Below are positions 1 to 64,000 of a stretch of 64,000 nt of DNA, piece by piece. The stretch is from Aquimarina muelleri DSM 19832 (GTDB lineage: Bacteria > Bacteroidota > Bacteroidia > Flavobacteriales > Flavobacteriaceae): contig NZ_AUML01000010.1 in assembly GCF_000430665.1 (NCBI RefSeq), positions 62,001-126,000 of the forward strand, written 5' to 3'. The notes beneath the pieces were generated by a model. That model did no database searches. It was not told the origin of the DNA and was given only the letters and a program-made list of their open reading frames with translations. The stretch's first letter is position 1; every line of letters begins with the position of its first letter. The position numbers and the translations under genes are program-made.

Positions 1-1127
1 TAGGAATATTAGGAGGAGGACAACTAGGTAAAATGATGTTGTATGAAACCCGAAAATATGACATAAAAACTCACGTTCTAGATCCTAGTCAGGATGCGCC
101 GTGCAAAATAGCCTGTGATTATTTTCAACAAGGAAACCTAATGGATTATGATACTGTCTATAATTTCGGAAAAAAAGTAGATATCCTTACTTTTGAAATT
201 GAATCGGTAAACCTAAAAGCTTTAATCCAACTAGAAAAAGAAGGAAAAAAAGTATACCCAAGTTCAAAAACTTTAGAGAAAATCCAAAATAAAGGGCGAC
301 AAAAATTATTTTACAAGGAAAAAAACATTCCTACTGCGGAGTTTATTAGATTTTCTAATAAAGCTCATCTTACCGAAGGAATTACAAGTAATAAAGTAAA
401 AATTCCTTTTGTATGGAAAAGTACTCAAGGAGGATATGATGGTAAAGGAGTATCTATTATTAAATCGGGTGCTGATTTAGCTAAACTACCAGATACAGAA
501 TGCATTGCCGAGAGCTTGATTGATTTTAAAAACGAGTTAGCTGTTATTGTTGCCCGTAGCCCTTCTGGTGAAATTAAAACATACCCTGTTGTAGAAATGG
601 AGTTTCACCCAGAAGCAAATCAGGTAGAATATGTTATCTGCCCTGCTAGAATAGAAGACAAAGTTGCAGAAAAAGCAATGGAGATTGCAGAAAAAGTATC
701 TAAGGCATTTGAGCATGTTGGAATATTAGCAGTAGAAATGTTTCTAACACAGGATGGTAATATCCTTGTCAATGAAGTTGCTCCCAGACCTCATAATAGT
801 GGTCATTATAGTATTGAAGCCAGCTACACTAATCAATTTGAACAACACATAAGAGCTATCCTAAATTTACCACTTGGAGCTACAGAAAGTAAATTAGGTG
901 GTATTATGGTAAACCTAGCAGGTGCAGAAGGATACATTGGGGATGTAGTATATAAAGACATCGAATTAATCCTAAAAATGAAAGGTGTAACTCCTCATAT
1001 CTATGGCAAAAAACAAACAAGACCTTTTAGAAAAATGGGGCATGTTACTATAATTCATGAAAATATAGACGAAGCCAGAAAAATAGCTGAAAAAGTAAAA
1101 AATACCATACAAGTAATTAGTATATAG
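1..1127 (+). CDS. purK: 5-(carboxyamino)imidazole ribonucleotide synthase (5'-truncated by window edge)
   Basis: Purine biosynthesis: ATP-dependent carboxylation of AIR to N5-CAIR, in the cytoplasm. The reading frame is open from base 3 and encodes the dinucleotide-fold start GILGGGQLGKM, so the true start lies left of the window; the ATG at 33 is internal. ATP-grasp features follow: the lid/loop GGYDGKGV about a third of the way in, and the metal-binding segment VNEVAPRPHNSGHYSIEA typical of PurK. Length fits the family (about 370-390 residues). purE follows 91 bp downstream on the same strand, as expected for a purK-purE operon. Identity is secure; only the N-terminus is missing. Confidence 0.95.
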   Translation, partial: GILGGGQLGKMMLYETRKYDIKTHVLDPSQDAPCKIACDYFQQGNLMDYDTVYNFGKKVDILTFEIESVNLKALIQLEKEGKKVYPSSKTLEKIQNKGRQKLFYKEKNIPTAEFIRFSNKAHLTEGITSNKVKIPFVWKSTQGGYDGKGVSIIKSGADLAKLPDTECIAESLIDFKNELAVIVARSPSGEIKTYPVVEMEFHPEANQVEYVICPARIEDKVAEKAMEIAEKVSKAFEHVGILAVEMFLTQDGNILVNEVAPRPHNSGHYSIEASYTNQFEQHIRAILNLPLGATESKLGGIMVNLAGAEGYIGDVVYKDIELILKMKGVTPHIYGKKQTRPFRKMGHVTIIHENIDEARKIAEKVKNTIQVISI

Positions 1128-1218
1128 AGGTTTTAGATAAAAAACATAATTCTATTAATAGAAACACCTCTTCTGATTTTTTTATTAAATAATTAATTAT
1201 AAAATACACAAATAAACA

Positions 1219-1704
1219 ATGAGCAAGGTAGGAATTATAATGGGTAGTATCAGTGATATGCCCGTAATGGAAAATGCTATCGAAGTACTACAGGGCTTTG
1301 ATATCGAAGTTGAAGTAGATATTGTTTCTGCACATCGTACTCCAGAAAAATTATTCGATTATGCAAAAAACGCACATACCAGAGGGATACAAGTAATTAT
1401 TGCTGGGGCTGGAGGTGCGGCTCATTTACCAGGCATGGTAGCTTCTTTATCCCCTTTACCTATTATTGGTGTACCTGTAAAATCACGAAACTCTATAGAC
1501 GGATGGGATTCTGTTTTATCTATTTTACAAATGCCAGGAGGAGTTCCTGTAGCAACTGTAGCTCTGGATGGTGCATTAAACGCTGGTATTTTGGCTGCTC
1601 AAATTATAGGAGCTGGCGACAAATGTGTATTAGATAAAATCATCATGTATAAAGAAGGTCTGAAACAAAAAGTTATTGAAGGAGCAAAACAAATAAAAAA
1701 GTAA
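1219..1704 (+). CDS. purE: N5-carboxyaminoimidazole ribonucleotide mutase
   Basis: Class I PurE, converting N5-CAIR (the PurK product) to CAIR. At 161 residues it has the expected size. Diagnostic motifs are GSISDMPVM at residues 9-17 (phosphate and substrate loop), SAHRTPEK with the catalytic His near residue 42, AGAGGAAHLPGM, and GVPV followed by DSVLSILQMPGGVPVAT. The start ATG is preceded by an A-rich leader without a strong Shine-Dalgarno sequence, usual in Bacteroidota. It is probably cotranscribed with purK, and a strong hairpin follows the stop. Confidence 0.96.
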   Translation: MSKVGIIMGSISDMPVMENAIEVLQGFDIEVEVDIVSAHRTPEKLFDYAKNAHTRGIQVIIAGAGGAAHLPGMVASLSPLPIIGVPVKSRNSIDGWDSVLSILQMPGGVPVATVALDGALNAGILAAQIIGAGDKCVLDKIIMYKEGLKQKVIEGAKQIKK

Positions 1705-1709
1705 AAAAA

Positions 1710-1737
1710 AAGAGAGCTACTTTTCAGTAGCTCTCTT
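1710..1737. terminator. Hairpin terminator after purE
   Basis: Perfect 11-bp stem: arms 1710-1720 (A then AGAGAGCTAC) and 1727-1737, with a 6-nt loop TTTTCA. It sits 5 bp after the purE stop. The T-run is on the minus strand (A8 precedes the left arm on the plus strand), so intrinsic termination on the plus strand would rely mainly on the stem. Confidence 0.7.
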
Positions 1738-1740
1738 GAA

Positions 1741-2173
1741 TATCAGGTCTTACAAAAGAATATAACAATATTTATTAACCAACTTAAATATATTACACAA
1801 AAAATTCAACGTAAGACCATTACTCTTAAAACCTATAACAAAGGTAAAACCTTACTTTAATTACACAATAAAAGTAATGTAAAATATTTCAACTTTTCGA
1901 TGAAAAGCATATTTAATCGATAAAAAACAATATTTAGTTATTTTGAAAGATTTTTTTGCTTGAAAAAACAGATCTATAATGGTGTTTTTAGACAAAAAGT
2001 AAGTTTTTAACAAAAAATTAAAGCAAAAGAGCTGCAAAAATCGCAGCTCTTTCGTCAAATTTGGTCCTTAATATTAGAACAATTATTAATATTCATACCC
2101 CAAATAGAAATAACCCTCTGTTCTAATAACAGACCATACTAATAAACCTTATCAAATCTATCGGTATAAAATT
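1741..2173. other. Intergenic region with an orphan hairpin
   Basis: About 430 bp without a supportable gene. It holds a perfect 10-bp stem at 2026-2035 / 2043-2052 (AAAGAGCTGC, 7-nt loop) that resembles a terminator facing the minus strand, where T-rich sequence follows, yet no minus-strand gene lies to its right. The 65-residue open frame at 1861-2058 has low-complexity composition and no family features, so it is not called. Confidence 0.5.
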
Positions 2174-2181
2174 TAGTTTTG
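2174..2181 (+). promoter_or_regulatory. -7 box (TAGTTTTG) for the M3 peptidase gene
   Basis: Exact match to the Bacteroidota -7 consensus TAnnTTTG, 91 bp before the ATG at 2273. No clear -33 TTTG element was found at the usual distance, so this is a motif-based prediction only. Confidence 0.35.
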
Positions 2182-2272
2182 GTAAAAACATAGATAGCCT
2201 TTAAGTCTTTTTCGATAAAAGGTTATTTTTTTCGACATAAGTAATAACACTAAGAAATTATCATTACAAAAA

Positions 2273-4294
2273 ATGAAGAATCCATTATTACACCCCTTTG
2301 ATACCGCTCCTTTTTCAAAAATAAAGTCTGAGCATTTTTTACCAGCAATTAAAAACGGTATTTCTATTGCCAAAAAAGAAGTAGATAGTATCGTTACTAA
2401 CCCTGAGCCTCCTTCTTTTTCTAATACTATAGAAGCTTTAGATTATTGCGGAGAACTCTTAGACAGAGTTACCAGTATTTTTTTTAATTTGAATAGTGCA
2501 GAAACTAATGACAAAATTCAAGAAATAGCCCAACAAGCATCTCCTTTACTTTCTGAATACAGTAATGATATCGCTCTTAATCTAGATTTATTTAAACGAA
2601 TTGAATCTGTTTATAAACAAAAAGATGTACTAAACCTTAATGCAGAACAATCCCGACTGCTTGAAAAAAGATATAAATCATTTTCAAGAAATGGAGCCAA
2701 TCTACCTGATGACAAAAAGGAAAAACTTAGAGAAATCGATAAAGAACTCTCTACTTTAAGTTTACAATTTGGAGAAAACATTCTAGCCGAGACCAATAAA
2801 TTTGAAATGTTACTCACTGAAGAATCAGATCTATCTGGTTTACCAGAAGGGGCTAAAGAAGCTGCCAAAGCTATGGCCGAAGCTAAGAACAAAAAAGGTT
2901 GGCTAATCACTTTAGATTATCCTAGTTATATACCTTTTATTACTTATGCAGATAATCGAGAACTACGGAAAAAACTTGCTCTTGCTTTTGGATCTAAAGG
3001 GTTTAACAAAGATTCTTTGGATAATCAAGAGGTTGTTTTAAAAATAGTAAACCTTAGACATCAACGTGCTACCTTATTAGGATACGCCTCTCATGCGGAT
3101 TATATTCTTGAAGAGCGAATGGCAGAAACTCCTAATACTGTATTTTCTTTCTTAAATGAAATTTTAGAAAAAGCAAAACCTACTGCAGAAAATGAATTTA
3201 AACAATTAGAAAGCTTCGCAAAAGAATTAGATAGCATTGATGCGCTTCAAAAATGGGATGGCGCCTATTACTCTGAAAAATTAAAACAAAAGCTTTTTGA
3301 TCTAGATGACGAAAAATTAAAACCGTATTTTAAACTAGAAAATGTAATCGATGGAGTGTTTATAGTTGCCAACAAACTATTTGGTCTTCAGTTTGAAGAA
3401 ACTAAAAATGTAGACTCCTACCACGAAGAGGTAAAAACATATAATGTTACAAATCAAAAAGGAGATCCTATTGCTTTATTTTATGCGGATTTTCACCCAA
3501 GACCAGGAAAACGAAATGGAGCATGGATGACCTCGTATAAGCCACAAATGAGAAAAAATGGGGATAATATACGTCCGCATATCTCTATCGTTTGTAATTT
3601 CACTAAACCTACCCCTAGTAAACCTTCTTTATTAACATTTAATGAAGTTACTACTTTATTTCACGAGTTTGGTCATGCATTACATGGCATGCTTGCAGAC
3701 ACAACATACCCTGGATTATCAGGAACTAGTGTATATTGGGATTTTGTAGAATTACCAAGCCAGGTACTAGAAAATTGGTGTTATGAACAAGAAGCACTTG
3801 AGCTTTTTGCCAAACATTATGAAACTGGAGAAGTAATCCCTATGGAATTGGTTGAAAAAATAAAAAAATCTTCAACATTTATGGAAGGAATGACTACTCT
3901 TCGCCAATTAAGTTTTGGATTATTAGATATGGCATGGCACTCAAAAGATCCATCTACCATTAAAAATGTAAAAGAATACGAGAAAAAGACTTTTTCAACT
4001 ACCTCTTTATATCCTGATGTAGAAGAAAATTGTATGAGCACTGCTTTTTCACACATCTTTCAGGGAGGGTATTCTGCTGGATATTACTCTTATAAATGGG
4101 CAGAAGTATTAGATGCTGATGCTTTCGAATATTTTAAAGAAAATGGAATCTTTAATAAGGAGATTGCTACTAAATTTAAAGACCATATATTGTCTAAGGG
4201 CGGAACAGAAAACCCAATGATCCTTTATAAACGCTTTAGAGGTCAAGAACCTAAGCCAGAAGCCTTATTAAAAAGAGCAGGATTACTAAAATAA
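2273..4294 (+). CDS. M3 family metallopeptidase (Dcp / oligopeptidase A-like)
   Basis: Zinc metallopeptidase of the thimet oligopeptidase family that degrades small peptides in the cytoplasm. At 673 residues it matches E. coli Dcp and OpdA (about 680). The zinc site HEFGHALHG starts at His464, with the third-ligand region SGTSVYWDFVELPSQVLENW following; the RGQEP near the C-terminus is also typical. There is no signal peptide. The sequence around the zinc site mixes Dcp-like and OpdA-like features, so dipeptidyl-carboxypeptidase versus endopeptidase activity cannot be decided. It appears monocistronic, with its own candidate -7 box and a large hairpin after the stop that separates it from the convergent M28 gene. 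Confidence 0.93.
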   Translation: MKNPLLHPFDTAPFSKIKSEHFLPAIKNGISIAKKEVDSIVTNPEPPSFSNTIEALDYCGELLDRVTSIFFNLNSAETNDKIQEIAQQASPLLSEYSNDIALNLDLFKRIESVYKQKDVLNLNAEQSRLLEKRYKSFSRNGANLPDDKKEKLREIDKELSTLSLQFGENILAETNKFEMLLTEESDLSGLPEGAKEAAKAMAEAKNKKGWLITLDYPSYIPFITYADNRELRKKLALAFGSKGFNKDSLDNQEVVLKIVNLRHQRATLLGYASHADYILEERMAETPNTVFSFLNEILEKAKPTAENEFKQLESFAKELDSIDALQKWDGAYYSEKLKQKLFDLDDEKLKPYFKLENVIDGVFIVANKLFGLQFEETKNVDSYHEEVKTYNVTNQKGDPIALFYADFHPRPGKRNGAWMTSYKPQMRKNGDNIRPHISIVCNFTKPTPSKPSLLTFNEVTTLFHEFGHALHGMLADTTYPGLSGTSVYWDFVELPSQVLENWCYEQEALELFAKHYETGEVIPMELVEKIKKSSTFMEGMTTLRQLSFGLLDMAWHSKDPSTIKNVKEYEKKTFSTTSLYPDVEENCMSTAFSHIFQGGYSAGYYSYKWAEVLDADAFEYFKENGIFNKEIATKFKDHILSKGGTENPMILYKRFRGQEPKPEALLKRAGLLK

Positions 4295-4304
4295 ACCTAA
4301 ATAA

Positions 4305-4376
4305 AATGTCAAAAAATGGGCCTGTCGAAGTTTTTATTTATAACAAACTACCTTTGACAAGCCCATGACTGACATT
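4305..4376. terminator. Large imperfect hairpin between convergent genes
   Basis: Nested complementary blocks: 4305-4310 with 4371-4376 (AATGTC/GACATT), 4316-4321 with 4361-4366 (ATGGGC/GCCCAT), 4323-4326 with 4356-4359 (TGTC/GACA) and 4328-4330 with 4352-4354. It lies exactly between two convergent stop codons, so a bidirectional terminator or decayed REP-like element is likely. Confidence 0.55.
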
Positions 4377-4390
4377 CTTAGTATTCTATT

Positions 4391-6490
4391 TTACTTTACA
4401 ATCATCTGTTTTGAATAATTATTTGCTCCATTAAAAAGTGTCAAAAAGTATATCCCACTAGAAAATTTTGAAGTATTAATTTGAGTAGCTTTACTCTTAA
4501 GCTTTATTTCCTGTAGTATATTACCTTTTACATCTATAATTAGTAAGTTTCCTGATTTCCATAAATCATTCCCTACAGTTACATCTATATGATCTCCAGT
4601 TACAGGGTTAGGATAGAACTTTAGCATTGCATTGTCATTTGCTAATACTTCTTTTTCTATATTTTTTGCAGAAGAACTACAAGGTCCAATTTTATTCCAA
4701 CCATTACTACTGGTTCTTTCATAAAGATTACCTTGATACGTTACACGATCCCCAGGCTGATAAGTAGCTGAAGAATTATATGGTGTAACACCTTCACAAG
4801 GGTCGTTTCCACCAGTAGTTCCACCTATAACTACAGTATAGTCTTCGACTTCTCCATACTCAAAAGATTCGCAAGCAGTAGGAACTGCATTATATTTCAT
4901 AGATACACGCATTCTTGTACTTCCATCCTTTGCTCCAGAAGGCACTGTAAAACTACCACTTACCGGAGTTGTTTTTGAAGCTGACTTACTCCATACTAAT
5001 TCTCCTGCATCTGCAAAATCTTTATCCTGATTATAGTCGATCCAAACTGCATATCCCTCATTATAAGAAGATCCACTCCACGCAGGTGTTATAGTAATAG
5101 TATTTGAAGATCCTTTGGATAAATTAGTGGACTCGGCAGTAAAATCACTATACCCACCATTTCCAGCTGTAGAGGTTTTATTTATTGTTCCTACAGCTAC
5201 TTTACCAATATATTCATCAGATGTTTTTTGACCATTAGAGGCACAATATCCTGTTGGAGGATTTCCTCCAGAACCTGCATTAGAAATCTCTATAAGGTAC
5301 TCTAAAGCTAACTTTGCAAATTTAGCTGCATGGGTTGCGTTTGCAGTAGGAAATCTAGACGATGTGTCTCTGGACGTATGTATATTAGGATTACTTTCAC
5401 TAAATTTAGCTTCAATAGGGAATGCTGTTTCATATCCTTGTTGAGCAAAACTATGATGATCAGAACAACCATAGTTACAAGCAGAGTTACTATAAGTAAT
5501 TTTATGTGTTCCTGAAGCGTTATAATGATCCATTAATTTCTTTAAAAAATTATTTAAAGAAGTACTATTGTAAGAATCTGTTGTTATAAAAACATCTTGA
5601 GTAGATCCTTTATAATTAGTCATATCTAATTGCATATAGCTTACTATATTAACATTTCGATTTTTATAATCTCTCGCTATTTCTTTAGACCCTACCAAAC
5701 CAACTTCTTCTGCTGCAAATGCCATAAACTCTACAGTTCTCTTAGGCTTATAATCCATGCTAAATAAAACTCTGGCAACTTCTGTAATAGTAGCAATACC
5801 TGATGCATTGTCATCTGCTCCTGGAGCATTATTGTTTCCTTCTCTTGAGGTAGAATCTAAATGTCCTCCTAAAACAACATACTCGTCTGGTTTTTCTGTC
5901 CCTCTAACCGTCATAATAACAGATGGCATTGAAGTATTGGAATGATTTACTAATCTAACGGTTACATCACTACGATTTCCTGCAAGACTTTCCCATTTTA
6001 CTTTTAAATCTGTAGATGCTCTTTTTCCACTAGCAGTAGTATGGTAACGAGTACCATAATTCTCTAATTCTTTTATTTGTCTATCAATATTAGTGTTATT
6101 AACCAACCCCAAACTTTGATTTACCAATTGATCTTGAGTAATTTCAAAAGCTACAGCTCTTTTTGCAGAAGAAGCTTTTTGTTGATCAATTAAGATAATT
6201 TGTTCGATAGCCTTTAGGGCTTCTTCTTTAGAGGATTCATAAAAGTAGCCCGGTCCATGTTTCAATCCAGTATGATGTAATTCTTCTGCCGAACGGTTAT
6301 TTAGCATTACTGCACTATATTCATTTATCGACTTAATAATTTTCACATCATTAGGATGATCTTTTTTTAATTGTAATGCACTCTGAGTATCCATAGTAGC
6401 ATAAAACATGCCTTTACGCTCTTGAGAGTACATAAATGATGTGCATATACTTAATGACATCGCTAAGATAAATAAATTAATTTTTTTCAT
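4391..6490 (-). CDS. Secreted M28 aminopeptidase with GEVED, chitin-binding-like and T9SS sorting domains
   Basis: Extracellular zinc aminopeptidase of 699 residues. Order seen: signal peptide (about 1-22, cut after YSQ); inhibitor-like propeptide (about 25-110); M28 catalytic domain with GGHLDST (His210, Asp212), PGADDNASG (about 223-231), AAEEVGL (Glu261/262) and CSDHHSF; a GEVED domain ending in YGEVEDYTVV; a CBM5/12-type module (PYNSSATYQPGDRVTYQGNL with W at its end); and a C-terminal type A T9SS domain starting LKFYPNP and ending KQMIVK. The architecture predicts export by Sec, then T9SS across the outer membrane, and attachment or release at the surface. The carbohydrate-binding module suggests binding to chitin-like or other polysaccharide material. 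Monocistronic. Confidence 0.93.
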   Translation of the reverse strand: MKKINLFILAMSLSICTSFMYSQERKGMFYATMDTQSALQLKKDHPNDVKIIKSINEYSAVMLNNRSAEELHHTGLKHGPGYFYESSKEEALKAIEQIILIDQQKASSAKRAVAFEITQDQLVNQSLGLVNNTNIDRQIKELENYGTRYHTTASGKRASTDLKVKWESLAGNRSDVTVRLVNHSNTSMPSVIMTVRGTEKPDEYVVLGGHLDSTSREGNNNAPGADDNASGIATITEVARVLFSMDYKPKRTVEFMAFAAEEVGLVGSKEIARDYKNRNVNIVSYMQLDMTNYKGSTQDVFITTDSYNSTSLNNFLKKLMDHYNASGTHKITYSNSACNYGCSDHHSFAQQGYETAFPIEAKFSESNPNIHTSRDTSSRFPTANATHAAKFAKLALEYLIEISNAGSGGNPPTGYCASNGQKTSDEYIGKVAVGTINKTSTAGNGGYSDFTAESTNLSKGSSNTITITPAWSGSSYNEGYAVWIDYNQDKDFADAGELVWSKSASKTTPVSGSFTVPSGAKDGSTRMRVSMKYNAVPTACESFEYGEVEDYTVVIGGTTGGNDPCEGVTPYNSSATYQPGDRVTYQGNLYERTSSNGWNKIGPCSSSAKNIEKEVLANDNAMLKFYPNPVTGDHIDVTVGNDLWKSGNLLIIDVKGNILQEIKLKSKATQINTSKFSSGIYFLTLFNGANNYSKQMIVK

Positions 6491-7135
6491 TTTTAGTTTT
6501 ATTTGTTGAGTTTATATAATTTGTGTTTTAATAGTTTAAAAAAATAACACCAAACCCTAACACAGGGCACTATATTTCAATAAAATAGAATTAACCCCGA
6601 AATACACTTCGATTGTAAAAAGAATAACCAGTCTATATAAAGAAGTATAATTTCTTTATAATTCGCTCTATGTTTTATTTTTTAAACAATAAAGCATTTG
6701 TCACACCTCTTAAGGATAGGTGTATACATACTGATGATACTTCTTTTTTTTAATACTAGTTTTTCAAAAATAAATTAGGCTATGAATAAAAGAACAACAT
6801 AGATTTTGCTATATTTTATTCACTTTAATTTGGTTGTATTTGTAAGGATAAATATTACAAATTATCACGTCCCATAATGAGAGAAGAAATGAGTACAATT
6901 GTTAATGAACTGGAGTAAGTCTTGAAATTTCATAAAAGTTGATTTTTGTGTTTGTGTATATTAAGTTGTAAACAAAATTATTAAAAAAGCCTTGTTAATC
7001 CTATAAATTTATGTCTTATATCCTTTATACAGTGTCCTAAAACATAATCTAGTACACTTTAAAACAGAAATATTATCTTATAAAATATGCTCTTAGAATC
7101 AAAGTAGACGAACAAACTCAAAGCTATATTTTTTA
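6491..7135. other. Long intergenic region between divergent genes
   Basis: About 645 bp, very AT-rich, between the start of the M28 gene and the GbsR-like regulator. A 13-codon frame at 6877-6918 (reading MREEMSTIVNELE) might be a remnant of a gene end but has no start context or homology that can be judged by eye. No tRNA-like structure, repeat or strong hairpin was found. Confidence 0.4.
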
Positions 7136-7161
7136 TTTCAATATTTTTTGAAAGTTTAAAA
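7136..7161 (+). promoter_or_regulatory. Operator-like repeat, copy 1 (regulator promoter)
   Basis: A 26-bp block beginning TTTCAATA and ending TGAAAGTTTAAAA, 20 bp before the regulator ATG. It matches the block at 7735-7760 in 24 of 26 positions. It overlaps a possible -33 TTTG (7147-7150), the position expected for autorepression by the regulator encoded immediately downstream. Confidence 0.6.
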
Positions 7162-7168
7162 TTTTTTA

Positions 7169-7176
7169 TATATTTG
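7169..7176 (+). promoter_or_regulatory. -7 box (TATATTTG) for the GbsR-like regulator
   Basis: Exact TAnnTTTG match, 18 bp after a TTTG at 7147-7150 that could be the -33 element. It ends only 4 bp before the ATG, so if used the transcript would be leaderless or nearly so. Confidence 0.45.
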
Positions 7177-7180
7177 AAAT

Positions 7181-7684
7181 ATGAATTATGATGAAGCTAA
7201 AAATAAGTTTATATCTACCTGGGGATCCCTAGGTACTTTATGGGGAATAAATAAAGCTATGGCACAAATCCATGCCTTATTATTAATCTCTCCAGAACCT
7301 CTTTCTATGGAAGATATCATGGAACAATTGCAAATATCAAGAGGCAATACCAGTATGAATCTTCGTCAATTAATGGACTGGGGCATTGTTTTTAAAGAAA
7401 ATAAAATGGGAGAGCGAAAAGAATACTTCACTTCAGAAAAAGATGTACAAGAACTAGCAAGACAAATAGCAAAAGAAAGAAGCCGAAGAGAGTTACAACC
7501 AACAATTAAAATATTAAATGATGTTTCTAATATTGAAGAAGATGGAACTTCTAAAACTAAAGAGTTGATAAAACAAACCAAAGCTTTACATGAAATGGCT
7601 AGTAATCTAGATATCATGATGACTAAAGTAGTTGGGCAAGATCAAAACTGGGTTACAAAAGCTTTGATAAAACTTATTAAATAA
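7181..7684 (+). CDS. GbsR/MarR family transcriptional regulator
   Basis: 167-residue winged-helix regulator. The N-terminal part (WGSLGTLWGINKAMAQIHALLLISPEPLSMEDIM, read in pieces) and the recognition segment LQISRGNTSMNLRQLMDWGIV are characteristic of the GbsR group of MarR-like repressors; a wing (NKMGERKEYFTSE) follows, and then a helical C-terminal dimerisation part. It precedes a four-gene operon on the same strand, and the same 26-bp block lies before both the regulator and the operon. That makes it the probable local, autoregulated repressor. The ligand is unknown; a role in osmolyte (choline) control, as for Bacillus GbsR, is not supported by these neighbours. Confidence 0.9.
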   Translation: MNYDEAKNKFISTWGSLGTLWGINKAMAQIHALLLISPEPLSMEDIMEQLQISRGNTSMNLRQLMDWGIVFKENKMGERKEYFTSEKDVQELARQIAKERSRRELQPTIKILNDVSNIEEDGTSKTKELIKQTKALHEMASNLDIMMTKVVGQDQNWVTKALIKLIK

Positions 7685-7699
7685 CAATGTAAAAATATG

Positions 7700-7720
7700 A
7701 AGGAGGTTTTTCTCCTTTTT
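7700..7720 (+). terminator. Weak hairpin terminator after the GbsR-like gene
   Basis: Stem AAGGAG (7700-7705) with CTCCTT (7712-7717), a 6-nt loop and a short T-run to 7720. It separates the regulator from the operon promoter. Confidence 0.45.
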
Positions 7721-7734
7721 ATTTAAAATTAATA

Positions 7735-7760
7735 TTTCAATACTTTCTGAAAGTTTAAAA
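7735..7760 (+). promoter_or_regulatory. Operator-like repeat, copy 2 (operon promoter)
   Basis: Second copy of the 26-bp block, 11 bp before the ATG at 7772. Here the core is a near-perfect dyad, ACTTTC-T-GAAAGT (7742-7754); in copy 1 only the right half-site is intact. Presence at both promoters supports one shared regulator. Confidence 0.6.
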
Positions 7761-7771
7761 TAATTAAAACT

Positions 7772-8212
7772 ATGACGCTTACTATTCCAAATTGGTTACT
7801 AATTACAGGAGGAATTGGCCAAATATTTACTGCTTTAATATATCCATATATACGCCATAAGGTATTTGATTGGTATACAGATGTAAAAAAACTAAAACCT
7901 CTTAACCAAGAAATTGCAAAAACCTATGGAAGATACATTCAAGGTCTTAATTTTTCTTTTGGATGTATTACTATTTTAATTCCTGAAAATCTAAAAAATC
8001 AAACGGAACTAGCAATTGCCATAACTAGTCTTATTGCTATTTATTGGGTAGGAAAAGTAATAACTCAAATCGCCTATTACCCTATGTATGATATTCCTAA
8101 AAAAAGAATATTTAAACTCGGCAGTTATTTTATGAATTGTTTATTTACTCTTTTTGCTACAATCTACACTCTATTAGCAATATACAATTGTATAGGATTT
8201 TTCAACCTTTAA
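7772..8212 (+). CDS. Small four-helix membrane protein of unknown function
   Basis: 146 residues with about four hydrophobic segments: near 5-25, 55-72, 78-100 and 112-142. No catalytic motif or family was recognised. It is the first gene of a tight operon with a methyltransferase (14 bp gap), a TIGR01777-type epimerase and an SRPBCC protein, behind an operator-like repeat. Such sets in flavobacteria could act in lipid or membrane-associated metabolism, but that is inference. The start ATG follows the operator closely. Confidence 0.75.
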   Translation: MTLTIPNWLLITGGIGQIFTALIYPYIRHKVFDWYTDVKKLKPLNQEIAKTYGRYIQGLNFSFGCITILIPENLKNQTELAIAITSLIAIYWVGKVITQIAYYPMYDIPKKRIFKLGSYFMNCLFTLFATIYTLLAIYNCIGFFNL

Positions 8213-8226
8213 CAAAACTATTAAAT

Positions 8227-9108
8227 ATGAACACCTTAACCCTTTTAGATAAATTAAGATTTAGAAAATCTGCTTCAAAAGAAAAAATAATACGTTTTTA
8301 TGATGAAGCAACCGAAGATTATAAATTCTGGAGTACAGATTTTAACATGCACTTTGGATACTACATCCCTTTTAAAACCAATGTATTTAAACGAGACTCT
8401 ATGCTTAATCAAATGAACCAACAGGTTTTTGATCGTTTACATGTTCCTAAGCAAAACTCATTGGTGGCAGATCTTGGTTGTGGTATTGGTGGCACCATAC
8501 AATATGGGTTAAAAAAATATCCATTACTTCATATCATAGGTGTAACACTATCCCCTTTTCAAGCTAAAGAAGGAAACAAAAGGCTACAGCACAAAAACGG
8601 ATTAATCCTAGAAGAAAATTATTGTAACACTTCTTTTAAAACCAATAGTGTAAATGGCGCTTATGCTATCGAGAGTTTCTGTCATTCTGGACACAGCAAA
8701 CAGGCTCTACAAGAAGCGTACAGAATATTAAAACCTAATTCTAAATTAGTTATAGCAGATGCCTTTTTAAAACAAGAAGAAGAACATCTATGTCTTGGAA
8801 GCAATTATTGTTACGAACAATTATGCAAAGGCTGGAGCCTAGATGGTTTAGGTAATATTAACAAAGTGAAAGACACGCTACATCAAATTGGATTTAAAAA
8901 TATAAATATTGAAGATATATCCTTTAGAGTAGCACCATCTGTATTACATGTACCATTTGCCATTACTGGTTTTATAATGAAAACCCTGATAAAGAAAAAA
9001 CCATTAAAACCTCAAAGTTTAAAAAACTTAAAAGGATCCTTGTTTGCCCTATTATCGGGATTGCATATAAAAAACTTTGGATACTATATAATAACCGCAG
9101 AAAAATAG
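8227..9108 (+). CDS. SAM-dependent methyltransferase (small-molecule/sterol-type class I)
   Basis: 293 residues from the ATG at 8227, which is preferred over the longer frame from 8137 because the extra residues overlap the upstream gene and are unlike the family. Motif I DLGCGIGG is at residues 82-89; GVTLSPFQA and the substrate-facing IESFCHSGHSKQALQEAYRILKP (in parts) resemble the gamma-tocopherol, sterol and cyclopropane-synthase-like methyltransferases. The substrate is probably a hydrophobic small molecule or lipid, but cannot be named. Second gene of the GbsR-linked operon. Confidence 0.85.
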   Translation: MNTLTLLDKLRFRKSASKEKIIRFYDEATEDYKFWSTDFNMHFGYYIPFKTNVFKRDSMLNQMNQQVFDRLHVPKQNSLVADLGCGIGGTIQYGLKKYPLLHIIGVTLSPFQAKEGNKRLQHKNGLILEENYCNTSFKTNSVNGAYAIESFCHSGHSKQALQEAYRILKPNSKLVIADAFLKQEEEHLCLGSNYCYEQLCKGWSLDGLGNINKVKDTLHQIGFKNINIEDISFRVAPSVLHVPFAITGFIMKTLIKKKPLKPQSLKNLKGSLFALLSGLHIKNFGYYIITAEK

Positions 9109-9115
9109 ATCGACA

Positions 9116-10027
9116 ATGAAAAAAATAGTAATCGCAGCAGGAACAGGATTTTTAGGAAAAATAGTAACCGAGTATTTCAAAACAAAAGTAAAAACTATTA
9201 TTATACTAACTCGTGGAAAAAACAAGAAAATAAACAATATTAAATATGTGAATTGGGATGCTAAAACGATCGGGAATTGGACAAACGAACTAAACAATGC
9301 AGATGTATTGATAAATCTAACAGGAAAATCGGTGGATTGCAGATATAATAAAAAAAATAAGGATCTTATTTTACACTCTAGAATAGATTCTACTATTATA
9401 TTAGCAGAAGCAATCCAAAAATGCACAAATCCACCTAAAGTTTGGCTTAATTCTTCTACAGCTACTATTTATCGTCATTCATCAGAAAAAGAAATGGATG
9501 AAACTAATGGAGAGATAGGTACGGGATTCTCTGTAAATGTTGCTAAATCGTGGGAAAAAGCATTATTTAAACAACAAACTTTGAATACGAGAAAAGTAGC
9601 TTTAAGAACTGCTATTGTTTTAGGTAAAAACGGCGGAGCTCTACAACCCATTTTAAATTTATCTAAAATTGGTTTTGGTGGAAAACAGGGTTCTGGAAAT
9701 CAAAAAATAAGCTGGATACACGAATTGGATTTTGCCAGAAGTATTGAATTTATAATCCATACCAAAAAAATTGAAGGAGTTATTAATATCGTCTCCCCAA
9801 AGCCTTCTAGTAATTCGGTTTTTATGAAAACCCTTAGAAAAATCACACGTGTTCCTTTCGGAATACCAATACCAAAACCATTACTAGAGTTTGGAGCCAA
9901 ATTAATAAAAACAGAAACAGAGCTTATCTTAAAAAGCAGGAATGTAATCCCTAAAAAACTTGAAAATAATGGATTTAAATTCACATATCCAGAGCTAAAA
10001 ACCGCTATAAACCACCTAGTAAATTAA
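9116..10027 (+). CDS. TIGR01777 family NAD-dependent epimerase/reductase-like protein
   Basis: 303-residue atypical SDR of the YfcH/SDR39U1 type. It has the N-terminal nucleotide-binding sequence AAGTGFLGK (about 7-15), the segment VWLNSSTATIYRHS, GSGNQKISWIHELDFARSI as in TIGR01777 proteins, and a C-terminal DUF1731-like part. Seven bp after the methyltransferase gene and 3 bp before the SRPBCC gene, so it is translationally close to both. The reaction is unknown for the whole family. Confidence 0.87.
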   Translation: MKKIVIAAGTGFLGKIVTEYFKTKVKTIIILTRGKNKKINNIKYVNWDAKTIGNWTNELNNADVLINLTGKSVDCRYNKKNKDLILHSRIDSTIILAEAIQKCTNPPKVWLNSSTATIYRHSSEKEMDETNGEIGTGFSVNVAKSWEKALFKQQTLNTRKVALRTAIVLGKNGGALQPILNLSKIGFGGKQGSGNQKISWIHELDFARSIEFIIHTKKIEGVINIVSPKPSSNSVFMKTLRKITRVPFGIPIPKPLLEFGAKLIKTETELILKSRNVIPKKLENNGFKFTYPELKTAINHLVN

Positions 10028-10030
10028 CCC

Positions 10031-10492
10031 ATGACAACCATATACTTAGAAACCGAAATAAAAGCACCATCACACCAAGTATTTGACTTGTCAAGAAGTA
10101 TTGATTTTCATATAATATCTGCTAAAAAAACAAAAGAAAAAGTAATTGCAGGACGAACTTCTGGGTTAATAGGACTGAAAGAAACGGTTACTTGGAAAGG
10201 AAAACATTTCGGAGTATATCTCACTCATAAAAGTCTGATTACTGCTTTTGAATATCCAAATAATTTTACAGACGAGATGGTAAAAGGATATTTTGTATAT
10301 TTTAAACATCAACATCATTTTTACAAAATTAAATCAGGTACCAAAATGGTAGATAAATTACAATACAAAATACCTTTAGGTTTTTTAGGTAAACTACTGG
10401 ATGTATTCTTTTTAAAAAAGTATCTTACCAAATTTCTTGTTTCTCGTAATCATGCTATACAATTACATCTAGAAAACATAACAAAACAATAA
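10031..10492 (+). CDS. SRPBCC family protein (ligand-binding START-like fold)
   Basis: 153 residues. The beginning, TTIYLETEIKAPSHQVFDLSRSIDFH, and the later FEYPNNFTDEMVKGYFVYFKHQHHF (in parts) match the group of SRPBCC proteins often fused to or beside TIGR01777 epimerases. The helix-grip fold would bind a hydrophobic ligand. Last gene of the operon, 3 bp after the epimerase stop; this pairing is what makes the call convincing. Confidence 0.82.
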   Translation: MTTIYLETEIKAPSHQVFDLSRSIDFHIISAKKTKEKVIAGRTSGLIGLKETVTWKGKHFGVYLTHKSLITAFEYPNNFTDEMVKGYFVYFKHQHHFYKIKSGTKMVDKLQYKIPLGFLGKLLDVFFLKKYLTKFLVSRNHAIQLHLENITKQ

Positions 10493-10577
10493 TTAAAAAA
10501 TGAAGTTAATAGATATTACTAATATCTCTATAAGTCATTCTTTATTAAAAGCTTCTTTAAGATTCGACTTTTTATTC

Positions 10578-10585
10578 TACTTTTG
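10578..10585 (+). promoter_or_regulatory. -7 box (TACTTTTG) for the ECF sigma gene
   Basis: Exact TAnnTTTG match 25 bp before the ATG at 10611, a usual leader length. It suggests the sigma gene has its own promoter rather than being the tail of the upstream operon. Confidence 0.5.
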
Positions 10586-10610
10586 AAAAACCTAACAACA
10601 GAAAAGAACC

Positions 10611-11165
10611 ATGTCGACAAACACCATAAACCCCAATACATGGGTAGATAAATACAGTGATTACTTATTTAACTATACCGTCGTAAGAGTTGATGATAAG
10701 GAAATTGCACAAGATCTAGTGCAAGAAACGTTCTTTGCAGGACTTAAATCCATGAAAAACTTTAAAGGGGAAGCAAGTGAACGTACTTGGCTAATTTCTA
10801 TTTTAAAAAGAAAAATTATTGATCATTACCGTAAGATCAATAGTAATAAAGGAAAAGCAGAAATAAGAATAAATTACACCTCCGACTCCGAAACTGAAGG
10901 AGATTGGCTAGAAGAAAGAGTAGCAGACCCTTTTGATGGAAATGCAGATAGCAAAATTGAAAATAATGAATTAGGGTTAGCTATACATGATTGCATGGGG
11001 AAATTACCTCAAAAACAAGCCCAGGTTTTTAAAATGAAAACAATACAAGGTTTCGAGACCGAAGCAATCTGTAATGAATTTGATATTACCGCGTCTAACT
11101 TATGGGTTATTATTCATAGAGCTCGTACAGCAATGGCCGAGTGTTTAGAAAAAAATTGGTTTTAG
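10611..11165 (+). CDS. ECF-type RNA polymerase sigma-70 factor
   Basis: 184 residues. Region 2 is visible as YLFNYTVVRVDDKEIAQDLVQETFFAGLKSM and the -10-binding stretch GEASERTWLISILKRKIIDHYRK (quoted in parts); region 4 spans LPQKQAQVFKMKTIQGFETEAICNEFDITASNLWVIIHRARTAM. The following small gene starts 8 bp after the stop and carries a Cys/His cluster as in zinc anti-sigma proteins, so the two probably form a regulator pair. Target genes are unknown. Confidence 0.93.
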   Translation: MSTNTINPNTWVDKYSDYLFNYTVVRVDDKEIAQDLVQETFFAGLKSMKNFKGEASERTWLISILKRKIIDHYRKINSNKGKAEIRINYTSDSETEGDWLEERVADPFDGNADSKIENNELGLAIHDCMGKLPQKQAQVFKMKTIQGFETEAICNEFDITASNLWVIIHRARTAMAECLEKNWF

Positions 11166-11173
11166 AAAAAATA

Positions 11174-11431
11174 ATGAATAAGAAAAAAAGATTTTTTGTA
11201 AGCTGTGCTGATGCTAATCACTTTTGTGATAAGAATCAATATAAAGAAGCTACATTTTGGGAAAAAGTAAAGCTAAATATACATCTTATATATTGTAGTG
11301 TATGTAGAAAATATTCTACAAAGAATAGCAAATTAACTAAGCTAGTTAAAAACCCAAAAGTTAGCACTATTACCCCTTCTGATAAAGAAGTTATGAGAGA
11401 AAAATTAAAGCAAAAAATGTCTGAAAAATAG
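11174..11431 (+). CDS. Small Cys/His protein, candidate zinc-type anti-sigma factor
   Basis: 86 residues from the ATG at 11174; the longer frame from 11141 overlaps the sigma gene and is less likely. It is basic and has HLIYCSVCRKY near the middle, an HxxxCxxC arrangement like the ZAS zinc-binding anti-sigma fold. It has no membrane segment, so it would act as a soluble sensor, for example of redox state. The function is inferred from the motif and from the position right after the sigma gene. Confidence 0.7.
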   Translation: MNKKKRFFVSCADANHFCDKNQYKEATFWEKVKLNIHLIYCSVCRKYSTKNSKLTKLVKNPKVSTITPSDKEVMREKLKQKMSEK

Positions 11432-11709
11432 CACTACTTCTATAAATAAACATACCATCTCTCAGAGTAGAAAAGGTCATTTCATAGAATCATTTGATGA
11501 AATTAACCAATAAGTCATTCTTATTAATGAAAAGCTAAAGTATATCTGCGATAAAACAGCCAACACAGAGAAGTTTTTATTTTACTATAAAATTACTCCA
11601 ATCCTATTTTAAAAAAACACTAGACAAACCAAAATCTTTAAGAATTATAATATCAAAAATAACTTATCTTTCTATAAAAAAGCTAACAAAACAACAAATA
11701 CAGAAAAAG

Positions 11710-12540
11710 TTAATTAAATAATTCTTGTAAAACAACCACTATAATTAACCACATTATAGGTATACTCTCTACCCAAAACGAGCAATAGTATTCAGATTGT
11801 TTTTTTTCTGTACCCCATAAAAAAAATAAACTAATCGTAGTTATAAGTATAGTACTTAAAATTTCTATAGAAGATAGCATGTCATTTTTTAATGCTGTAA
11901 GTAATAAAAAAACAACTAATAAAATACTACCAAAAACTTTGGTTCTAGTCACTCCAATTTTTTGAGGAATCGTTTCTAAAGTAGCATCATCATATTGAAG
12001 GTCTCTTACTTCAAAAGGCAGCATCATAACCACTATAAACAAAAAACGTTGAATCATTTCAATTAAAAAATCGAAGTTTAAATTTCCTTTAGCATGAACC
12101 AACGGAACTAATACCGTTATTCCTACCCAAACCACACCAATAATAAAAATTTTTATTCCAGTAAGACTTCTTAGATTTTTTTTATTAGGAAAAACAGGTA
12201 TAACATACAATATTGTTAGTACATTAAAAGGGATCATATAAATCAGTGCCTCTACTGAAATCTCTTTGGCAAAATAAATAAATAATATACAACTTAAAAT
12301 AGTTAAAACGCGAATTCCTTTCATAGACTTCGTTAATCTTCTATGATAAAGTTTAGATACTTTAGAGTATTTCACAAAATTATAAGCAGTAATCGCACCT
12401 AAAAAACTAAATAAAAGAAAATAATGTTGACCAGAAATCCCAAATTTAATAAATGTAACTTGTACCAAAGCACACATAGCTAATGCAACATGTATACTTC
12501 CATTTATATAAAATCTGAATATACTTTTAAGGGTTTCCAA
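11710..12540 (-). CDS. UbiA-like integral membrane protein (degenerate prenyltransferase family)
   Basis: 276 residues with roughly eight hydrophobic segments. A second-motif remnant RDLQYDDATLETIPQKIG, at about residues 180-197, and NFVKY in the first half resemble the Asp-rich loops of UbiA prenyltransferases, but the classical first motif NDxxDxxxD is missing. Catalysis on a prenyl diphosphate is therefore doubtful. Divergent from gcvP across a 135-bp spacer that may contain both promoters. The 278 bp downstream of it (11432-11709) hold nothing recognisable. Confidence 0.7.
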   Translation of the reverse strand: METLKSIFRFYINGSIHVALAMCALVQVTFIKFGISGQHYFLLFSFLGAITAYNFVKYSKVSKLYHRRLTKSMKGIRVLTILSCILFIYFAKEISVEALIYMIPFNVLTILYVIPVFPNKKNLRSLTGIKIFIIGVVWVGITVLVPLVHAKGNLNFDFLIEMIQRFLFIVVMMLPFEVRDLQYDDATLETIPQKIGVTRTKVFGSILLVVFLLLTALKNDMLSSIEILSTILITTISLFFLWGTEKKQSEYYCSFWVESIPIMWLIIVVVLQELFN

Positions 12541-12638
12541 ATTAAAAAATTAAAAGGGTGTGTTAACAAAACCCGAATTTGGTTAAAAACTAGACATATC
12601 TAGGTTAATTAATTGTGAAAGTTTAACAATTTAATATG

Positions 12639-12646
12639 TATTTTTG
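12639..12646 (+). promoter_or_regulatory. -7 box (TATTTTTG) for gcvP
   Basis: TAnnTTTG match 29 bp before the gcvP ATG. Just upstream (12612-12631) lies an imperfect dyad AATTGT...AACAATT that could be a regulator site; no glycine riboswitch-like structure was seen in the 135-bp spacer. Confidence 0.45.
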
Positions 12647-12675
12647 GCATCTCAATTTCAACTGTTTTTTTCGCT

Positions 12676-15531
12676 ATGAAAACTGATTCTTTCAAATTGC
12701 GTCATATAGGTCCATCAACAAAGGATCTTTGTGATATGCTAAATACAATTAAAGTAAACTCCATAGAACAATTAATCAATGAGACTGTTCCTGATGATAT
12801 TCTTTTAAAAAAACCGCTTAATCTTGATTTTGCAATGAGTGAACAAGAATACTCATCACATATGCAAAAGCTTTCTTCTAAAAATAACGTTTACAAAACC
12901 TATATTGGTTTAGGATATCACGAAGCTTGTTTACCAGCAGTTATTCAACGTAATATTTTAGAAAATCCAGGATGGTATACCGCATACACCCCTTACCAAG
13001 CAGAAATCGCACAAGGTAGATTAGAAGCTTTATTAAACTATCAAACCATGATTTGTGATCTTACAGGCATGGAGTTAGCAAATGCTTCTTTATTAGATGA
13101 AAGCACAGCTGCTTCTGAAGCTATGACTATGTTATTTGCTATACGTTCTAGAGATCAGAAAAAAAATAATACTAACAAATTTTTCGTTTCTGAAGAAATA
13201 TTACCTCAAACCCTCTCCCTGCTAAAGACCAGAGCTATTCCACTCGATATAGAATTAGTTGTAGGAGATCATCAACATTTTGATTTTTCTAAAGAATTTT
13301 ATGGTGCAATTTTACAATATCCTGGTATATCGGGACAAGTATATGATTATGCTGATTTTGTAAAAAAAGCACATCAAGCAGAAATCAAAGTAGCCGTAGC
13401 AGCAGATATCTTAAGTTTAGTCTCTCTTAAGTCTCCAGGAAGCTTTGATGCAGATGTTGTCGTAGGAACAACGCAGCGCTTTGGTATCCCTTTAGGGTAC
13501 GGAGGTCCACATGCTGCATTTTTTGCTACGAGAGAAGAGTATAAAAGAAATATTCCAGGTAGAATTATCGGAGTTACTCAAGATCTAAATGGAAATCGTG
13601 CTTTAAGAATGGCACTACAAACCAGAGAACAACACATTAAAAGAGATAAGGCAACCTCTAATATATGTACAGCACAAGTTCTTTTAGCTGTTATGGCAGG
13701 AATGTATAGCGTTTATCATGGGCCAAAAGGTTTAACTTATATAGCATCAAAAGTAAATTCTTATACAGTTACCTTAAGTGATGCTTTAATCGATTTAGGT
13801 TTTGAACAACTTAATGCTACATACTTTGATACTATCCGTATTAAAGCGGATGCTAATAAAATAAAAGAAATAGCTGAAAAACATGAAGTAAACTTCTATT
13901 ATCCAAATCCGAAAACGATTTCGATATCCTTAAACGAAGCTACTACTGTAGAAGATCTTAATACTATTATTACCATTTTTGCTGAAGCAACACAAAAAAA
14001 GGTCCCCTTTATTAAAGAGATTACTACAACAAGTAGCATTACAGAAAACTTAAAACGCAAAACAGAGTTTTTAACAAACGAAGTATTTAACACGTATCAT
14101 TCTGAAACAGAGTTGATGCGGTATATCAAAAAATTAGAACGTAAGGATCTGTCTCTAAATCATTCTATGATTCCTTTAGGGTCTTGTACAATGAAATTAA
14201 ATGCAGCTTCAGAAATGCTACCACTTAGCGATCCACAATGGGGTAACATTCATCCTTTTGTTCCAATAGCCCAAGCAGAAGGATATCAAAAAGTTCTAAA
14301 AAAACTAGAAGATCAACTTACTGAGATCACAGGATTTGCAGGTACTTCTTTACAACCAAATTCTGGTGCACAAGGAGAGTTTGCTGGATTAATGGTAATT
14401 CGAGCATATCATGAATCTAGAGGAGATCATCATCGTAATATATGCTTAATTCCTTCCTCTGCACATGGTACTAACCCAGCATCAGCGATTATGGCTGGAA
14501 TGAAAGTCGTTGTTACCAAAGCTACTGAAGAAGGTAATATTGATGTAGAAGATCTTAGAGAAAAAGCTCTAAAACATAAAGATAACCTTGCTGCCTTAAT
14601 GGTTACATATCCATCAACACATGGTGTATATGAATCTGCTATTAAAGAAATTACTAAAATTATTCATGATAATGGAGGACAAGTTTATATGGATGGTGCT
14701 AATATGAATGCTCAGGTTGGTTTAACAAATCCTGGAGTAATAGGTGCCGATGTATGTCATCTTAACTTGCATAAAACTTTTGCTATACCACATGGTGGTG
14801 GTGGTCCTGGAGTTGGCCCTATTTGCGTAGCAAAACAATTAGTTCCTTTTTTACCAGGAAACCCAATTATTACTACTGGAGGTAATCAAGCAATAACTGC
14901 TATTTCTGCAGCACCTTGGGGATCTGCCCTAGCATGCCTAATATCTTATGGATATATTACTATGCTTGGCACTAATGGATTAAAAGAAGCTACACAATAT
15001 GCGATTTTAAATGCCAACTATATTAAAGAGCGTTTAAATGGTCACTATAATGTATTATATGAAGGAGAAAGAGGGAGAGCGGCCCACGAGATGATAATTG
15101 ACTGTAGACCGTTTAAATCTAACGGTATAGAAGTTACCGATATTGCCAAAAGACTAATGGATTATGGCTTTCATGCTCCAACAGTTTCTTTTCCTGTGGC
15201 AGGAACTATTATGATAGAACCTACAGAGAGTGAAAGCAAAGCTGAATTAGACCGTTTCTGCGATGCATTAATCTCTATTCGTCAAGAAATAGCTGATGCC
15301 AACGCAGACAATCCAAATAATGTAATGAAAAATGCACCTCATACTCTGGCTATGCTGACTAATGACAATTGGGATTTTCCATACTCCAGAGAACAGGCAG
15401 CATACCCATTATCTTATATAGCTGACAATAAATTTTGGCCTTCAGTAAGACGTGTAGATGATGCGTACGGAGATAGAAATTTAATATGTACCTGTGCTCC
15501 TATAGAGGAGTACATGGAAAATAACGCATAG
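12676..15531 (+). CDS. gcvP: Glycine dehydrogenase (aminomethyl-transferring), P protein of the glycine cleavage system
   Basis: Fused alpha/beta P protein of 951 residues, PLP-dependent, which decarboxylates glycine and passes the aminomethyl group to the lipoylated H protein. The PLP lysine is Lys700 in [18 protein letters not shown]. Other family stretches: FKLRHIGPS at the N-terminus, [20 protein letters not shown] (in parts), and [14 protein letters not shown] at the start of the second half. The N-terminal half keeps [19 protein letters not shown]. Length is standard. gcvT and gcvH are not in the window, so the complex is encoded at scattered loci. A T-tailed hairpin follows. Confidence 0.97.
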
Positions 15532-15550
15532 TGTACAAGATTAGAATTAC

Positions 15551-15580
15551 AGAGAGGCAGCTATAAAGTTGCCTCTTTTT
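15551..15580 (+). terminator. Intrinsic terminator of gcvP
   Basis: Stem AGAGGCA (15553-15559) with TGCCTCT (15570-15576), extendable by one wobble and one A-T pair, a 10-nt loop and a T-run through 15580. It lies 20 bp after the gcvP stop. Confidence 0.8.
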
Positions 15581-15598
15581 GGTTAGCTTTAAAAAGTC

Positions 15599-15964
15599 AT
15601 GAAAGATATCACATCAAGAGAAGACATAGAATTTTTAATGCAAGCTTTTTATAAAGATGCATTTATTAATCCTGAAATTGGAATATTTTTTACTAAAATT
15701 GCCAAAATTAATCTCGAAGAACATATACCTGCAATTACAGACTTTTGGGAACAACAGCTGTTTAGAAAGGGTGGTTATAAAAAAAATGTGATCCAAATTC
15801 ATAAAAATTTAAATCACAAAAAAGAAATGCATAAAATTCATTTTGACACTTGGTTATCGCTATTTCAAAATACCGTTGACACAAATTTTAAAGGAGAAAA
15901 AGCAGAACTTATTAAAACCAGAGCTTTATCTATTGCTACAGTGATGCAATTAAAAATAAAGTAA
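15599..15964 (+). CDS. Group III truncated haemoglobin
   Basis: 121-residue 2-on-2 globin. The early part (EDIEFLMQAFYKDAFINPEIGIFF, in pieces), the DFWEQQLF segment and the IHKNL...HKIHFDTWLSLF stretch carrying the proximal-His helix are those of group III (P) truncated haemoglobins. Probable role: oxygen or NO/peroxide chemistry in the cytoplasm. It begins 18 bp after the gcvP terminator and may depend on read-through or an unseen promoter. Confidence 0.87.
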   Translation: MKDITSREDIEFLMQAFYKDAFINPEIGIFFTKIAKINLEEHIPAITDFWEQQLFRKGGYKKNVIQIHKNLNHKKEMHKIHFDTWLSLFQNTVDTNFKGEKAELIKTRALSIATVMQLKIK

Positions 15965-16093
15965 TCTTTATATCGTTTTTAATCAAATTAATATCATAAA
16001 AAGTAGTTGGGTATTGTAAAAATTATTATGCGTGCATAATAACTAATTAATAAAAGTTTATCTTACCTTGCTAAATTAAATAATTGGGAACAA

Positions 16094-17152
16094 ATGAGTA
16101 TCAAAATAACTGGTATAGGGAGCTATATTCCTGAAAAAACAGAAAAAAATAAGGATTTTATAAACCACAATTTCTTTACTGAGGATGGAATAAAAATCAA
16201 TGGGGATACTAGTATTATAATTGATAAATTTAAAAAAATTACTGGCATTGAAGAACGTAGATATGCTTCCGACAAACACAATACTTCGGATTTAGCATTT
16301 TTATCCGCAGAAAAAGCAATTTTAAACTCAAAAATAGATCCCGAAACATTAGATTACATTATTGTTGCACATAATTTTGGAGATGTAGATAAAGGTACTT
16401 CTCAAGGAGACACAGTACCTAGTATTGCAGCAAGAGTAAAACATAAATTAAAAATAAAAAACCCATACTGTGTGGCCTATGATGTTCTTTTTGGATGCCC
16501 TGGCTGGATAGAAGGTGTTATACAAGCACAGTCCTTTATTAAAAGTAATATGGCACAAAAATGCCTTATTATTGGTGCAGAAACCTTATCTCGTGTGATA
16601 GATAAACATGATCGTGATTCTATGATCTATTCTGATGGATCAGGTGCAGTAATTCTGGAAAAAACAGAAAAAACAGGGGGAATTATATCGTTCGTAAGCG
16701 CATCTTATACTTTAGAAGAAAATAATTTTTTATTCTTTGGAAAAACTAATAGCTCTATTTCTCAAGACTCTAATAAGTATATTAAAATGTATGGGCGAAA
16801 AATATATGAATTTGCATTAAATAAAGTCCCTAATGCAATGAAAGCTTGTTTGGATAAAACCGATTTTCATATTTCTGACATAAAAAAAATCCTTATCCAT
16901 CAAGCAAATGAAAAAATGGACGAAGCGATTGTAAAAAGATTCTACGAGCTTTTTGATCAAAGCACTCCTTATGGAATCATGCCCATGAGTATTAAAAACC
17001 TAGGAAATAGTAGTGTAGCTACCATACCTACATTATTAGATCTCATCCTAAAAGGTGAAATAAAAGATCAATCTATCAATGAAGGAGATCTTTTGCTCTT
17101 TGCCAGTGTAGGTGCAGGCATGAATATCAATGCTTTACTCTATCAATTTTAA
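16094..17152 (+). CDS. 3-oxoacyl-ACP synthase III family protein (KAS III)
   Basis: 352 residues with the complete FabH-type Cys-His-Asn triad: Cys135 in FGCPGWIEG, His269 in ILIHQANEKM and Asn305 in NLGNSSVAT. Condenses an acyl-CoA with malonyl-ACP or performs a related acyl transfer. It stands apart from fatty-acid genes, so it is more likely an auxiliary KAS III than the housekeeping FabH. The first residues SIKITGIGSYIPE are the usual KAS III start, which supports the chosen ATG. Confidence 0.9.
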   Translation: MSIKITGIGSYIPEKTEKNKDFINHNFFTEDGIKINGDTSIIIDKFKKITGIEERRYASDKHNTSDLAFLSAEKAILNSKIDPETLDYIIVAHNFGDVDKGTSQGDTVPSIAARVKHKLKIKNPYCVAYDVLFGCPGWIEGVIQAQSFIKSNMAQKCLIIGAETLSRVIDKHDRDSMIYSDGSGAVILEKTEKTGGIISFVSASYTLEENNFLFFGKTNSSISQDSNKYIKMYGRKIYEFALNKVPNAMKACLDKTDFHISDIKKILIHQANEKMDEAIVKRFYELFDQSTPYGIMPMSIKNLGNSSVATIPTLLDLILKGEIKDQSINEGDLLLFASVGAGMNINALLYQF

Positions 17153-17344
17153 TTCTATTGCAAAATTCTATTAAGTACAGTTTTAACAATCACCTTTATT
17201 TAAACACCTATAGGAACAAATTATATACACTTGTATTTTTTTAAAGAAGGTAAAACACAAAAATATTATTTATAAAAAGTCTGTTGAATTAAAAACCAAA
17301 CTTTTATAAATAACTCGAAGCCCCTTGTCTTAAAAAAGAAATTT

Positions 17345-17352
17345 TATATTTG
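17345..17352 (+). promoter_or_regulatory. -7 box (TATATTTG) of the secreted-protein gene
   Basis: TAnnTTTG match with CTTG (17324-17327) 17 bp upstream as a weak -33 element; the ATG at 17388 follows 35 bp later. Confidence 0.5.
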
Positions 17353-17387
17353 TAAATAATCAAATAAATTCAAACCCACTATTCTTT

Positions 17388-18101
17388 ATGAAAATTACTA
17401 CTCAATTAATTTCAATTTTTATGCTATTCATCTGTATTAGCATATCCACTCAAGCCCAAAATTTTCTACCTGGATTTAATGGTTTTTCTAAAAAGAAAAC
17501 ATCTTATCTTCATATGGATAATGAGGAAATAGTTAAAGGAAATCTAAAAAAATTAAAATATGAAAAAGGACTTATTGAAGAGGTTAAAATAAAAGATCTT
17601 AATGACAAAAAAGTTAAAATAAAACCTAATAACATTGCATTTATGTACCTACCTCCTAGTGGTTTGGCAAAGCTAGCTAACTTTAATGATTTTATAACTG
17701 ATGCTGATCAATGGAACAACGATGATCTTGATCAAAATCTATTTAAAAGCGGGTATGCTTATTTTGAAAAATCGGACGTTCGCGTAAAGAAAAAAACAAA
17801 AGCGCTAATGGTACAACTTGTTAACCCTTCTTTTTGCGAAAAAATTAAAGTTTTTCAAGATCCTTATGCTAAAAAAACTGCTAGTATAGGTATTGGTCCA
17901 TTAAAAGCTGGTGGGATTTCAAAATCTTATTATGTTAAAAAAGGTACAGAAGTAGCTATTCGACTTAAGAAAAAGAATTATGAAGAAGAATTTAAAATGT
18001 TTTTTGGTGACTGCCCTACTTTAATCGAAAAATATGGAGCTAAGCCAAAATGGTCAGAATTTGCTAAGCATATTTATGAATATACCAAAGAATGTAAATA
18101 A
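17388..18101 (+). CDS. Secreted protein of unknown function
   Basis: 237 residues with a clear Sec signal peptide (about 1-23, ending STQAQ). The mature part is basic, rich in Lys, and contains two cysteines (FCEKIKVF and FGDCPTL) that might form a disulphide. No domain was recognised. It is flanked by its own promoter-like box and a strong terminator, so it is likely monocistronic. The absence of a lipobox suggests a periplasmic or outer-membrane-associated location. Confidence 0.8.
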   Translation: MKITTQLISIFMLFICISISTQAQNFLPGFNGFSKKKTSYLHMDNEEIVKGNLKKLKYEKGLIEEVKIKDLNDKKVKIKPNNIAFMYLPPSGLAKLANFNDFITDADQWNNDDLDQNLFKSGYAYFEKSDVRVKKKTKALMVQLVNPSFCEKIKVFQDPYAKKTASIGIGPLKAGGISKSYYVKKGTEVAIRLKKKNYEEEFKMFFGDCPTLIEKYGAKPKWSEFAKHIYEYTKECK

Positions 18102-18120
18102 TACATATCTTCACTTTACT

Positions 18121-18152
18121 AAAAAAGGGATACTTAATTGCATCCCTTTTTT
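18121..18152 (+). terminator. Intrinsic terminator
   Basis: Perfect 11-bp stem (AAAAAAGGGAT at 18121-18131 with its complement at 18142-18152), a 10-nt loop and a six-T tail within the right arm. Confidence 0.85.
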
Positions 18153-18243
18153 ATTTGAAAAAATAATATAATCTTTACTTCTTGTAATACACTTTAATAT
18201 CATTTATCTTTTTAATTAACTATATATATAAAATATAAAGAAC

Positions 18244-18774
18244 ATGTACGAAGGGACTTTTCCTCATAAAAGATATCAAAAAACATTAGAGTTCCTAAGA
18301 AAAAACTTTCCTGCCCCCGCCTCTGTTTTAGATTTAGGAGTAAGAAATCCATTTACAGAATTTATGGAAAAAGAAGGATATAGTGTTCACAACACCTCTG
18401 GTGAGGATCTAGATATCAACACAGAAGCCGTAAAAACAAGTGATGCAGATATTGTTACAGCTTTTGAAATTTTTGAACATTTAATCGCTCCTTTTAATGT
18501 TATAAAAGATATTAAAGCTAACAAATTGGTAGCTTCTATACCTCTAAAATTATGGTTCTCTCCTGCTTATCGTAGTAAAACAGATATGTGGGATAGGCAC
18601 TTTCATGAATTTGAAGATTGGCAATTTGACTGGTTATTAGAAAAAGCTGGATGGAAAATTATAGCTAGAGAAAAATGGACACACCCAATCAAAAAAATTG
18701 GTTTTCGTCCTTTATTAAGATTTTTTACTCCCAGATACTATATTATCTATGCAGAAAGAGTTAAGACTTCCTAA
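18244..18774 (+). CDS. Class I SAM-dependent methyltransferase-like protein
   Basis: 176 residues. A methyltransferase-like core is indicated by ASVLDLGVRNPFTEFMEKEGY (SAM-binding motif I region, in parts) and ADIVTAFEIFEHL, the latter typical of glycan or lipid methyltransferases. Motif I is DLGVRN rather than DxGxGxG, so cofactor binding could be altered. The downstream glycosyltransferase gene starts 50 bp later on the same strand, suggesting a joint role in cell-surface glycan or glycolipid modification. Confidence 0.75.
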   Translation: MYEGTFPHKRYQKTLEFLRKNFPAPASVLDLGVRNPFTEFMEKEGYSVHNTSGEDLDINTEAVKTSDADIVTAFEIFEHLIAPFNVIKDIKANKLVASIPLKLWFSPAYRSKTDMWDRHFHEFEDWQFDWLLEKAGWKIIAREKWTHPIKKIGFRPLLRFFTPRYYIIYAERVKTS

Positions 18775-18824
18775 TATATTGTTTTTGCTTTTGTATTAAA
18801 AAAACATAAAAACGTATACTATTC

Positions 18825-19673
18825 TTGAAAACATATATTGTTATACCTACCCATAATGAAGAACGTTTTATAGCTAAAACGCTAAACTCTTTGGTATTGC
18901 AGACTTTAATACCAAAAAAAATAGTAGTAGTTAATGACAACTCTACAGATAACACCTGTAGTATTGTAAATGATTTTATCCATCAATACAATTTTATTAG
19001 TTTAGTTCACACCAATGCCTCTACAGATCATATGCCTGGCAGCAAAGTTGTTCGTGCATTTTACAAAGGTTACTCTACCCTAGATACAGATTATGACATT
19101 ATTTGCAAATTTGATGCAGATCTTATCTTTCCCACAGATTATTTAGAAAAAATAACAAACTCATTTAAGCAAGATAGTAGTATCGGAATGGTAGGTGGAT
19201 TTTGTTATATTAAGAAAAATCAAAATTGGGTATTAGAAAATTTAACTAATAAAGATCATATTCGTGGTGCCTTAAAAGCATATCGAAAAGCTTGTTTTAA
19301 AGATATAAATGGTCTTAAATCAGCAATGGGTTGGGATACGATTGATGAACTATTGGCTCAATATCATAACTGGAAGATTAGAACTGAAAACGAACTACAT
19401 GTAAAACACTTAAAACCTACAGGAAATTCTTACACTCCAAAAGCAAGGTATAAACAAGGAGAGGCTTTTTACAGTATGCGATATGGCTTTTGGATCACTC
19501 TTATTGCGTCTACAAAATTAGCTTTACTTAAAAAACAGCCCAGTTTGGCTATAGATTATTTAATAGGTTATTTTAAAGCAAAAAGAAAAAAACATACCTT
19601 TTTGGTTTCTGAAATTGAAGGAAAGTTTATTCGCAATCTTAGATGGAAAAAAATGAAACAGAAAATATTATAG
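18825..19673 (+). CDS. Family 2 glycosyltransferase (TTG start)
   Basis: 282 residues with a GT-A fold: YIVIPTHNEERFIAKTL at the N-terminus, VVVNDNSTDNT and the DXD-like metal motif FDADLIFP near residues 94-101. The C-terminal segment may form membrane-associated helices. The start is TTG at 18825: the next in-frame codon upstream that matters is a TAA at 18807 and there is no ATG or GTG between, while the domain begins at once after the TTG. The substrate is unknown. The paired methyltransferase upstream suggests glycan decoration. Confidence 0.85.
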   Translation: MKTYIVIPTHNEERFIAKTLNSLVLQTLIPKKIVVVNDNSTDNTCSIVNDFIHQYNFISLVHTNASTDHMPGSKVVRAFYKGYSTLDTDYDIICKFDADLIFPTDYLEKITNSFKQDSSIGMVGGFCYIKKNQNWVLENLTNKDHIRGALKAYRKACFKDINGLKSAMGWDTIDELLAQYHNWKIRTENELHVKHLKPTGNSYTPKARYKQGEAFYSMRYGFWITLIASTKLALLKKQPSLAIDYLIGYFKAKRKKHTFLVSEIEGKFIRNLRWKKMKQKIL

Positions 19674-19726
19674 TAACAATTTATTTATAAAAAACACCAA
19701 CCTAAATCAAAACATAAATTTATAAA

Positions 19727-20000
19727 TATCAAATTATTTATCTTATTGTTTGGCCTCATATTGCTTCTTGTAACAAACATAATAAGAACAATAATGTAGA
19801 TTATGTTTTATTTTTTAGGTAAGATTAGTAATAATACAGAGAATAAAATTAACGTATAGGGTAATAGTAATAACTTCAATAAAATCATTTCAATTAATAC
19901 CGATGAGGTATTTTATGATACTTTAAAAATTGAACACAGTGGCTGATGTAGTTTTATAATTGATTGAGCAAATCAGGTACCACAGGTGGTAATCAAATAA
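19727..20000 (+). pseudogene. Decayed small lipoprotein gene
   Basis: Fragments of one protein appear in different frames. A hydrophobic leader (KLFILLFGLILL, from about 19730) has ATC where an ATG is expected. A lipobox-like IASCNKHNKNNN follows in another frame, and a third frame reads GKISNNTENKIN, GNSNNFNKIISINTDEVF, YDTLKIEHSG and NQVPQVVIK, interrupted by TAG and TGA codons up to a TAA at 19998. Codon-like structure broken by two frameshifts and several stops fits a dead lipoprotein gene. Family unknown. Confidence 0.5.
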
Positions 20001-20067
20001 TTAGTAGTTCAGTTGTTTTATAGAACAAAGCTTAAAGAATTAGATATCTAACTCAAAAAAAAAGTTG

Positions 20068-20111
20068 AACAATATTAAAAACAGACAGGTCGGTCTGTTT
20101 TTAATATTGTT
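20068..20111 (+). promoter_or_regulatory. Long palindromic operator of the TetR regulator
   Basis: Perfect inverted repeat with 19-bp arms (20068-20086 and 20093-20111) and a 6-bp centre AGGTCG. The inner arms are ACAGAC / GTCTGT, the half-sites repeated at 20712-20725. It ends 16 bp before the tetR-type ATG at 20128, so it fits an autoregulatory operator; as RNA it would also form a strong hairpin followed by T residues. Confidence 0.75.
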
Positions 20112-20127
20112 TTTATATATTTACAGT

Positions 20128-20691
20128 ATGAAACACTCTTTAGTTCGACAAAATATCATTGAGACTGCTTCTGATCTTTTTTACCGTAAAGGATATAATC
20201 TTACTGGAATAAATGAGATTATAAAAGAAACAGGTATTGCAAAAGCTACTTTATACAACCATTTTTCTTCTAAAGAAGAAATTTGTTTAGCCTACTTAAC
20301 TCATAGAAATGATACCTTCATAAAAGACATAAAAATATTTGTTTATAATGCCCCTAAAGGAAAAGATCAACTATATGCTTTGTTTCATTTTCTTATAGTT
20401 TTTTTTAATAAAAAGGATTTTAACGGCTGTTGGTGTTTAAATACTATTGCTGAAATACCAAGTGAAAATCAAAAAATAAGAAAGAAAATTCAAGACCAAA
20501 AAGAAGCTTTTATTTCATTTATTAAAAAGTTATTAGAAGATAATTATAACCAAAATGAAGATTCAAAAAATGAAGAACTCGCAAGAAAAATTTATTTGAT
20601 TTATGAAAGTTCGATCGCAGAAAGCAAATTACATCAAAAAATCTGGCCTATTCAATCTGGATTATCTTTATGTAAAAACATATTAAATTAA
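20128..20691 (+). CDS. TetR/AcrR family transcriptional regulator
   Basis: 187 residues from the ATG at 20128. The frame is open from 20065, but the extra N-terminal residues would be encoded inside the operator palindrome and precede the canonical start HSLVRQNIIETASDLFYRKGY. The helix-turn-helix is GINEIIKETGIAKATLYNHFSSKEE (in parts, about residues 26-50). The C-terminal ligand domain has a CWCLNTIAE stretch with two Cys as in YxaF/LmrA-like or NemR-like regulators that sense reactive compounds. It precedes an SDR and an AhpD-like gene on the same strand, whose promoter carries the same half-sites. Confidence 0.92.
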   Translation: MKHSLVRQNIIETASDLFYRKGYNLTGINEIIKETGIAKATLYNHFSSKEEICLAYLTHRNDTFIKDIKIFVYNAPKGKDQLYALFHFLIVFFNKKDFNGCWCLNTIAEIPSENQKIRKKIQDQKEAFISFIKKLLEDNYNQNEDSKNEELARKIYLIYESSIAESKLHQKIWPIQSGLSLCKNILN

Positions 20692-20711
20692 AAAAATTTA
20701 ATTAAAAAAAG

Positions 20712-20725
20712 ACAGACTTGTCTGT
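20712..20725 (+). promoter_or_regulatory. TetR operator in front of the SDR gene
   Basis: ACAGAC-TT-GTCTGT, a perfect dyad 31 bp upstream of the SDR start at 20757. The half-sites equal those in the palindrome at the regulator's own promoter, with a 2-bp instead of 6-bp spacer. This links the SDR-AhpD operon to the TetR protein. Confidence 0.75.
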
Positions 20726-20756
20726 TCATATTAATAACTTAAACATTATAAAAAAA

Positions 20757-21503
20757 ATGACATCATTTAAAAACAAGACAGCCTTGGTTGTTGGAGGAAC
20801 AAGCGGAATTGGTAAAGCAACGGTAAACACTTTAATTGAAGGAGGAGCTACGGTACATGTGATAGGCAGAAACACATCTAAAATACAAGATGCGAATAAC
20901 GTAATTAAACATCAGCTTGATATTACCAACACTTCTAGTGTAGATGAATTAATAAGTACTATTTCTAAATTAGATCGCTTAGATTATTTAGTGAATGCAT
21001 CCGGCATTTTTGGCCCTAAATCATTTTTAGAGCATACTCTAAAAGATTATGATTCGTATCAAGACCTCAACAGGGGATTCTTTTTTATTACACAAGCAGC
21101 TGCAAAAAAAATGAAAGAGAACAATAGTGGATCTATTGTTAACGTAGGTTCAATGTGGGCTAAACAAGCTGTAAAAGCGACACCTTCTTCTGCTTACTCT
21201 ATGCAAAAAGCAGGTTTACACTCTCTTACACAACACCTAGCAATGGAACTTGCCGATTATGGTATTAGAGTAAATGCTGTATCTCCTGCTGTGGTAGAAA
21301 CGCCTGTATATGACAGTGTATTTGGTGGATCTGATGAAGCAAAAAAAGCTTTAGTTGGATTTAATAACTTTCATCCCATAGGAAGAAATGGCACCTCTCA
21401 AGATATAGCAAACAGTATTACTTTTCTTTTATCCGATCAAGCTTCTTGGGTTACAGGAGCTATCTGGGATATTGATGGAGGAGTAATCGCAGGGAGAAAT
21501 TAA
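20757..21503 (+). CDS. SDR family oxidoreductase
   Basis: 248 residues from the ATG at 20757; the frame from the TTG at 20718 runs through the operator and is not used. Classical SDR: cofactor motif GGTSGIGKA near residue 12, NASGIFG, catalytic Ser in VGSMWA and YSMQK (YxxxK), with [11 protein letters not shown] downstream. It probably reduces a carbonyl compound with NAD(P)H. It is controlled by the adjacent TetR-type regulator and precedes an AhpD-like gene, so a detoxification or reactive-electrophile role is plausible (inference). Confidence 0.9.
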
Positions 21504-21510
21504 ATTAAAA

Positions 21511-21607
21511 AATAACCTCGGAGCAAATTAACGAAGTATGCTTCCGAAAATATATTTTGTTTTCGAGGTAAGCCTCGGAGAATTAAACTACACAATATAG
21601 ATTAAAT
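21511..21607 (+). repeat. 97-bp dispersed repeat, copy A
   Basis: Matches 37728-37824 at 87 of 97 positions with no gap; a 33-bp core is identical. CCTCGGAG occurs twice as a direct repeat inside, and CGAAAA/TTTTCG plus CCTCG/CGAGG can form alternative stems. It sits inside the SDR-AhpD operon, between the stop of one and the start of the other. It has no coding potential. Confidence 0.85.
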
Positions 21608-21627
21608 TAATAAAAAAAAGAATAGTT

Positions 21628-21933
21628 ATGTACGACATGAAGAACCTAAAACAATTAGACTCATTAAGTAAGAATGCTTCTGAAGCAATGAAAGCATTTC
21701 AAAAATTTGATAATATTGCATTACAAGAAGGAGCAATACCAATAAAGTATAAAGAGTTAATGGCAGTTGCTGTAGCTTTAACTACACAATGTCCATATTG
21801 CTTAGAAATACACAAAACAAAAGCCATAAATGCTGGTGCAACTCAAGAAGAACTTGCTGAAACTACATTTATAGCAGCTGTATTGCGTGCTGGTGCGGCT
21901 GTAGTTCATGGAGCTCACCTTATGGAAAAATAA
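21628..21933 (+). CDS. Carboxymuconolactone decarboxylase family protein (AhpD-like)
   Basis: 101 residues. The redox motif CPYCLEIH (CxxCxxxH) is the AhpD core, with the family's surrounding helices KYKELMAVAVALTTQCPYC and AVLRAGAAVVHGAH (in parts). Likely a thiol-based peroxidase or disulphide reductase partner. It lies downstream of the TetR-controlled SDR, separated by repeat copy A. A strong terminator follows. The start could also be the second Met, three codons on. Confidence 0.9.
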   Translation: MYDMKNLKQLDSLSKNASEAMKAFQKFDNIALQEGAIPIKYKELMAVAVALTTQCPYCLEIHKTKAINAGATQEELAETTFIAAVLRAGAAVVHGAHLMEK

Positions 21934-21952
21934 TATAAATTCTTAAAAAAAG

Positions 21953-21991
21953 TAAAGAGTAAAGCTTCAAAAAAACAAGCTTTACTCTTTA
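21953..21991. terminator. Bidirectional terminator
   Basis: Perfect 14-bp stem (AAAGAGTAAAGCTT at 21954-21967 with 21977-21990), extended by one T-A pair, with a 9-nt A-rich loop. It lies between the convergent AhpD-like and pafA genes, and can serve both. Confidence 0.8.
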
Positions 21992-22026
21992 TATTTAATA
22001 CCTTCTAAAAAGAGAAACATGAATTA

Positions 22027-23667
22027 TTATTCTAAAACAAAAGATAACACATCACCTGTAGTTCCATTAGGAAAAGAAATCCCTAACATAGCTGATACAG
22101 TAGGTGCTATATCTGGTATATATGTTTTCTGAGTAGTACTACCCTTTTTTATACCATGACCAAAAAACAATAATGGAGCATGGGTATCATAAGGTAATCC
22201 ACTACCATGAGTAGAACCAGTTTTAGAATAAGAGATAGTAGCAGGATCTAAAACAACAACAACATCGCCACTTCTTTTTTGGTTATATCCTTTTTGTATT
22301 AACGCAGCAATTCCCGAAGAATATTCTGTATTTTCTAGTTGATTTCTTGTAAATACTTTATCGACTTGATCTTCTTGTAATACAAAATGTGCTATTGCTT
22401 TTTGTAAATCTTCAGGCATTATCTTATTTTTTCTTAATATCTCATAATTAAAAAATATCTGATTATTAGATATATTTTCAATAAATCCTTCTGCTCTAAA
22501 CTCTTCCTTTACAAACATTTTTATCTTTTTTACAAAAGTGTCTGTATCAAAGTATCCTGCCGGAATCTTAACAGATTGCAAATAAGAGGGTACATGAACT
22601 GCACCATGATCTGCAGTTAAAAAAACAGTATATTTTCCTTTTCCAACTTTAGCATCCAAAACATTAAAAAACCGCTCTAGATCTTTATCCAATCGCAAAT
22701 AAGTATCTTGAATTTCTTTAGAATTTACTCCGAAATTATGCCCAACGTAATCTGTGCTCGAATAACTTACAGTAAGAAAATCGGTAATCTCATCTGCCCC
22801 TAATTGTTCTCCTGCAATTGCTGCTATTGCAAAATCAGTAGTTAAACTGTTTCCAAAAGGAGAAGATTTGATAATATCAAACCCAGAATTCTGATCTTTT
22901 AGTTTTGCCAAATCATAAGGAAATGTTGCTACTTCTTTTCCTTTAAAACCTCCTTCAAATTTATTTTGATCTACACCACTTTCTGTATATGTTTTTATAT
23001 CATACAAAGTATTCCATACTTTTAAATAAGACTCTGCTTTATCTGAATCATTAAATTGTTTAACCCAATCTGGTAATTCATTACGATAATAGGTGCTTGT
23101 TATCCAATTACCTTCATCTTTACCTCTAAACCAATATGCCCCATTAGCAGAATGACCTGCAGGTAAAATAGCACCTCTATCCTTTATCGCTACACCAATT
23201 GTTTTTCCTTTTAACTGTGTATGTAGTCTATTTTGATCTGCTACAGTAGTAGTTTTCATTCGATGTGGAGACATTCTCTCTAGCTTGCTATCTGATCCAA
23301 CTGCACTAACTGTAGAATCACCTGCACAGTACACCTTTTCTTTTCCAAATTTATCGTACCAATTGTTTGAAATTATACCGTGATTTTGCGGTGTAGTCCC
23401 AGTATATACCGAAGCATGTCCTGGACCAGTATATGTTGGCACATAATTAAAATGGTTGTTTTTACAATTAAATCCCTCATTGATCATGCGCTTAAAACCT
23501 CCATTTCCAAATCTATCATAAAAGCGAGTTACATAATCGTATCGCATTTGATCTACTACTATACCTATTACTAACTTTGGAGAACTTTTTATTATAGGTT
23601 TTTCCTGAGATTTACTTGGTATGTAACATAATACAAATAATAGAATCAGATATATTTTTTTCACCAT
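22027..23667 (-). CDS. pafA: PafA-type alkaline phosphatase (phosphate-irrepressible, secreted)
   Basis: 546 residues, the same length as the PafA of Elizabethkingia meningoseptica. A signal peptide (about 1-20, CYIPSKSQ) directs it to the periplasm. Metal and nucleophile sites: VVDQMRYDY (Asp39), YTGPGHASVYTGT with the nucleophile Thr80, the SSTDYVGHNFG region, and FLTADHGAVHVPS. Releases phosphate from monoesters and, in studied flavobacterial PafA, works regardless of phosphate supply. It is monocistronic with its own -7 box. Confidence 0.9.
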   Translation of the reverse strand: MVKKIYLILLFVLCYIPSKSQEKPIIKSSPKLVIGIVVDQMRYDYVTRFYDRFGNGGFKRMINEGFNCKNNHFNYVPTYTGPGHASVYTGTTPQNHGIISNNWYDKFGKEKVYCAGDSTVSAVGSDSKLERMSPHRMKTTTVADQNRLHTQLKGKTIGVAIKDRGAILPAGHSANGAYWFRGKDEGNWITSTYYRNELPDWVKQFNDSDKAESYLKVWNTLYDIKTYTESGVDQNKFEGGFKGKEVATFPYDLAKLKDQNSGFDIIKSSPFGNSLTTDFAIAAIAGEQLGADEITDFLTVSYSSTDYVGHNFGVNSKEIQDTYLRLDKDLERFFNVLDAKVGKGKYTVFLTADHGAVHVPSYLQSVKIPAGYFDTDTFVKKIKMFVKEEFRAEGFIENISNNQIFFNYEILRKNKIMPEDLQKAIAHFVLQEDQVDKVFTRNQLENTEYSSGIAALIQKGYNQKRSGDVVVVLDPATISYSKTGSTHGSGLPYDTHAPLLFFGHGIKKGSTTQKTYIPDIAPTVSAMLGISFPNGTTGDVLSFVLE

Positions 23668-23704
23668 TACTTTTTTGTTTTAGACTGTAAAAATACTATT
23701 TGTG

Positions 23705-23712
23705 CAAATGTA
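23705..23712 (-). promoter_or_regulatory. -7 box (TACATTTG, minus strand) for pafA
   Basis: Reads CAAATGTA on the plus strand, i.e. TAnnTTTG on the minus strand, 38 bp upstream of the pafA start. Confidence 0.5.
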
Positions 23713-23780
23713 AAACTTTAATAGAAGGTTAAATGCTATGGATTTTTTTTTTTCTATTTTAGCCTTTCTAATTAATATAC

Positions 23781-24518
23781 ATGTTTTATCTAGACGATAT
23801 TGGTCGGTATTTTTTAATGTTAAAAGGGGTTTTTAGTAGAATGACTAAGCGCTCTGTACTACGTAATCTTATTTTTAAAGAAATCGATGATTTGATAATA
23901 GGTTCTTTAGGAATAACAATTTTTCTTGCGTTTTTTATTGGAGCAGTAGTTGCTATACAAACGGCACTTAATCTTACCAGCCCTTTAATTCCTAAAAAAC
24001 TTATTGCTTTTGCTTCAAGACAATCTGTTATACTTGAGTTTGCTCCTACTTTTATCTCCGTAATTATGGCTGGTAAAGTTGGTTCTTTTATTACCTCAAG
24101 TATCGGAACCATGAGAGTCACCGAACAAATTGATGCATTAGAAGTAATGGGAATAAACTCTCTTAATTATTTAGTTTTCCCTAAAATCATAGCAATGCTT
24201 ATGTATCCTTTTGTGATTGCTATCGCCATGTTTATGGGTATATTTGGTGCATATGTTGCTGGAGTATATGGCGGATTTGTTTCGACTAATGACTTTTTAA
24301 CCGGTCTACGAGAAGAATTTATCCCTTATCATCTTGTATATGCTTTTATAAAGACTTTTTTATACTCTTTTTTATTAGCTACTATACCATCTTTTCACGG
24401 ATATTACATGAAAGGAGGGGCGTTAGAAGTTGGTAAAGCAAGTACTTCTGCCTTTGTTTGGACTACAGTAGTTATTATTATATCTAATTATATTCTCACC
24501 CAATTACTATTAAGCTAA
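23781..24518 (+). CDS. mlaE: MlaE family ABC transporter permease
   Basis: 245 residues with about five to six membrane segments. GAVVAIQTALNLTSPLIPKKLIAFASRQSVILEFAPTF and GKVGSFITSSIGTMRVTEQIDALEVMGIN (read in parts) are the hallmark MlaE stretches. Inner-membrane subunit of a lipid transporter that maintains outer-membrane asymmetry or moves lipids between the membranes. The stop overlaps the next start by one base, so translation is coupled to mlaF. The substrate-binding MlaD subunit is not adjacent. Confidence 0.93.
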   Translation: MFYLDDIGRYFLMLKGVFSRMTKRSVLRNLIFKEIDDLIIGSLGITIFLAFFIGAVVAIQTALNLTSPLIPKKLIAFASRQSVILEFAPTFISVIMAGKVGSFITSSIGTMRVTEQIDALEVMGINSLNYLVFPKIIAMLMYPFVIAIAMFMGIFGAYVAGVYGGFVSTNDFLTGLREEFIPYHLVYAFIKTFLYSFLLATIPSFHGYYMKGGALEVGKASTSAFVWTTVVIIISNYILTQLLLS

Positions 24519-25282
24519 TGATAGAAGTTACTAATCTGCACAAGAGTTTTAATGGCGAAGAAATTTTAAAAGGAATTACAACTACTTTTGATCGCGGCAA
24601 GACTAATCTTATTATTGGTACTAGTGGAAGCGGAAAAACTGTTTTCTTAAAATGCCTGTTAGGTCTTTTTACTCCAGAACAGGGTGAGATTTGCTACGAT
24701 GGTAATAAATACTCAGAACTTGATGAAGAAGAACAAAGAAATCTTAGAGAAAAGATGGGAATGGTTTTTCAAGGCAGTGCCTTATTTGACTCTATGACGG
24801 TAGAAGAAAATATAATGTTTCCTCTTATGATGTTTACCAAACAGAAGAAAGAAGAGATGTTAGAAAGAGTACATGAGGCTATAACCAGAGTAAATCTAGA
24901 AAACGCAAATAACAAGCTACCATCTGAAATTAGTGGAGGTATGCAAAAACGAGTAGCTATTGCACGGGCTATTGTGACTCGTCCAAAATATCTTTTCTGT
25001 GATGAACCAAACTCTGGATTAGACCCAAGGACTGCTATTGTTATAGATAATCTTATTAAGGAAATCACTGAAGAATACGACATCACTACTGTTATTAATA
25101 CACATGATATGAACTCGGTAATGGAAATAGGTGAAAAAATAATTTTCCTGAAAAATGGTCATTTGGAATGGGAAGGGGACAAAAGCCAAATCTTTAAAAC
25201 GGATAACAAAGCGGTTACTGATTTTGTATATTCTTCGAACTTGTTTAAAAAAGTTAGAGATGCTCAGTTAAAAGGTTTATAA
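24518..25282 (+). CDS. mlaF: MlaF-like ABC transporter ATP-binding protein
   Basis: 254-residue ATPase: Walker A GTSGSGKT, Q-loop MVFQGSALFDSMTVEENI, signature SGGMQKRVAIARAI, Walker B YLFCDEPNSGLDP and switch His in VINTHDMNSVME. The SGLDP and SALFDSMTV sequences are typical of MlaF. Partner of the overlapping mlaE. The C-terminal KAVTDFVYSS belongs to the family's tail. Confidence 0.93.
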   Translation: MIEVTNLHKSFNGEEILKGITTTFDRGKTNLIIGTSGSGKTVFLKCLLGLFTPEQGEICYDGNKYSELDEEEQRNLREKMGMVFQGSALFDSMTVEENIMFPLMMFTKQKKEEMLERVHEAITRVNLENANNKLPSEISGGMQKRVAIARAIVTRPKYLFCDEPNSGLDPRTAIVIDNLIKEITEEYDITTVINTHDMNSVMEIGEKIIFLKNGHLEWEGDKSQIFKTDNKAVTDFVYSSNLFKKVRDAQLKGL

Positions 25283-25347
25283 GCTTATTAGAGTTATTTT
25301 GATTTAGATACATATAATCTTATATTCAAGACAATATACACTGTTCT

Positions 25348-25833
25348 TCATAATTCGCTTGTCATTTTACCTAAATTTATTTTTTCAGCTTTTATAAATT
25401 GTATTTCTCTTATATACTCCATACTCCCCCACAAATAGGTATTTCCTTTTAGTCCATTTGTAGCCTTCATCCTTCTGTTTAACCTATTTATCTCTTTGTC
25501 AGTCGCTTTTTTTCTTTCTCCAAGTTTACCATATAATTTAATAGCTGGATACTTACTAAACTTTTCTTTAAACAAAGATTTTATCCAAAAAAGAGTACCA
25601 CTATTTACTCCTAAAACACAAATATTCTTATTTATCCTAGCGTGTTCAGGTAATTTTGAAGGAAACTTTTCGAAATAAAAACCTGTTTGATCATTATTCA
25701 AAAACAAAGATCCTATTGGTGTTACTGTAGGATTATTATTTACATCTACAGAAGCTATTGAAACATGAAAATTAGACTTAAAACTCCTATTAAAATGTTG
25801 CCGTATTTTATTCCAATTAGCATGTAAATCCAT
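25348..25833 (-). CDS. Pyridoxamine 5'-phosphate oxidase-like (split-barrel FMN) protein
   Basis: 161 residues. The first half reads as a flavin split barrel: HVSIASVDVNNNPTVTPIGSLFLNNDQTGFYFEKFPSK (in parts). The C-terminal half is poorly conserved. Possible FMN-dependent reductase of unknown substrate. It follows the DUF389 gene by 31 bp on the same strand, and may be the last gene of the sprT-manC-DUF389 run. Confidence 0.7.
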   Translation of the reverse strand: MDLHANWNKIRQHFNRSFKSNFHVSIASVDVNNNPTVTPIGSLFLNNDQTGFYFEKFPSKLPEHARINKNICVLGVNSGTLFWIKSLFKEKFSKYPAIKLYGKLGERKKATDKEINRLNRRMKATNGLKGNTYLWGSMEYIREIQFIKAEKINLGKMTSEL

Positions 25834-25864
25834 AGTGAATTTTAGCTTCTTATATAATATAACA

Positions 25865-27310
25865 CTACTCTACATACAGTGTATCTGTTTTCATTTCTTT
25901 AGTGATCCATTCTCTTAGAGAATTTGTTCGTATTTTATTTAAGCTATCAGATACTTGAAATTTCCATTTTGGAAAAATAACTTTTATGGTATCTACTTTT
26001 AAGAAATTTGATTTTTGCACTTCGCCATATCCTAACTCTGCAAGATCTGGAAATCGTATTTTTGCATCTTTAGCTATGCTAGCATAAGCTATATTTAACG
26101 AAGTTACTTTATTAGCCTCATTAAGTTGTGCTTCTAAATCTGCTATCTTTATTTTTAGATCTTCGATATCATCTAGCAACTTATCATTCTCTTTTTCTAC
26201 CCGATTTAATTGCTCTATCGATCTATCATACGCTTTAGATATTTGATCTATACCTCTGGACTTATTACCATTTATAACCAGAGTAAAATCACTAATACTT
26301 GGATATTCTTTAATTTCATTTTGCAAATCACTTACCGTTGCTTCATTGATCTCTCCATCAAAAAATAATTTTATAGATTTATTGTTATAATCATAAAAAT
26401 CTTTTCGCATATACAGATTCTCATTTGCATCAATTTCATTTGCTTTAAATGCTTTATAATCTCGTTCTGCATTACTCTCATTAAGTGTTACATAAAAAGT
26501 ATAACTTGCAGGTATCATCACCATTATTGCTAATAAAGAAGCAAGTTGTGCGGTACGTTTTCTCTTTGCTGAATTAGCATATCGCAACATCGGAAAACGT
26601 AATAGTTTAGAAACTATAAATGTAGATAATGCAATAAATGTTGCGTTAATAGAAAATAAATATAAAGCCCCTATTGCATATTCCAACTCCCACTCTGCAA
26701 TACCATATCCTACTGTACATAACGGAGGCATTAACGCTGTAGCAATAGCTACTCCTGCTATAGCATTAGGCATGGTTCCTTTTTTAGATTTAGCTACGAT
26801 TAATGCCAAGCCCCCAAAAACAGCTACTAATACATCTAAAATAGTAGGTGCTGTTCTAGCCTCAAGCTCTGGAGTTAATTCTGTTAAAGGAGAAACCCAA
26901 AAGTATAATGTTGCAGTAAGAACACTTAAACCTACCATTACTCCCAGGTTAACCAAAGATCTTCTTAAGGTGTCGATATCATTAATTGCAATAGATAATC
27001 CAACGCCTACAATCGGCCCCATTAATGGAGAAATTAGCATGGCTCCTATTACTACGGCGGTAGAACTAACATTAAGTCCAATAGATGCTACAAATACCGA
27101 AAAAATAAGAATCCAAGCATTATGCCCTTTAAATGGAATATCATTTTTAACATCTTCGATAGTTTGATCTTTATCGGTTTGGGATCGTATATCCAGTAAC
27201 TCTCTAAGAAAAGTACTTACACTTTCGATAAGACCTCTGGCATCTCTTTTTACCGATTCTGCCATCTCTTCCTGATTAGTCCCTGATTGTTGGTTTACAT
27301 CATCTTTCAT
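25865..27310 (-). CDS. DUF389 (TIGR00341-type) membrane protein with C-terminal coiled coil
   Basis: 481 residues. The DUF389 core covers roughly 60-270, with several membrane segments and STAVVIGAMLISPLMGPIVGVGLS, which is diagnostic of the family. A further membrane helix (about 250-275) precedes a soluble C-terminal part that includes a coiled coil (YDRSIEQLNRVEKENDKLLDDIEDLK and onward, about 340-385). The biochemical function of DUF389 proteins is unknown. It starts 6 bp after the manC stop. Confidence 0.88.
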   Translation of the reverse strand: MKDDVNQQSGTNQEEMAESVKRDARGLIESVSTFLRELLDIRSQTDKDQTIEDVKNDIPFKGHNAWILIFSVFVASIGLNVSSTAVVIGAMLISPLMGPIVGVGLSIAINDIDTLRRSLVNLGVMVGLSVLTATLYFWVSPLTELTPELEARTAPTILDVLVAVFGGLALIVAKSKKGTMPNAIAGVAIATALMPPLCTVGYGIAEWELEYAIGALYLFSINATFIALSTFIVSKLLRFPMLRYANSAKRKRTAQLASLLAIMVMIPASYTFYVTLNESNAERDYKAFKANEIDANENLYMRKDFYDYNNKSIKLFFDGEINEATVSDLQNEIKEYPSISDFTLVINGNKSRGIDQISKAYDRSIEQLNRVEKENDKLLDDIEDLKIKIADLEAQLNEANKVTSLNIAYASIAKDAKIRFPDLAELGYGEVQKSNFLKVDTIKVIFPKWKFQVSDSLNKIRTNSLREWITKEMKTDTLYVE

Positions 27311-27316
27311 GTTATT

Positions 27317-28396
27317 CTATGTGTATTCTTCTCCGTATGTTTCTTTTACTTTTTTTAATACTTCCTTTATATTTTGTTCTTTACTTTTTGGGTAAATCAA
27401 AAGCACTTCATCTTTATCTACAATTATATAATCTTGTAATCCATCAATCACAACAATTTTATCTTTTGTTGTTCTTATCATATTACCAGATGCGTTGTGA
27501 GGTAAAACTCTGGCATTAACCACTGCGTTATTTGCTTCTGTTTTTTCTAATTTATCATATAAAGATCCCCAGGTTCCTAAGTCATTCCAATCAAAGGTTG
27601 CTGGTAGAACATACACATTTTCTGCTTTTTCTAAAATTGCATAATCTATAGATACGTTTTCTGCAAGTGGATAATTTTCTTGTATAAAACCGTTCTCTTC
27701 CTCTGTATTATAAGTATTTATTCCTTTTTTAAATAATGCAGTCATTTCTTCTTGAAATTTTTCAAAAGCCATTACTATACTTTTAACACTCCATATAAAA
27801 ATTCCGGCATTCCAAAGATAATTTCCTTTGGATATAAACTCTTTTGCTGTTTCGTAGTTTGGTTTCTCTGTAAACTGAGCTACTTTTTTTATGGCAACTT
27901 CATTTTCTGTATCGTATTGGATATAACCATACCCAGTATTAGGGAAAGTAGGTTTAATACCTAAAGTCATTAGTCTATCTTTTTTAGAACATTCAATAAA
28001 ACTTTGTTCTAAATTTTTTATAAACGCATCTTCATCTTCGATCCAGTGATCACTTGGTGCTACAACCATTAAAGCATCGGGGTTTTCTTTTTGAATTTTT
28101 AACCCTGCATACAAAATACATGGTGCGGTATTACGCATAGCTGGCTCTGTAACCACTTGTTGTTGATTAACCTCTGGTAACTGCTCTAATACCAGGTCAT
28201 TATAACGCTCATTGGTAAGAATAAATATATTTTCTTTTGGTATAATTTTAGCTAAACGAAAAAATGTACGTTGGATCAGGGTTTCTCCTGTTCCTAACAT
28301 ATCGTGAAACTGTTTCGGAAACTCTGTAGTGCTCACAGGCCAAAATCTTGACCCTACTCCACCAGCCATCAAAATAGCATAATAATCTTTGTTCAT
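27317..28396 (-). CDS. manC: Mannose-1-phosphate guanylyltransferase (GDP-mannose pyrophosphorylase)
   Basis: 359 residues from the ATG at 28396; a TTG two codons upstream is also open but overlaps the preceding stop. Nucleotidyltransferase signature ILMAGGVGSRFWPVS at the N-terminus, EPAMRNTAPCILYA, APSDHWI, the metal-site KPTFPNTGYGYIQY region and FTEKPN. It has no C-terminal phosphomannose isomerase domain. Makes GDP-mannose for surface polysaccharides. It overlaps or abuts the sprT-like gene. Confidence 0.93.
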   Translation of the reverse strand: MNKDYYAILMAGGVGSRFWPVSTTEFPKQFHDMLGTGETLIQRTFFRLAKIIPKENIFILTNERYNDLVLEQLPEVNQQQVVTEPAMRNTAPCILYAGLKIQKENPDALMVVAPSDHWIEDEDAFIKNLEQSFIECSKKDRLMTLGIKPTFPNTGYGYIQYDTENEVAIKKVAQFTEKPNYETAKEFISKGNYLWNAGIFIWSVKSIVMAFEKFQEEMTALFKKGINTYNTEEENGFIQENYPLAENVSIDYAILEKAENVYVLPATFDWNDLGTWGSLYDKLEKTEANNAVVNARVLPHNASGNMIRTTKDKIVVIDGLQDYIIVDKDEVLLIYPKSKEQNIKEVLKKVKETYGEEYT

Positions 28397-28398
28397 AA

Positions 28399-28995
28399 TC
28401 AATTTAATAGTTCGACTTCTGCATTTGGGTTAAATAGGTAAACCTTTCCTGTGTTAACTTCTACACATTCATATCGCTTTACTTTCTTATTACCTTTTTT
28501 GAAGATTCTTCCGTTATATAACCTAAAAACACTTCCTAGGGGTAATTCAAATATATAATTTTTATCGTTAACCGGGTCATATTGTTTTAAGGCTAGTGCT
28601 AGTTTTTCATCCGTATCACTACTTGCTCTGGGGTTTTTAAAATGACGTGCTATAATTGGTAATAACCTAGATGGAAAAACTTCTGGATGAATATATGGCA
28701 ACATCAATTGTTGAAAAGTTGTTTTCCATTCTACACCATGAGGTTTTATATAACGTCCATATTTTTCAAAAGCGACCAAATGAGCTATTTCGTGAATCAG
28801 AGTAATTAAAAACCTATACTTGTTAAGAGATGCATTTACCGTAATTTGATGTCTCCCGTCTGGCATTTTGCGATAATCGCCATGACGTGTAACGCGCTCA
28901 TTAACAATTTTAAGATGTACGTTCCATTTTACAATAAGATCAAACACCTGATCTATTGATCTTTCTGGAATATATTGTCCTAATATCTCTTTCAA
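28399..28995 (-). CDS. SprT-like zinc metallopeptidase domain protein
   Basis: 198 residues with HEIAHLVAFEKYGRYIKPHGVEWK, the HExxH zinc site and the downstream His of the SprT family, preceded by RFLITLI. The C-terminal part (KKVKRYECVEVNTGKVYLFNPNAEVE) is typical of flavobacterial SprT proteins. Role uncertain; eukaryotic relatives (Spartan) cleave DNA-protein crosslinks. First gene of the run towards manC. Confidence 0.87.
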   Translation of the reverse strand: MKEILGQYIPERSIDQVFDLIVKWNVHLKIVNERVTRHGDYRKMPDGRHQITVNASLNKYRFLITLIHEIAHLVAFEKYGRYIKPHGVEWKTTFQQLMLPYIHPEVFPSRLLPIIARHFKNPRASSDTDEKLALALKQYDPVNDKNYIFELPLGSVFRLYNGRIFKKGNKKVKRYECVEVNTGKVYLFNPNAEVELLN

Positions 28996-29028
28996 TTATT
29001 AATCTTCTTTTACTCTTGCAAAATACAA

Positions 29029-29059
29029 AATTAAGCGCACCATTATGGTACGCTTAATT
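29029..29059. terminator. Hairpin after the DUF4349 gene
   Basis: Outer stem AATTAAGCG (29029-29037) with 29051-29059 and inner ACCA (29039-29042) with TGGT (29046-29049). It lies between the DUF4349 stop and the sprT-like start on the minus strand. Confidence 0.65.
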
Positions 29060-29070
29060 CATTATTTTTT

Positions 29071-29952
29071 TTACTTTCTTCTCCATTTAAAATATATAAA
29101 TCCAAAGATTCCTAAAATAAGTAATGGCCATATGTAAAATAACGACAGTGTTAAAACTTCTATAACAGACCATCCAAAAAGCAATCCTTTTTTTGCTTTA
29201 TCCAAAAAACCAAGAGTATACTTCTCTGATTGTACTTTTGGAATTATAGTTTCGTATATATCTAACTGAATAGTACTATAGGTTACTTTACTACCTAAGT
29301 ATTTCAATCTACCTTGTGCAGACTCTATCTCTTCCTGAAGTTTACTTAATTTTTCTTCTGCCATTAAAATATCTTCTACCGTCTTTGCCTTGGTTCTTAA
29401 AATAGTTTCATACCGTTGTTTTACTTCTAACTTTGTTTTTAATCTTGAGGTTATATCTACATATTCTTCGGTGACATCTATGGTAGATATGTTTTTAAAA
29501 TCTACAAATTCTGCTGTTTTACAAATGCTATCTAAAACAATATCAAAATTGTTTTGTGGAACCCTAATTGTAAATCTATTCTCTTTACTATAATTGGTGT
29601 TTGTAAATCTCTCATCTGAGACATATCCTCTATACTTTGCTGCTATTTTTTTAGCTAACCCAGTAGCTTCTTCAACATCTAAGACCTTAATTCTACAGTT
29701 TGCTTCTTTTATAATCTTTAGCTCAAAATCAATATTCCCTTTTTCTGGTTGTATTTTATCAGCACCTAATGCTGTCTCTTCTTTAATATCTTGTTGAACC
29801 CCAGATAAACTAGATGTTTCTCCGGTCTCTTCCATCATGATATTTTCTGTATCCATGTGGTGTTTGTTCTCCATTTTAGAACAGGAACAACATAATAATA
29901 TTACTCCTACAACAACTATTATTCTGTTTATTTTAACCTTCTTAATTTTCAT
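29071..29952 (-). CDS. DUF4349 domain lipoprotein
   Basis: 293 residues. A lipoprotein signal peptide ends in LLCCSCS. DUF4349 features: FELKIIKEANCRIKVLDVEEATGLAKKIA at the domain start, GYVSDE, FTIRVPQNNFDIVL, TEEYVDITSRLKTKLEVKQRY and a coiled coil (LMAEEKLSKLQEEIESAQGRL), followed by a C-terminal membrane helix. The family is common in envelope proteins and of unknown function. It is divergent from the gene at 30086. Confidence 0.87.
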   Translation of the reverse strand: MKIKKVKINRIIVVVGVILLCCSCSKMENKHHMDTENIMMEETGETSSLSGVQQDIKEETALGADKIQPEKGNIDFELKIIKEANCRIKVLDVEEATGLAKKIAAKYRGYVSDERFTNTNYSKENRFTIRVPQNNFDIVLDSICKTAEFVDFKNISTIDVTEEYVDITSRLKTKLEVKQRYETILRTKAKTVEDILMAEEKLSKLQEEIESAQGRLKYLGSKVTYSTIQLDIYETIIPKVQSEKYTLGFLDKAKKGLLFGWSVIEVLTLSLFYIWPLLILGIFGFIYFKWRRK

Positions 29953-30085
29953 TTTTATATTTTTATATCGTTAGATTGAAAACAAACCTAAAGACTATTG
30001 TTATTTATCTATTGTAGAATACTTGTAAAACAATTGTAAATTATTTTACAAAAAATAAACAACTCATTATCAAAATACTACCATC

Positions 30086-30991
30086 ATAACTTCAGACGAA
30101 AAAATACTGTTTGATATTCTTAAAAAAGCTGTAGCAAAACAATTTTTACTACAGCACACTACTTCTAATGCAGATATTTCTGAGTGGAAGGGGCAAGAAA
30201 TTATATTATTTAAAGAAGATTTACAAGACAAAGTAAAAGCTACTATTAGTGAAAAGTCTTTTTATCGTTATTTTAAAAATTCTTTAGAAAAACTACCTAG
30301 AATAGATATCTTAAATTTATTATCACAATATTGTGGTTATAAAAGCTGGAATGATTTTAAAAGTAATCATTCTATTTCTACTAATTCTCCTAGGAGCACT
30401 AAGATTTCTAAATGGATCTGGGTTGGATTTTTAAGTTTTGCTATAATAGTTGTTATATACCTCTTATCTCCTAAAGAGAATACGTTTAGTTTTTGTTTTA
30501 TAGATCAAGACAGAAATCAGCCTGTTACCAAAACACCAATAGACATTATTATTCTAAACGATCAAGAATCTCCTTTTTATTCAAAAAGCGATAGCATGGG
30601 GTGTTTTATTTGGAAAACAAAGGATGATTATATTCATTTTATAATAGGATCTCCTTATCATAAAACAGATACTATATACAGAATGGCTTCCTTAGGGAAT
30701 CAAGAAAATCTTCAAATAAAGACGGATGATTATGCCTTAATGCTTCATTATTATGCTAATGGAAAAATTGAAAATTGGAAAAACAGAAGAAAAGAATTAT
30801 CTAAGATAATTGCAGATAACGCAACTATTTTTCAGGTACTACCTCACCGATTAGGAATCGAAATATATACTAAAGAGGAGTTTGTTAATAAGTTAACGAC
30901 ACCTACACAAAGCTTAAAAAATATCGAGATCATAGAGTCTAGAAAACTAAATGAGCAGATAGTTAAACTAAAATTCCGGATAAAATCATGA
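30086..30991 (+). CDS. Bacteroidota membrane protein with N-terminal regulator-like domain; no standard start codon
   Basis: The frame is open from just after a TAA at 30056 to the stop at 30991, and its first part is clearly coding: TSDEKILFDILKKAVAKQF, ADISEWKGQEIILFKEDLQ, SEKSFYRYFKNSLEKLP and LNLLSQYCGYKSWNDFK match an N-terminal domain common in Bacteroidota. One membrane helix follows (WIWVGFLSFAIIVVIYLL), then a periplasmic part. Relatives usually begin M-x-x-(D/E)EK, but here the codon at 30086 is ATA and no ATG, GTG or TTG exists before the domain; the first ATG is at 30596, in mid-protein. So either a rare start is used or an ATG was mutated. The stop overlaps the next start by 4 bp. 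Function unknown. Confidence 0.7.
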   Translation: MTSDEKILFDILKKAVAKQFLLQHTTSNADISEWKGQEIILFKEDLQDKVKATISEKSFYRYFKNSLEKLPRIDILNLLSQYCGYKSWNDFKSNHSISTNSPRSTKISKWIWVGFLSFAIIVVIYLLSPKENTFSFCFIDQDRNQPVTKTPIDIIILNDQESPFYSKSDSMGCFIWKTKDDYIHFIIGSPYHKTDTIYRMASLGNQENLQIKTDDYALMLHYYANGKIENWKNRRKELSKIIADNATIFQVLPHRLGIEIYTKEEFVNKLTTPTQSLKNIEIIESRKLNEQIVKLKFRIKS

Positions 30992-31452
30992 AAAAAGTTA
31001 TGTATGCCATGGTTATCCTACTTTGTTTTGGATGCGCAAACAACAATTCTAAAACTATAAAAATGGAAGATTCCAGATCTTTTGAAATTACAGAAGAAGC
31101 TTCTACCTCTTATTTATCAGAGGCTGATGCATACTCTATATTAATCCAGCAAAAGCTTCAAGAATATTTAGATAAAAAAACACTACTCAAAACTAACCCT
31201 GATTTTAATACTGAAACAGAGGAATATAAATTAATTTCTATTAAAAACAATCCTAATATTAAACGTATTGAACTTATATCCCCTTTTGAAATTGTTTCTG
31301 ATTCTATAAAAAAGGTTGTAACAAAAGTTGTTCTAGAACATCAAACTGACACCATTATAACCTTTATTAAAACATCTACTATAGTTATAGATAACAAAAC
31401 CTACAAAACTCATAAAATAGCATTTAAAAAGACCGAGGATATAGGTAACTAA
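30988..31452 (+). CDS. Small lipoprotein of unknown function
   Basis: 154 residues. The N-terminus KKVMYAMVILLCFGCANNN has a lipobox with Cys at about 17. The mature part is charged, with predicted beta strands, and matches no family I recognise. ATGA overlap with the preceding membrane protein gene suggests the two are translated together and act at the envelope as a pair. A 15-bp hairpin follows at once. Confidence 0.75.
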   Translation: MKKVMYAMVILLCFGCANNNSKTIKMEDSRSFEITEEASTSYLSEADAYSILIQQKLQEYLDKKTLLKTNPDFNTETEEYKLISIKNNPNIKRIELISPFEIVSDSIKKVVTKVVLEHQTDTIITFIKTSTIVIDNKTYKTHKIAFKKTEDIGN

Positions 31453-31489
31453 TAGAACCCATTGATTAAACAAAAATCGATGGGTTCTA
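31453..31489 (+). terminator. Intrinsic terminator of the lipoprotein gene
   Basis: 15-bp stem with one G-T wobble: 31453-31467 with 31475-31489 (core AGAACCCAT/ATGGGTTCT), starting right after the stop codon. Confidence 0.75.
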
Positions 31490-31533
31490 ATTTAATATTA
31501 TATTATTAAAAACATAATGAGATAAGGAGGTGT

Positions 31534-32319
31534 TTACCAAGCCCAAACTCTATATGATGAAGTTTTATCATTCCAAGATTTTTTCCAGAACCACCACCCA
31601 GACAGTCTATATCTTCTTAAATCTCTTGCACCAACAGAAGTTTGATAATATGGAGAATAAAAATTTAATGTTCTACCATTATAACAACTGTGTTGATACA
31701 ATCTTATATATGCTCTGCGCCCCCATGGTTTTGTAACTCTAAGGGAAGACATGTGATCATTATAAATTCCTAAATTCCAATCTTTATAGTAATATTTATT
31801 AGTTCTTCTTATGCCTGTCATTTCAGTAACATAGTTAATATGATAGTAAAAATAGAAAGTTCCACTTCCATTAATAGACCCATCAACACAAGCTTCTTTT
31901 GTAACTTGTTGTTCTGATGTTTCTTTAGGGAAATCTCCTGCTAATTTTTCTACATAACCATCCACCTCATTATTGGTTTTAAAAACTTTTACATTAATAG
32001 TAGTATCTCCTTCTTTATAATCTTCAAAAAACAACCCTTGAGGAGCATCTTCTTTCCCAAAAATCCTTTCTGCTATTTGTACATCACCGTCTACTTTTAG
32101 TATTTGAGATTCTTTTGTATCTAGCACATACAAGATTTTAAATTTTTCTCCATAGTAATCATAGTTATGTGTGATTTCTACAATTTCTGTTGCCTTATTC
32201 TCAAAGTTCTTAGCTTCTTCAATACTTGATTCTTCAATATTTAATTCTTCTTTATCACAACTTGTGATCATAAAAAAAAGAACAAAAAACGATAAATAGA
32301 GTTTAAAAGTTGTTTTCAT
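31534..32319 (-). CDS. Lipoprotein with C-terminal beta/gamma-crystallin-like Greek keys
   Basis: 261 residues. Lipoprotein signal ending ITSCDKEE; an acidic first half; and a basic, aromatic C-terminal half (about 165-261). That half holds two copies of the calcium-binding pattern (N/D)(N/D)xx(S/T)S, as YNDHMSSLRV and WNDKTSSYRVW, separated by about 60 residues with Tyr/Trp-rich strands, as in a beta/gamma-crystallin domain. A conserved Cys pair (EACVDG, HSCYNG) may form a disulphide. Expected location: envelope or cell surface. The crystallin assignment rests on motif reading. No clear partner gene. Confidence 0.7.
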   Translation of the reverse strand: MKTTFKLYLSFFVLFFMITSCDKEELNIEESSIEEAKNFENKATEIVEITHNYDYYGEKFKILYVLDTKESQILKVDGDVQIAERIFGKEDAPQGLFFEDYKEGDTTINVKVFKTNNEVDGYVEKLAGDFPKETSEQQVTKEACVDGSINGSGTFYFYYHINYVTEMTGIRRTNKYYYKDWNLGIYNDHMSSLRVTKPWGRRAYIRLYQHSCYNGRTLNFYSPYYQTSVGARDLRRYRLSGWWFWKKSWNDKTSSYRVWAW

Positions 32320-32588
32320 TTTGTGTGGTTTTAAGACTCCTACTCTTTTAAAGGCTTTTCAGATTACGCCTATACTGTTACTTATTTCAATATCTTATCA
32401 ATAGAGTAAATAGTATATACTAAATATATCTTTTATTAACCAAACAAAAAAGGAAACCCCTGTTTTTAAGCGAATAGAAAAACTCAAAAAAATTACTCGT
32501 AAACATTACATAATCAGATTATTACAAGTAAAATAAAATTAAAATTTAATCAAAAAAAACGCTGATTATCTACTAAAATCATCATTAC

Positions 32589-33269
32589 CTAAGGTGTTGT
32601 ACTAGACACCTGAAGCACCTTACCATTATAATATTTATTCCCTGTTAAAGAAAATTCTTTGATATAATTTGCCATTTCTATAGCGTTTAACGGTGCTTGA
32701 TAATCTGGAAATGCTTCTTGGAGCATTTCGGTTTGTACTGCTCCTAATGCCAAAACATTAAAAGCTATTCCACTTTCTTTATATTCTTCTGCCAACAACT
32801 CACTTAATGTAATAACTGCTCCTTTACTTGAACTATATGCTGCTAATCCAGGGAATTTCATACTACCTTGTATTCCTCCCATACTACTAATAGTAATCAC
32901 ATGACTACCGTGTTTCATATAAGGTAAGACCAATCGTGTGATTTCGGCTACTCCAAAAACGTTTACCTTATACACTTCTTCAAAATCTTGAGTAGAAATT
33001 TCATTAAAAGGTTTATTTAATAATCTACCTGCATTATTAATCAAAATATCTACTTGTTTCCATTCTGAATCAACATAGTCAATCATTGTTTTTAGATCTT
33101 CTGATTTACTAATGTCGAAAGAAAATGTATGTATATTCTTATGTTGTAATGTTGCAACAGGAATCTCATTTCTAGAAAGTGCCAAAACTTGATGTCCTGC
33201 ATCTGCAAATTGCTTTGCTAATTCATAGCCTATACCCCTGCTTGCGCCAGTTATGATTATTTTTTTCAT
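32589..33269 (-). CDS. SDR family oxidoreductase
   Basis: 226 residues: cofactor motif GASRGIGYELA, INNAGRLLNKP, Ser in ISSMGG and YSSSKG (YxxxK). No membrane segment or signal peptide. It lies between a beta/gamma-crystallin-like lipoprotein gene and an M28 peptidase gene; the M28 gene reads towards it on the same strand with a hairpin in the 48-bp spacer. Substrate unknown. Confidence 0.9.
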   Translation of the reverse strand: MKKIIITGASRGIGYELAKQFADAGHQVLALSRNEIPVATLQHKNIHTFSFDISKSEDLKTMIDYVDSEWKQVDILINNAGRLLNKPFNEISTQDFEEVYKVNVFGVAEITRLVLPYMKHGSHVITISSMGGIQGSMKFPGLAAYSSSKGAVITLSELLAEEYKESGIAFNVLALGAVQTEMLQEAFPDYQAPLNAIEMANYIKEFSLTGNKYYNGKVLQVSSTTP

Positions 33270-33287
33270 TTTTTATATATAACAAAC

Positions 33288-33311
33288 CTCACAGTCCTTA
33301 GCGTCTGTGAG
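33288..33311. terminator. Hairpin between M28 and SDR genes
   Basis: Stem CTCACAG (33288-33294) with CTGTGAG (33305-33311), with a 10-nt loop. It is just past the M28 stop on the minus strand, where a partial terminator would reduce read-through into the SDR gene. Confidence 0.55.
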
Positions 33312-33317
33312 ATTTTA

Positions 33318-34289
33318 TTAATTTAATATAATCTCTTTTTTTATTGTATTTGCCATTTTTGTTATTACTGGAATACAGTCATTAACAAGTTCTGCTATAA
33401 ATTCAAAATTCATCTCAGAAGCTTCATCATCTACATGATGGTAATAATCATAATTAGTAAAATCAAAGGTTGAAATTGTCTGGCAAGGCACTTCAAATTG
33501 CTTATAGAATGGGTAGTTATCACTTCTCATAAACAACTGAAATTCTTTCGCTTTTGGTAAGTAACCAACCAACTCAGAGCCAGCATAATTATTTATTTTA
33601 TCTGCCATATTAGATGTGTCATATCCCGTTATGTATGCTTTATAAGTTTTCTGATTTAATGGTACTCCTATCATTTCAAAATTAACCATGGCATATAGGT
33701 CTACATTTTTTTCTTTTAGCGTTTTTGCTAAATGCTCTGAACCTAATAATCCTTTTTCTTCTGCACCAAATAATACAAAAAGGATACTCCGTTTATTATT
33801 TTTTAATTTTGCAAACTGTTTAGCCAGAGACAATACAGCACTGCTTCCTGCTGCATTATCATTAGCTCCATTGGCAATAGTATCTCCATTTACTTCTTTT
33901 CCTACCCCTATATGATCAAAATGTGCACCCAGCACAATAAACTCATTAGCTAATTTGGCATCTGTTCCTTTTATAAAACCTACAATATTATATGTTTCTA
34001 TACCTTTTGCTTTAAAAGTATCTTTATAGGTCTTAAAGTAAGGAGCTACATCATATTTCTTAAACTCTTCTTCAATAAACTGTGCTGCTTTCTTCAATCC
34101 TTCACTACCAGTATCACGCCCACCTAATTCATCACTTGCTAAATAATTAATAATATCTTCTATCTCTGAAGCTTTAATTTTTTCTGAATTTCGTTTTTCA
34201 GCTACATCTATCTGTGACTGAGCGATAATGGCTTGTTTGCAATTAATAAACAAAACTGAAATCAAAATAATAAAAATATTCTTATACAT
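33318..34289 (-). CDS. M28 family peptidase (lipoprotein)
   Basis: 323 residues. The N-terminus YKNIFIILISVLFINCKQA has a lipobox-like FINC. Catalytic motifs: VLGAHFDHIG (His and Asp ligands), NGANDNAAGSSAV, LFGAEEKGLLGSEHLA (Glu pair), and the late HHVDDE. Envelope-located aminopeptidase, shorter than the secreted paralogue at 4391-6490 and lacking the GEVED, chitin-binding and T9SS domains. In flavobacteria this gene commonly follows pdhC, as here. Confidence 0.9.
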   Translation of the reverse strand: MYKNIFIILISVLFINCKQAIIAQSQIDVAEKRNSEKIKASEIEDIINYLASDELGGRDTGSEGLKKAAQFIEEEFKKYDVAPYFKTYKDTFKAKGIETYNIVGFIKGTDAKLANEFIVLGAHFDHIGVGKEVNGDTIANGANDNAAGSSAVLSLAKQFAKLKNNKRSILFVLFGAEEKGLLGSEHLAKTLKEKNVDLYAMVNFEMIGVPLNQKTYKAYITGYDTSNMADKINNYAGSELVGYLPKAKEFQLFMRSDNYPFYKQFEVPCQTISTFDFTNYDYYHHVDDEASEMNFEFIAELVNDCIPVITKMANTIKKEIILN

Positions 34290-34391
34290 ATGTTATATTG
34301 TTTATTAGACGAAAGATGGTCTAATTTTTATGTTATTACCAAATTTATCTATTAACTTATAGAAACAAGTTAAAATCTTTTTAAAAGATAA

Positions 34392-34427
34392 AAAAAAATC
34401 CTGCTTTATCGGAAGCAGGATTTTTTT
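34392..34427. terminator. Strong intrinsic terminator after pdhC
   Basis: Perfect 14-bp stem (34392-34405 with 34414-34427; GC part ATCCTGCT) flanked by A/T runs on both sides, so it can stop transcription in either direction. It lies between the pdhC stop and the M28 start. Confidence 0.85.
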
Positions 34428-34452
34428 ATCTTATTTTCTTTAAATACTCTAA

Positions 34453-36057
34453 TTATGCCAGCATTGTTACTGGGTTTTCAATATATTGTTTTAAAGTTTG
34501 TAAAAATTGTGCTCCTGTAGCTCCATCGACTGTTCTATGGTCACAAGCTAAAGTGATTTTCATTGTATTTCCTACAACAATTTGCCCATCTTTTACAATT
34601 GGTTTTTCTACAATTGTCCCAACTGATAAAATAGATGAATTAGGTTGATTTATAATAGAAGTAAACTCTTGAATACCAAACATACCTAAATTAGACACTG
34701 TAAATGTGCTACCACTCATTTCTTGCGGGGTTAATTTTTTATTACGTGCTCTCCCTGCTAAATCCTTAACCTTTGCTCCTATCTGAGTAAGAGACATTTG
34801 ATCTGTAAAAGGCAATACAGGAACCACCAAACCATCTGGTACCGCTACTGCTACACCTACACTAATATGTTTGGCGTATTTTGTTGCAACATCTGTCCAT
34901 TGTGTATTTACTTGTGGGTGTTTACGAAGTGCCATAGCACATGCTTTAACCACCATATCATTAAAAGACACTTTAGTATCTGGTAATTCATTTATATTTT
35001 TACGAGATGCAATTGCATTTTCCATATTTATCTCGATAGTAAGATAATAATGTGGAGCGTTAAACTTAGAAGCCGAAAGAGATTTAGCTATTGCTTTACG
35101 CATTTGCGAGTTTTTCACTTCTTCAAAGCTTTCTTCTCCTGCGGGTGTATATGTTTGTATTGCTGGTTCAGAAACCATCTCTGTTTTAGACTGAGAAGGT
35201 TTTTCTTCTTTACTAGGTGTATAGGATTCTATATCTTTTTTTACAATACGTCCATTCTCTCCAGACCCTTTCACTTTTTTAAGATCAATACCTTTATCTG
35301 CTGCTATTTTTTTTGCTAAAGGAGAAACAAAAATTCTACCCTCAGAAACACTTTCTTCTTCAGAAGCTACTGTTTTTGATTCTGTTTTTGTTTCCTCTAT
35401 TTTAGTAGTTTGTTTTGTTGCTGTTTCTGGTTTTGAAACACCACTTTTAAGACTAGAGACATCTGTTCCTTCTGGTCCAATAATTGCTAGCAAGGCATCT
35501 ACAGGGGCTGTTTCCCCTTCTTTAATACCTACATACAAAAGAGTTCCATTATAGAAAGATTCAAACTCCATTGTAGCTTTATCGGTTTCTATCTCTGCGA
35601 GAATATCTCCTTCTTCAACAGCTTCTCCTTCTTTTTTCAACCAAGTCGCAACAGTTCCTTCTTCCATCGTATCACTAAGACGAGGCATAGTAATAACTTC
35701 TACTCCTTCTGGAATTTCTGTACTTTTTTGAGAAGAGTCTGATTTTGGTTCTTCTTTTTGTTTTGGAGTTTCTGTTTCAGTAGCTGTGCTACCACTTAAC
35801 AGGTCAGAAATATCTTCGTTTTCATCTCCTATAATTGCCAATAATTGATCTACGGGCGCTGTCTCTCCTTCTTCAACCCCGACATGAAGCAATGTTCCTT
35901 CATAGAAGGACTCAAACTCCATTGTAGCTTTATCTGTTTCTATTTCAGCAAGAATATCTCCTTCGCTAATCTTATCTCCTTTTTTAACAAGCCACTTCGC
36001 AACAACTCCTTCTTCCATGGTGTCGCTCAATCGCGGCATATTAATTACTGTAGCCAT
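34453..36057 (-). CDS. pdhC: Pyruvate dehydrogenase complex E2, dihydrolipoamide acetyltransferase
   Basis: 534 residues. Two N-terminal lipoyl domains with lipoyl lysines at about Lys43 and Lys160 (ETDKATMEFES in both), a Pro/Lys/Thr-rich linker, an E3-binding domain (FVSPLAKKIAADKGIDLKKV, about 255-290), and the catalytic acyltransferase domain with HRTVDGATGAQFL near residue 507. E2 core of the complex that makes acetyl-CoA. It starts 3 bp after pdhA on the same strand; the E1 beta and E3 genes are elsewhere, as in other flavobacteria. Confidence 0.95.
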   Translation of the reverse strand: MATVINMPRLSDTMEEGVVAKWLVKKGDKISEGDILAEIETDKATMEFESFYEGTLLHVGVEEGETAPVDQLLAIIGDENEDISDLLSGSTATETETPKQKEEPKSDSSQKSTEIPEGVEVITMPRLSDTMEEGTVATWLKKEGEAVEEGDILAEIETDKATMEFESFYNGTLLYVGIKEGETAPVDALLAIIGPEGTDVSSLKSGVSKPETATKQTTKIEETKTESKTVASEEESVSEGRIFVSPLAKKIAADKGIDLKKVKGSGENGRIVKKDIESYTPSKEEKPSQSKTEMVSEPAIQTYTPAGEESFEEVKNSQMRKAIAKSLSASKFNAPHYYLTIEINMENAIASRKNINELPDTKVSFNDMVVKACAMALRKHPQVNTQWTDVATKYAKHISVGVAVAVPDGLVVPVLPFTDQMSLTQIGAKVKDLAGRARNKKLTPQEMSGSTFTVSNLGMFGIQEFTSIINQPNSSILSVGTIVEKPIVKDGQIVVGNTMKITLACDHRTVDGATGAQFLQTLKQYIENPVTMLA

Positions 36058-36060
36058 AAT

Positions 36061-37062
36061 CTATTGTGGTTTGTGTGATAAAAATGGGTAATTTTCTTGA
36101 TCGTATACAACATCATACATTACGTTCTTATCCGGGAACGGTGATTCTTCAGCGAATTTTTGACATTCTGCCACTCTATCTTTTACTCTTTTATCTATTT
36201 CTGCTATTTCTTGATCGGTAGCATAATTTTCTTCTTTAATAGTATCTAAAACCTGAGTTATAGGGTCTATCTTCTGATATTCTGCAACTTCATCTTTAGT
36301 ACGATATTTTTGGGCATCACTCATAGAGTGTCCTCTATATCTATATGTTTTTAGTTCTAAGAAAGACGGGCCTCCTCCTGTTCTTGCTCTTGTAATTGCC
36401 TCATCCATAGCTTCTGCTACCTTTACTGGATTCATTGCATCTACTGGTCCACAAGGCATTTCATACCCTAACCCAAGTTTCCAAATATCTGTATGATTAG
36501 CAGTCCTTTCTACAGATGTACCCATAGCATATCCATTATTTTCTACACAAAACACTACAGGTAGATTCCAAAGCATTGCTAAATTAAAAGTTTCATGCAA
36601 AGATCCTTGTCTAGTAGCTCCATCTCCCATAAAAGTTAATGTTACAGAATCTCTTTTATTATATTTATCTGCAAATGCTAAACCAGCACCCAGAGGTATT
36701 TGCCCTCCTACGATGCCATGTCCTCCATAAAATCGGTGCTCTTTTGAAAAAATATGCATAGATCCTCCTAAACCTTGAGATGTACCAGTACCTTTGCCGT
36801 ATAACTCTGCCATTACTCGTTTTGGATCCACCCCCATACCAATTGGCTGTACGTGATTACGATATGCTGTAATCATACGATCTTTGGTAAGATCCATAGC
36901 ATGTAAGGCGCCTGCTAAAATCGCTTCCTGACCATTATATAAGTGCAAGAAACCTCTTACTTTTTGCTGTATATACACCTGAGCTAGCTTATCTTCAAAT
37001 TTTCTCCAGAAAAGCATTTCTTCGTACCAATTTAGGTAAATATCTTTGGTTATTTTTTTCAT
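36061..37062 (-). CDS. pdhA: Pyruvate dehydrogenase E1 component subunit alpha
   Basis: 333 residues. TPP/Mg motif GDGATRQGSLHETFNLAMLW...FCVENN, GGSMHIF, the phosphorylation-loop-like YRYRGHSMSDAQKYRT and GMGVDPKRVMAELYGK. Forms E1 with a beta subunit encoded outside the window. Coupled to pdhC with a 3-bp gap. A possible -7 box TATTTTTG lies at 37151-37158 on the minus strand, about 90 bp upstream. Confidence 0.95.
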   Translation of the reverse strand: MKKITKDIYLNWYEEMLFWRKFEDKLAQVYIQQKVRGFLHLYNGQEAILAGALHAMDLTKDRMITAYRNHVQPIGMGVDPKRVMAELYGKGTGTSQGLGGSMHIFSKEHRFYGGHGIVGGQIPLGAGLAFADKYNKRDSVTLTFMGDGATRQGSLHETFNLAMLWNLPVVFCVENNGYAMGTSVERTANHTDIWKLGLGYEMPCGPVDAMNPVKVAEAMDEAITRARTGGGPSFLELKTYRYRGHSMSDAQKYRTKDEVAEYQKIDPITQVLDTIKEENYATDQEIAEIDKRVKDRVAECQKFAEESPFPDKNVMYDVVYDQENYPFLSHKPQ

Positions 37063-37210
37063 CTATAATTATGCTGATATATGTATAAAAAACTAGTTTT
37101 AAAACTAGCAATTATTTAATTATCCCCTTATTTATTAAGAAAACAAAAAACAAAAATAACATATTCGAAATTAAGGAAAAAGGAGTTTGCCTATAAAATC
37201 AACGAAAACG

Positions 37211-37693
37211 TTATAAATATGAATTATCAAAAACAAGTGGTAATATATTTGACAATGATGATGACCTTACTACTTTACCTGTTTCTCCCATAAAATATAT
37301 GGTTATGGGCAAATTTTGTTTAACTTCATATTCTGCAATTGCTTGTCTACAGGCTCCACACGGAGGTGTTGGTGTTATTAATTTATGCTTTAAGGATTTA
37401 GCAGTTAATGCCATTGTAGTGATAGAAATATCCGGAAAATTAGCTCCGGCATAATAGATCGCAGTGCGTTCTGCACATAAACCAGATGGATAACACGCAT
37501 TTTCCTGATTATTTCCTAAAACAACTTCTCCGTTTTCTAACAAAAGTGCTGCGCCAACCAAAAACTCTGAATAAGGCGCATATGCTCTATCTCTAACCAT
37601 CATAGATTGCTCCATTAATTTTTGAACATCTGCTGGTAGTTCATCAAACGAGTCATATACTTGTAAAATAGATTTTATTTCAATTTCTTTCAT
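37211..37693 (-). CDS. cdd: Cytidine deaminase
   Basis: 160-residue homotetrameric-type deaminase. Zinc and catalytic motifs: SGLCAERTAIYYAG (Cys ligand plus catalytic Glu) and TPPCGACRQAIAEYE (two Cys ligands), with VGAALLLENGEVVLGNNQENACYPS forming the substrate pocket (in parts). Pyrimidine salvage. The porV-cdd-pdhA-pdhC order is the usual flavobacterial one; here repeat copy B separates porV and cdd. Confidence 0.95.
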   Translation of the reverse strand: MKEIEIKSILQVYDSFDELPADVQKLMEQSMMVRDRAYAPYSEFLVGAALLLENGEVVLGNNQENACYPSGLCAERTAIYYAGANFPDISITTMALTAKSLKHKLITPTPPCGACRQAIAEYEVKQNLPITIYFMGETGKVVRSSSLSNILPLVFDNSYL

Positions 37694-37727
37694 ACACTAC
37701 TATATATTTTAATATCCCAGATTAATC

Positions 37728-37824
37728 AATAACCTCGGAGCAAACTCATGAGGTATGCTTCCGAAAATATATTTTGTTTTCGAGGCAGACCTCGGAGAAT
37801 TAAACTCCACAATGTGGATTAAAT
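37728..37824 (+). repeat. 97-bp dispersed repeat, copy B
   Basis: Second copy of the element at 21511-21607, in the same orientation on this strand, ten substitutions and no gaps. In this copy more dyads are intact, for example CTCATGAG and CCAC-AAT-GTGG. It lies upstream of cdd and downstream of the porV terminator, so it is outside any gene. Confidence 0.85.
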
Positions 37825-37886
37825 AAAAAAGTATTCTAACAATTTTCAATATCCCTAAATTATTAGGTCTATAATGTACTATAAAC

Positions 37887-37925
37887 AAAAAAAGTATCAA
37901 ACCTGTAAAGCTTGATACTTTTTTT
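37887..37925. terminator. Intrinsic terminator of porV
   Basis: Perfect 14-bp stem (37887-37900, ending GTATCAA, with 37912-37925) flanked by seven-base A and T runs, 19 bp past the porV stop on the minus strand. Confidence 0.85.
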
Positions 37926-37944
37926 ATGTTTTGATTATTTTATT

Positions 37945-39120
37945 TTAGTCATAATATTCGTCTCCAAAATTAAATGAAAGACCAAAACGTAAAGTTCCTT
38001 CTAATGGACTCTTAACTGCTGAAGTAGAGAACAAATAGGATATATCCAGATTTACAATATTATATTTAAATCCTGTTCCTAGAGATAAAAATTTACGAGC
38101 TCCTTTTTCTTCACTTTCATTAAAATATCCTGCTCTAAAAGCAAACACATCCTGATATACATATTCTGCTCCTAATGCCCATGTCATTTCTTTTAGCTCT
38201 TCACTAAAACCATCTGGAGCATCCCCCCATGAAGAAAAAATAGATCCAAATGCACTTTTATTATTATACTCAGTATTAGCAATAGCCGTATCTGCAGCAT
38301 CAACTTCTCCGTCCCCATTTCGATCTATACTATTATCTAAAGGAGTAGGCACTAATAACTTACTGATTTCCAAAGATGGTGTAATTCGATTATCTTCATT
38401 AAATATAAAATCAAAAGACCCCCCTAATCTAAAGTTAGTAGGTATAAAATTTTCTTGTCCTGCATCATCATATTTTATTTTTGGTCCTATATTAGAAATA
38501 GTAGCCCCTGCTCTCCATCTACCATTAAAGGAGTCAAAAGCAATCTCATCACTCCTATAAAAACCTGCGATATCTACACCAAAACCATTACCAGCACTTG
38601 CATCATCTCCTAATCCTTGTAATTTCAAATCAGAACGAAGATATCGCCCTGTTACTGACATAGAAAATCGTTCACTTAACTTTAAAGCGTACGTAAGATC
38701 AAATGTTAATTCATTTGGTTGCTGAGATAGCCCTAAATCATTTGCGTCTTTTCTAAATTCAATTTCCCCTAAACTAAAATATCTAAAACTAGCTGCTACA
38801 GCGCTACGCTCATTAATACGATTATAATAATTTACATTCCCCAAAAATATATCGTTAACAAGGCTACTTAAATAAGGTGTATAATTAACCCCAACACCTT
38901 GTTTGTTTTTTATGAATGCGTATTTAGCTGGATTCCATTGTTGTGAAAATGCATCTGCAGAAGTGGCAACTCCTTGATCCCCAAGACCTGCTGCTCGTGC
39001 ATCTGCAGCAATTAATAAAAATGGAACTGCGGTTGTTATCGCCCTGTTTTGTTCCTGAGCCTGCGTTTTAAAAGTTAAAAGCGTAACACACGCTAAGCTA
39101 AGGGTTAATATTCTTTTCAT
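37945..39120 (-). CDS. porV: Type IX secretion system outer membrane protein PorV (LptO)
   Basis: 391 residues with a signal peptide (about 1-21, ending KTQA). The mature start TAVPFLLIAADARAAGLGDQGVATSADAFSQQWNPAKYAF (in parts) is highly conserved in PorV; the rest is a FadL-like outer-membrane beta barrel ending in an aromatic-rich strand, LRFGLSFNFGDEYYD. PorV shuttles T9SS cargo from the translocon to the PorU attachment complex, and is needed for secretion of proteins such as the M28 peptidase at 4391-6490. porU, normally next to it, is not present in this window. Confidence 0.94.
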   Translation of the reverse strand: MKRILTLSLACVTLLTFKTQAQEQNRAITTAVPFLLIAADARAAGLGDQGVATSADAFSQQWNPAKYAFIKNKQGVGVNYTPYLSSLVNDIFLGNVNYYNRINERSAVAASFRYFSLGEIEFRKDANDLGLSQQPNELTFDLTYALKLSERFSMSVTGRYLRSDLKLQGLGDDASAGNGFGVDIAGFYRSDEIAFDSFNGRWRAGATISNIGPKIKYDDAGQENFIPTNFRLGGSFDFIFNEDNRITPSLEISKLLVPTPLDNSIDRNGDGEVDAADTAIANTEYNNKSAFGSIFSSWGDAPDGFSEELKEMTWALGAEYVYQDVFAFRAGYFNESEEKGARKFLSLGTGFKYNIVNLDISYLFSTSAVKSPLEGTLRFGLSFNFGDEYYD

Positions 39121-39625
39121 ATCCTTTAAAAATTGAGTTTGACAAATATATAGTTATTTAGTTACTAAGAATAATGTGTTCTTATTTTTTTTAAGTTGAC
39201 TGTTTATAAACGTGTATTTTAGAGAAATCTTATGTTTAATCCTATTTTATATGATCAAAATTCAACAATCATTTCAATTTTTCATAATTTTTTGGGTAGA
39301 AAAAGACCTAATTAAGAAACTTATGATTAGTGGTTTTATATATTTAGGAGTAAAATATTTTGAGACAAAAAACCCTATGTAGTCAATTTATTGTTCATTA
39401 TCTTTTAAATATTAAGAAAAACAAATAAAATAGGTCTTTAACTGCTTATATTTTTAGTTTTTCCTAGGGGATAAGTAATAAACTTATTAATATTGCGTTA
39501 AACCAAAGTCGTTATAAATTCATAAAAAAAATATGAATTGATAATATTTTGAAAAAATTAGGGTAATTTTAACGTTTATTAATTATATTGCAAGCCCTTA
39601 TTTCTACTTTAACGAACTTAAGATT
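39121..39625. other. Divergent intergenic region between porV and gldJ
   Basis: 505 bp without an open frame of note and without any recognisable part of porU, which occupies this place in Flavobacterium johnsoniae. A weak inverted pair AAAGACCTA / TAGGTCTTT (about 39302 and 39433) was noticed but is too far apart to interpret. It must contain the promoters for both neighbouring genes. Confidence 0.7.
39143..39150 (-). promoter_or_regulatory. -7 box (TATATTTG, minus strand) for porV
   Basis: CAAATATA on the plus strand, 23 bp upstream of the porV start. Exact TAnnTTTG consensus; no clear -33 TTTG. Confidence 0.55.
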
Positions 39626-41302
39626 ATGAAAAACGCGTTTATTTTTAAGTCGCTAATGGTACTCGCCGTTAGTGTATTATTTTTTAGTTGTTCTAAGAAC
39701 AATTACGGGAGTAATTCTAGAGCCACGGGTTGGGAATACAACTCTAAAGACGGTGGCTTTCAAGTAGCTACAAACTACAAAGAACAAGAAACAGGTCCTG
39801 GATTAGTTTTCATTGAAGGTGGTACTTTTACTATGGGACGTGTGCAGGATGATGTGATGCACGATTGGAATAATACTCCTACCCAACAGCATGTTCAGTC
39901 TTTCTATATGGATGAAACTGAAGTTACCAATGTGATGTATCTAGAATATTTGGATTGGTTAAAAGGTGTTTACCCTCCTACTGAGCCAAAATATAGAAAC
40001 ATTTATTATGGGGCTCTACCTGATACTTTGGTTTGGAGAAACAGACTTGGGTTTAATGAAATGATGACAAATAATTATTTACGTCATCCAGCCTATGCTA
40101 ACTACCCTGTTGTAGGTGTAAATTGGATTCAGGCAATAGAGTTTAGTAATTGGAGAACAAATCGTGTTAATGAAAGAATTCTTGAAGAAGAAGATGTAAT
40201 TAAGAAAAATGCTCCTTTTGAGGATGTTTCTGCAGAAAGTACTTTTGATACAGAAACATATTTGAATGCTCCTTCACAAACTTATGGAGGTAATGATGAA
40301 GCTACCAGAGGAGGTAGAGCTTCTGAACAGTATGAAAAAAGAAATGATTCTACTGGTTTATATATACAACGTAAAGATGGATTGCTTTTACCTAAATACA
40401 GACTCCCAACTGAAGCTGAATGGGAATATGCTGCTTTGGCATTAGTAGAACTTAGAAGTTACAACATATACCGAGGTAGAAAGAAATATCCTTGGAGTGG
40501 TAAATATACTAGATCTGGAGAAAGAAGAACAAGAGGGGATCAATTAGCTAACTTTAAACAAGGAGATGGTGATTATGGAGGAATAGCTGGATGGAGTGAT
40601 GATGGAGCAGATATTACCGCTCCAGTAAAATCTTATGAGCCTAATGATTATGGTTTATATGATATGGCAGGAAATGTTGCTGAATGGGTAGCTGATGTAT
40701 ACAGACCAATTGTTGATGATGAATATAATGACTTCAATTACTACAGAGGTAATGTATATACTAAAAATGCTATCAATCCTGATGGAACTGTAAAAATAGT
40801 TATGACAGATTCTGTTGTTTATGATACGCTTAGTAATGGTAAAATTATAGCAAGAGTATTGCCTGGTGGAATTTTACAAGTTCCTATCGATGAAAACGAA
40901 ACATACATGAGAACAAACTTCACCGATAGTGATAATAGAAACTATAGAGATGGAGATAAGAGTTCTTCTAGGTATTATGAAGGATATCAAGATCAAAATA
41001 CTCCAAACAGAAGAATGTATAATGCTCCTATTCATTATGTAGGTCCAGATGCTGAAGACAGTACCAAAATGGATAGACGATATGATGAGTCTACAAAAAG
41101 AACTACTATCGTTGATAATAAAGTACGTGTCTATAAAGGTGGTTCTTGGAAAGACAGAGCATACTGGTTAGACCCGGCACAAAGAAGATTTATGCCTCAA
41201 GATATGGCTACAGACTATATTGGTTTTAGAAACGCAATGTCTCGTGTTGGTACCAAAGCTAAAAAGCAAAAAACACCAAGACATCAAAAACCTGGAAAAT
41301 AG
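39626..41302 (+). CDS. gldJ: Gliding motility / T9SS lipoprotein GldJ
   Basis: 558 residues. Lipoprotein signal ending VLFFSCSKN, then a formylglycine-generating-enzyme-like (sulfatase-modifying factor) domain: LVFIEGGTFTMGRVQDD, FYMDETEVTN, YPVVGVNWIQAIEFSNWR, YRLPTEAEWEYAA, YDMAGNVAEWV and KGGSWKDRAYW. This sequence and the C-terminal RVGTKAKKQK tail fit GldJ, an outer-membrane lipoprotein needed for gliding, T9SS function and GldK stability in studied flavobacteria. It probably has no enzyme activity. murF follows 84 bp downstream after a terminator. Confidence 0.94.
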   Translation: MKNAFIFKSLMVLAVSVLFFSCSKNNYGSNSRATGWEYNSKDGGFQVATNYKEQETGPGLVFIEGGTFTMGRVQDDVMHDWNNTPTQQHVQSFYMDETEVTNVMYLEYLDWLKGVYPPTEPKYRNIYYGALPDTLVWRNRLGFNEMMTNNYLRHPAYANYPVVGVNWIQAIEFSNWRTNRVNERILEEEDVIKKNAPFEDVSAESTFDTETYLNAPSQTYGGNDEATRGGRASEQYEKRNDSTGLYIQRKDGLLLPKYRLPTEAEWEYAALALVELRSYNIYRGRKKYPWSGKYTRSGERRTRGDQLANFKQGDGDYGGIAGWSDDGADITAPVKSYEPNDYGLYDMAGNVAEWVADVYRPIVDDEYNDFNYYRGNVYTKNAINPDGTVKIVMTDSVVYDTLSNGKIIARVLPGGILQVPIDENETYMRTNFTDSDNRNYRDGDKSSSRYYEGYQDQNTPNRRMYNAPIHYVGPDAEDSTKMDRRYDESTKRTTIVDNKVRVYKGGSWKDRAYWLDPAQRRFMPQDMATDYIGFRNAMSRVGTKAKKQKTPRHQKPGK

Positions 41303-41339
41303 CACATTAGATTTATTATAAAGTTCGTTATAAAATACT

Positions 41340-41371
41340 AAAGCCCTGTACAAATTTTGTCAGGGCTTTTT
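41340..41371 (+). terminator. Intrinsic terminator of gldJ
   Basis: Stem AAAGCCCTG (41340-41348) with CAGGGCTTT (41361-41369); the loop can itself pair (ACAAA/TTTGT). T-run to 41371. It lies only 15 bp before the murF start. Confidence 0.85.
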
Positions 41372-41386
41372 AATACCAGTTAGTTA

Positions 41387-42664
41387 ATGACTATACCTCA
41401 ACTACATCAATTATTTTTAGCAAGTAACGGTGTGTGTACCGATACTCGAAAAATCAAACAAAACTCCATTTTCTTTGCTTTAAAAGGAGATAATTTTAAT
41501 GGGAACATCTATGCAAAAAAAGCATTAGAGCTTGGTGTGACATTTGCTATAATAGATGAAATTGAATATAATATTTCGCAGAAATGTATTCTTGTAGATG
41601 ACGTTTTAAAGACATTACAAGATTTGGCTTCTTATCATCGAGAATATCTTGATATTCCTGTAATTGCTTTAACAGGCAGTAATGGAAAAACTACTACTAA
41701 AGAATTAATAAACGCTGTACTCTCTTCTCAATTTAAAACAACTGCTACTTTAGGGAATCTAAATAACCATATAGGAGTTCCTCTTACTCTTTTATCCATG
41801 ACAAAAGATACCGAAATAGGAATTGTAGAAATGGGTGCAAATCATATTGGAGAGATCCGTTTTTTATCTACTATTGCCAAACCAGATTATGGTTATATCA
41901 CTAATATTGGCAAAGCTCATCTGGAGGGTTTTGGCTCTATTGAAGGAGTTTTAAAAGGTAAAACAGAGCTATATGACTATCTAAAAAAGCAAAATAAATT
42001 AGTTTTCTTAAATATTGATGACCACAAACTTCTTGATGCTTCACAGGGAGTAAATACGTATACTTTTTCTAAATCTGATAATAGTGATGCTATTATAAAG
42101 GTAATAGATGTTAATCCAAATGTGATTGTTTCTTATCAAGATACTACAATAAAAACTAATCTAATTGGCGAGTATAACTTTACTAATATAGCTGCAGCAA
42201 TTACAATAGGAAGTTTTTTTAATATTACAGCCGATCAAATTAAAGTAGCTATCGAATCCTATATCCCTAACAATAATCGCTCTCAAATAATTAAAAAGCA
42301 AAAACATACCATCATTCTGGATGCTTATAATGCAAATCCTACTAGTATGACTGCAGCAATAAGTAATTTTGTACAGTTAAAATATAAATCTAAAATTATG
42401 TTTCTAGGGGATATGTTTGAATTAGGTAAAGAATCATCTTTAGAACATCAAAAAATAGTCGATGAAATAAGTAAAACAAAAGTTAGTGAAATTTATCTTA
42501 TAGGAAATATTTTTTTTGAAACCAAATGTAATGATCCTCGTGTTCAAAGATTTAGAACTTTTGAAGAACTTGAAACTAATTGGAATATAAAAAATAACGA
42601 AGATGCAATACTCATTAAGGGTTCTCGAGGAATGAAATTAGAACGAATTTTAGATCTGCTTTAA
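41387..42664 (+). CDS. murF: UDP-N-acetylmuramoyl-tripeptide--D-alanyl-D-alanine ligase
   Basis: 425 residues of the Mur ligase family: N-terminal UDP-binding part with GVCTDTRKIKQNSIFFALKGDNFNGN (in parts), ATP motif ALTGSNGKTTTKELI (about residues 93-107), EMGANHIGEI, and the C-terminal ILDAYNANPTSM plus LGDMFELG. Adds D-Ala-D-Ala to the muramyl tripeptide in the cytoplasm. The gldJ-murF neighbourhood is common in flavobacteria. It converges on the PPTase gene over a REP-like inverted pair. Confidence 0.94.
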   Translation: MTIPQLHQLFLASNGVCTDTRKIKQNSIFFALKGDNFNGNIYAKKALELGVTFAIIDEIEYNISQKCILVDDVLKTLQDLASYHREYLDIPVIALTGSNGKTTTKELINAVLSSQFKTTATLGNLNNHIGVPLTLLSMTKDTEIGIVEMGANHIGEIRFLSTIAKPDYGYITNIGKAHLEGFGSIEGVLKGKTELYDYLKKQNKLVFLNIDDHKLLDASQGVNTYTFSKSDNSDAIIKVIDVNPNVIVSYQDTTIKTNLIGEYNFTNIAAAITIGSFFNITADQIKVAIESYIPNNNRSQIIKKQKHTIILDAYNANPTSMTAAISNFVQLKYKSKIMFLGDMFELGKESSLEHQKIVDEISKTKVSEIYLIGNIFFETKCNDPRVQRFRTFEELETNWNIKNNEDAILIKGSRGMKLERILDLL

Positions 42665-42770
42665 CAATTATTCTCAAACATAAATAAATCTACCAATGTT
42701 GTTAAGTTACCCTGTATCTTTTTGAGGATTAAATATCTGTAAAAGCAAAATCCCCCCTTTACTGCCATCA

Positions 42771-42849
42771 TGGATTCTGGCCTACGCCGGAATGACAAGC
42801 AGAAAGCATTGTGTTTTGGTTATTTCATCATTCCAGTGTAGGCTGAAAT
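42771..42849. repeat. REP-like inverted pair between convergent genes
   Basis: Block 1 (42771-42796) reads on the minus strand as GTCATTCCGGCGTAGGCC followed by AGAATCCA; block 2 (42829-42849) reads on the plus strand as CATTCCAGTGTAGGCTGAAAT. The two are degenerate copies of one GC-rich unit in opposite orientation, about 30 bp apart, like the CATTCC(G/C)GC...GGAATCC repeats known from many bacteria. They can form a long imperfect hairpin after both murF and the PPTase gene. Confidence 0.7.
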
Positions 42850-42886
42850 TTACCATTAACAAAATTTAAATCAATAGTTTAAATTC

Positions 42887-43543
42887 TTAACTTAATGACA
42901 TAAATAAATCTACTTTTTTAATATCTATCAAAGAGGTATCAATTTTATCATTTGATGCTAAATGACATTTATAATTAGTATCTAAATTTATTTCCGTTAA
43001 AAAAAAACTATCTTCTTTAATTTTAGTTCGATTTTCTATAACCTCAAAAGAGTTTAATGGAATGGATAGCCCCATGCCATGGGCTTTTATTACCGCTTCT
43101 TTCTGTGTCCAATAATTAAAAAAAGCATCTTTAACATTATGTGAAGAAACAATATTCTGCCACTCTAACGGTGTCATTTGAACTTTAAAGTCTTCCACAT
43201 TGATGTCCTGCAAAACCTCTACATCTACACCTACTTCGTTATTTTGTGTTATTACACATACAACTAAGTTTCCAGAATGTGATATATTGAATTTAATATT
43301 CTCATTTTCAAAGTATGGTTTTTTGTAAGAGTTGTAACGTACATCTTCTACGCAAAGATGTTTGTTTAGTTTTTTTAAACTACTCCATAAAAGCACCCGC
43401 CCTAATAAAGATAATTGAGCATCTTGCCATCGCCTATACTTTAAAATTTTCTTTTGAAAATCATGAGAAAACCTTGGAGCTACCTCTTTTAAAAGATATG
43501 AATGATGCTCTTCACTTATATAAGAATAAAGTATTTGAGTCAT
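42887..43543 (-). CDS. 4'-phosphopantetheinyl transferase (Sfp-like)
   Basis: 218 residues. Motifs: FNISHSGNLVVCVI, GVDVEVLQDI (Mg-binding Asp/Glu) and FNYWTQKEAVIKAHGMGLS (WxxKEAxxK type). Transfers the phosphopantetheine arm of CoA to carrier-protein serines. As the last gene of the NRPS cluster, with a 102-bp gap to the ATP-grasp gene upstream, it is the expected activator of the two carrier domains (Ser994 and Ser1016 of the synthetases). It may also serve the fatty-acid ACP. Confidence 0.93.
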   Translation of the reverse strand: MTQILYSYISEEHHSYLLKEVAPRFSHDFQKKILKYRRWQDAQLSLLGRVLLWSSLKKLNKHLCVEDVRYNSYKKPYFENENIKFNISHSGNLVVCVITQNNEVGVDVEVLQDINVEDFKVQMTPLEWQNIVSSHNVKDAFFNYWTQKEAVIKAHGMGLSIPLNSFEVIENRTKIKEDSFFLTEINLDTNYKCHLASNDKIDTSLIDIKKVDLFMSLS

Positions 43544-43645
43544 TTTTGTAAGTTACTAGTTAGCTAATAAATTATAGTGTTTATCATTTTAAATTTATTG
43601 CAATAAAAATATTATTTTTCAGTAAATTTAAACTATAAAACGATA

Positions 43646-45046
43646 TTAATTGAACGAAGAAATGTTTTCATAAACAATTGCTTCTACGGCTCCTGTAGCA
43701 GAATTAATGACCCCTACGTCTGTTTTTACGGCAGACATTCGAACCCAAACACCACCATATCTTTCTCCAAAGCCAAAAGATCCCCAAATTAATTTGTGCG
43801 GCACCCATTCATTAGATCCGTTTGGTGCTAAAAAGCTTATCGAATCACTAAACTCTTGTGCTATAAAGTTATTCTTTTCTAATGCTAATTCTAAGATCGT
43901 TTTCCATTTTTCTGCAGTAGAAAACTTCCCTATAAAAACATCTTCTCCCTGAGCTCCATTTGCAGCCTTAATTACAAAACTATCTTTTTTTTGTGTTAGT
44001 AAATCAATGAGTTTATATTTTTGTTCTTCATATACTACCATACTATCTTTTATTAAAGAAGTCCAAGGAATACTTTCTAATATCAACATATTATCTTCGG
44101 GGGTAAATTTTCCTTGTTCTGCTAAATTTCTTAATAAAGCTAGATTTTTTTTATTTCTCAAAAACGATGTTCCTAAATGATCAGGAAAATATATATTATC
44201 CATTATAAAAGCTCTAAAAACATCCCTTGGGACTTCCTGAGTATTATCTAAACTAAAAAATAAGACACTATGTATTTCTTTACTATTTAGCGTTAGTTTT
44301 TTATCCACTAACTTAAGAGAAGAAATATCTCCAGAATATGCTCCTCCTTTAATTCCTCGTTTTTGTAATTCTACTTTTAATAAATCATTAAAAAATGCGA
44401 CGCCATCCTTCTTTACATCGGCATTCATGTCATTTTTTAAACTAACAAAAACATTAATTTCATTATTAACAGAAGGCACATATTGTACTATCTTATCTAC
44501 TAGAAATTCAATATAAATTAATTGGGTGTTTTTGGAATCATAATTATGCCTAGTTTCTGAACTGGATAATTGAGGATGTGACTTTCTAATTATAGATTCA
44601 AAACTTTGAACTTGCCATCCACCTATGGATGATCCCATATTAATTTCTAAAACCTTAAATCCTTTTTTTGTGTAGGTTAGATCTAAACGACATCCTATGT
44701 CAACATTTTTTTCATGTCCCATCATAGCAACTGCAGCTATCATTTCGTTACCTCCAAAATAAAAATCTGCAATTTTTTTAATATCATTATTAAAACATAA
44801 CAAAGGAATCTGATAGAGTAATTCTGGTAACTTTACACTCAATTTATTTAATCTAATCGCTTTTTCTTGATTAATTATAACTGGCCATGAACTTACTGGA
44901 TATTCATAATTTTTAAATACTCGAGGTACATTATTTTCTAACGTACTAATCCAGGTTGGTAAATTCTCTGAATGTTCTGTTGTAAATTTATCGTACATAT
45001 CTGATAGTATTGTATTTTTAGTACAAACTGTTAACGTTTTTTTCAT
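43646..45046 (-). CDS. Candidate circularly permuted ATP-grasp ligase, paralogue 1
   Basis: 466 residues. The metal-binding E-x-N motif of ATP-grasp enzymes (LEINMGSSIGGWQ, about 133-145; preceded by CRLDLTYT) comes before the ATP lysine and glycine loop (FVIKAANGAQGEDVFIGK, 357-374), the reverse of the normal order and the order found in glutathionylspermidine-synthase-like permuted enzymes. Conserved ends: YPVSSWPVI and HKLIWGSFGFGERYGGVWVRM. Such enzymes join a carboxylate to an amine through acyl phosphate. Neighbouring gene 45527-46915 is a clear paralogue. The cluster position suggests amide or peptide-bond formation on the NRPS product or its precursor. The substrate is unknown and the fold call is by motif reading. 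Confidence 0.7.
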   Translation of the reverse strand: MKKTLTVCTKNTILSDMYDKFTTEHSENLPTWISTLENNVPRVFKNYEYPVSSWPVIINQEKAIRLNKLSVKLPELLYQIPLLCFNNDIKKIADFYFGGNEMIAAVAMMGHEKNVDIGCRLDLTYTKKGFKVLEINMGSSIGGWQVQSFESIIRKSHPQLSSSETRHNYDSKNTQLIYIEFLVDKIVQYVPSVNNEINVFVSLKNDMNADVKKDGVAFFNDLLKVELQKRGIKGGAYSGDISSLKLVDKKLTLNSKEIHSVLFFSLDNTQEVPRDVFRAFIMDNIYFPDHLGTSFLRNKKNLALLRNLAEQGKFTPEDNMLILESIPWTSLIKDSMVVYEEQKYKLIDLLTQKKDSFVIKAANGAQGEDVFIGKFSTAEKWKTILELALEKNNFIAQEFSDSISFLAPNGSNEWVPHKLIWGSFGFGERYGGVWVRMSAVKTDVGVINSATGAVEAIVYENISSFN

Positions 45047-45526
45047 TTAATTAAAATAAAAGGTTGTTTTTTAAAAGAATTGAAAGACTATAGTTTAATT
45101 GTATATTACAAACAATAGATTTACGGATATTAGTAGTAAAAACAATAACTCTGATATTTATTTTAGTGGATTTATTCTTATTCAAAATTTCTTTATAATT
45201 ATTTCTGAAAAAGAATTTGTAAGGTGTTGATCGATTAAATATATAAAAGAGCTGGTCTCTATAAAACCAATCCCCCTATCTGTGCTATGCTTAATTTTTA
45301 TTCTTCACTGAAGCGAAAAAAAATCTTAATTTTCTTTTCCAGTAAACTCAAACTACAAATGGTATAACTATTTTAATAGCACTTTTAAAAGCTTCAACTC
45401 TCTAATAGTGTAAGCTTATCAGAATATTTTTCTATTCTATATATTTGTTAAGTATTTTATTATCGATTTAAATACTTATTAAGTAGTGATTATAATATTT
45501 TTGATCGTTAATGTAGAATATCTTGG
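45047..45526. other. 480-bp gap between the two ATP-grasp paralogues
   Basis: No ATG-started frame on the minus strand that could be a precursor peptide. A 9-bp inverted pair TAAGTATTT (45449-45457) / AAATACTTA (45470-45478) downstream of paralogue 2 could be a weak terminator. A stretch at about 45340-45362 (CCAGTAAACTCAAACTACAAA, slightly shortened) resembles the sequence just after paralogue 1 at 43619-43640, which may be left over from the duplication. Confidence 0.5.
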
Positions 45527-46915
45527 CTAATCAATACATTCATAAACCATCCCCAAGACAGCTCCTCTAGCAGAGTTTATTATTCCATCATCTATTTCTA
45601 CATCGACCATTCTTGTAATTACTCCTCCATAGGTATTACCAAAGCCAAATGAACCCCATATCAATTTGTGCTGTGTCCATTGATTCGAAATATTTGGTGC
45701 AATAAAATCTATAGAATCGCTAAATTCTTGAGCAATATATGCTTCCTTTCCTATAGATACTTCTATCGCCTTTTCCCACTCAGTTGCAGATAAAAATTTA
45801 CCGATAAAAACACTATCTCCCATACATCCATTTGCTATTTTAATTACAAATTGATCTTTCTGTTCCTTTAACAATCGAAGTAAATTGTGTTCTTGTTCTT
45901 TAAATGTTACTTTATCATTATTTATTACTACTGTCCAGGGAATACTGTTTAGGATCAACTCGTTATTTTTTGAGTCAAATTTGCCACTTAGGGCTAGTTC
46001 TCTTAAAATCGCCAAGTTTCTTTTGTCTCCCAAAATGGGGGTTCCTAAATGATCTGGAAAATAAACAGATCCCATAATATGAGCTCTAAATAATTCTGGC
46101 GTTATATTTTTTAAAGCGTAATCCATATTAAGAACACTATGAATACGTTTATTGTTTAAATATAAATCTCCTCTTATCATTTTAAGTAGCGATGCTTTAC
46201 CTATATGCACACTTCCACTCATACCTCTCTCCGTTAATTTTTGTTTTAGCAAATTATCAAAAAAGATGTCTTTTTCTCCCTGTGAATCAATTTCGGCATT
46301 ATTACCTACAATTACAAAAACATTAATTTCATTCTTAATCTCTTTTACATATTGAAGTGTTTTATCTATAAGAAAATTTAGATATGTAGATTGTATACTT
46401 GTAAATTTGAAATCATTTTGTGTGTTTTTTAATATATCATGTGATTCCCGAACTATCCCTTCAAAATCATCTAATTGCCAACCTCCAATAGATGACCCTG
46501 CATTTATCTCTAATATTTTAAAACCGCTATCGGTTAATGTTAAATCTAAACGACAACTTACTTCTATTTTTTTATTGTGACACATCATCGCATATTGCGC
46601 TAGTTCTTCATTTCCATTAAAATAAAAATGGGCTATAGAAGATATATCATTATCAAAATAAAGTTCTGGAATTTGATATATTAACTCTGGTAATATCACA
46701 CTTAATTCTGATAATTTATTAGATGTTTCATTTTCTAATATTACCGGCCAGGAGCTTACAGGGTATATGAAATTTTTGAGCGTTCCTGAGAGATTATGTT
46801 TTTTTATATCTATAATAGCTTCGAGGTTCTCTGATCTATTATTAAAAAACATATCAAATTTATCCGAAAGGATAGTGTTTTCTTTATTTTTTTGAACAAC
46901 AGTTTCTTTCATCAA
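45527..46915 (-). CDS. Candidate circularly permuted ATP-grasp ligase, paralogue 2
   Basis: 462 residues, similar along its whole length to the product of 43646-45046. E-x-N motif LEINAGSSIGGWQ at 135-147; Lys/Gly loop FVIKIANGCMGDSVFIGK at 356-373; shared segments SVYFPDHLGTP, YIAQEFSDSIDFIAPN and HKLIWGSFGFGNTYGG. The pair arose by tandem duplication and both keep the putative catalytic residues, so two distinct ligation steps, or a heterodimer, are possible. The start may be the second Met. It follows the S33 peptidase gene by 34 bp. Confidence 0.7.
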   Translation of the reverse strand: MMKETVVQKNKENTILSDKFDMFFNNRSENLEAIIDIKKHNLSGTLKNFIYPVSSWPVILENETSNKLSELSVILPELIYQIPELYFDNDISSIAHFYFNGNEELAQYAMMCHNKKIEVSCRLDLTLTDSGFKILEINAGSSIGGWQLDDFEGIVRESHDILKNTQNDFKFTSIQSTYLNFLIDKTLQYVKEIKNEINVFVIVGNNAEIDSQGEKDIFFDNLLKQKLTERGMSGSVHIGKASLLKMIRGDLYLNNKRIHSVLNMDYALKNITPELFRAHIMGSVYFPDHLGTPILGDKRNLAILRELALSGKFDSKNNELILNSIPWTVVINNDKVTFKEQEHNLLRLLKEQKDQFVIKIANGCMGDSVFIGKFLSATEWEKAIEVSIGKEAYIAQEFSDSIDFIAPNISNQWTQHKLIWGSFGFGNTYGGVITRMVDVEIDDGIINSARGAVLGMVYECID

Positions 46916-46949
46916 CTTATTTTTTTATTTGTTTTATAAATCAAAGGTT

Positions 46950-48890
46950 TTAGATAATACCCCAGTAAAACATATATGTTACTAATAAAACATTTGAGAA
47001 CAGTAAAGAAAAAACAATACTCCTATCCTGTATCCTTTTTATACTCATAATAAAATAGAGTATCGTAACTACAAGTAATATTACAAAAGTAATTATTAGA
47101 GTAAATACATAACTAAAATTACTGGTTAACCCAAAAGCTAAGACAAAATAGTTAGTGCCTGAAATCTTAATCAATGCTAAAACAAGACTAATCAAGCCTA
47201 CAATCCCTATAATAGAGGTTAGAATACCAAAACCCCTTATTATTTTATCCGAATTTGTATTGTATTTTCTTTTTACTAACCTTATCGTGTACGTAAACAC
47301 AAAAACAATCATAACTATCAAAGCTATAAATAAAGGAGCCATAAAAATAGGATCAAACTGACTAAGACTGTTTCCTATTTTGGCAACTCCAGAATTAATT
47401 GTGATATCACTAACAAAATTTACTTTTTTTACATTTTTAAAAGCCTGAAAATCTGGTTTTTGAAAAGGGTTATTTATAAATGAATCTGCTACTTCTTTTC
47501 CTATTTTTGTAAAACTTGGAACATGCCCATATGTTAACCCGTTTATTACGTTAGCCTTTTTAAATCTCTTAGCAACTTCTTTGCCATTAGCGGAGGGCGT
47601 AATTGGATCGTATTCTCCTGAAAAAACCATTACTGGAAAAGAGAAATCTTCTAATTTTGATAGATCATGATTTACGATAGAATCTTTACGGTTTAGATTC
47701 CATTGATCACAAACCCTAAAGTCTGATTTATAAAAAGATACCCCTCCTCCTATTTTGTCATATTTTGATACATCTTTTTCATATTCTGAAATGTTATTGT
47801 TTGGAAGGACTTCATTGCAACTGACGCAATAATAAACTCCATAATCCATACCCAAAAGATTTGAAAATGCACTTACCAAATTACCTAAAGCATCTGCATT
47901 TCTTTCTTGAAACTGATATATTAATAATGGGATTACTTCAATAAGCTGCTTATTGTATAATGCTTGTTGAACAGCAATTTTAAAATCTTCTGAATTATAA
48001 GTAAACTCTCCCGATTTTATTGTCTCTTTATCTACAGAAACAGTAATAGGATGATCTTCTAAATCTGCTATAGTTTTATAATATACGTTTTCTAATTCTG
48101 GATATTGACTATTACACGCTTCATTATTCTTACATTTTTCAAATACTTTAGATAAGCTAGAGATATAGTTACTAGTATTCTTAGTATAGTATGTAGTAAT
48201 ATCTGATACAGAGGAATCTAATATTAATGCTTTAATATCATCAGAAAATGTACTTGCATATACTTGTGCTATATATGTGCCATAAGAAACTCCATAAACA
48301 TTCCAATTTTCATATCCTAACTGCTTTTTTAAAGCGTTTAAGTCTTTTGATATAGATAGACTATTATACACTTCTATATCTATCCCTTTATTGATAAGGT
48401 CTTGTTTGCAAGATAATGCTGCAATTGTTTTTTGCTTTTCATCTTCTTCCTCTGATTGGTTTTTTGCTAAGATTTCTAAAAACTTGCTTCCCAAATCTGG
48501 ACATAATCTAGGCTCTGAAAACCCTGTTCCTCTTATATCCATCAATACGATGTCATTTTTTTTTCGTAGAGGGTGGTTACGCCATGATCTAACATTTTGA
48601 ATTCCGCTAGCTCCAGGACCTCCTTGTATAAAAACTACTGCATCTGCATCCGATTTATTAGATGAATTTTTTAATACAGAAACGGCTATTTTGATTTTGG
48701 CACTATTTATATCTTGCCAGTTTTCTGGAACAATAAGATGTCCCCATATTATATTTTTTTGTTTCAGACTTTCAGAATTTGGGTAAAAAGATTCTGCTTT
48801 TTCAAATTTTACATTTTGCCCTTTTACATTGTAGCATAATAAAACAATTAATACTATATATAAATATTTCATTTTTTTGTAAAGTTTCAT
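46950..48890 (-). CDS. Secreted S33-type alpha/beta hydrolase (peptidase) with C-terminal membrane helices
   Basis: 646 residues. N-terminal signal sequence (from Met7, YLYIVLIVLLCYNVKGQ). Hydrolase domain: VFIQGGPGASG (oxyanion region of prolyl-aminopeptidase-like enzymes, 87-97), DIRGTGFSEP, nucleophile Ser202 in GVSYG, Asp in FSGEYDPITP, and His in TYGHVPSF with a TAP-like C-terminal part. Then about four membrane helices (from about residue 525 to the end). The catalytic domain thus faces the periplasm and is tethered. It lies 35 bp after NRPS1, and so is likely part of the cluster operon. A role in trimming the exported peptide, comparable to the membrane-anchored ClbP of colibactin, is inference. 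Confidence 0.82.
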   Translation of the reverse strand: MKLYKKMKYLYIVLIVLLCYNVKGQNVKFEKAESFYPNSESLKQKNIIWGHLIVPENWQDINSAKIKIAVSVLKNSSNKSDADAVVFIQGGPGASGIQNVRSWRNHPLRKKNDIVLMDIRGTGFSEPRLCPDLGSKFLEILAKNQSEEEDEKQKTIAALSCKQDLINKGIDIEVYNSLSISKDLNALKKQLGYENWNVYGVSYGTYIAQVYASTFSDDIKALILDSSVSDITTYYTKNTSNYISSLSKVFEKCKNNEACNSQYPELENVYYKTIADLEDHPITVSVDKETIKSGEFTYNSEDFKIAVQQALYNKQLIEVIPLLIYQFQERNADALGNLVSAFSNLLGMDYGVYYCVSCNEVLPNNNISEYEKDVSKYDKIGGGVSFYKSDFRVCDQWNLNRKDSIVNHDLSKLEDFSFPVMVFSGEYDPITPSANGKEVAKRFKKANVINGLTYGHVPSFTKIGKEVADSFINNPFQKPDFQAFKNVKKVNFVSDITINSGVAKIGNSLSQFDPIFMAPLFIALIVMIVFVFTYTIRLVKRKYNTNSDKIIRGFGILTSIIGIVGLISLVLALIKISGTNYFVLAFGLTSNFSYVFTLIITFVILLVVTILYFIMSIKRIQDRSIVFSLLFSNVLLVTYMFYWGII

Positions 48891-48925
48891 GATTGTGTAA
48901 ATGTGTTTGATAATGTGAATTTGTT

Positions 48926-51900
48926 CTAAAAACTAAAATCTATCTCTATGGTTTTTTCTTTTTCAAATTCTAAATCTGTATCTATATCCTCTATAGGAAT
49001 CTCAATACTATCTATAATTTGTTCAATGATTTTTATATATTTTAAAACTAAGATTTCGATAGTTTCTTTATCGTATTTATCGATATCATATTGAATCCTT
49101 CCTTCTAATTCTTGTTTTTGTACAGAAAAATTAATCAGTAATGGCAGCCTACTATATTTAGAGTCTATTGAGCAAGATTTTAAGCTTAGGTTTTCATTAA
49201 CATATATTTGATTATAACTAAATGTTGGATTTTGTAAAACTAGTAATACGTCTAATCGTAGATTATTATTAATATTATCTGGAATATCCTGATATGTATC
49301 CAAAGACAATAAATCTAACTGTACGTTTTCTAGATATTCTGAAAATAATTGGTTTGGATTTATTTTGGATCGCAATGGTAGTGTTTTTGCAAACATTCCT
49401 ATTTGAGAATGTAAATCTGGAAACTGCCGCCCTGAATTTATTGTTGCTAAACAAATATCTTTATGACCTTGTATCTTATAAACCAATACATTAAACACAG
49501 ATACCAAAAGTGTATGTAGTGTTATTTTTTGCTTTATTGTAATTTGGTTTAATTTTTCAAAAATTTTTGTTTCTAAATTAAAGTCTCTAAAAGCTGCCCT
49601 ATATTTTTCTATCAAAGGATCTTGATCAAATTGAATTAGGTTTTTCCATTCGTAACCAGATAGATACTGTTGCCAGAATTGATAATTTACTTTTTCATTT
49701 TTTTTCTTTGTCTTTTCTTGCCAGTCTACGTAATCTTTAAATTCAAATCCTAATACTTGTTTTTCTGGATTTGTTTTTACACTTAACGCTACATAACTAT
49801 CTATTACTTCTTTAATTAAAATTTCTAAAGACCATCCATCCATTATAATATGATGTGTAATAAATATCAAGATCTTGTCTCCGTTTGTTTTTTGAAATAC
49901 CCCAACGCGCAATAGTAATTGATTTTCTAAATCAAATTCTTGATTCATATAATCCTCAAGCCTCTGTTGTATATCATTTTCTATAAGAAATTTGTCTATC
50001 TTAAAAGAAATAGCATTTCCAAGATTAACTCTTTGATAAGGAGTTCCATTAATTTCAATAAAATTAGTTCTTAATATTTCATATTTCTCCACCACCTTTT
50101 GAAAGGCTTTTTCTAACAATGATTCCTCTATATCTCCATCTATTATAAAAGCTTCAGACATGTTATAGGCTATAGATCTTTTTTTTTCTTGAGAAGCTAA
50201 CCAAATAGAATACTGAGAGGATAAAACGTTATAAAAACTTTTTTTCTCTACTAGTTGTATTGAACTGTAGTTTTGTTTTTTTTCATTTTCTAAGTATTTC
50301 GACAAAGATTTTATAGTAGGAAAGTCAAAGATTGTCCTTAACGAAATTCTATAGCTTAGATATTCTTCAATACGACTAATAAGTTTTACTGCATTTAATG
50401 AATGCCCTCCTAATTCAAAAAAACTTTCTGTAACACTTATTGGTTTTTCTAATCCTAAAACCTCTTGATAGTATTTACTAAGTTTAATCTCCAGATCTGT
50501 CGTTGGTATTTGATTAGGTACTTGTTGTTGTTTTTGCTCTATTTCTATTTTTCTTAGAGATAGTGATTTTCTGTCAATTTTTTTATTTGGTGTAAGAGGA
50601 AACTTTTCTAGTGGTATAATTGTATGTGGTATCATATACTCAGGAAGTTCTTTACGTAACTTGTTTATGATTCCTTTTGGATCTACACTTGTTTCATTAA
50701 GGATTATATAAGCGATTAGAACTGCTTCTTGTTGGTCTCCTTTTTTTGCTATAACAACAGAGTTCTTGATATAGTTTAGTTGGTTAAGCTTTGTTTCTAT
50801 CTCTCCTAACTCAATACGATATCCTCTAATTTTAACTTGGTTATCATTACGCCCCATAAACTCTATCTCGCCTTCCCTATTCCATTTACCAATATCTCCT
50901 GTGTCGTACATCTTTTGTCCTTCTTCAAAAGGATTTTCAATAAACTTGTCAGACGTTAGTTTTTTATCTCTAAAATATTCTTTTGCTAATCCATCTCCTG
51001 CGATATAAATGGTTCCATCTGTTCCGACAGGTAGCAACTTTTTATACTTATCCAGAATATAAAACTTTGTATTATGTATTGGTTTTCCTATGTTTGAAGC
51101 ATTTTTTGATGTCTTTATTTGTTTGCAACTAGACCAAATTGTTGTCTCGGTTGGGCCATACATATTCCAAACTTCGGCACAAGTGTTTACTAATTTTTCT
51201 GCTAAAGATTCACTTAAAAGATCTCCTCCACATAATACTTTTAATTTTAAATCTCCACTCCAACCAATATTATATAACATTTGATAAAAACTAGGTGTTG
51301 CCTGTAATATGGTTGGTTGTATTTGCTCTAATTTTTCTATTAAAGCTATAGGATCTGTTAATGTATTTGTATCTGCTATATATAATGTAGCTCCTGATAT
51401 TAAAGGAGTAAAAAACTCTAATATTGAAATATCAAAAGATTGTGTTGTTACAGAGAATAATAAATCATTACTGTTAACCTTTGGTTTTTGCTGTATACTT
51501 AATAAAAAATTTAACAGGGATTGGTGTTTGATTGCAACTCCTTTGGGGTTCCCTGTGGATCCTGACGTATAAATTATATATGCGTTATCTGTAGAGTTTA
51601 TATTTGAACCATTTTTTAAAGTAATCTCGCTATTAGAATATAATACAGAGTTTACATCCACAAATTGAGCCTTAGGGGTAATGAGTTTGCTAAATTTTGT
51701 TTCTCCAATAATACACTCTACTTCGCTGTGTTCTATTATATAGTTTAGTCGTTCTTGTGGAAAACCTGGATCTAAGGGTATATAAGCTCTTCCTGATTTA
51801 AATATCCCTAATAATATTGCTATTAAATTTGCAGAACGATCCATCAAAACAGCGATGGGAGATGTATCTTTATTGTCAAAATTTTGACATAAATACTCTG

Positions 51901-53380
51901 CTATCTTATTAGATACTATATCTAGCTCTTTATAGGAGTAGGAAGTACTATCATCTTTTACTGCGGTTTTATCAGATTTTACTTTTACTTGTTTATTAAA
52001 AAAATCTAGTAATGTAGCTTCTTTTTGATACTCAAAATGAGTTTGGTTAAAACTATTTAACAACAGTGCCTGTTCTGGTTTTGTTATATATTGGTATTCT
52101 ATTAATTTTTTCTTACTATCAGCACATACATTAGAAATAAGTTTTTCAAAATGTGAAACTACCTGAGTAATCTCACTTTCTTCAAAATAATTAACATTGT
52201 AGTCAAAATCAATTTTTACATCTTCCTGATCATCAAATTCTCTTATATACACAGCCAATGCTACCCGTTCTGATTGGTGTGTTAATGGTATTACGCTGGT
52301 TTTTGTATTCTCAAAATGATCTGCATAATTTTGTTTCTCGTAGGATAACGTAATATTAAACAGTCTGTCTTTTTCTCTAAAGAGATCTAATTCTTTTATA
52401 AGTTTTCCTAAAGGGAAACGTTGATATCTATAATCTTGCCGCAGTTGTTGCTTTATAGTATATATTAATTTTTCAAAAGTATCTTCAAAATCAAGGTTAA
52501 TACGCAAAGCAGAAACCCCCATAAAAAGCCCTACTGTTTTTTTAAAAACAGATTTACTTCTATTTAATACAGGAAGTCCTATTGCAAAATCATCATTTTG
52601 ACACTTTCTCCCAAAATAAAGATATAAAACACCTAGTATTATATGAAAAGTAGAACTATTACAGTTTGTTGCAATACTTGAAAGTTGATTATATAGAGAT
52701 CTTTTAATTATAAGTTCTTTACGACTACTTTTATTTATAGGTCCTGTTTCCTTTATCTTTTCGAATAAACGTTCTGGAAGGTTTTGATATTTTTCGATCC
52801 AATATGCTTTATCCTTTATAAACGAATCTGAGTTAAAATAGGTTTCATCGTCTAAAACAAAATGTTTGTAACTGTATGGGTATTCGGTTTTTATACCCCC
52901 AAACCTAGTGAGTTCATTATAATTTGCTACTAACCTTTGAAACATCAAGGATGTACCCCAACCATCTGTAATAATATGATGATACATTGAAAACAGATAG
53001 TAATGACTCTCAGAAATTTTTATTAAAGTAAATCGATGTAATAATTCTTTTGCCTTTAAGTTAAATGGTTGCTTAAAGGTTTCTTGCATATAAATATTTG
53101 CTTTTTTATCTGCATTAACTTCCTTAGAAAAATCAACAAAACCTAAAGATGAATTATGATTTGATAAAATTTCAATTTGTATTTCTTCTTGATTTTCTAT
53201 AACAATACTTCTATATGCATCATGTTGATTAATCAACATAACGTATGCTTTATTAAGTATTTCATATATCATATTACCTTCGATAGCTATCTTGGCACCT
53301 ATATTATAAATAGGATCGTTAGGGTATAACAATTGCTCAAAATAGACATCTTGTTGTGGAAGTGTCAATTTCATATCCAT
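48926..53380 (-). CDS. Nonribosomal peptide synthetase, C-A-T-C (predicted Gly)
   Basis: 1484 residues. Condensation domain 1 (about 1-435) with HHIITDG at 134-140; adenylation domain (about 455-940) with YTSGSTGNPKG at 604-614, YGPTETTIW at 741-749, TGD at 827-829 and Lys934; carrier domain (about 960-1032) with Ser994 in GGHSL; condensation domain 2 (about 1048-1484) with intact HHIIMDG at 1176-1182. The ten pocket residues aligned to GrsA by eye are D-I-L-Q-C-G-M-I-W-K, close to the glycine code DILQLGLIWK. No thioesterase or reductase domain, so release is by the last C domain or in trans. 236 bp after the exporter gene; 35 bp before the peptidase gene. Confidence 0.94.
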   Translation of the reverse strand: MDMKLTLPQQDVYFEQLLYPNDPIYNIGAKIAIEGNMIYEILNKAYVMLINQHDAYRSIVIENQEEIQIEILSNHNSSLGFVDFSKEVNADKKANIYMQETFKQPFNLKAKELLHRFTLIKISESHYYLFSMYHHIITDGWGTSLMFQRLVANYNELTRFGGIKTEYPYSYKHFVLDDETYFNSDSFIKDKAYWIEKYQNLPERLFEKIKETGPINKSSRKELIIKRSLYNQLSSIATNCNSSTFHIILGVLYLYFGRKCQNDDFAIGLPVLNRSKSVFKKTVGLFMGVSALRINLDFEDTFEKLIYTIKQQLRQDYRYQRFPLGKLIKELDLFREKDRLFNITLSYEKQNYADHFENTKTSVIPLTHQSERVALAVYIREFDDQEDVKIDFDYNVNYFEESEITQVVSHFEKLISNVCADSKKKLIEYQYITKPEQALLLNSFNQTHFEYQKEATLLDFFNKQVKVKSDKTAVKDDSTSYSYKELDIVSNKIAEYLCQNFDNKDTSPIAVLMDRSANLIAILLGIFKSGRAYIPLDPGFPQERLNYIIEHSEVECIIGETKFSKLITPKAQFVDVNSVLYSNSEITLKNGSNINSTDNAYIIYTSGSTGNPKGVAIKHQSLLNFLLSIQQKPKVNSNDLLFSVTTQSFDISILEFFTPLISGATLYIADTNTLTDPIALIEKLEQIQPTILQATPSFYQMLYNIGWSGDLKLKVLCGGDLLSESLAEKLVNTCAEVWNMYGPTETTIWSSCKQIKTSKNASNIGKPIHNTKFYILDKYKKLLPVGTDGTIYIAGDGLAKEYFRDKKLTSDKFIENPFEEGQKMYDTGDIGKWNREGEIEFMGRNDNQVKIRGYRIELGEIETKLNQLNYIKNSVVIAKKGDQQEAVLIAYIILNETSVDPKGIINKLRKELPEYMIPHTIIPLEKFPLTPNKKIDRKSLSLRKIEIEQKQQQVPNQIPTTDLEIKLSKYYQEVLGLEKPISVTESFFELGGHSLNAVKLISRIEEYLSYRISLRTIFDFPTIKSLSKYLENEKKQNYSSIQLVEKKSFYNVLSSQYSIWLASQEKKRSIAYNMSEAFIIDGDIEESLLEKAFQKVVEKYEILRTNFIEINGTPYQRVNLGNAISFKIDKFLIENDIQQRLEDYMNQEFDLENQLLLRVGVFQKTNGDKILIFITHHIIMDGWSLEILIKEVIDSYVALSVKTNPEKQVLGFEFKDYVDWQEKTKKKNEKVNYQFWQQYLSGYEWKNLIQFDQDPLIEKYRAAFRDFNLETKIFEKLNQITIKQKITLHTLLVSVFNVLVYKIQGHKDICLATINSGRQFPDLHSQIGMFAKTLPLRSKINPNQLFSEYLENVQLDLLSLDTYQDIPDNINNNLRLDVLLVLQNPTFSYNQIYVNENLSLKSCSIDSKYSRLPLLINFSVQKQELEGRIQYDIDKYDKETIEILVLKYIKIIEQIIDSIEIPIEDIDTDLEFEKEKTIEIDFSF

Positions 53381-53616
53381 AGATTCTTTAAGGTTAGTGA
53401 ATATTCTCTATTGGTATCGGAGAATTTTATATGATGTGTTTTTTATACCTTTTAACTTTGAAATAGCACTAATGAATTACTTCTTTTTCATGTTTATTGG
53501 CTTTGAAAAACATAACCGTAACTAAGGCTATACTTAGGTTTTTTCGCCTTGAATACATAAAAATAAATTCAATTTCTATACACCCGATTTCAAAGTTAAA
53601 ATGGTATTACTGATTT

Positions 53617-55251
53617 TTAAGCCCAAAAATTTTCAACCAGTTCTTCTTCGTTATTTGCAACTACGTCTTTTACAATTTTTCCGTAATCAAATTTGATTAT
53701 TCGATCTGCATATTTAAAATAAGCATCATCATGGGTTACGGCTATAATAGTTTTTCCTTGCTCCTTTAATCGTGGAATCAATTCTTCATAAAAATACTTT
53801 CTAAAATGCGGATCTTGATCTGCAGCCCACTCGTCTAATACTAAAATTGGTTTCTTTTCCAGAAGTGCAAAAATCATCGACATCCTTTTGCTTTGTCCTT
53901 TAGAAAAATTTCTTCTTGCAGATTCTTCTTTATCATCGGTAACTACTCCTTCTAATTGCATCATTTTTAATAACCTCATATACTCTTCATTATTTTCTAA
54001 GGAGTAATCATCATAATTGTGAGAAAAAATGTGATTGTTTGTAAAAATGGCTGTCATCGAGTCTTGTAAATCTTCTTTTATACTGGCTTCTGGGTCTTTA
54101 TTTAAAATAATATCACCACTAGTTGGTTCATACAATCCCGTTAAAACATTTATAAAAGTACTTTTACCAGATCCATTACCTCCTACAATAAATAAAACTT
54201 CTCCTTTGTTAATTTCGAGATTAACTGGTCCTAACTTAAATGACTTTTCTTGATTTTCGCTTTTATAGTCAAAACAAACATCTTTAAAATTTAATGACTC
54301 AAATTGATAGTTTTTATTTTGGATAAGGTTTGTAGTTTCATCTTCTATCTGAAAGTCTTTCATAAAGTTTTTTATTCTTTTATTAGAAACCATAAACCTA
54401 GTATATAGTTGTTGTAGGTTTATTAAATTATTTATGGGACCAGATATAAAAAGTATTACCACTACATAGGCAATTACTCCTTCTCTGTCTAACAAACCCA
54501 AAGCTGGTAAACCAAATAAAATAGCTGCTATTACTGCATATAGCCCATATTGGCTAATCATATTAATGGACAAAAACACATAATTTATTTTAAAATCCAA
54601 ACCTTCAGACTGATCTCTATTTGGACCTAAGTGCTTTTGCATTATATTTTTTCTTCTGGATGTACTAATTTTTAATTCTTTAAAACCATTAATCAAATCT
54701 TCTACATAATTATAATAATGCTCATTATATCCTCTTAATACCGATACTTCTTTAGACATCGAATTCATTACTATAAAATAGCATACTGCTACTAAAACAA
54801 TTAAGACAACAATTACTATTGCTGAAATTGCAGATAGAGTAAACATGTATACTACACCCAATGCTAGCATTAATAAAGAGCTTACGGTATGGGTTACTGT
54901 ATATGGCAAACTGGAAAATAAACGCAAATCTTCCATTGCAGTATAAAATCGCTTACTCCCAAATTTTTCTAAGGTTAATAAAGGTGCTTTTAAAATTTGA
55001 TTGAATAAATTCTTTTCATTTTCGTATAATATCTTAAATGCGTATTTATTGAGTCCTTTCTGAAATACAACATTCAGTAGGTAAGTATACACTACAGCAG
55101 ACAAAAAGACGATAATCATATAGTCTTTTAAAAATGCTTCGTTGCCTGCAAGAACATTGTTTATTATATATATAATTCCAAAACTCAATATGGTATTTGG
55201 TATAGCATATAGTAATAAAAGAACGATGTCTTTTAATTTTAATTTTAACAT
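53617..55251 (-). CDS. Cyclic peptide-type ABC exporter (PvdE/SyrD-like), fused membrane and ATPase domains
   Basis: 544 residues. About six membrane helices in the first 290 residues, then an ATPase domain: Walker A GGNGSGKST, signature region FSKGQSKRMSM (degenerate from LSGGQ), Walker B KPILVLDEWAADQDP and switch His in AVTHDD. The DEWAADQDP and FSKGQ spellings are typical of the cyclic peptide/siderophore exporter family. Exports the NRPS product or its precursor to the periplasm. It stands at the head of the left half of the cluster, behind the repeat patch. Confidence 0.93.
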   Translation of the reverse strand: MLKLKLKDIVLLLLYAIPNTILSFGIIYIINNVLAGNEAFLKDYMIIVFLSAVVYTYLLNVVFQKGLNKYAFKILYENEKNLFNQILKAPLLTLEKFGSKRFYTAMEDLRLFSSLPYTVTHTVSSLLMLALGVVYMFTLSAISAIVIVVLIVLVAVCYFIVMNSMSKEVSVLRGYNEHYYNYVEDLINGFKELKISTSRRKNIMQKHLGPNRDQSEGLDFKINYVFLSINMISQYGLYAVIAAILFGLPALGLLDREGVIAYVVVILFISGPINNLINLQQLYTRFMVSNKRIKNFMKDFQIEDETTNLIQNKNYQFESLNFKDVCFDYKSENQEKSFKLGPVNLEINKGEVLFIVGGNGSGKSTFINVLTGLYEPTSGDIILNKDPEASIKEDLQDSMTAIFTNNHIFSHNYDDYSLENNEEYMRLLKMMQLEGVVTDDKEESARRNFSKGQSKRMSMIFALLEKKPILVLDEWAADQDPHFRKYFYEELIPRLKEQGKTIIAVTHDDAYFKYADRIIKFDYGKIVKDVVANNEEELVENFWA

Positions 55252-55513
55252 AATGATGGTGTGTTTTTATAGGTATGTAATTTCATTGTACAGGCTTTGT
55301 TATGGTTAGCTGTATGAAATGTGTTATTTTGATACATAGCAGAAGTTCGATATAGTTTTTAATTTTACTAAAGCTGTCAGGTTATCTGTTCATAATCGTT
55401 ACAAAGGTTTTTTATACAAAGAGTCATTAGTTATTTCATTACAAATGATAAGACGAGGATTCTTCTCTATTCGTTCTTATTTAGCGTTTCTGACTTTATA
55501 ATTGTAAACACTA

Positions 55514-55597
55514 CCCACTTGGCAAGTACCCTCCCCCACTTAAGAAGTACCCTCCCCCACTTAGGAAGTACCCCCACCCACTTAAGAAGTACCCCAG
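55514..55597. repeat. Four 21-bp tandem repeats with internal dyads
   Basis: Units 55514-55534, 55535-55555, 55556-55576 and 55577-55597, each starting CCCACTT and containing ACTT-nnn-AAGT followed by ACCC. No spacers, so not CRISPR. The next bases form a palindrome, GTACCC-CA-GGGTAC (55589-55602). Spacing of 21 bp puts all dyads on one face of the helix. Confidence 0.9.
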
Positions 55598-55621
55598 GGT
55601 ACTGTAACTGTTAAAGCTTGC

Positions 55622-55874
55622 GGTAACTTTGTCAGTTCACCCACTTGCTTAGTGGGGGTGGGGTACTTTAAAACTGGGAACAGCAGGTAATTTTGTCAGT
55701 ACACCCACCTGAATTAGCGAGTGCACCCACTACATTACCAGGCGCGACAGGTAACTTTGCTATCCATCTAACAAATTTTAGGGTAGAGCCTGTCTTTTTT
55801 GCTATCCATCTCGTCTTTTTAGAGGTACAGCTTACCAAAAAAGATAGTGCACCCATATTTTTTGCTATCTATCT
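55622..55874. repeat. Mosaic of short direct repeats
   Basis: A 26-bp unit starting GGTAACTTTGTCAGT at 55622-55647 recurs at 55686-55711 (23 of 26 identical); its first 10 bases recur at 55750. TTTGCTATCCATCT occurs at 55756-55769 and 55798-55811 and, with one change, at 55861-55874. A reverse-oriented piece of the 21-bp unit (GGGGTACTTT) is at 55660-55669, and CCCACT/AGTGGG (55640-55656) forms a hairpin. Confidence 0.8.
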
Positions 55875-56060
55875 TATGATTTTGTCTCCTTAGACACCAA
55901 ATTTTACTTGTTACTGCTATGGGTTGATATGTTTTTGACTTTTATATTTAACTAGGCATAAGAAAATTTATGTCAATCAAAGTAATTTTTAATAGAAAAT
56001 TGTACTTTGGTAAAACTCAGCAGAACTATCGAATACGAGTAATCTTTCAATTAAAAACCT

Positions 56061-56086
56061 TGTCATCTTGAGCTTATCGAAAGAGC
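56061..56086 (+). repeat. REP-like sequence (GTCATCTTGAGCTTATCGAAAG)
   Basis: Resembles the TGTCAT(C/T)(T/C)TGAGCTTGTCGAA family of short extragenic repeats seen in Bacteroidota and other phyla. Single copy here, between the mosaic repeats and the thioesterase gene end. Call rests on recall of the motif only. Confidence 0.4.
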
Positions 56087-56219
56087 GATACAATTTTTCT
56101 TGTTACCCTATGAAAAACTCCTCAATTTGACGGCTTTTTTAAACCAAATTTTTAGATCGAGCTCACGTTATTTACGACTACTAAGCGTCCTACATTTAAA
56201 GAATGCATAACTGGAAATC

Positions 56220-56984
56220 TTACGGTACAATAGCAACAGTACATCTGTCTATAATGATCTGCGCTAATTCTTTGGGATAATCATGTATAAAAAAATGGTT
56301 TCCTTTAAAAATTTGTGAGCTAAAACTCTTTGAAGTAAAATTTTTCCAATTTTCAATTCTGCCTTTCTTCTCTTCTTCAGATCCCATCAATGCAAAGATA
56401 GGTGCGTCAATTTTAATTTCTTCTTCAGAAAAATCATCTTTTTCTAAAATTTCAAAATCTGCTCGCATTATCGGTCCAAAAAAATCATATAGTTCTTCGG
56501 ATTCTAAAACCTCCTCAGGAACTCCTCCTAACTTTCTTAGTTCTTTTTTAAAGTCAGAATCGTTCATCAAATATCGCTGTTGTTTTACTTCTAATTCTTT
56601 TATTCCTGGCCCTGGATTTCCCGAAACAATTAAATGTAAAGGAAGATCTCCTCTTTTTTGCATTTCGTTAACTACGGATAATCCAAGTGTAGCTCCCATA
56701 CTATGCCCATAAATTAAGTAGGGCTGATCATTTCTTAGCGACTTAACTTGATTTACATAATCTTGTATTGCTTCTTTTTTATTTTTAAGAGGACTTTCTT
56801 TAAACCTTTTACCTCTTCCTGGTATTTCTAAAGGGATAAAATCTATATCTGTATTTATATAGCTTCTTAAGAAATCAAAAGAATAGCAGCTACCTCCTGC
56901 AAAATGAAGCAAAAACAACTGCATTTTATTTTGTGGAAAACTTAACAATCTACTTTTATTAATTTGCTCTTTTTGTTTCTTCAT
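56220..56984 (-). CDS. Type II thioesterase of the NRPS cluster
   Basis: 254 residues from the Met at 56984 (earlier in-frame Met codons reach 56993). Alpha/beta hydrolase: LLHFAGGSCYSFDFLR, PLEIPGRGKRF, nucleophile in YGHSMGATLG, Asp in FALMGSEEEKKG, and His in FKGNHFFIH. Matches external editing thioesterases (SrfAD/GrsT-like), which remove mis-primed or stalled groups from carrier domains. Since neither synthetase has its own thioesterase domain, it could also release the product. It overlaps the 3' end of the receptor gene. Confidence 0.93.
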   Translation of the reverse strand: MKKQKEQINKSRLLSFPQNKMQLFLLHFAGGSCYSFDFLRSYINTDIDFIPLEIPGRGKRFKESPLKNKKEAIQDYVNQVKSLRNDQPYLIYGHSMGATLGLSVVNEMQKRGDLPLHLIVSGNPGPGIKELEVKQQRYLMNDSDFKKELRKLGGVPEEVLESEELYDFFGPIMRADFEILEKDDFSEEEIKIDAPIFALMGSEEEKKGRIENWKNFTSKSFSSQIFKGNHFFIHDYPKELAQIIIDRCTVAIVP

Positions 56985-59340
56985 CATTTCCAAATTTTCT
57001 GTCTCTAACTCTTATCTTTCTATTTCCAAAATTATACGATAATGAAAACCTAAAAAACCTTCTACTATAGTTACTTGAATAGTTGACTTCTACATCATCA
57101 ACTTCAGAAACAATATTATTCATACTACCCGTATCGAATATATCCTTAACATATAAAGATAATCGTAGATTATTTTTAAAGAAGCCTTGTTTTATTCCTA
57201 TATCCAGACCGTACCTTTCTCCATAATCTAACAATCTATCTTTATAAGGAGAACTATAAAAAAGATCAACTTGTAATTTGGTAGATTGGCTTAGAGAAAA
57301 TGTGTTATAAGTATCTAAGTATAATTGAAATCCATTTTTTGGTTCCGCATCCAAATCAATATCAAAATCAGATTTATATCCTATTAAAAATACCTGATTT
57401 TGACTTTCCCACCAAGATATTTTATTAAAGGTATATATTTCACCTATTCCTCCTTTATATCCTGTATAATAATTACGTCGAATTACTGCTTGTATATTAT
57501 TTTCTTTATCCGCAGTAAAAACTGTTCCAAAACCGTTAGATGTTGTACTAAAGAAAATATTTGTAGTTAATACTTCTTTATGTGTATAATTAAATTCAAA
57601 ACTATCTGTAAAAGAAGGCTGTATAAAAGGATTTCCTTCTGAATATGTACTACTATTGGTAAAAGTTCTGAAAGGATTTAAAATTCTAAAACTGGGTCTT
57701 TTAATTCTTCTCCCATAATTAAACGAAAAATCATTGTTTTCATTTTTTTGATACGCAATATAAAATGTTGGAAACAATTTTAAATAATCATTTTTATTTG
57801 TTTGATCTAAGGTTTTAGAGAACCCCTCGGTAATTGTATTTTCAACTCTTAAACCTACTTGCATTCTCCACTTCTTTTTTATTTCTTTTGAAGCATTTAG
57901 ATATAATGCCTGTACATCTTCTTTATATTCAAATTCATTAGATAATATAGGATCAAAAACTGGTTCTCCTGTTATAGTATTAAGACTTACTAAATCATTT
58001 ACTGTTTTTATAAAACTTAACTTAGCTCCATAGGATAGATTTATTGATTCAAAAGGGTGTTCTATATCTACCTTTCCACTAAAATTATCTATGCGTTGGT
58101 TAGATGAATTAATAGCGGCTTGATTTATATTTAAAAAATTGTCATCCGGGGACAATGTATTAACGATATAATCTCTTTTTAATTTATTGTCATAGTCAAA
58201 ATAATCGAAATCAAAAGAGGCTCTTCTTCCCAAAGTATCAATTTTTGAGATTAAATGAAAGTTATATAAATGGCTATTTATTTCACTCTCATTTTTACCA
58301 GAACTATCAAATATTGAATCTAGTCTATTTGTACTGTTAAAAATATTAGTTATTGTCTTATCTTTTCTATCTGGTCTATTAAAATTACCTAAATATTGGG
58401 CTCCAATCGATATCATTTTTGAAACATCATAATCTAAAGAAATTCGACCTGAGAGGTTATCTTTTTGCTGTTTTGCCTTTATTCTAGCATCCCATGGACC
58501 ATTTGGATATTTTGTGATAAAATCTTCAATTTCTCTTATTGCTCCTATATTTCCATTAACACTTAAACCTAATTTGACTTTATTCTTACTGTATAAAAAA
58601 TTATTTGCTACATTAAAAAAGTTGTATGTATTTTGGTTGTATGCTACTGTCGTTGAATTTTTCCAAGAATTTCTTACTCCTTTTTTATAGATTATATTGA
58701 TTAGACCTCCGCTTCCTGCTGCTTCATATTTTGCAGGTGGATTTGTAATAACTTCAATTTTTTTAATCTCTGAAGCGACAATAGAATTTAAAAAAGTCAC
58801 TAACTCTTCTCCTGATAGTTGTAACATACGACCATCTACCATAACCCGAGAGGCACCTCTACCAATCATACTAATTGCATCATTCTCTACAGTAACTCCT
58901 GGAGCAACACGCAGAGCATCTAAAGCGTTACCACCACTAGCTGCAATACTATTTTCTACATTAAATATCAATCTATCTGGTTTTCGCTCAATCAATCTTT
59001 TTCTGTTTTTTATAACCACCTCATCTAATTGCTCTGTAGATGGTTCTAAAAAGATATCTTCAAGAACCTGACTGTTTTCAATAACAATTTGCTTTTTTAA
59101 TTCTTTATATCCTAGAATATTTATTTCAAGTGTATAAGAACCTTTATCCGTCTCTAAAATAAAAGATCCGATTTGATCGGTTATATCGTAAGTTTTAATA
59201 GTATTTATAGAATCTTTTAATACAATGCTAGCAAAGGAAACGGGACCATTAGTATCTTTAATCAATCCGCTTATTTCTATTTGAGAAATTCCTGTGAATG
59301 AAATAAGAGATATTAAAAATATGAGTTTTAACTGTTTCAT
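56959..59340 (-). CDS. TonB-dependent outer-membrane receptor (outer membrane beta-barrel family)
   Basis: 793 residues. Signal peptide (about 1-19); a carboxypeptidase-regulatory-like beta sandwich (about 20-100, ISGLIKDTNGPVSFASIVLKD); a plug with LDALRVAPGVTVENDAISMIG, VMVDGRMLQLSG and VITNPPAKYEAAGSGGLINI (read in parts); and a large C-terminal beta barrel ending in RFSLSYNFGNRK. This is the FecA/siderophore-like rather than SusC-like layout. The location between NRPS2 and the thioesterase, with the latter overlapping, points to re-uptake of the product, for example a metal chelator. It starts 75 bp after NRPS2. Confidence 0.9.
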   Translation of the reverse strand: MKQLKLIFLISLISFTGISQIEISGLIKDTNGPVSFASIVLKDSINTIKTYDITDQIGSFILETDKGSYTLEINILGYKELKKQIVIENSQVLEDIFLEPSTEQLDEVVIKNRKRLIERKPDRLIFNVENSIAASGGNALDALRVAPGVTVENDAISMIGRGASRVMVDGRMLQLSGEELVTFLNSIVASEIKKIEVITNPPAKYEAAGSGGLINIIYKKGVRNSWKNSTTVAYNQNTYNFFNVANNFLYSKNKVKLGLSVNGNIGAIREIEDFITKYPNGPWDARIKAKQQKDNLSGRISLDYDVSKMISIGAQYLGNFNRPDRKDKTITNIFNSTNRLDSIFDSSGKNESEINSHLYNFHLISKIDTLGRRASFDFDYFDYDNKLKRDYIVNTLSPDDNFLNINQAAINSSNQRIDNFSGKVDIEHPFESINLSYGAKLSFIKTVNDLVSLNTITGEPVFDPILSNEFEYKEDVQALYLNASKEIKKKWRMQVGLRVENTITEGFSKTLDQTNKNDYLKLFPTFYIAYQKNENNDFSFNYGRRIKRPSFRILNPFRTFTNSSTYSEGNPFIQPSFTDSFEFNYTHKEVLTTNIFFSTTSNGFGTVFTADKENNIQAVIRRNYYTGYKGGIGEIYTFNKISWWESQNQVFLIGYKSDFDIDLDAEPKNGFQLYLDTYNTFSLSQSTKLQVDLFYSSPYKDRLLDYGERYGLDIGIKQGFFKNNLRLSLYVKDIFDTGSMNNIVSEVDDVEVNYSSNYSRRFFRFSLSYNFGNRKIRVRDRKFGNDEETKRAN

Positions 59341-59415
59341 TATTATTTTGATTTATTATTTTAATTTGTTGTTTATTATTTTTTCTCTTAAATAATGGTT
59401 TACTCAAAGTTCTTA

Positions 59416-62400
59416 TTAAACTAATATTAAATCTTTAAGACCGAGGATTCTTTTCTCTATAAAAGAATTTAGGCTAAAGTTTTGTTGGTTATTTTCGTAT
59501 GTTTTTTTTGGACAAACTAACCGTAATGATATCCCATTTTTGAATACTACACACACTAATCCTAATCCATAAAAATCATCCCACCAAAATTTTTCTAAAC
59601 TAATAGATGTTTCTGTATTTGTTTGATTTTTTTCTATCTCTCTGTTTTTTTGAAAACTAAAATTAAAATACCCTCTTATATGCTTATCTATATCCAGCTC
59701 TGAAAAATCTTTTCTAATAATCCCATAAGGTATTTTTTGATATAGTCGAATTTTTAGGTATTGCTCATACACATCATAAACATGTTCTTTAACCGATTTA
59801 CCAGCAGCCGAGATAATTGGTAAAGGCAAGAAATTAGTAGTAACTCCCAATACTTTTGTAATATCGATTTCTTCATAGGACTCTTCTTTTCCATTTACTG
59901 CTATCATTTGCATACAAGAATTCTTTACATCTAATTCTTCTAACAAGCTTTGATGAGCTCCCAGAAATAATGCTGTTATAGGTAATTTTAGATTCTTTAC
60001 TATTTCATTTATTATTTCATACTGTTCGCCAATAATTGTAGTATGCTGTACAACATAATCTGAAAATTCGTTTTTAATGGGTATTTTGGTTTCCACTAAA
60101 TGAAGATTTTTAAGGTAGTTTAGCCACCAGTTTCTTTGAGTGATCCCTTTTTTTGAGTTTAAAAAATTTTTCTGCCACAAAGCAAAAGAATCGTTAGAAA
60201 TACTAATTTTTGGTGTTTTTGGCTGTTCTAAATTAGCATTTAAATTTTCTAGAAAATCCCCAAAGGTATCCACATCTAATAGAGCATGTGCTATACTAAA
60301 ACGTAAATAAGCAGTATTCAAGTTATCTTTATCAACCACTATAAAAACACGAATTAATGCTGTTTGATCAAAATAGTTAAATACTTTTTTTAAAAAAGAA
60401 TTTGATTTTCTTTCAATTTCTACTTGATGTTTTGGAAGAAATCCTTCTAGTATATTTATATCTAACTTAACCTTATCTTTTGAAACTTGCTTTTGTAAAA
60501 TTTCATCTTCAAATTCTCTTTTCTTAAAACTCACTGTAAGTGAAGGATAGAAGCTTAAAAGATTACGAAATTTTTCTTCAAAATTATTTTTAGAAAAATT
60601 AGATATTACTATCGTATTTGATGATATCATCGCTGAAGGTTTCCTTAAAAAAAAGATTTGATTTTCTGAAACTAAATTATATTCATCGGATGATATATTT
60701 TTTTTAGTTGCATTTTGATGTACCCCATCGTTTAACTCTTGTATTTGTAATTCTGATTTTTTTTGTAGCTTACCAACCTCTATGGTGCTTTTATCAATTG
60801 TTTTAGCCATATCTTCTAGTATTGGATTTTCTATACTATCTCTAACACTAAGATTATATCCTTTCTTCTTTAAAAGACTTATTAATTGTATAGATTTTAT
60901 AGAGTTTCCTCCTAGATCATAAAAGTTATCTTTAACACCTACCGTTTTAATCCCTAGTATTGATTGCCATATAATCGCTAATTTTTTTTCTTCTTGGGTA
61001 ACTGGTTTTATATACTCTTTCTTGTTATAAGAATTTTCATCAGGACTTGGTAATGCCTTACTATCTATTTTACCATTGTTTGTTAATGGTATTTTCTCTA
61101 GTTGGACATAAATTTTAGGAACCATATACTCTGGTAACTTTCCTTCTATAATTTGCCGTACTTTTGTGAAATTAATTTCTTTATTGCTAACTAGATAAGC
61201 TACTAAATGTTTTGACCCGTATGCATCTTTTTTAACTATAACTACGGATTGCTCAATATCTTGAATCTGTTCTACTGCTAATTCTATTTCTCCTAGTTCT
61301 ATTCGGTATCCACGGATTTTAACTTGATGATCTATTCTTCCTATAAATTCTACATTACCATTGGGTAACCAACGAGCCAAATCTCCAGTCTTATACAATC
61401 TTGCTCCTTTTTTAAATGGATTATCAATAAATTTATCTGATGTTAAATCTGGTCGGTTTAAATATCCACGAGCCAGTTGTGTTCCTCCAATACATAATTC
61501 TCCTATAGCTCCTACTGGCATTAGTTGTAAATCTTTAGAGAGTATCAAAAACTCCGTATTTGATACAGGCGTTCCTATTGGAATATTCTTAGAATCTATT
61601 GCTGCAGCATTTGTTATTTTAAAAGTCGAAGCACAGATACTTGCTTCTGTCGGACCATACGCATTGTAATAACTTCCTCCATAAAATAAATAAGAAATAA
61701 CTCTTCTGTAATCCGATGCTTCTCCTCCTACTATTAATGTTTTTACATTTTTAAAGCTTTCTGGTTTCATTATATGAAAAAAAGAAGCAGGCAACGTTAC
61801 TATATCAATAGCATTGTCTTGAATATATTGTCCTAATAAATAAGGATTATTTCGTATTTCTTTATTCGCTATAAAAAGACTTGAACCAGATAATAAAGTA
61901 TTAAATATCTCAGAAATAGAGACATCAAAAGAAAAAGACATAAACTGTAGTACTCGCAGATTACTGGTAATATTAAAAACATCAATATGTGCCAAAATTG
62001 CATTTAAAACAGCTTTATGTTCAATCATAACTCCTTTTGGATTACCCGTAGATCCAGAGGTATAAATTACATAAGCTAGACCATTTGGTGAGGCATAATT
62101 TATATTCTCTAAGTCATAATTTACTACATCAAAAACACTGTCTATTACTAATAGTGAATCATTGAAAAATTTTATATCAGATATATAAGAATCATTAGTT
62201 ATCAAAACCTTAATATTAGCATCATCTATAATGTATTGTTTACGATCTAACGGATAGTTTGTATCTATAGGAACGTATACTGCTCCTGCTTTTAAAATTG
62301 CCAAAAGACAAACAATACATTGTTCACTTTTATCTAAATGAACTCCAACAAAATCTTCTTTATCAATATTGTACTCCTTTATTAAATAATTTGCTAATTG

Positions 62401-64000
62401 ATTAGATTTCTTTTCTAACTCTATATATGTTAGTGTTTTATTTCCAAATACTACTGCAACAGTCTCTGGAGTATTATTTGCTTGTTCTACAAATAATTCT
62501 ACTACTGTTTTACCTAATGGATATGTTACTTCTGTAGCATTAAAGACATCTAATATTTCATAACGATCTTTTTTGGTTAAGAATTCAATAGTACTTAGGG
62601 CTGCTTTTGGAGAGGATAGTAAATTAAGCATTAATTGCTTAAAATGTTGTATCATATTAGATATCATATCCTCATCATATATATCTGTATTATAAATGAC
62701 ATCAAGGGCAATTACATCTTCTAACTTTGTCGCATGGAATTCTATATCATTTTTACAAACAGTATTTCCTCTGTCTTTAATCTCATCTAACAAATGATCT
62801 TCTACACATGTAGTATTTTCAATATTTTTGTGTAGTTCCCATGAAATATCAAAAAGAGCTGTCCTGCTTTGATCATATTTTATTTCTAAATCTTCTACCA
62901 GTTTATCAAAAGCATATTCCTGATGTCTATAGTCTTCTACTGTATTTTCCTTAATTTTTTGATAATACTCAATAAAACTATCTGTTGGATCTATCGTGTT
63001 TCGTAAAGCTAAAATATTTACATAAAAGCCTATTTGATCTTCCAAATCAGGATGTGTTCTACCAGCAAATGGACTTCCTATAATTATATCTTTGGCAGAG
63101 GTATATTTGTGTAGTAGAATATTGATCCCAGATAACATCAACATAAATAGATTTCCATTATTTTCTTTAATAAATCGATCCAGTTTTTTGGTAACATCCT
63201 TAGAAAAATACCCTCCTAAACATTTTCCATTATATGTTTTACTCTTTGGGCGAGGTTTATAAGATGGTAAATCAATTATAGGTAGTTCTCCTGATAATTT
63301 TTCTAACCAATATTCTTTATGTCTTTTTTGAGTATCATTATCCGATTGTTCTAATTGCCAAGCTGTATAATCCTTGTATTGTATTCGTAAAGGAGAAATA
63401 TCCGGGGAAACACCAGAGAGATAAGCATTGTAATATTGCATAATATCTCTTGATAAAACATCTGTTGACCATCCATCACTAATAATATGATGCAAATTAT
63501 AATAATATATATATTTATCTTCAGATAGTCGAAGTAAACAGACTCGTAATAAAGGCCCTTTTTCTAAGTCGAATGGTTTGTAAGAATCATTCTTAACATA
63601 CTCTTTTGCAATTACCTCAGCATCTTTCCCTCTACAATCTTTATAACCAATAGCAAGATTAAGTTCTTTTGAATTTAGAACAAATTGCCTTATTTCACCT
63701 AAATCATCTACTTTAAATACAGTGCGTAATATTTCATGTCTTTCTATAACAGAATATATAGCCTTTTGAAAACATGTAATATCATACACTTTATCTAGAA
63801 CAATCGTGTTTGGAATATTGCATGCAATAGAAGCTTCTTCTAATTGGCTAACCAACCATAACCTGCGCTGTGCGTTAGAAATCTTATAACTATCGGATTC
63901 AGGGATCTTTTTTATATTTATAAAATCCGATCCTAAAGAAGATCTCACATCTTTTTCTAAAAAATCTATAAGTTCTGTTTTATTTTCTTTTATGATTTTA
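59416..64000 (-). CDS. Nonribosomal peptide synthetase, C-A-T-C* (N-terminus cut by window edge)
   Basis: Open from the right edge; numbering here starts at the GTG at 63948, which is probably internal. The codons before it read KENKTELIDFLEKD, like the end of a TubC-type docking domain. Condensation domain (about 20-450) with HHIISDG at 153-159; adenylation domain (about 470-965) with YTSGSTGNPKG at 629-639 and Lys960; carrier with Ser1016 in GGNSI; a terminal condensation-like domain (about 1085-1510) whose HHxxxDG is altered to A-H-A-L-L-D-V (1220-1226), keeping the second His and the Asp. Pocket residues by eye: D-V-S-T-I-G-A-I-C-K, 7 of 10 equal to GrsA (Phe). No thioesterase domain. Confidence 0.93.
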   Translation of the reverse strand, partial: KIIKENKTELIDFLEKDVRSSLGSDFINIKKIPESDSYKISNAQRRLWLVSQLEEASIACNIPNTIVLDKVYDITCFQKAIYSVIERHEILRTVFKVDDLGEIRQFVLNSKELNLAIGYKDCRGKDAEVIAKEYVKNDSYKPFDLEKGPLLRVCLLRLSEDKYIYYYNLHHIISDGWSTDVLSRDIMQYYNAYLSGVSPDISPLRIQYKDYTAWQLEQSDNDTQKRHKEYWLEKLSGELPIIDLPSYKPRPKSKTYNGKCLGGYFSKDVTKKLDRFIKENNGNLFMLMLSGINILLHKYTSAKDIIIGSPFAGRTHPDLEDQIGFYVNILALRNTIDPTDSFIEYYQKIKENTVEDYRHQEYAFDKLVEDLEIKYDQSRTALFDISWELHKNIENTTCVEDHLLDEIKDRGNTVCKNDIEFHATKLEDVIALDVIYNTDIYDEDMISNMIQHFKQLMLNLLSSPKAALSTIEFLTKKDRYEILDVFNATEVTYPLGKTVVELFVEQANNTPETVAVVFGNKTLTYIELEKKSNQLANYLIKEYNIDKEDFVGVHLDKSEQCIVCLLAILKAGAVYVPIDTNYPLDRKQYIIDDANIKVLITNDSYISDIKFFNDSLLVIDSVFDVVNYDLENINYASPNGLAYVIYTSGSTGNPKGVMIEHKAVLNAILAHIDVFNITSNLRVLQFMSFSFDVSISEIFNTLLSGSSLFIANKEIRNNPYLLGQYIQDNAIDIVTLPASFFHIMKPESFKNVKTLIVGGEASDYRRVISYLFYGGSYYNAYGPTEASICASTFKITNAAAIDSKNIPIGTPVSNTEFLILSKDLQLMPVGAIGELCIGGTQLARGYLNRPDLTSDKFIDNPFKKGARLYKTGDLARWLPNGNVEFIGRIDHQVKIRGYRIELGEIELAVEQIQDIEQSVVIVKKDAYGSKHLVAYLVSNKEINFTKVRQIIEGKLPEYMVPKIYVQLEKIPLTNNGKIDSKALPSPDENSYNKKEYIKPVTQEEKKLAIIWQSILGIKTVGVKDNFYDLGGNSIKSIQLISLLKKKGYNLSVRDSIENPILEDMAKTIDKSTIEVGKLQKKSELQIQELNDGVHQNATKKNISSDEYNLVSENQIFFLRKPSAMISSNTIVISNFSKNNFEEKFRNLLSFYPSLTVSFKKREFEDEILQKQVSKDKVKLDINILEGFLPKHQVEIERKSNSFLKKVFNYFDQTALIRVFIVVDKDNLNTAYLRFSIAHALLDVDTFGDFLENLNANLEQPKTPKISISNDSFALWQKNFLNSKKGITQRNWWLNYLKNLHLVETKIPIKNEFSDYVVQHTTIIGEQYEIINEIVKNLKLPITALFLGAHQSLLEELDVKNSCMQMIAVNGKEESYEEIDITKVLGVTTNFLPLPIISAAGKSVKEHVYDVYEQYLKIRLYQKIPYGIIRKDFSELDIDKHIRGYFNFSFQKNREIEKNQTNTETSISLEKFWWDDFYGLGLVCVVFKNGISLRLVCPKKTYENNQQNFSLNSFIEKRILGLKDLILV

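Follow-up and report, generated by a model that had tools for sequence, protein, structure and literature searches.

A conserved NRPS cassette of Flavobacteriaceae with a probable initiating module, a tethered peptidase and ATP-grasp ligases

Introduction

What kind of peptide assembly line combines two C-A-T-C synthetases with two ATP-grasp ligases, an exporter, a tethered peptidase and a TonB-receptor-like barrel protein? The question is raised by the right end of the window, that is, the whole stretch of 64,000 nucleotides analysed here (G000:C9:62001-126000), which comes from the draft genome of Aquimarina muelleri DSM 19832 (4.9 Mb in 100 contigs). The natural products of Flavobacteriaceae have been little studied, and the open-licence PMC literature yielded no paper on this combination of nonribosomal peptide synthetase (NRPS) and accessory genes. 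Colibactin-type prodrugs follow a cap, export and uncap logic, as outlined in PMC9889268. Herein, we ask how far the genes of this locus, and their counterparts in other genomes, are consistent with such a logic.

Results

Gene content of the locus

The region had originally been predicted to hold nine minus-strand genes with a coherent set of functions, among them an exporter of the PvdE/SyrD type. The ORF list and the Pfam and NCBIfam matches bear this out: nine minus-strand ORFs lie between 42887 and the right edge of the window, and the exporter scores above the cut-off of its family. The features are as follows:

42887..43543, minus strand, 4'-phosphopantetheinyl transferase (PPTase; Pfam ACPS, 56.3 bits)
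43646..45046, minus strand, permuted ATP-grasp ligase, downstream copy (P0002, 466 aa; 52% identity to P0003; RxD, ExN and both lysines conserved)
45527..46915, minus strand, permuted ATP-grasp ligase, upstream copy (P0003, 462 aa)
46950..48890, minus strand, secreted S33-type alpha/beta-hydrolase peptidase with four C-terminal hydrophobic segments (Pfam Abhydrolase_1 and TAP-like above cut-off; segments by hydropathy)
48926..53380, minus strand, CATC1, probable initiating NRPS module C1-A-T-C2 (Pfam; A code DILAVCMIW)
52067..53368, minus strand, C1, starter-type condensation domain of CATC1 (grouping with RzmA-Cs, 100/96; YHHxxxDG[aromatic]G)
48947..50245, minus strand, C2, C-terminal condensation domain of CATC1 (HHxxxD in 12/12; clade of its own, 100/100)
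53617..55251, minus strand, cyclic-peptide (PvdE/SyrD type) ABC exporter (NCBIfam TIGR01194, 307.3 bits, cut-off 286.2)
56220..56993, minus strand, type II thioesterase (TEII; Pfam Thioesterase, 117.8 bits)
56959..59340, minus strand, outer-membrane beta-barrel protein with CarbopepD_reg, TonB-receptor-like (Pfam OMP_b-brl_3, 317.9 bits)
59416..64000 and on to C9:126128 outside the window, minus strand, CATC2, C-A-T-Cx NRPS (Pfam; full length 1570 aa)
59434..60768, minus strand, Cx, degenerate C-like domain ending CATC2 (IAHALLDVDT replaces HHxxxDG)

Both of the predicted C-A-T-C synthetases are present, but they are not equivalent, CATC1 being the probable initiator and CATC2 ending in a degenerate C-like domain. 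The contig extends 13.8 kb to the right of the window, where it encodes a TauD-type oxygenase, a C-A-T protein and a larger C-A-T-E-C-A-T protein, and breaks off within an NRPS gene. The domain behind the first T of the larger protein was identified as E by its motif and by its own profile. TubC-type docking matches were found at the N-termini of the C-A-T and C-A-T-E-C-A-T proteins, with 21.3 and 28.6 bits, respectively (cut-off 26). The whole genome contains 56 Condensation-domain matches. A 62-aa ORF at 55668-55856 was considered as a precursor peptide and set aside, as it had no family match and sits in a repeat-bearing gap, and an Rfam search over 42000-64000 gave no match at E 1.

Conservation of the cassette

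Twelve cassettes from 10 genomes were compared, and all relatives sharing the cassette belong to Flavobacteriaceae. Besides that of the window, the cassettes come from G206, G561, Aureisphaera galaxeae (G542), an uncultured member of the family (G715), Flavobacterium humi, Flavobacterium sp. ZT3R18, F. poyangense (two), Tenacibaculum larymnensis and Kordia aestuariivivens (two). The order ABC exporter, CATC1, peptidase is kept in all 12 cassettes, and chance is excluded as its origin because nine other genomes keep the same gene order. The PPTase gene adjoins the ligase in 10 cassettes, and a TEII of the window type scores above 300 bits in 11, ZT3R18 having a weaker TEII and a fragment. A small additional ORF separates the ABC gene from CATC1 in G561.

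In the family-level search, the ligase was present in 4 of 397 genomes, and the full-length peptidase occurred in the same four (1088-1130 bits, next best 304.7); with a threshold of E 1e-40, the peptidase profile matched 48 of these 397 genomes, the four high scorers included. The phylum-level search matched 30 of 395 genomes, with close matches only in the window's genome and G206, the remaining 28 reaching at most 46.2 bits. A scan of genome contigs with two peptide patterns, not exhaustive in that the second Kordia cassette escaped detection, returned seven named loci, all of them inside a cassette. The proposal that the genes form one unit holds, and its stated counter-case, ligase and peptidase genes that do not travel with the NRPS genes, is not borne out by the family-level searches and the seven loci.

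The pairwise identities of CATC1, the peptidase and the best ligase pair correlate with r of 0.92-0.93 (11 cassettes; 0/2000 permutations), while those of the ABC gene correlate with these three with r of only 0.50-0.56. CATC1, peptidase and ligase are tightly co-inherited and the neighbouring NRPS modules vary; shared descent contributes to the correlation and may account for it alone.

CATC1 as the probable initiating module

CATC1 has the domain order C1-A-T-C2 without an E domain. The reference for starter-type domains was RzmA-Cs, an experimentally characterised lipoinitiation (lipid-starter) domain. In a tree of 77 C domains, which sampled 35 of 121 ordinary C domains and 5 of 17 E domains and held a single Cs reference, RzmA-Cs grouped with all 12 C1 domains, and with an additional C1-like one, at a support of 100/96, albeit on a long branch and with an odd composition; TycC6 fell among the ordinary C domains of the same tree. 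The motif YHHxxxDG[aromatic]G was found in 12 of 12 C1 domains and in RzmA-Cs, but in none of the 160 other C domains, 20 of which are without any HHxxxD match. Subtracting the TycC6 score from the RzmA-Cs score gave a mean of +0.6 in C1, as against -129 in 142 other non-E domains. Comparison with the PDB gave C1 98.2 to TycC6 and 88.1 to RzmA-Cs, and C2 136.1 and 47.0, respectively. The score with RzmA-Cs taken singly was rejected as a criterion for C1, as the raw scores of C1 and ordinary C domains overlap and the top one (107.4) belongs to another Kordia domain; the TycC6 contrast, the motif and the tree do separate them.

C1 begins at residue 3-23 in all 12 CATC1 proteins, leaving no space for a docking domain, and identity declines along the protein, being 60.8% in C1, 57.2% in A, 47.9% in T and 42.1% in C2. 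The A code, read by motif over nine positions, is DIL[AG][VI]CMIW in all 12 proteins. It resembles a Gly code, a resemblance that does not itself assign the residue X, and it is unlike the Asn code of ClbP-type caps. No FAAL domain was identified in CATC1. Chain-ending domains stand upstream of CATC1 in four clusters. The first F. poyangense cluster has a KS-T-reductase protein there, the second F. poyangense cluster and ZT3R18 have thioesterase (TE) domains (22.4 bits in ZT3R18, below the Pfam cut-off of 26.4), and G715 has a TE gene, with two NRPS genes between it and the cassette, before TEII. CATC1 is probably the initiating module rather than the last one, and starter-type initiation, taken alone, is a reading in which we have good confidence.

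A half-C gene at the probable start of the line and Cx at its possible end

Nine clusters have a visible start, and each of them contains an NRPS gene that begins with a half C domain followed by A-T. Over its first 235 or so residues, this gene product lacks HHxxxD and matches a C domain in the later part only (Pfam, weakly, in three of three tested). In eight of the nine clusters no other NRPS gene of the line comes before it, whereas in Kordia's second cluster it is internal. The half-C-A-T gene has no C partner and C2 of CATC1 has no A partner, and we propose that C2 feeds this gene. With a query built from the half-C N-termini, the window's genome gave one match, on contig C45, where the half-C-A-T gene lies directly behind a NusG paralogue. 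NusG homologues (55-61%) directly precede the half-C-A-T gene in G542, G715 and G561, and in T. larymnensis a PPTase gene lies between the two. Contigs C45 and C9 share no 25-mer by which they could be joined; we infer that the C45 gene belongs to the same line as the C9 cassette.

The terminal domain of CATC2 is one of seven degenerate Cx domains that form a single clade (100/99), and in several clusters the module that immediately precedes the cassette ends in Cx. It is possibly a release or recruitment domain and may serve chain release. An interface-type domain that recruits a tailoring enzyme was also considered, for Cx together with the TauD enzyme.

The tethered peptidase

The putative catalytic triad of the peptidase (S202, D428 and H456) is invariant in 12 of 12 relatives. 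According to hydropathy, the window peptidase and its relatives carry four C-terminal hydrophobic stretches, and these predicted segments would correspond to the C-terminal transmembrane bundle of ClbP-type peptidases. The Pfam matches are to Abhydrolase_1 and TAP-like, with none to Beta-lactamase, and thus an S12 catalytic domain is not indicated; by profile, the PDB relatives are Hip1, prolyl iminopeptidases and TnmK2. A DJ-1/beta-lactamase protein that replaces the ligase in the second F. poyangense cassette was rejected as a ClbP-like candidate, its hydrophobic segment being N-terminal only.

The ATP-grasp ligases

P0002 and P0003 are paralogues. None of 14 ligases (these two and 12 relatives) reached a Pfam gathering score; their best E values for CP_ATPgrasp_1 and CP_ATPgrasp_2 were 0.062 and 0.076, below cut-off, and a PDB sequence search with both window ligases gave no match. 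The ATP-grasp label that both had been given is nevertheless backed by predicted structure and a wider profile, with a fold shared over most of the chain with the GspS/YgiC/eukaryotic glutathione synthetase superfamily. Eight residues (R122, D124, E136, N138, K298, K359, Q396 and R435 in P0003 numbering) are present in 18 of 18 ligase copies and in all 11 rows of a wider alignment that includes six of 29 distant relatives; we take them to be catalytic.

The tandem pair had been singled out as unusual. It is indeed present, but it represents only one state of a copy number that varies among the 12 cassettes: six have a single copy, two have two copies and another two have three, one has a fused pair (926 aa, Kordia), and the second cassette of F. 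poyangense has none. The ligase tree points to separate duplications, not to two fixed classes, and several of its forks are weak. The ligase is dispensable for the core logic because the second F. poyangense cassette does without it. A link between ligase loss and the presence of a TE was rejected: a TE does occur without a ligase in that cluster, but in ZT3R18 and G715 the two occur together. The ligases probably amidate the peptide; most likely, each amide bond that they make on the product, be it one or several, links a carboxylate, for instance that of the C-terminus, with an amine or an amino acid.

Tailoring genes

Kordia's second cluster shares CmlA-type diiron hydroxylases with G206 and T. 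larymnensis, the clusters of the window, G542 and G715 have TauD oxygenases, and a HalD-type enzyme was found in Kordia's first cluster. G561 has HPPD-like, FAD-oxidase and aminotransferase genes reminiscent of hydroxyphenylglycine synthesis, and ZT3R18 has a PALP and ornithine-cyclodeaminase pair reminiscent of diaminopropionate synthesis. The differences between clusters suggest large modified peptides sharing one constant head.

Discussion

Starting from the computed gene set, its co-inheritance, the starter-type C1, the ligase fold and the conserved catalytic residues, we propose that a large NRPS cluster ends in the window cassette, which would serve export and maturation. The chain would be opened by CATC1, with C1 acylating a constant residue X, and C2 would hand acyl-X over to the half-C-A-T gene. 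After extension on the variable modules, the chain would be released via a TE, a reductase or Cx. The PvdE/SyrD-type transporter would carry the peptide, still capped, into the periplasm. There the S33-type peptidase, tethered to the membrane, would cut off the acyl-X cap, and the mature product would therefore arise only outside the cytoplasm. The YgiC/GspS-like ligases would add one or more amide bonds to the product. The acyl donor, the identity of X, cap removal, the ligase substrates, the timing and the product are the parts that we infer. For the mechanism as a whole, amide formation by the ligases included, we see the chances as evenly balanced.

The starter domain, the constant X, the exporter and the tethered peptidase may, by analogy, fit the logic of colibactin-type prodrugs. 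The logic proposed here is that of the ClbP-type systems (colibactin, xenocoumacin, zwittermicin and edeine), with an N-acyl-aminoacyl cap at NRPS initiation, export, and a tethered periplasmic peptidase that has a C-terminal helix bundle, and a cyclic-peptide-type ABC transporter accompanies both. However, the peptidase here is an alpha/beta hydrolase instead of an S12 enzyme and has four C-terminal hydrophobic segments instead of three; the module lacks both an Asn-like A code and an E domain, unlike an N-acyl-D-Asn cap module; permuted ATP-grasp ligases are added; and the hosts are Flavobacteriaceae. The cassette is not a member of the ClbP-type family because the peptidase fold differs and the cap residue does not have the Asn code; it may nevertheless work in a similar way. 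In pyoverdine maturation (PvdL, PvdE, PvdQ), a transporter of the same family exports an acylated precursor, which loses its acyl group in the periplasm; PvdQ, however, is an Ntn hydrolase that removes the acyl chain only, whereas the peptidase here is an alpha/beta hydrolase. Tentatively, and with the balance clearly against it, the cassette could be a second, independently built prodrug strategy made of constant acyl-X initiation, an alpha/beta-hydrolase peptidase and GspS-kind ligases, with the number of units added to the peptide after the assembly line depending on how many ligase copies (1, 2, 3 or fused) are present.

YgiC, YjfC and glutathionylspermidine synthetase are peptide-polyamine ligases as cited in PMC12568646. 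The ligases here are only 11-14% identical to these enzymes, have no Pfam family, stand in an NRPS cassette and are often in tandem. Cp1B, an ATP-grasp enzyme of E-64 biosynthesis, differs in being fungal and NRPS-independent and in coupling epoxysuccinate with an amino acid.

If the proposed mechanism is right, the cassettes belong to an unstudied natural-product family that is activated after export, and a portable cap-export-uncap unit serves very different peptide assembly lines of Flavobacteriaceae. A removable cap suggests self-protection and hence possibly potent mature peptides. Extension of a nonribosomal peptide by the ligases would need no carrier protein, and these could be of use as amide-forming enzymes, and whether prodrug activation arose repeatedly with unrelated peptidases would become testable. 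The conserved peptidase, the C1 motif and the ligase provide sequence handles for finding such clusters.

Among the alternatives, the one that survives best is that the ligase masks the product, adding a protecting residue or amine in the cytoplasm that the tethered peptidase strips off after export for self-protection. The ligase adjoins the peptidase in 11 of 11 ligase-bearing cassettes and the two are co-inherited with r of 0.93, as this would have it. However, the second F. poyangense cassette retains a peptidase (48% identical) without a ligase, although the ligase of the other cassette could act in trans, and the starter-type C1 already supplies a cap for the peptidase. We consider masking by the ligase unlikely.

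A lower probability still attaches to CATC1 as the last module, whose C2 would release the peptide onto a free amine, possibly made by the ligase. The physical gene order and the intact HHxxxD of C2 speak for it, and there is a precedent in glidonin, where, according to PMC10587159, a C domain adds a C-terminal putrescine. The glidonin termination module likewise belongs to an NRPS peptide with starter-type N-acylation and a C-terminal amine, but there the C domain places the amine, whereas dedicated ATP-grasp ligases are proposed here. The starter-type C1, together with the four clusters in which a TE or reductase stands upstream of CATC1, argues for initiation by CATC1 instead; moreover, were CATC1 last, Cx would directly precede C1 in seven clusters.

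An equally improbable reading is a siderophore cluster, with the barrel protein as uptake receptor and the exporter secreting the siderophore. The PvdE-type exporter, TEII and the TonB-receptor-like barrel protein would suit it, as would the TauD-type oxygenase gene in the window's cluster. Against it, the barrel protein, whose identified domains are OMP_b-brl_3 and CarbopepD_reg, is the least conserved member of the cassette (22-67% identity or not adjacent), and the tailoring genes indicate aromatic and diaminopropionate-type residues that vary by cluster; a non-systematic look at the genes identified here found no siderophore-specific features. Least probable of all is a separate mini-pathway in which CATC1, peptidase and ligase make a small N-acyl-X amide beside the big NRPS, for although CATC1 owns both a starter and a terminal C domain and the unit is tightly co-inherited next to varying modules, the half-C-A-T gene would be left without a C partner, and in the 12 cassettes the unit always accompanies a large NRPS.

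Proposed start of the assembly line and starter-like modules

L125:11479-12006 (contig C45 of the A. muelleri genome, G000), NusG paralogue
L125:11999-20707 (contig C45) and relatives, half-C NRPS gene
window 59434-60768, Cx, the final degenerate C-like domain of the NRPS CATC2
L132:1-7900 (contig C52 of G000), second C1-like starter module

The first NRPS gene begins directly after the NusG paralogue, and NusG homologues precede the corresponding NRPS gene in four of the eight other clusters. The paralogue suggests that a very long NRPS operon is transcribed with processive antitermination. In the half-C NRPS gene, which is conserved in nine clusters, the C domain at the start is reduced to its later half and lacks HHxxxD. 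Cx, one of a clade of seven members, forms the end of the last module ahead of the cassette (exporter, CATC1, tethered peptidase and usually ligases) in several clusters. The second starter module (32% to CATC1), which is interrupted by the contig end, is accompanied by ABC, TEII-like and class III aminotransferase genes. In the G000 genome, the tethered peptidase of the cassette was the only one found.

Product building blocks

L067:2867-6776 (genome G561), aminotransferase, HPPD-like and FAD-oxidase genes

These genes resemble a hydroxyphenylglycine synthesis set, which is rarely expected in Bacteroidota. An internal A domain in the cluster of the relative G206 (stitched coordinate 54683) carries the code DILAVCMIW, identical to that of CATC1. 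Judging from this shared code, residue X, the proposed substrate of CATC1, may also be present inside a peptide.

Ligase variants and intergenic gaps

L086:8034-10814 (Kordia aestuariivivens), fused ATP-grasp ligase pair
L081:2610-5003 (second F. poyangense cassette), DJ-1/PfpI + beta-lactamase-family protein
window 55252-56219, gap between the ABC and TEII genes
window 45047-45526, gap between the two ligase genes

The fused pair forms one 926-aa ORF. The DJ-1/PfpI + beta-lactamase-family protein adjoins the peptidase in the sole ligase-free cassette among the 12 compared. The ABC/TEII gap (968 bp) contains a 21-bp tandem repeat in about four copies and had no match in Rfam, and the 480-bp gap between the ligase genes contrasts with the mostly short spacers elsewhere in the operon.
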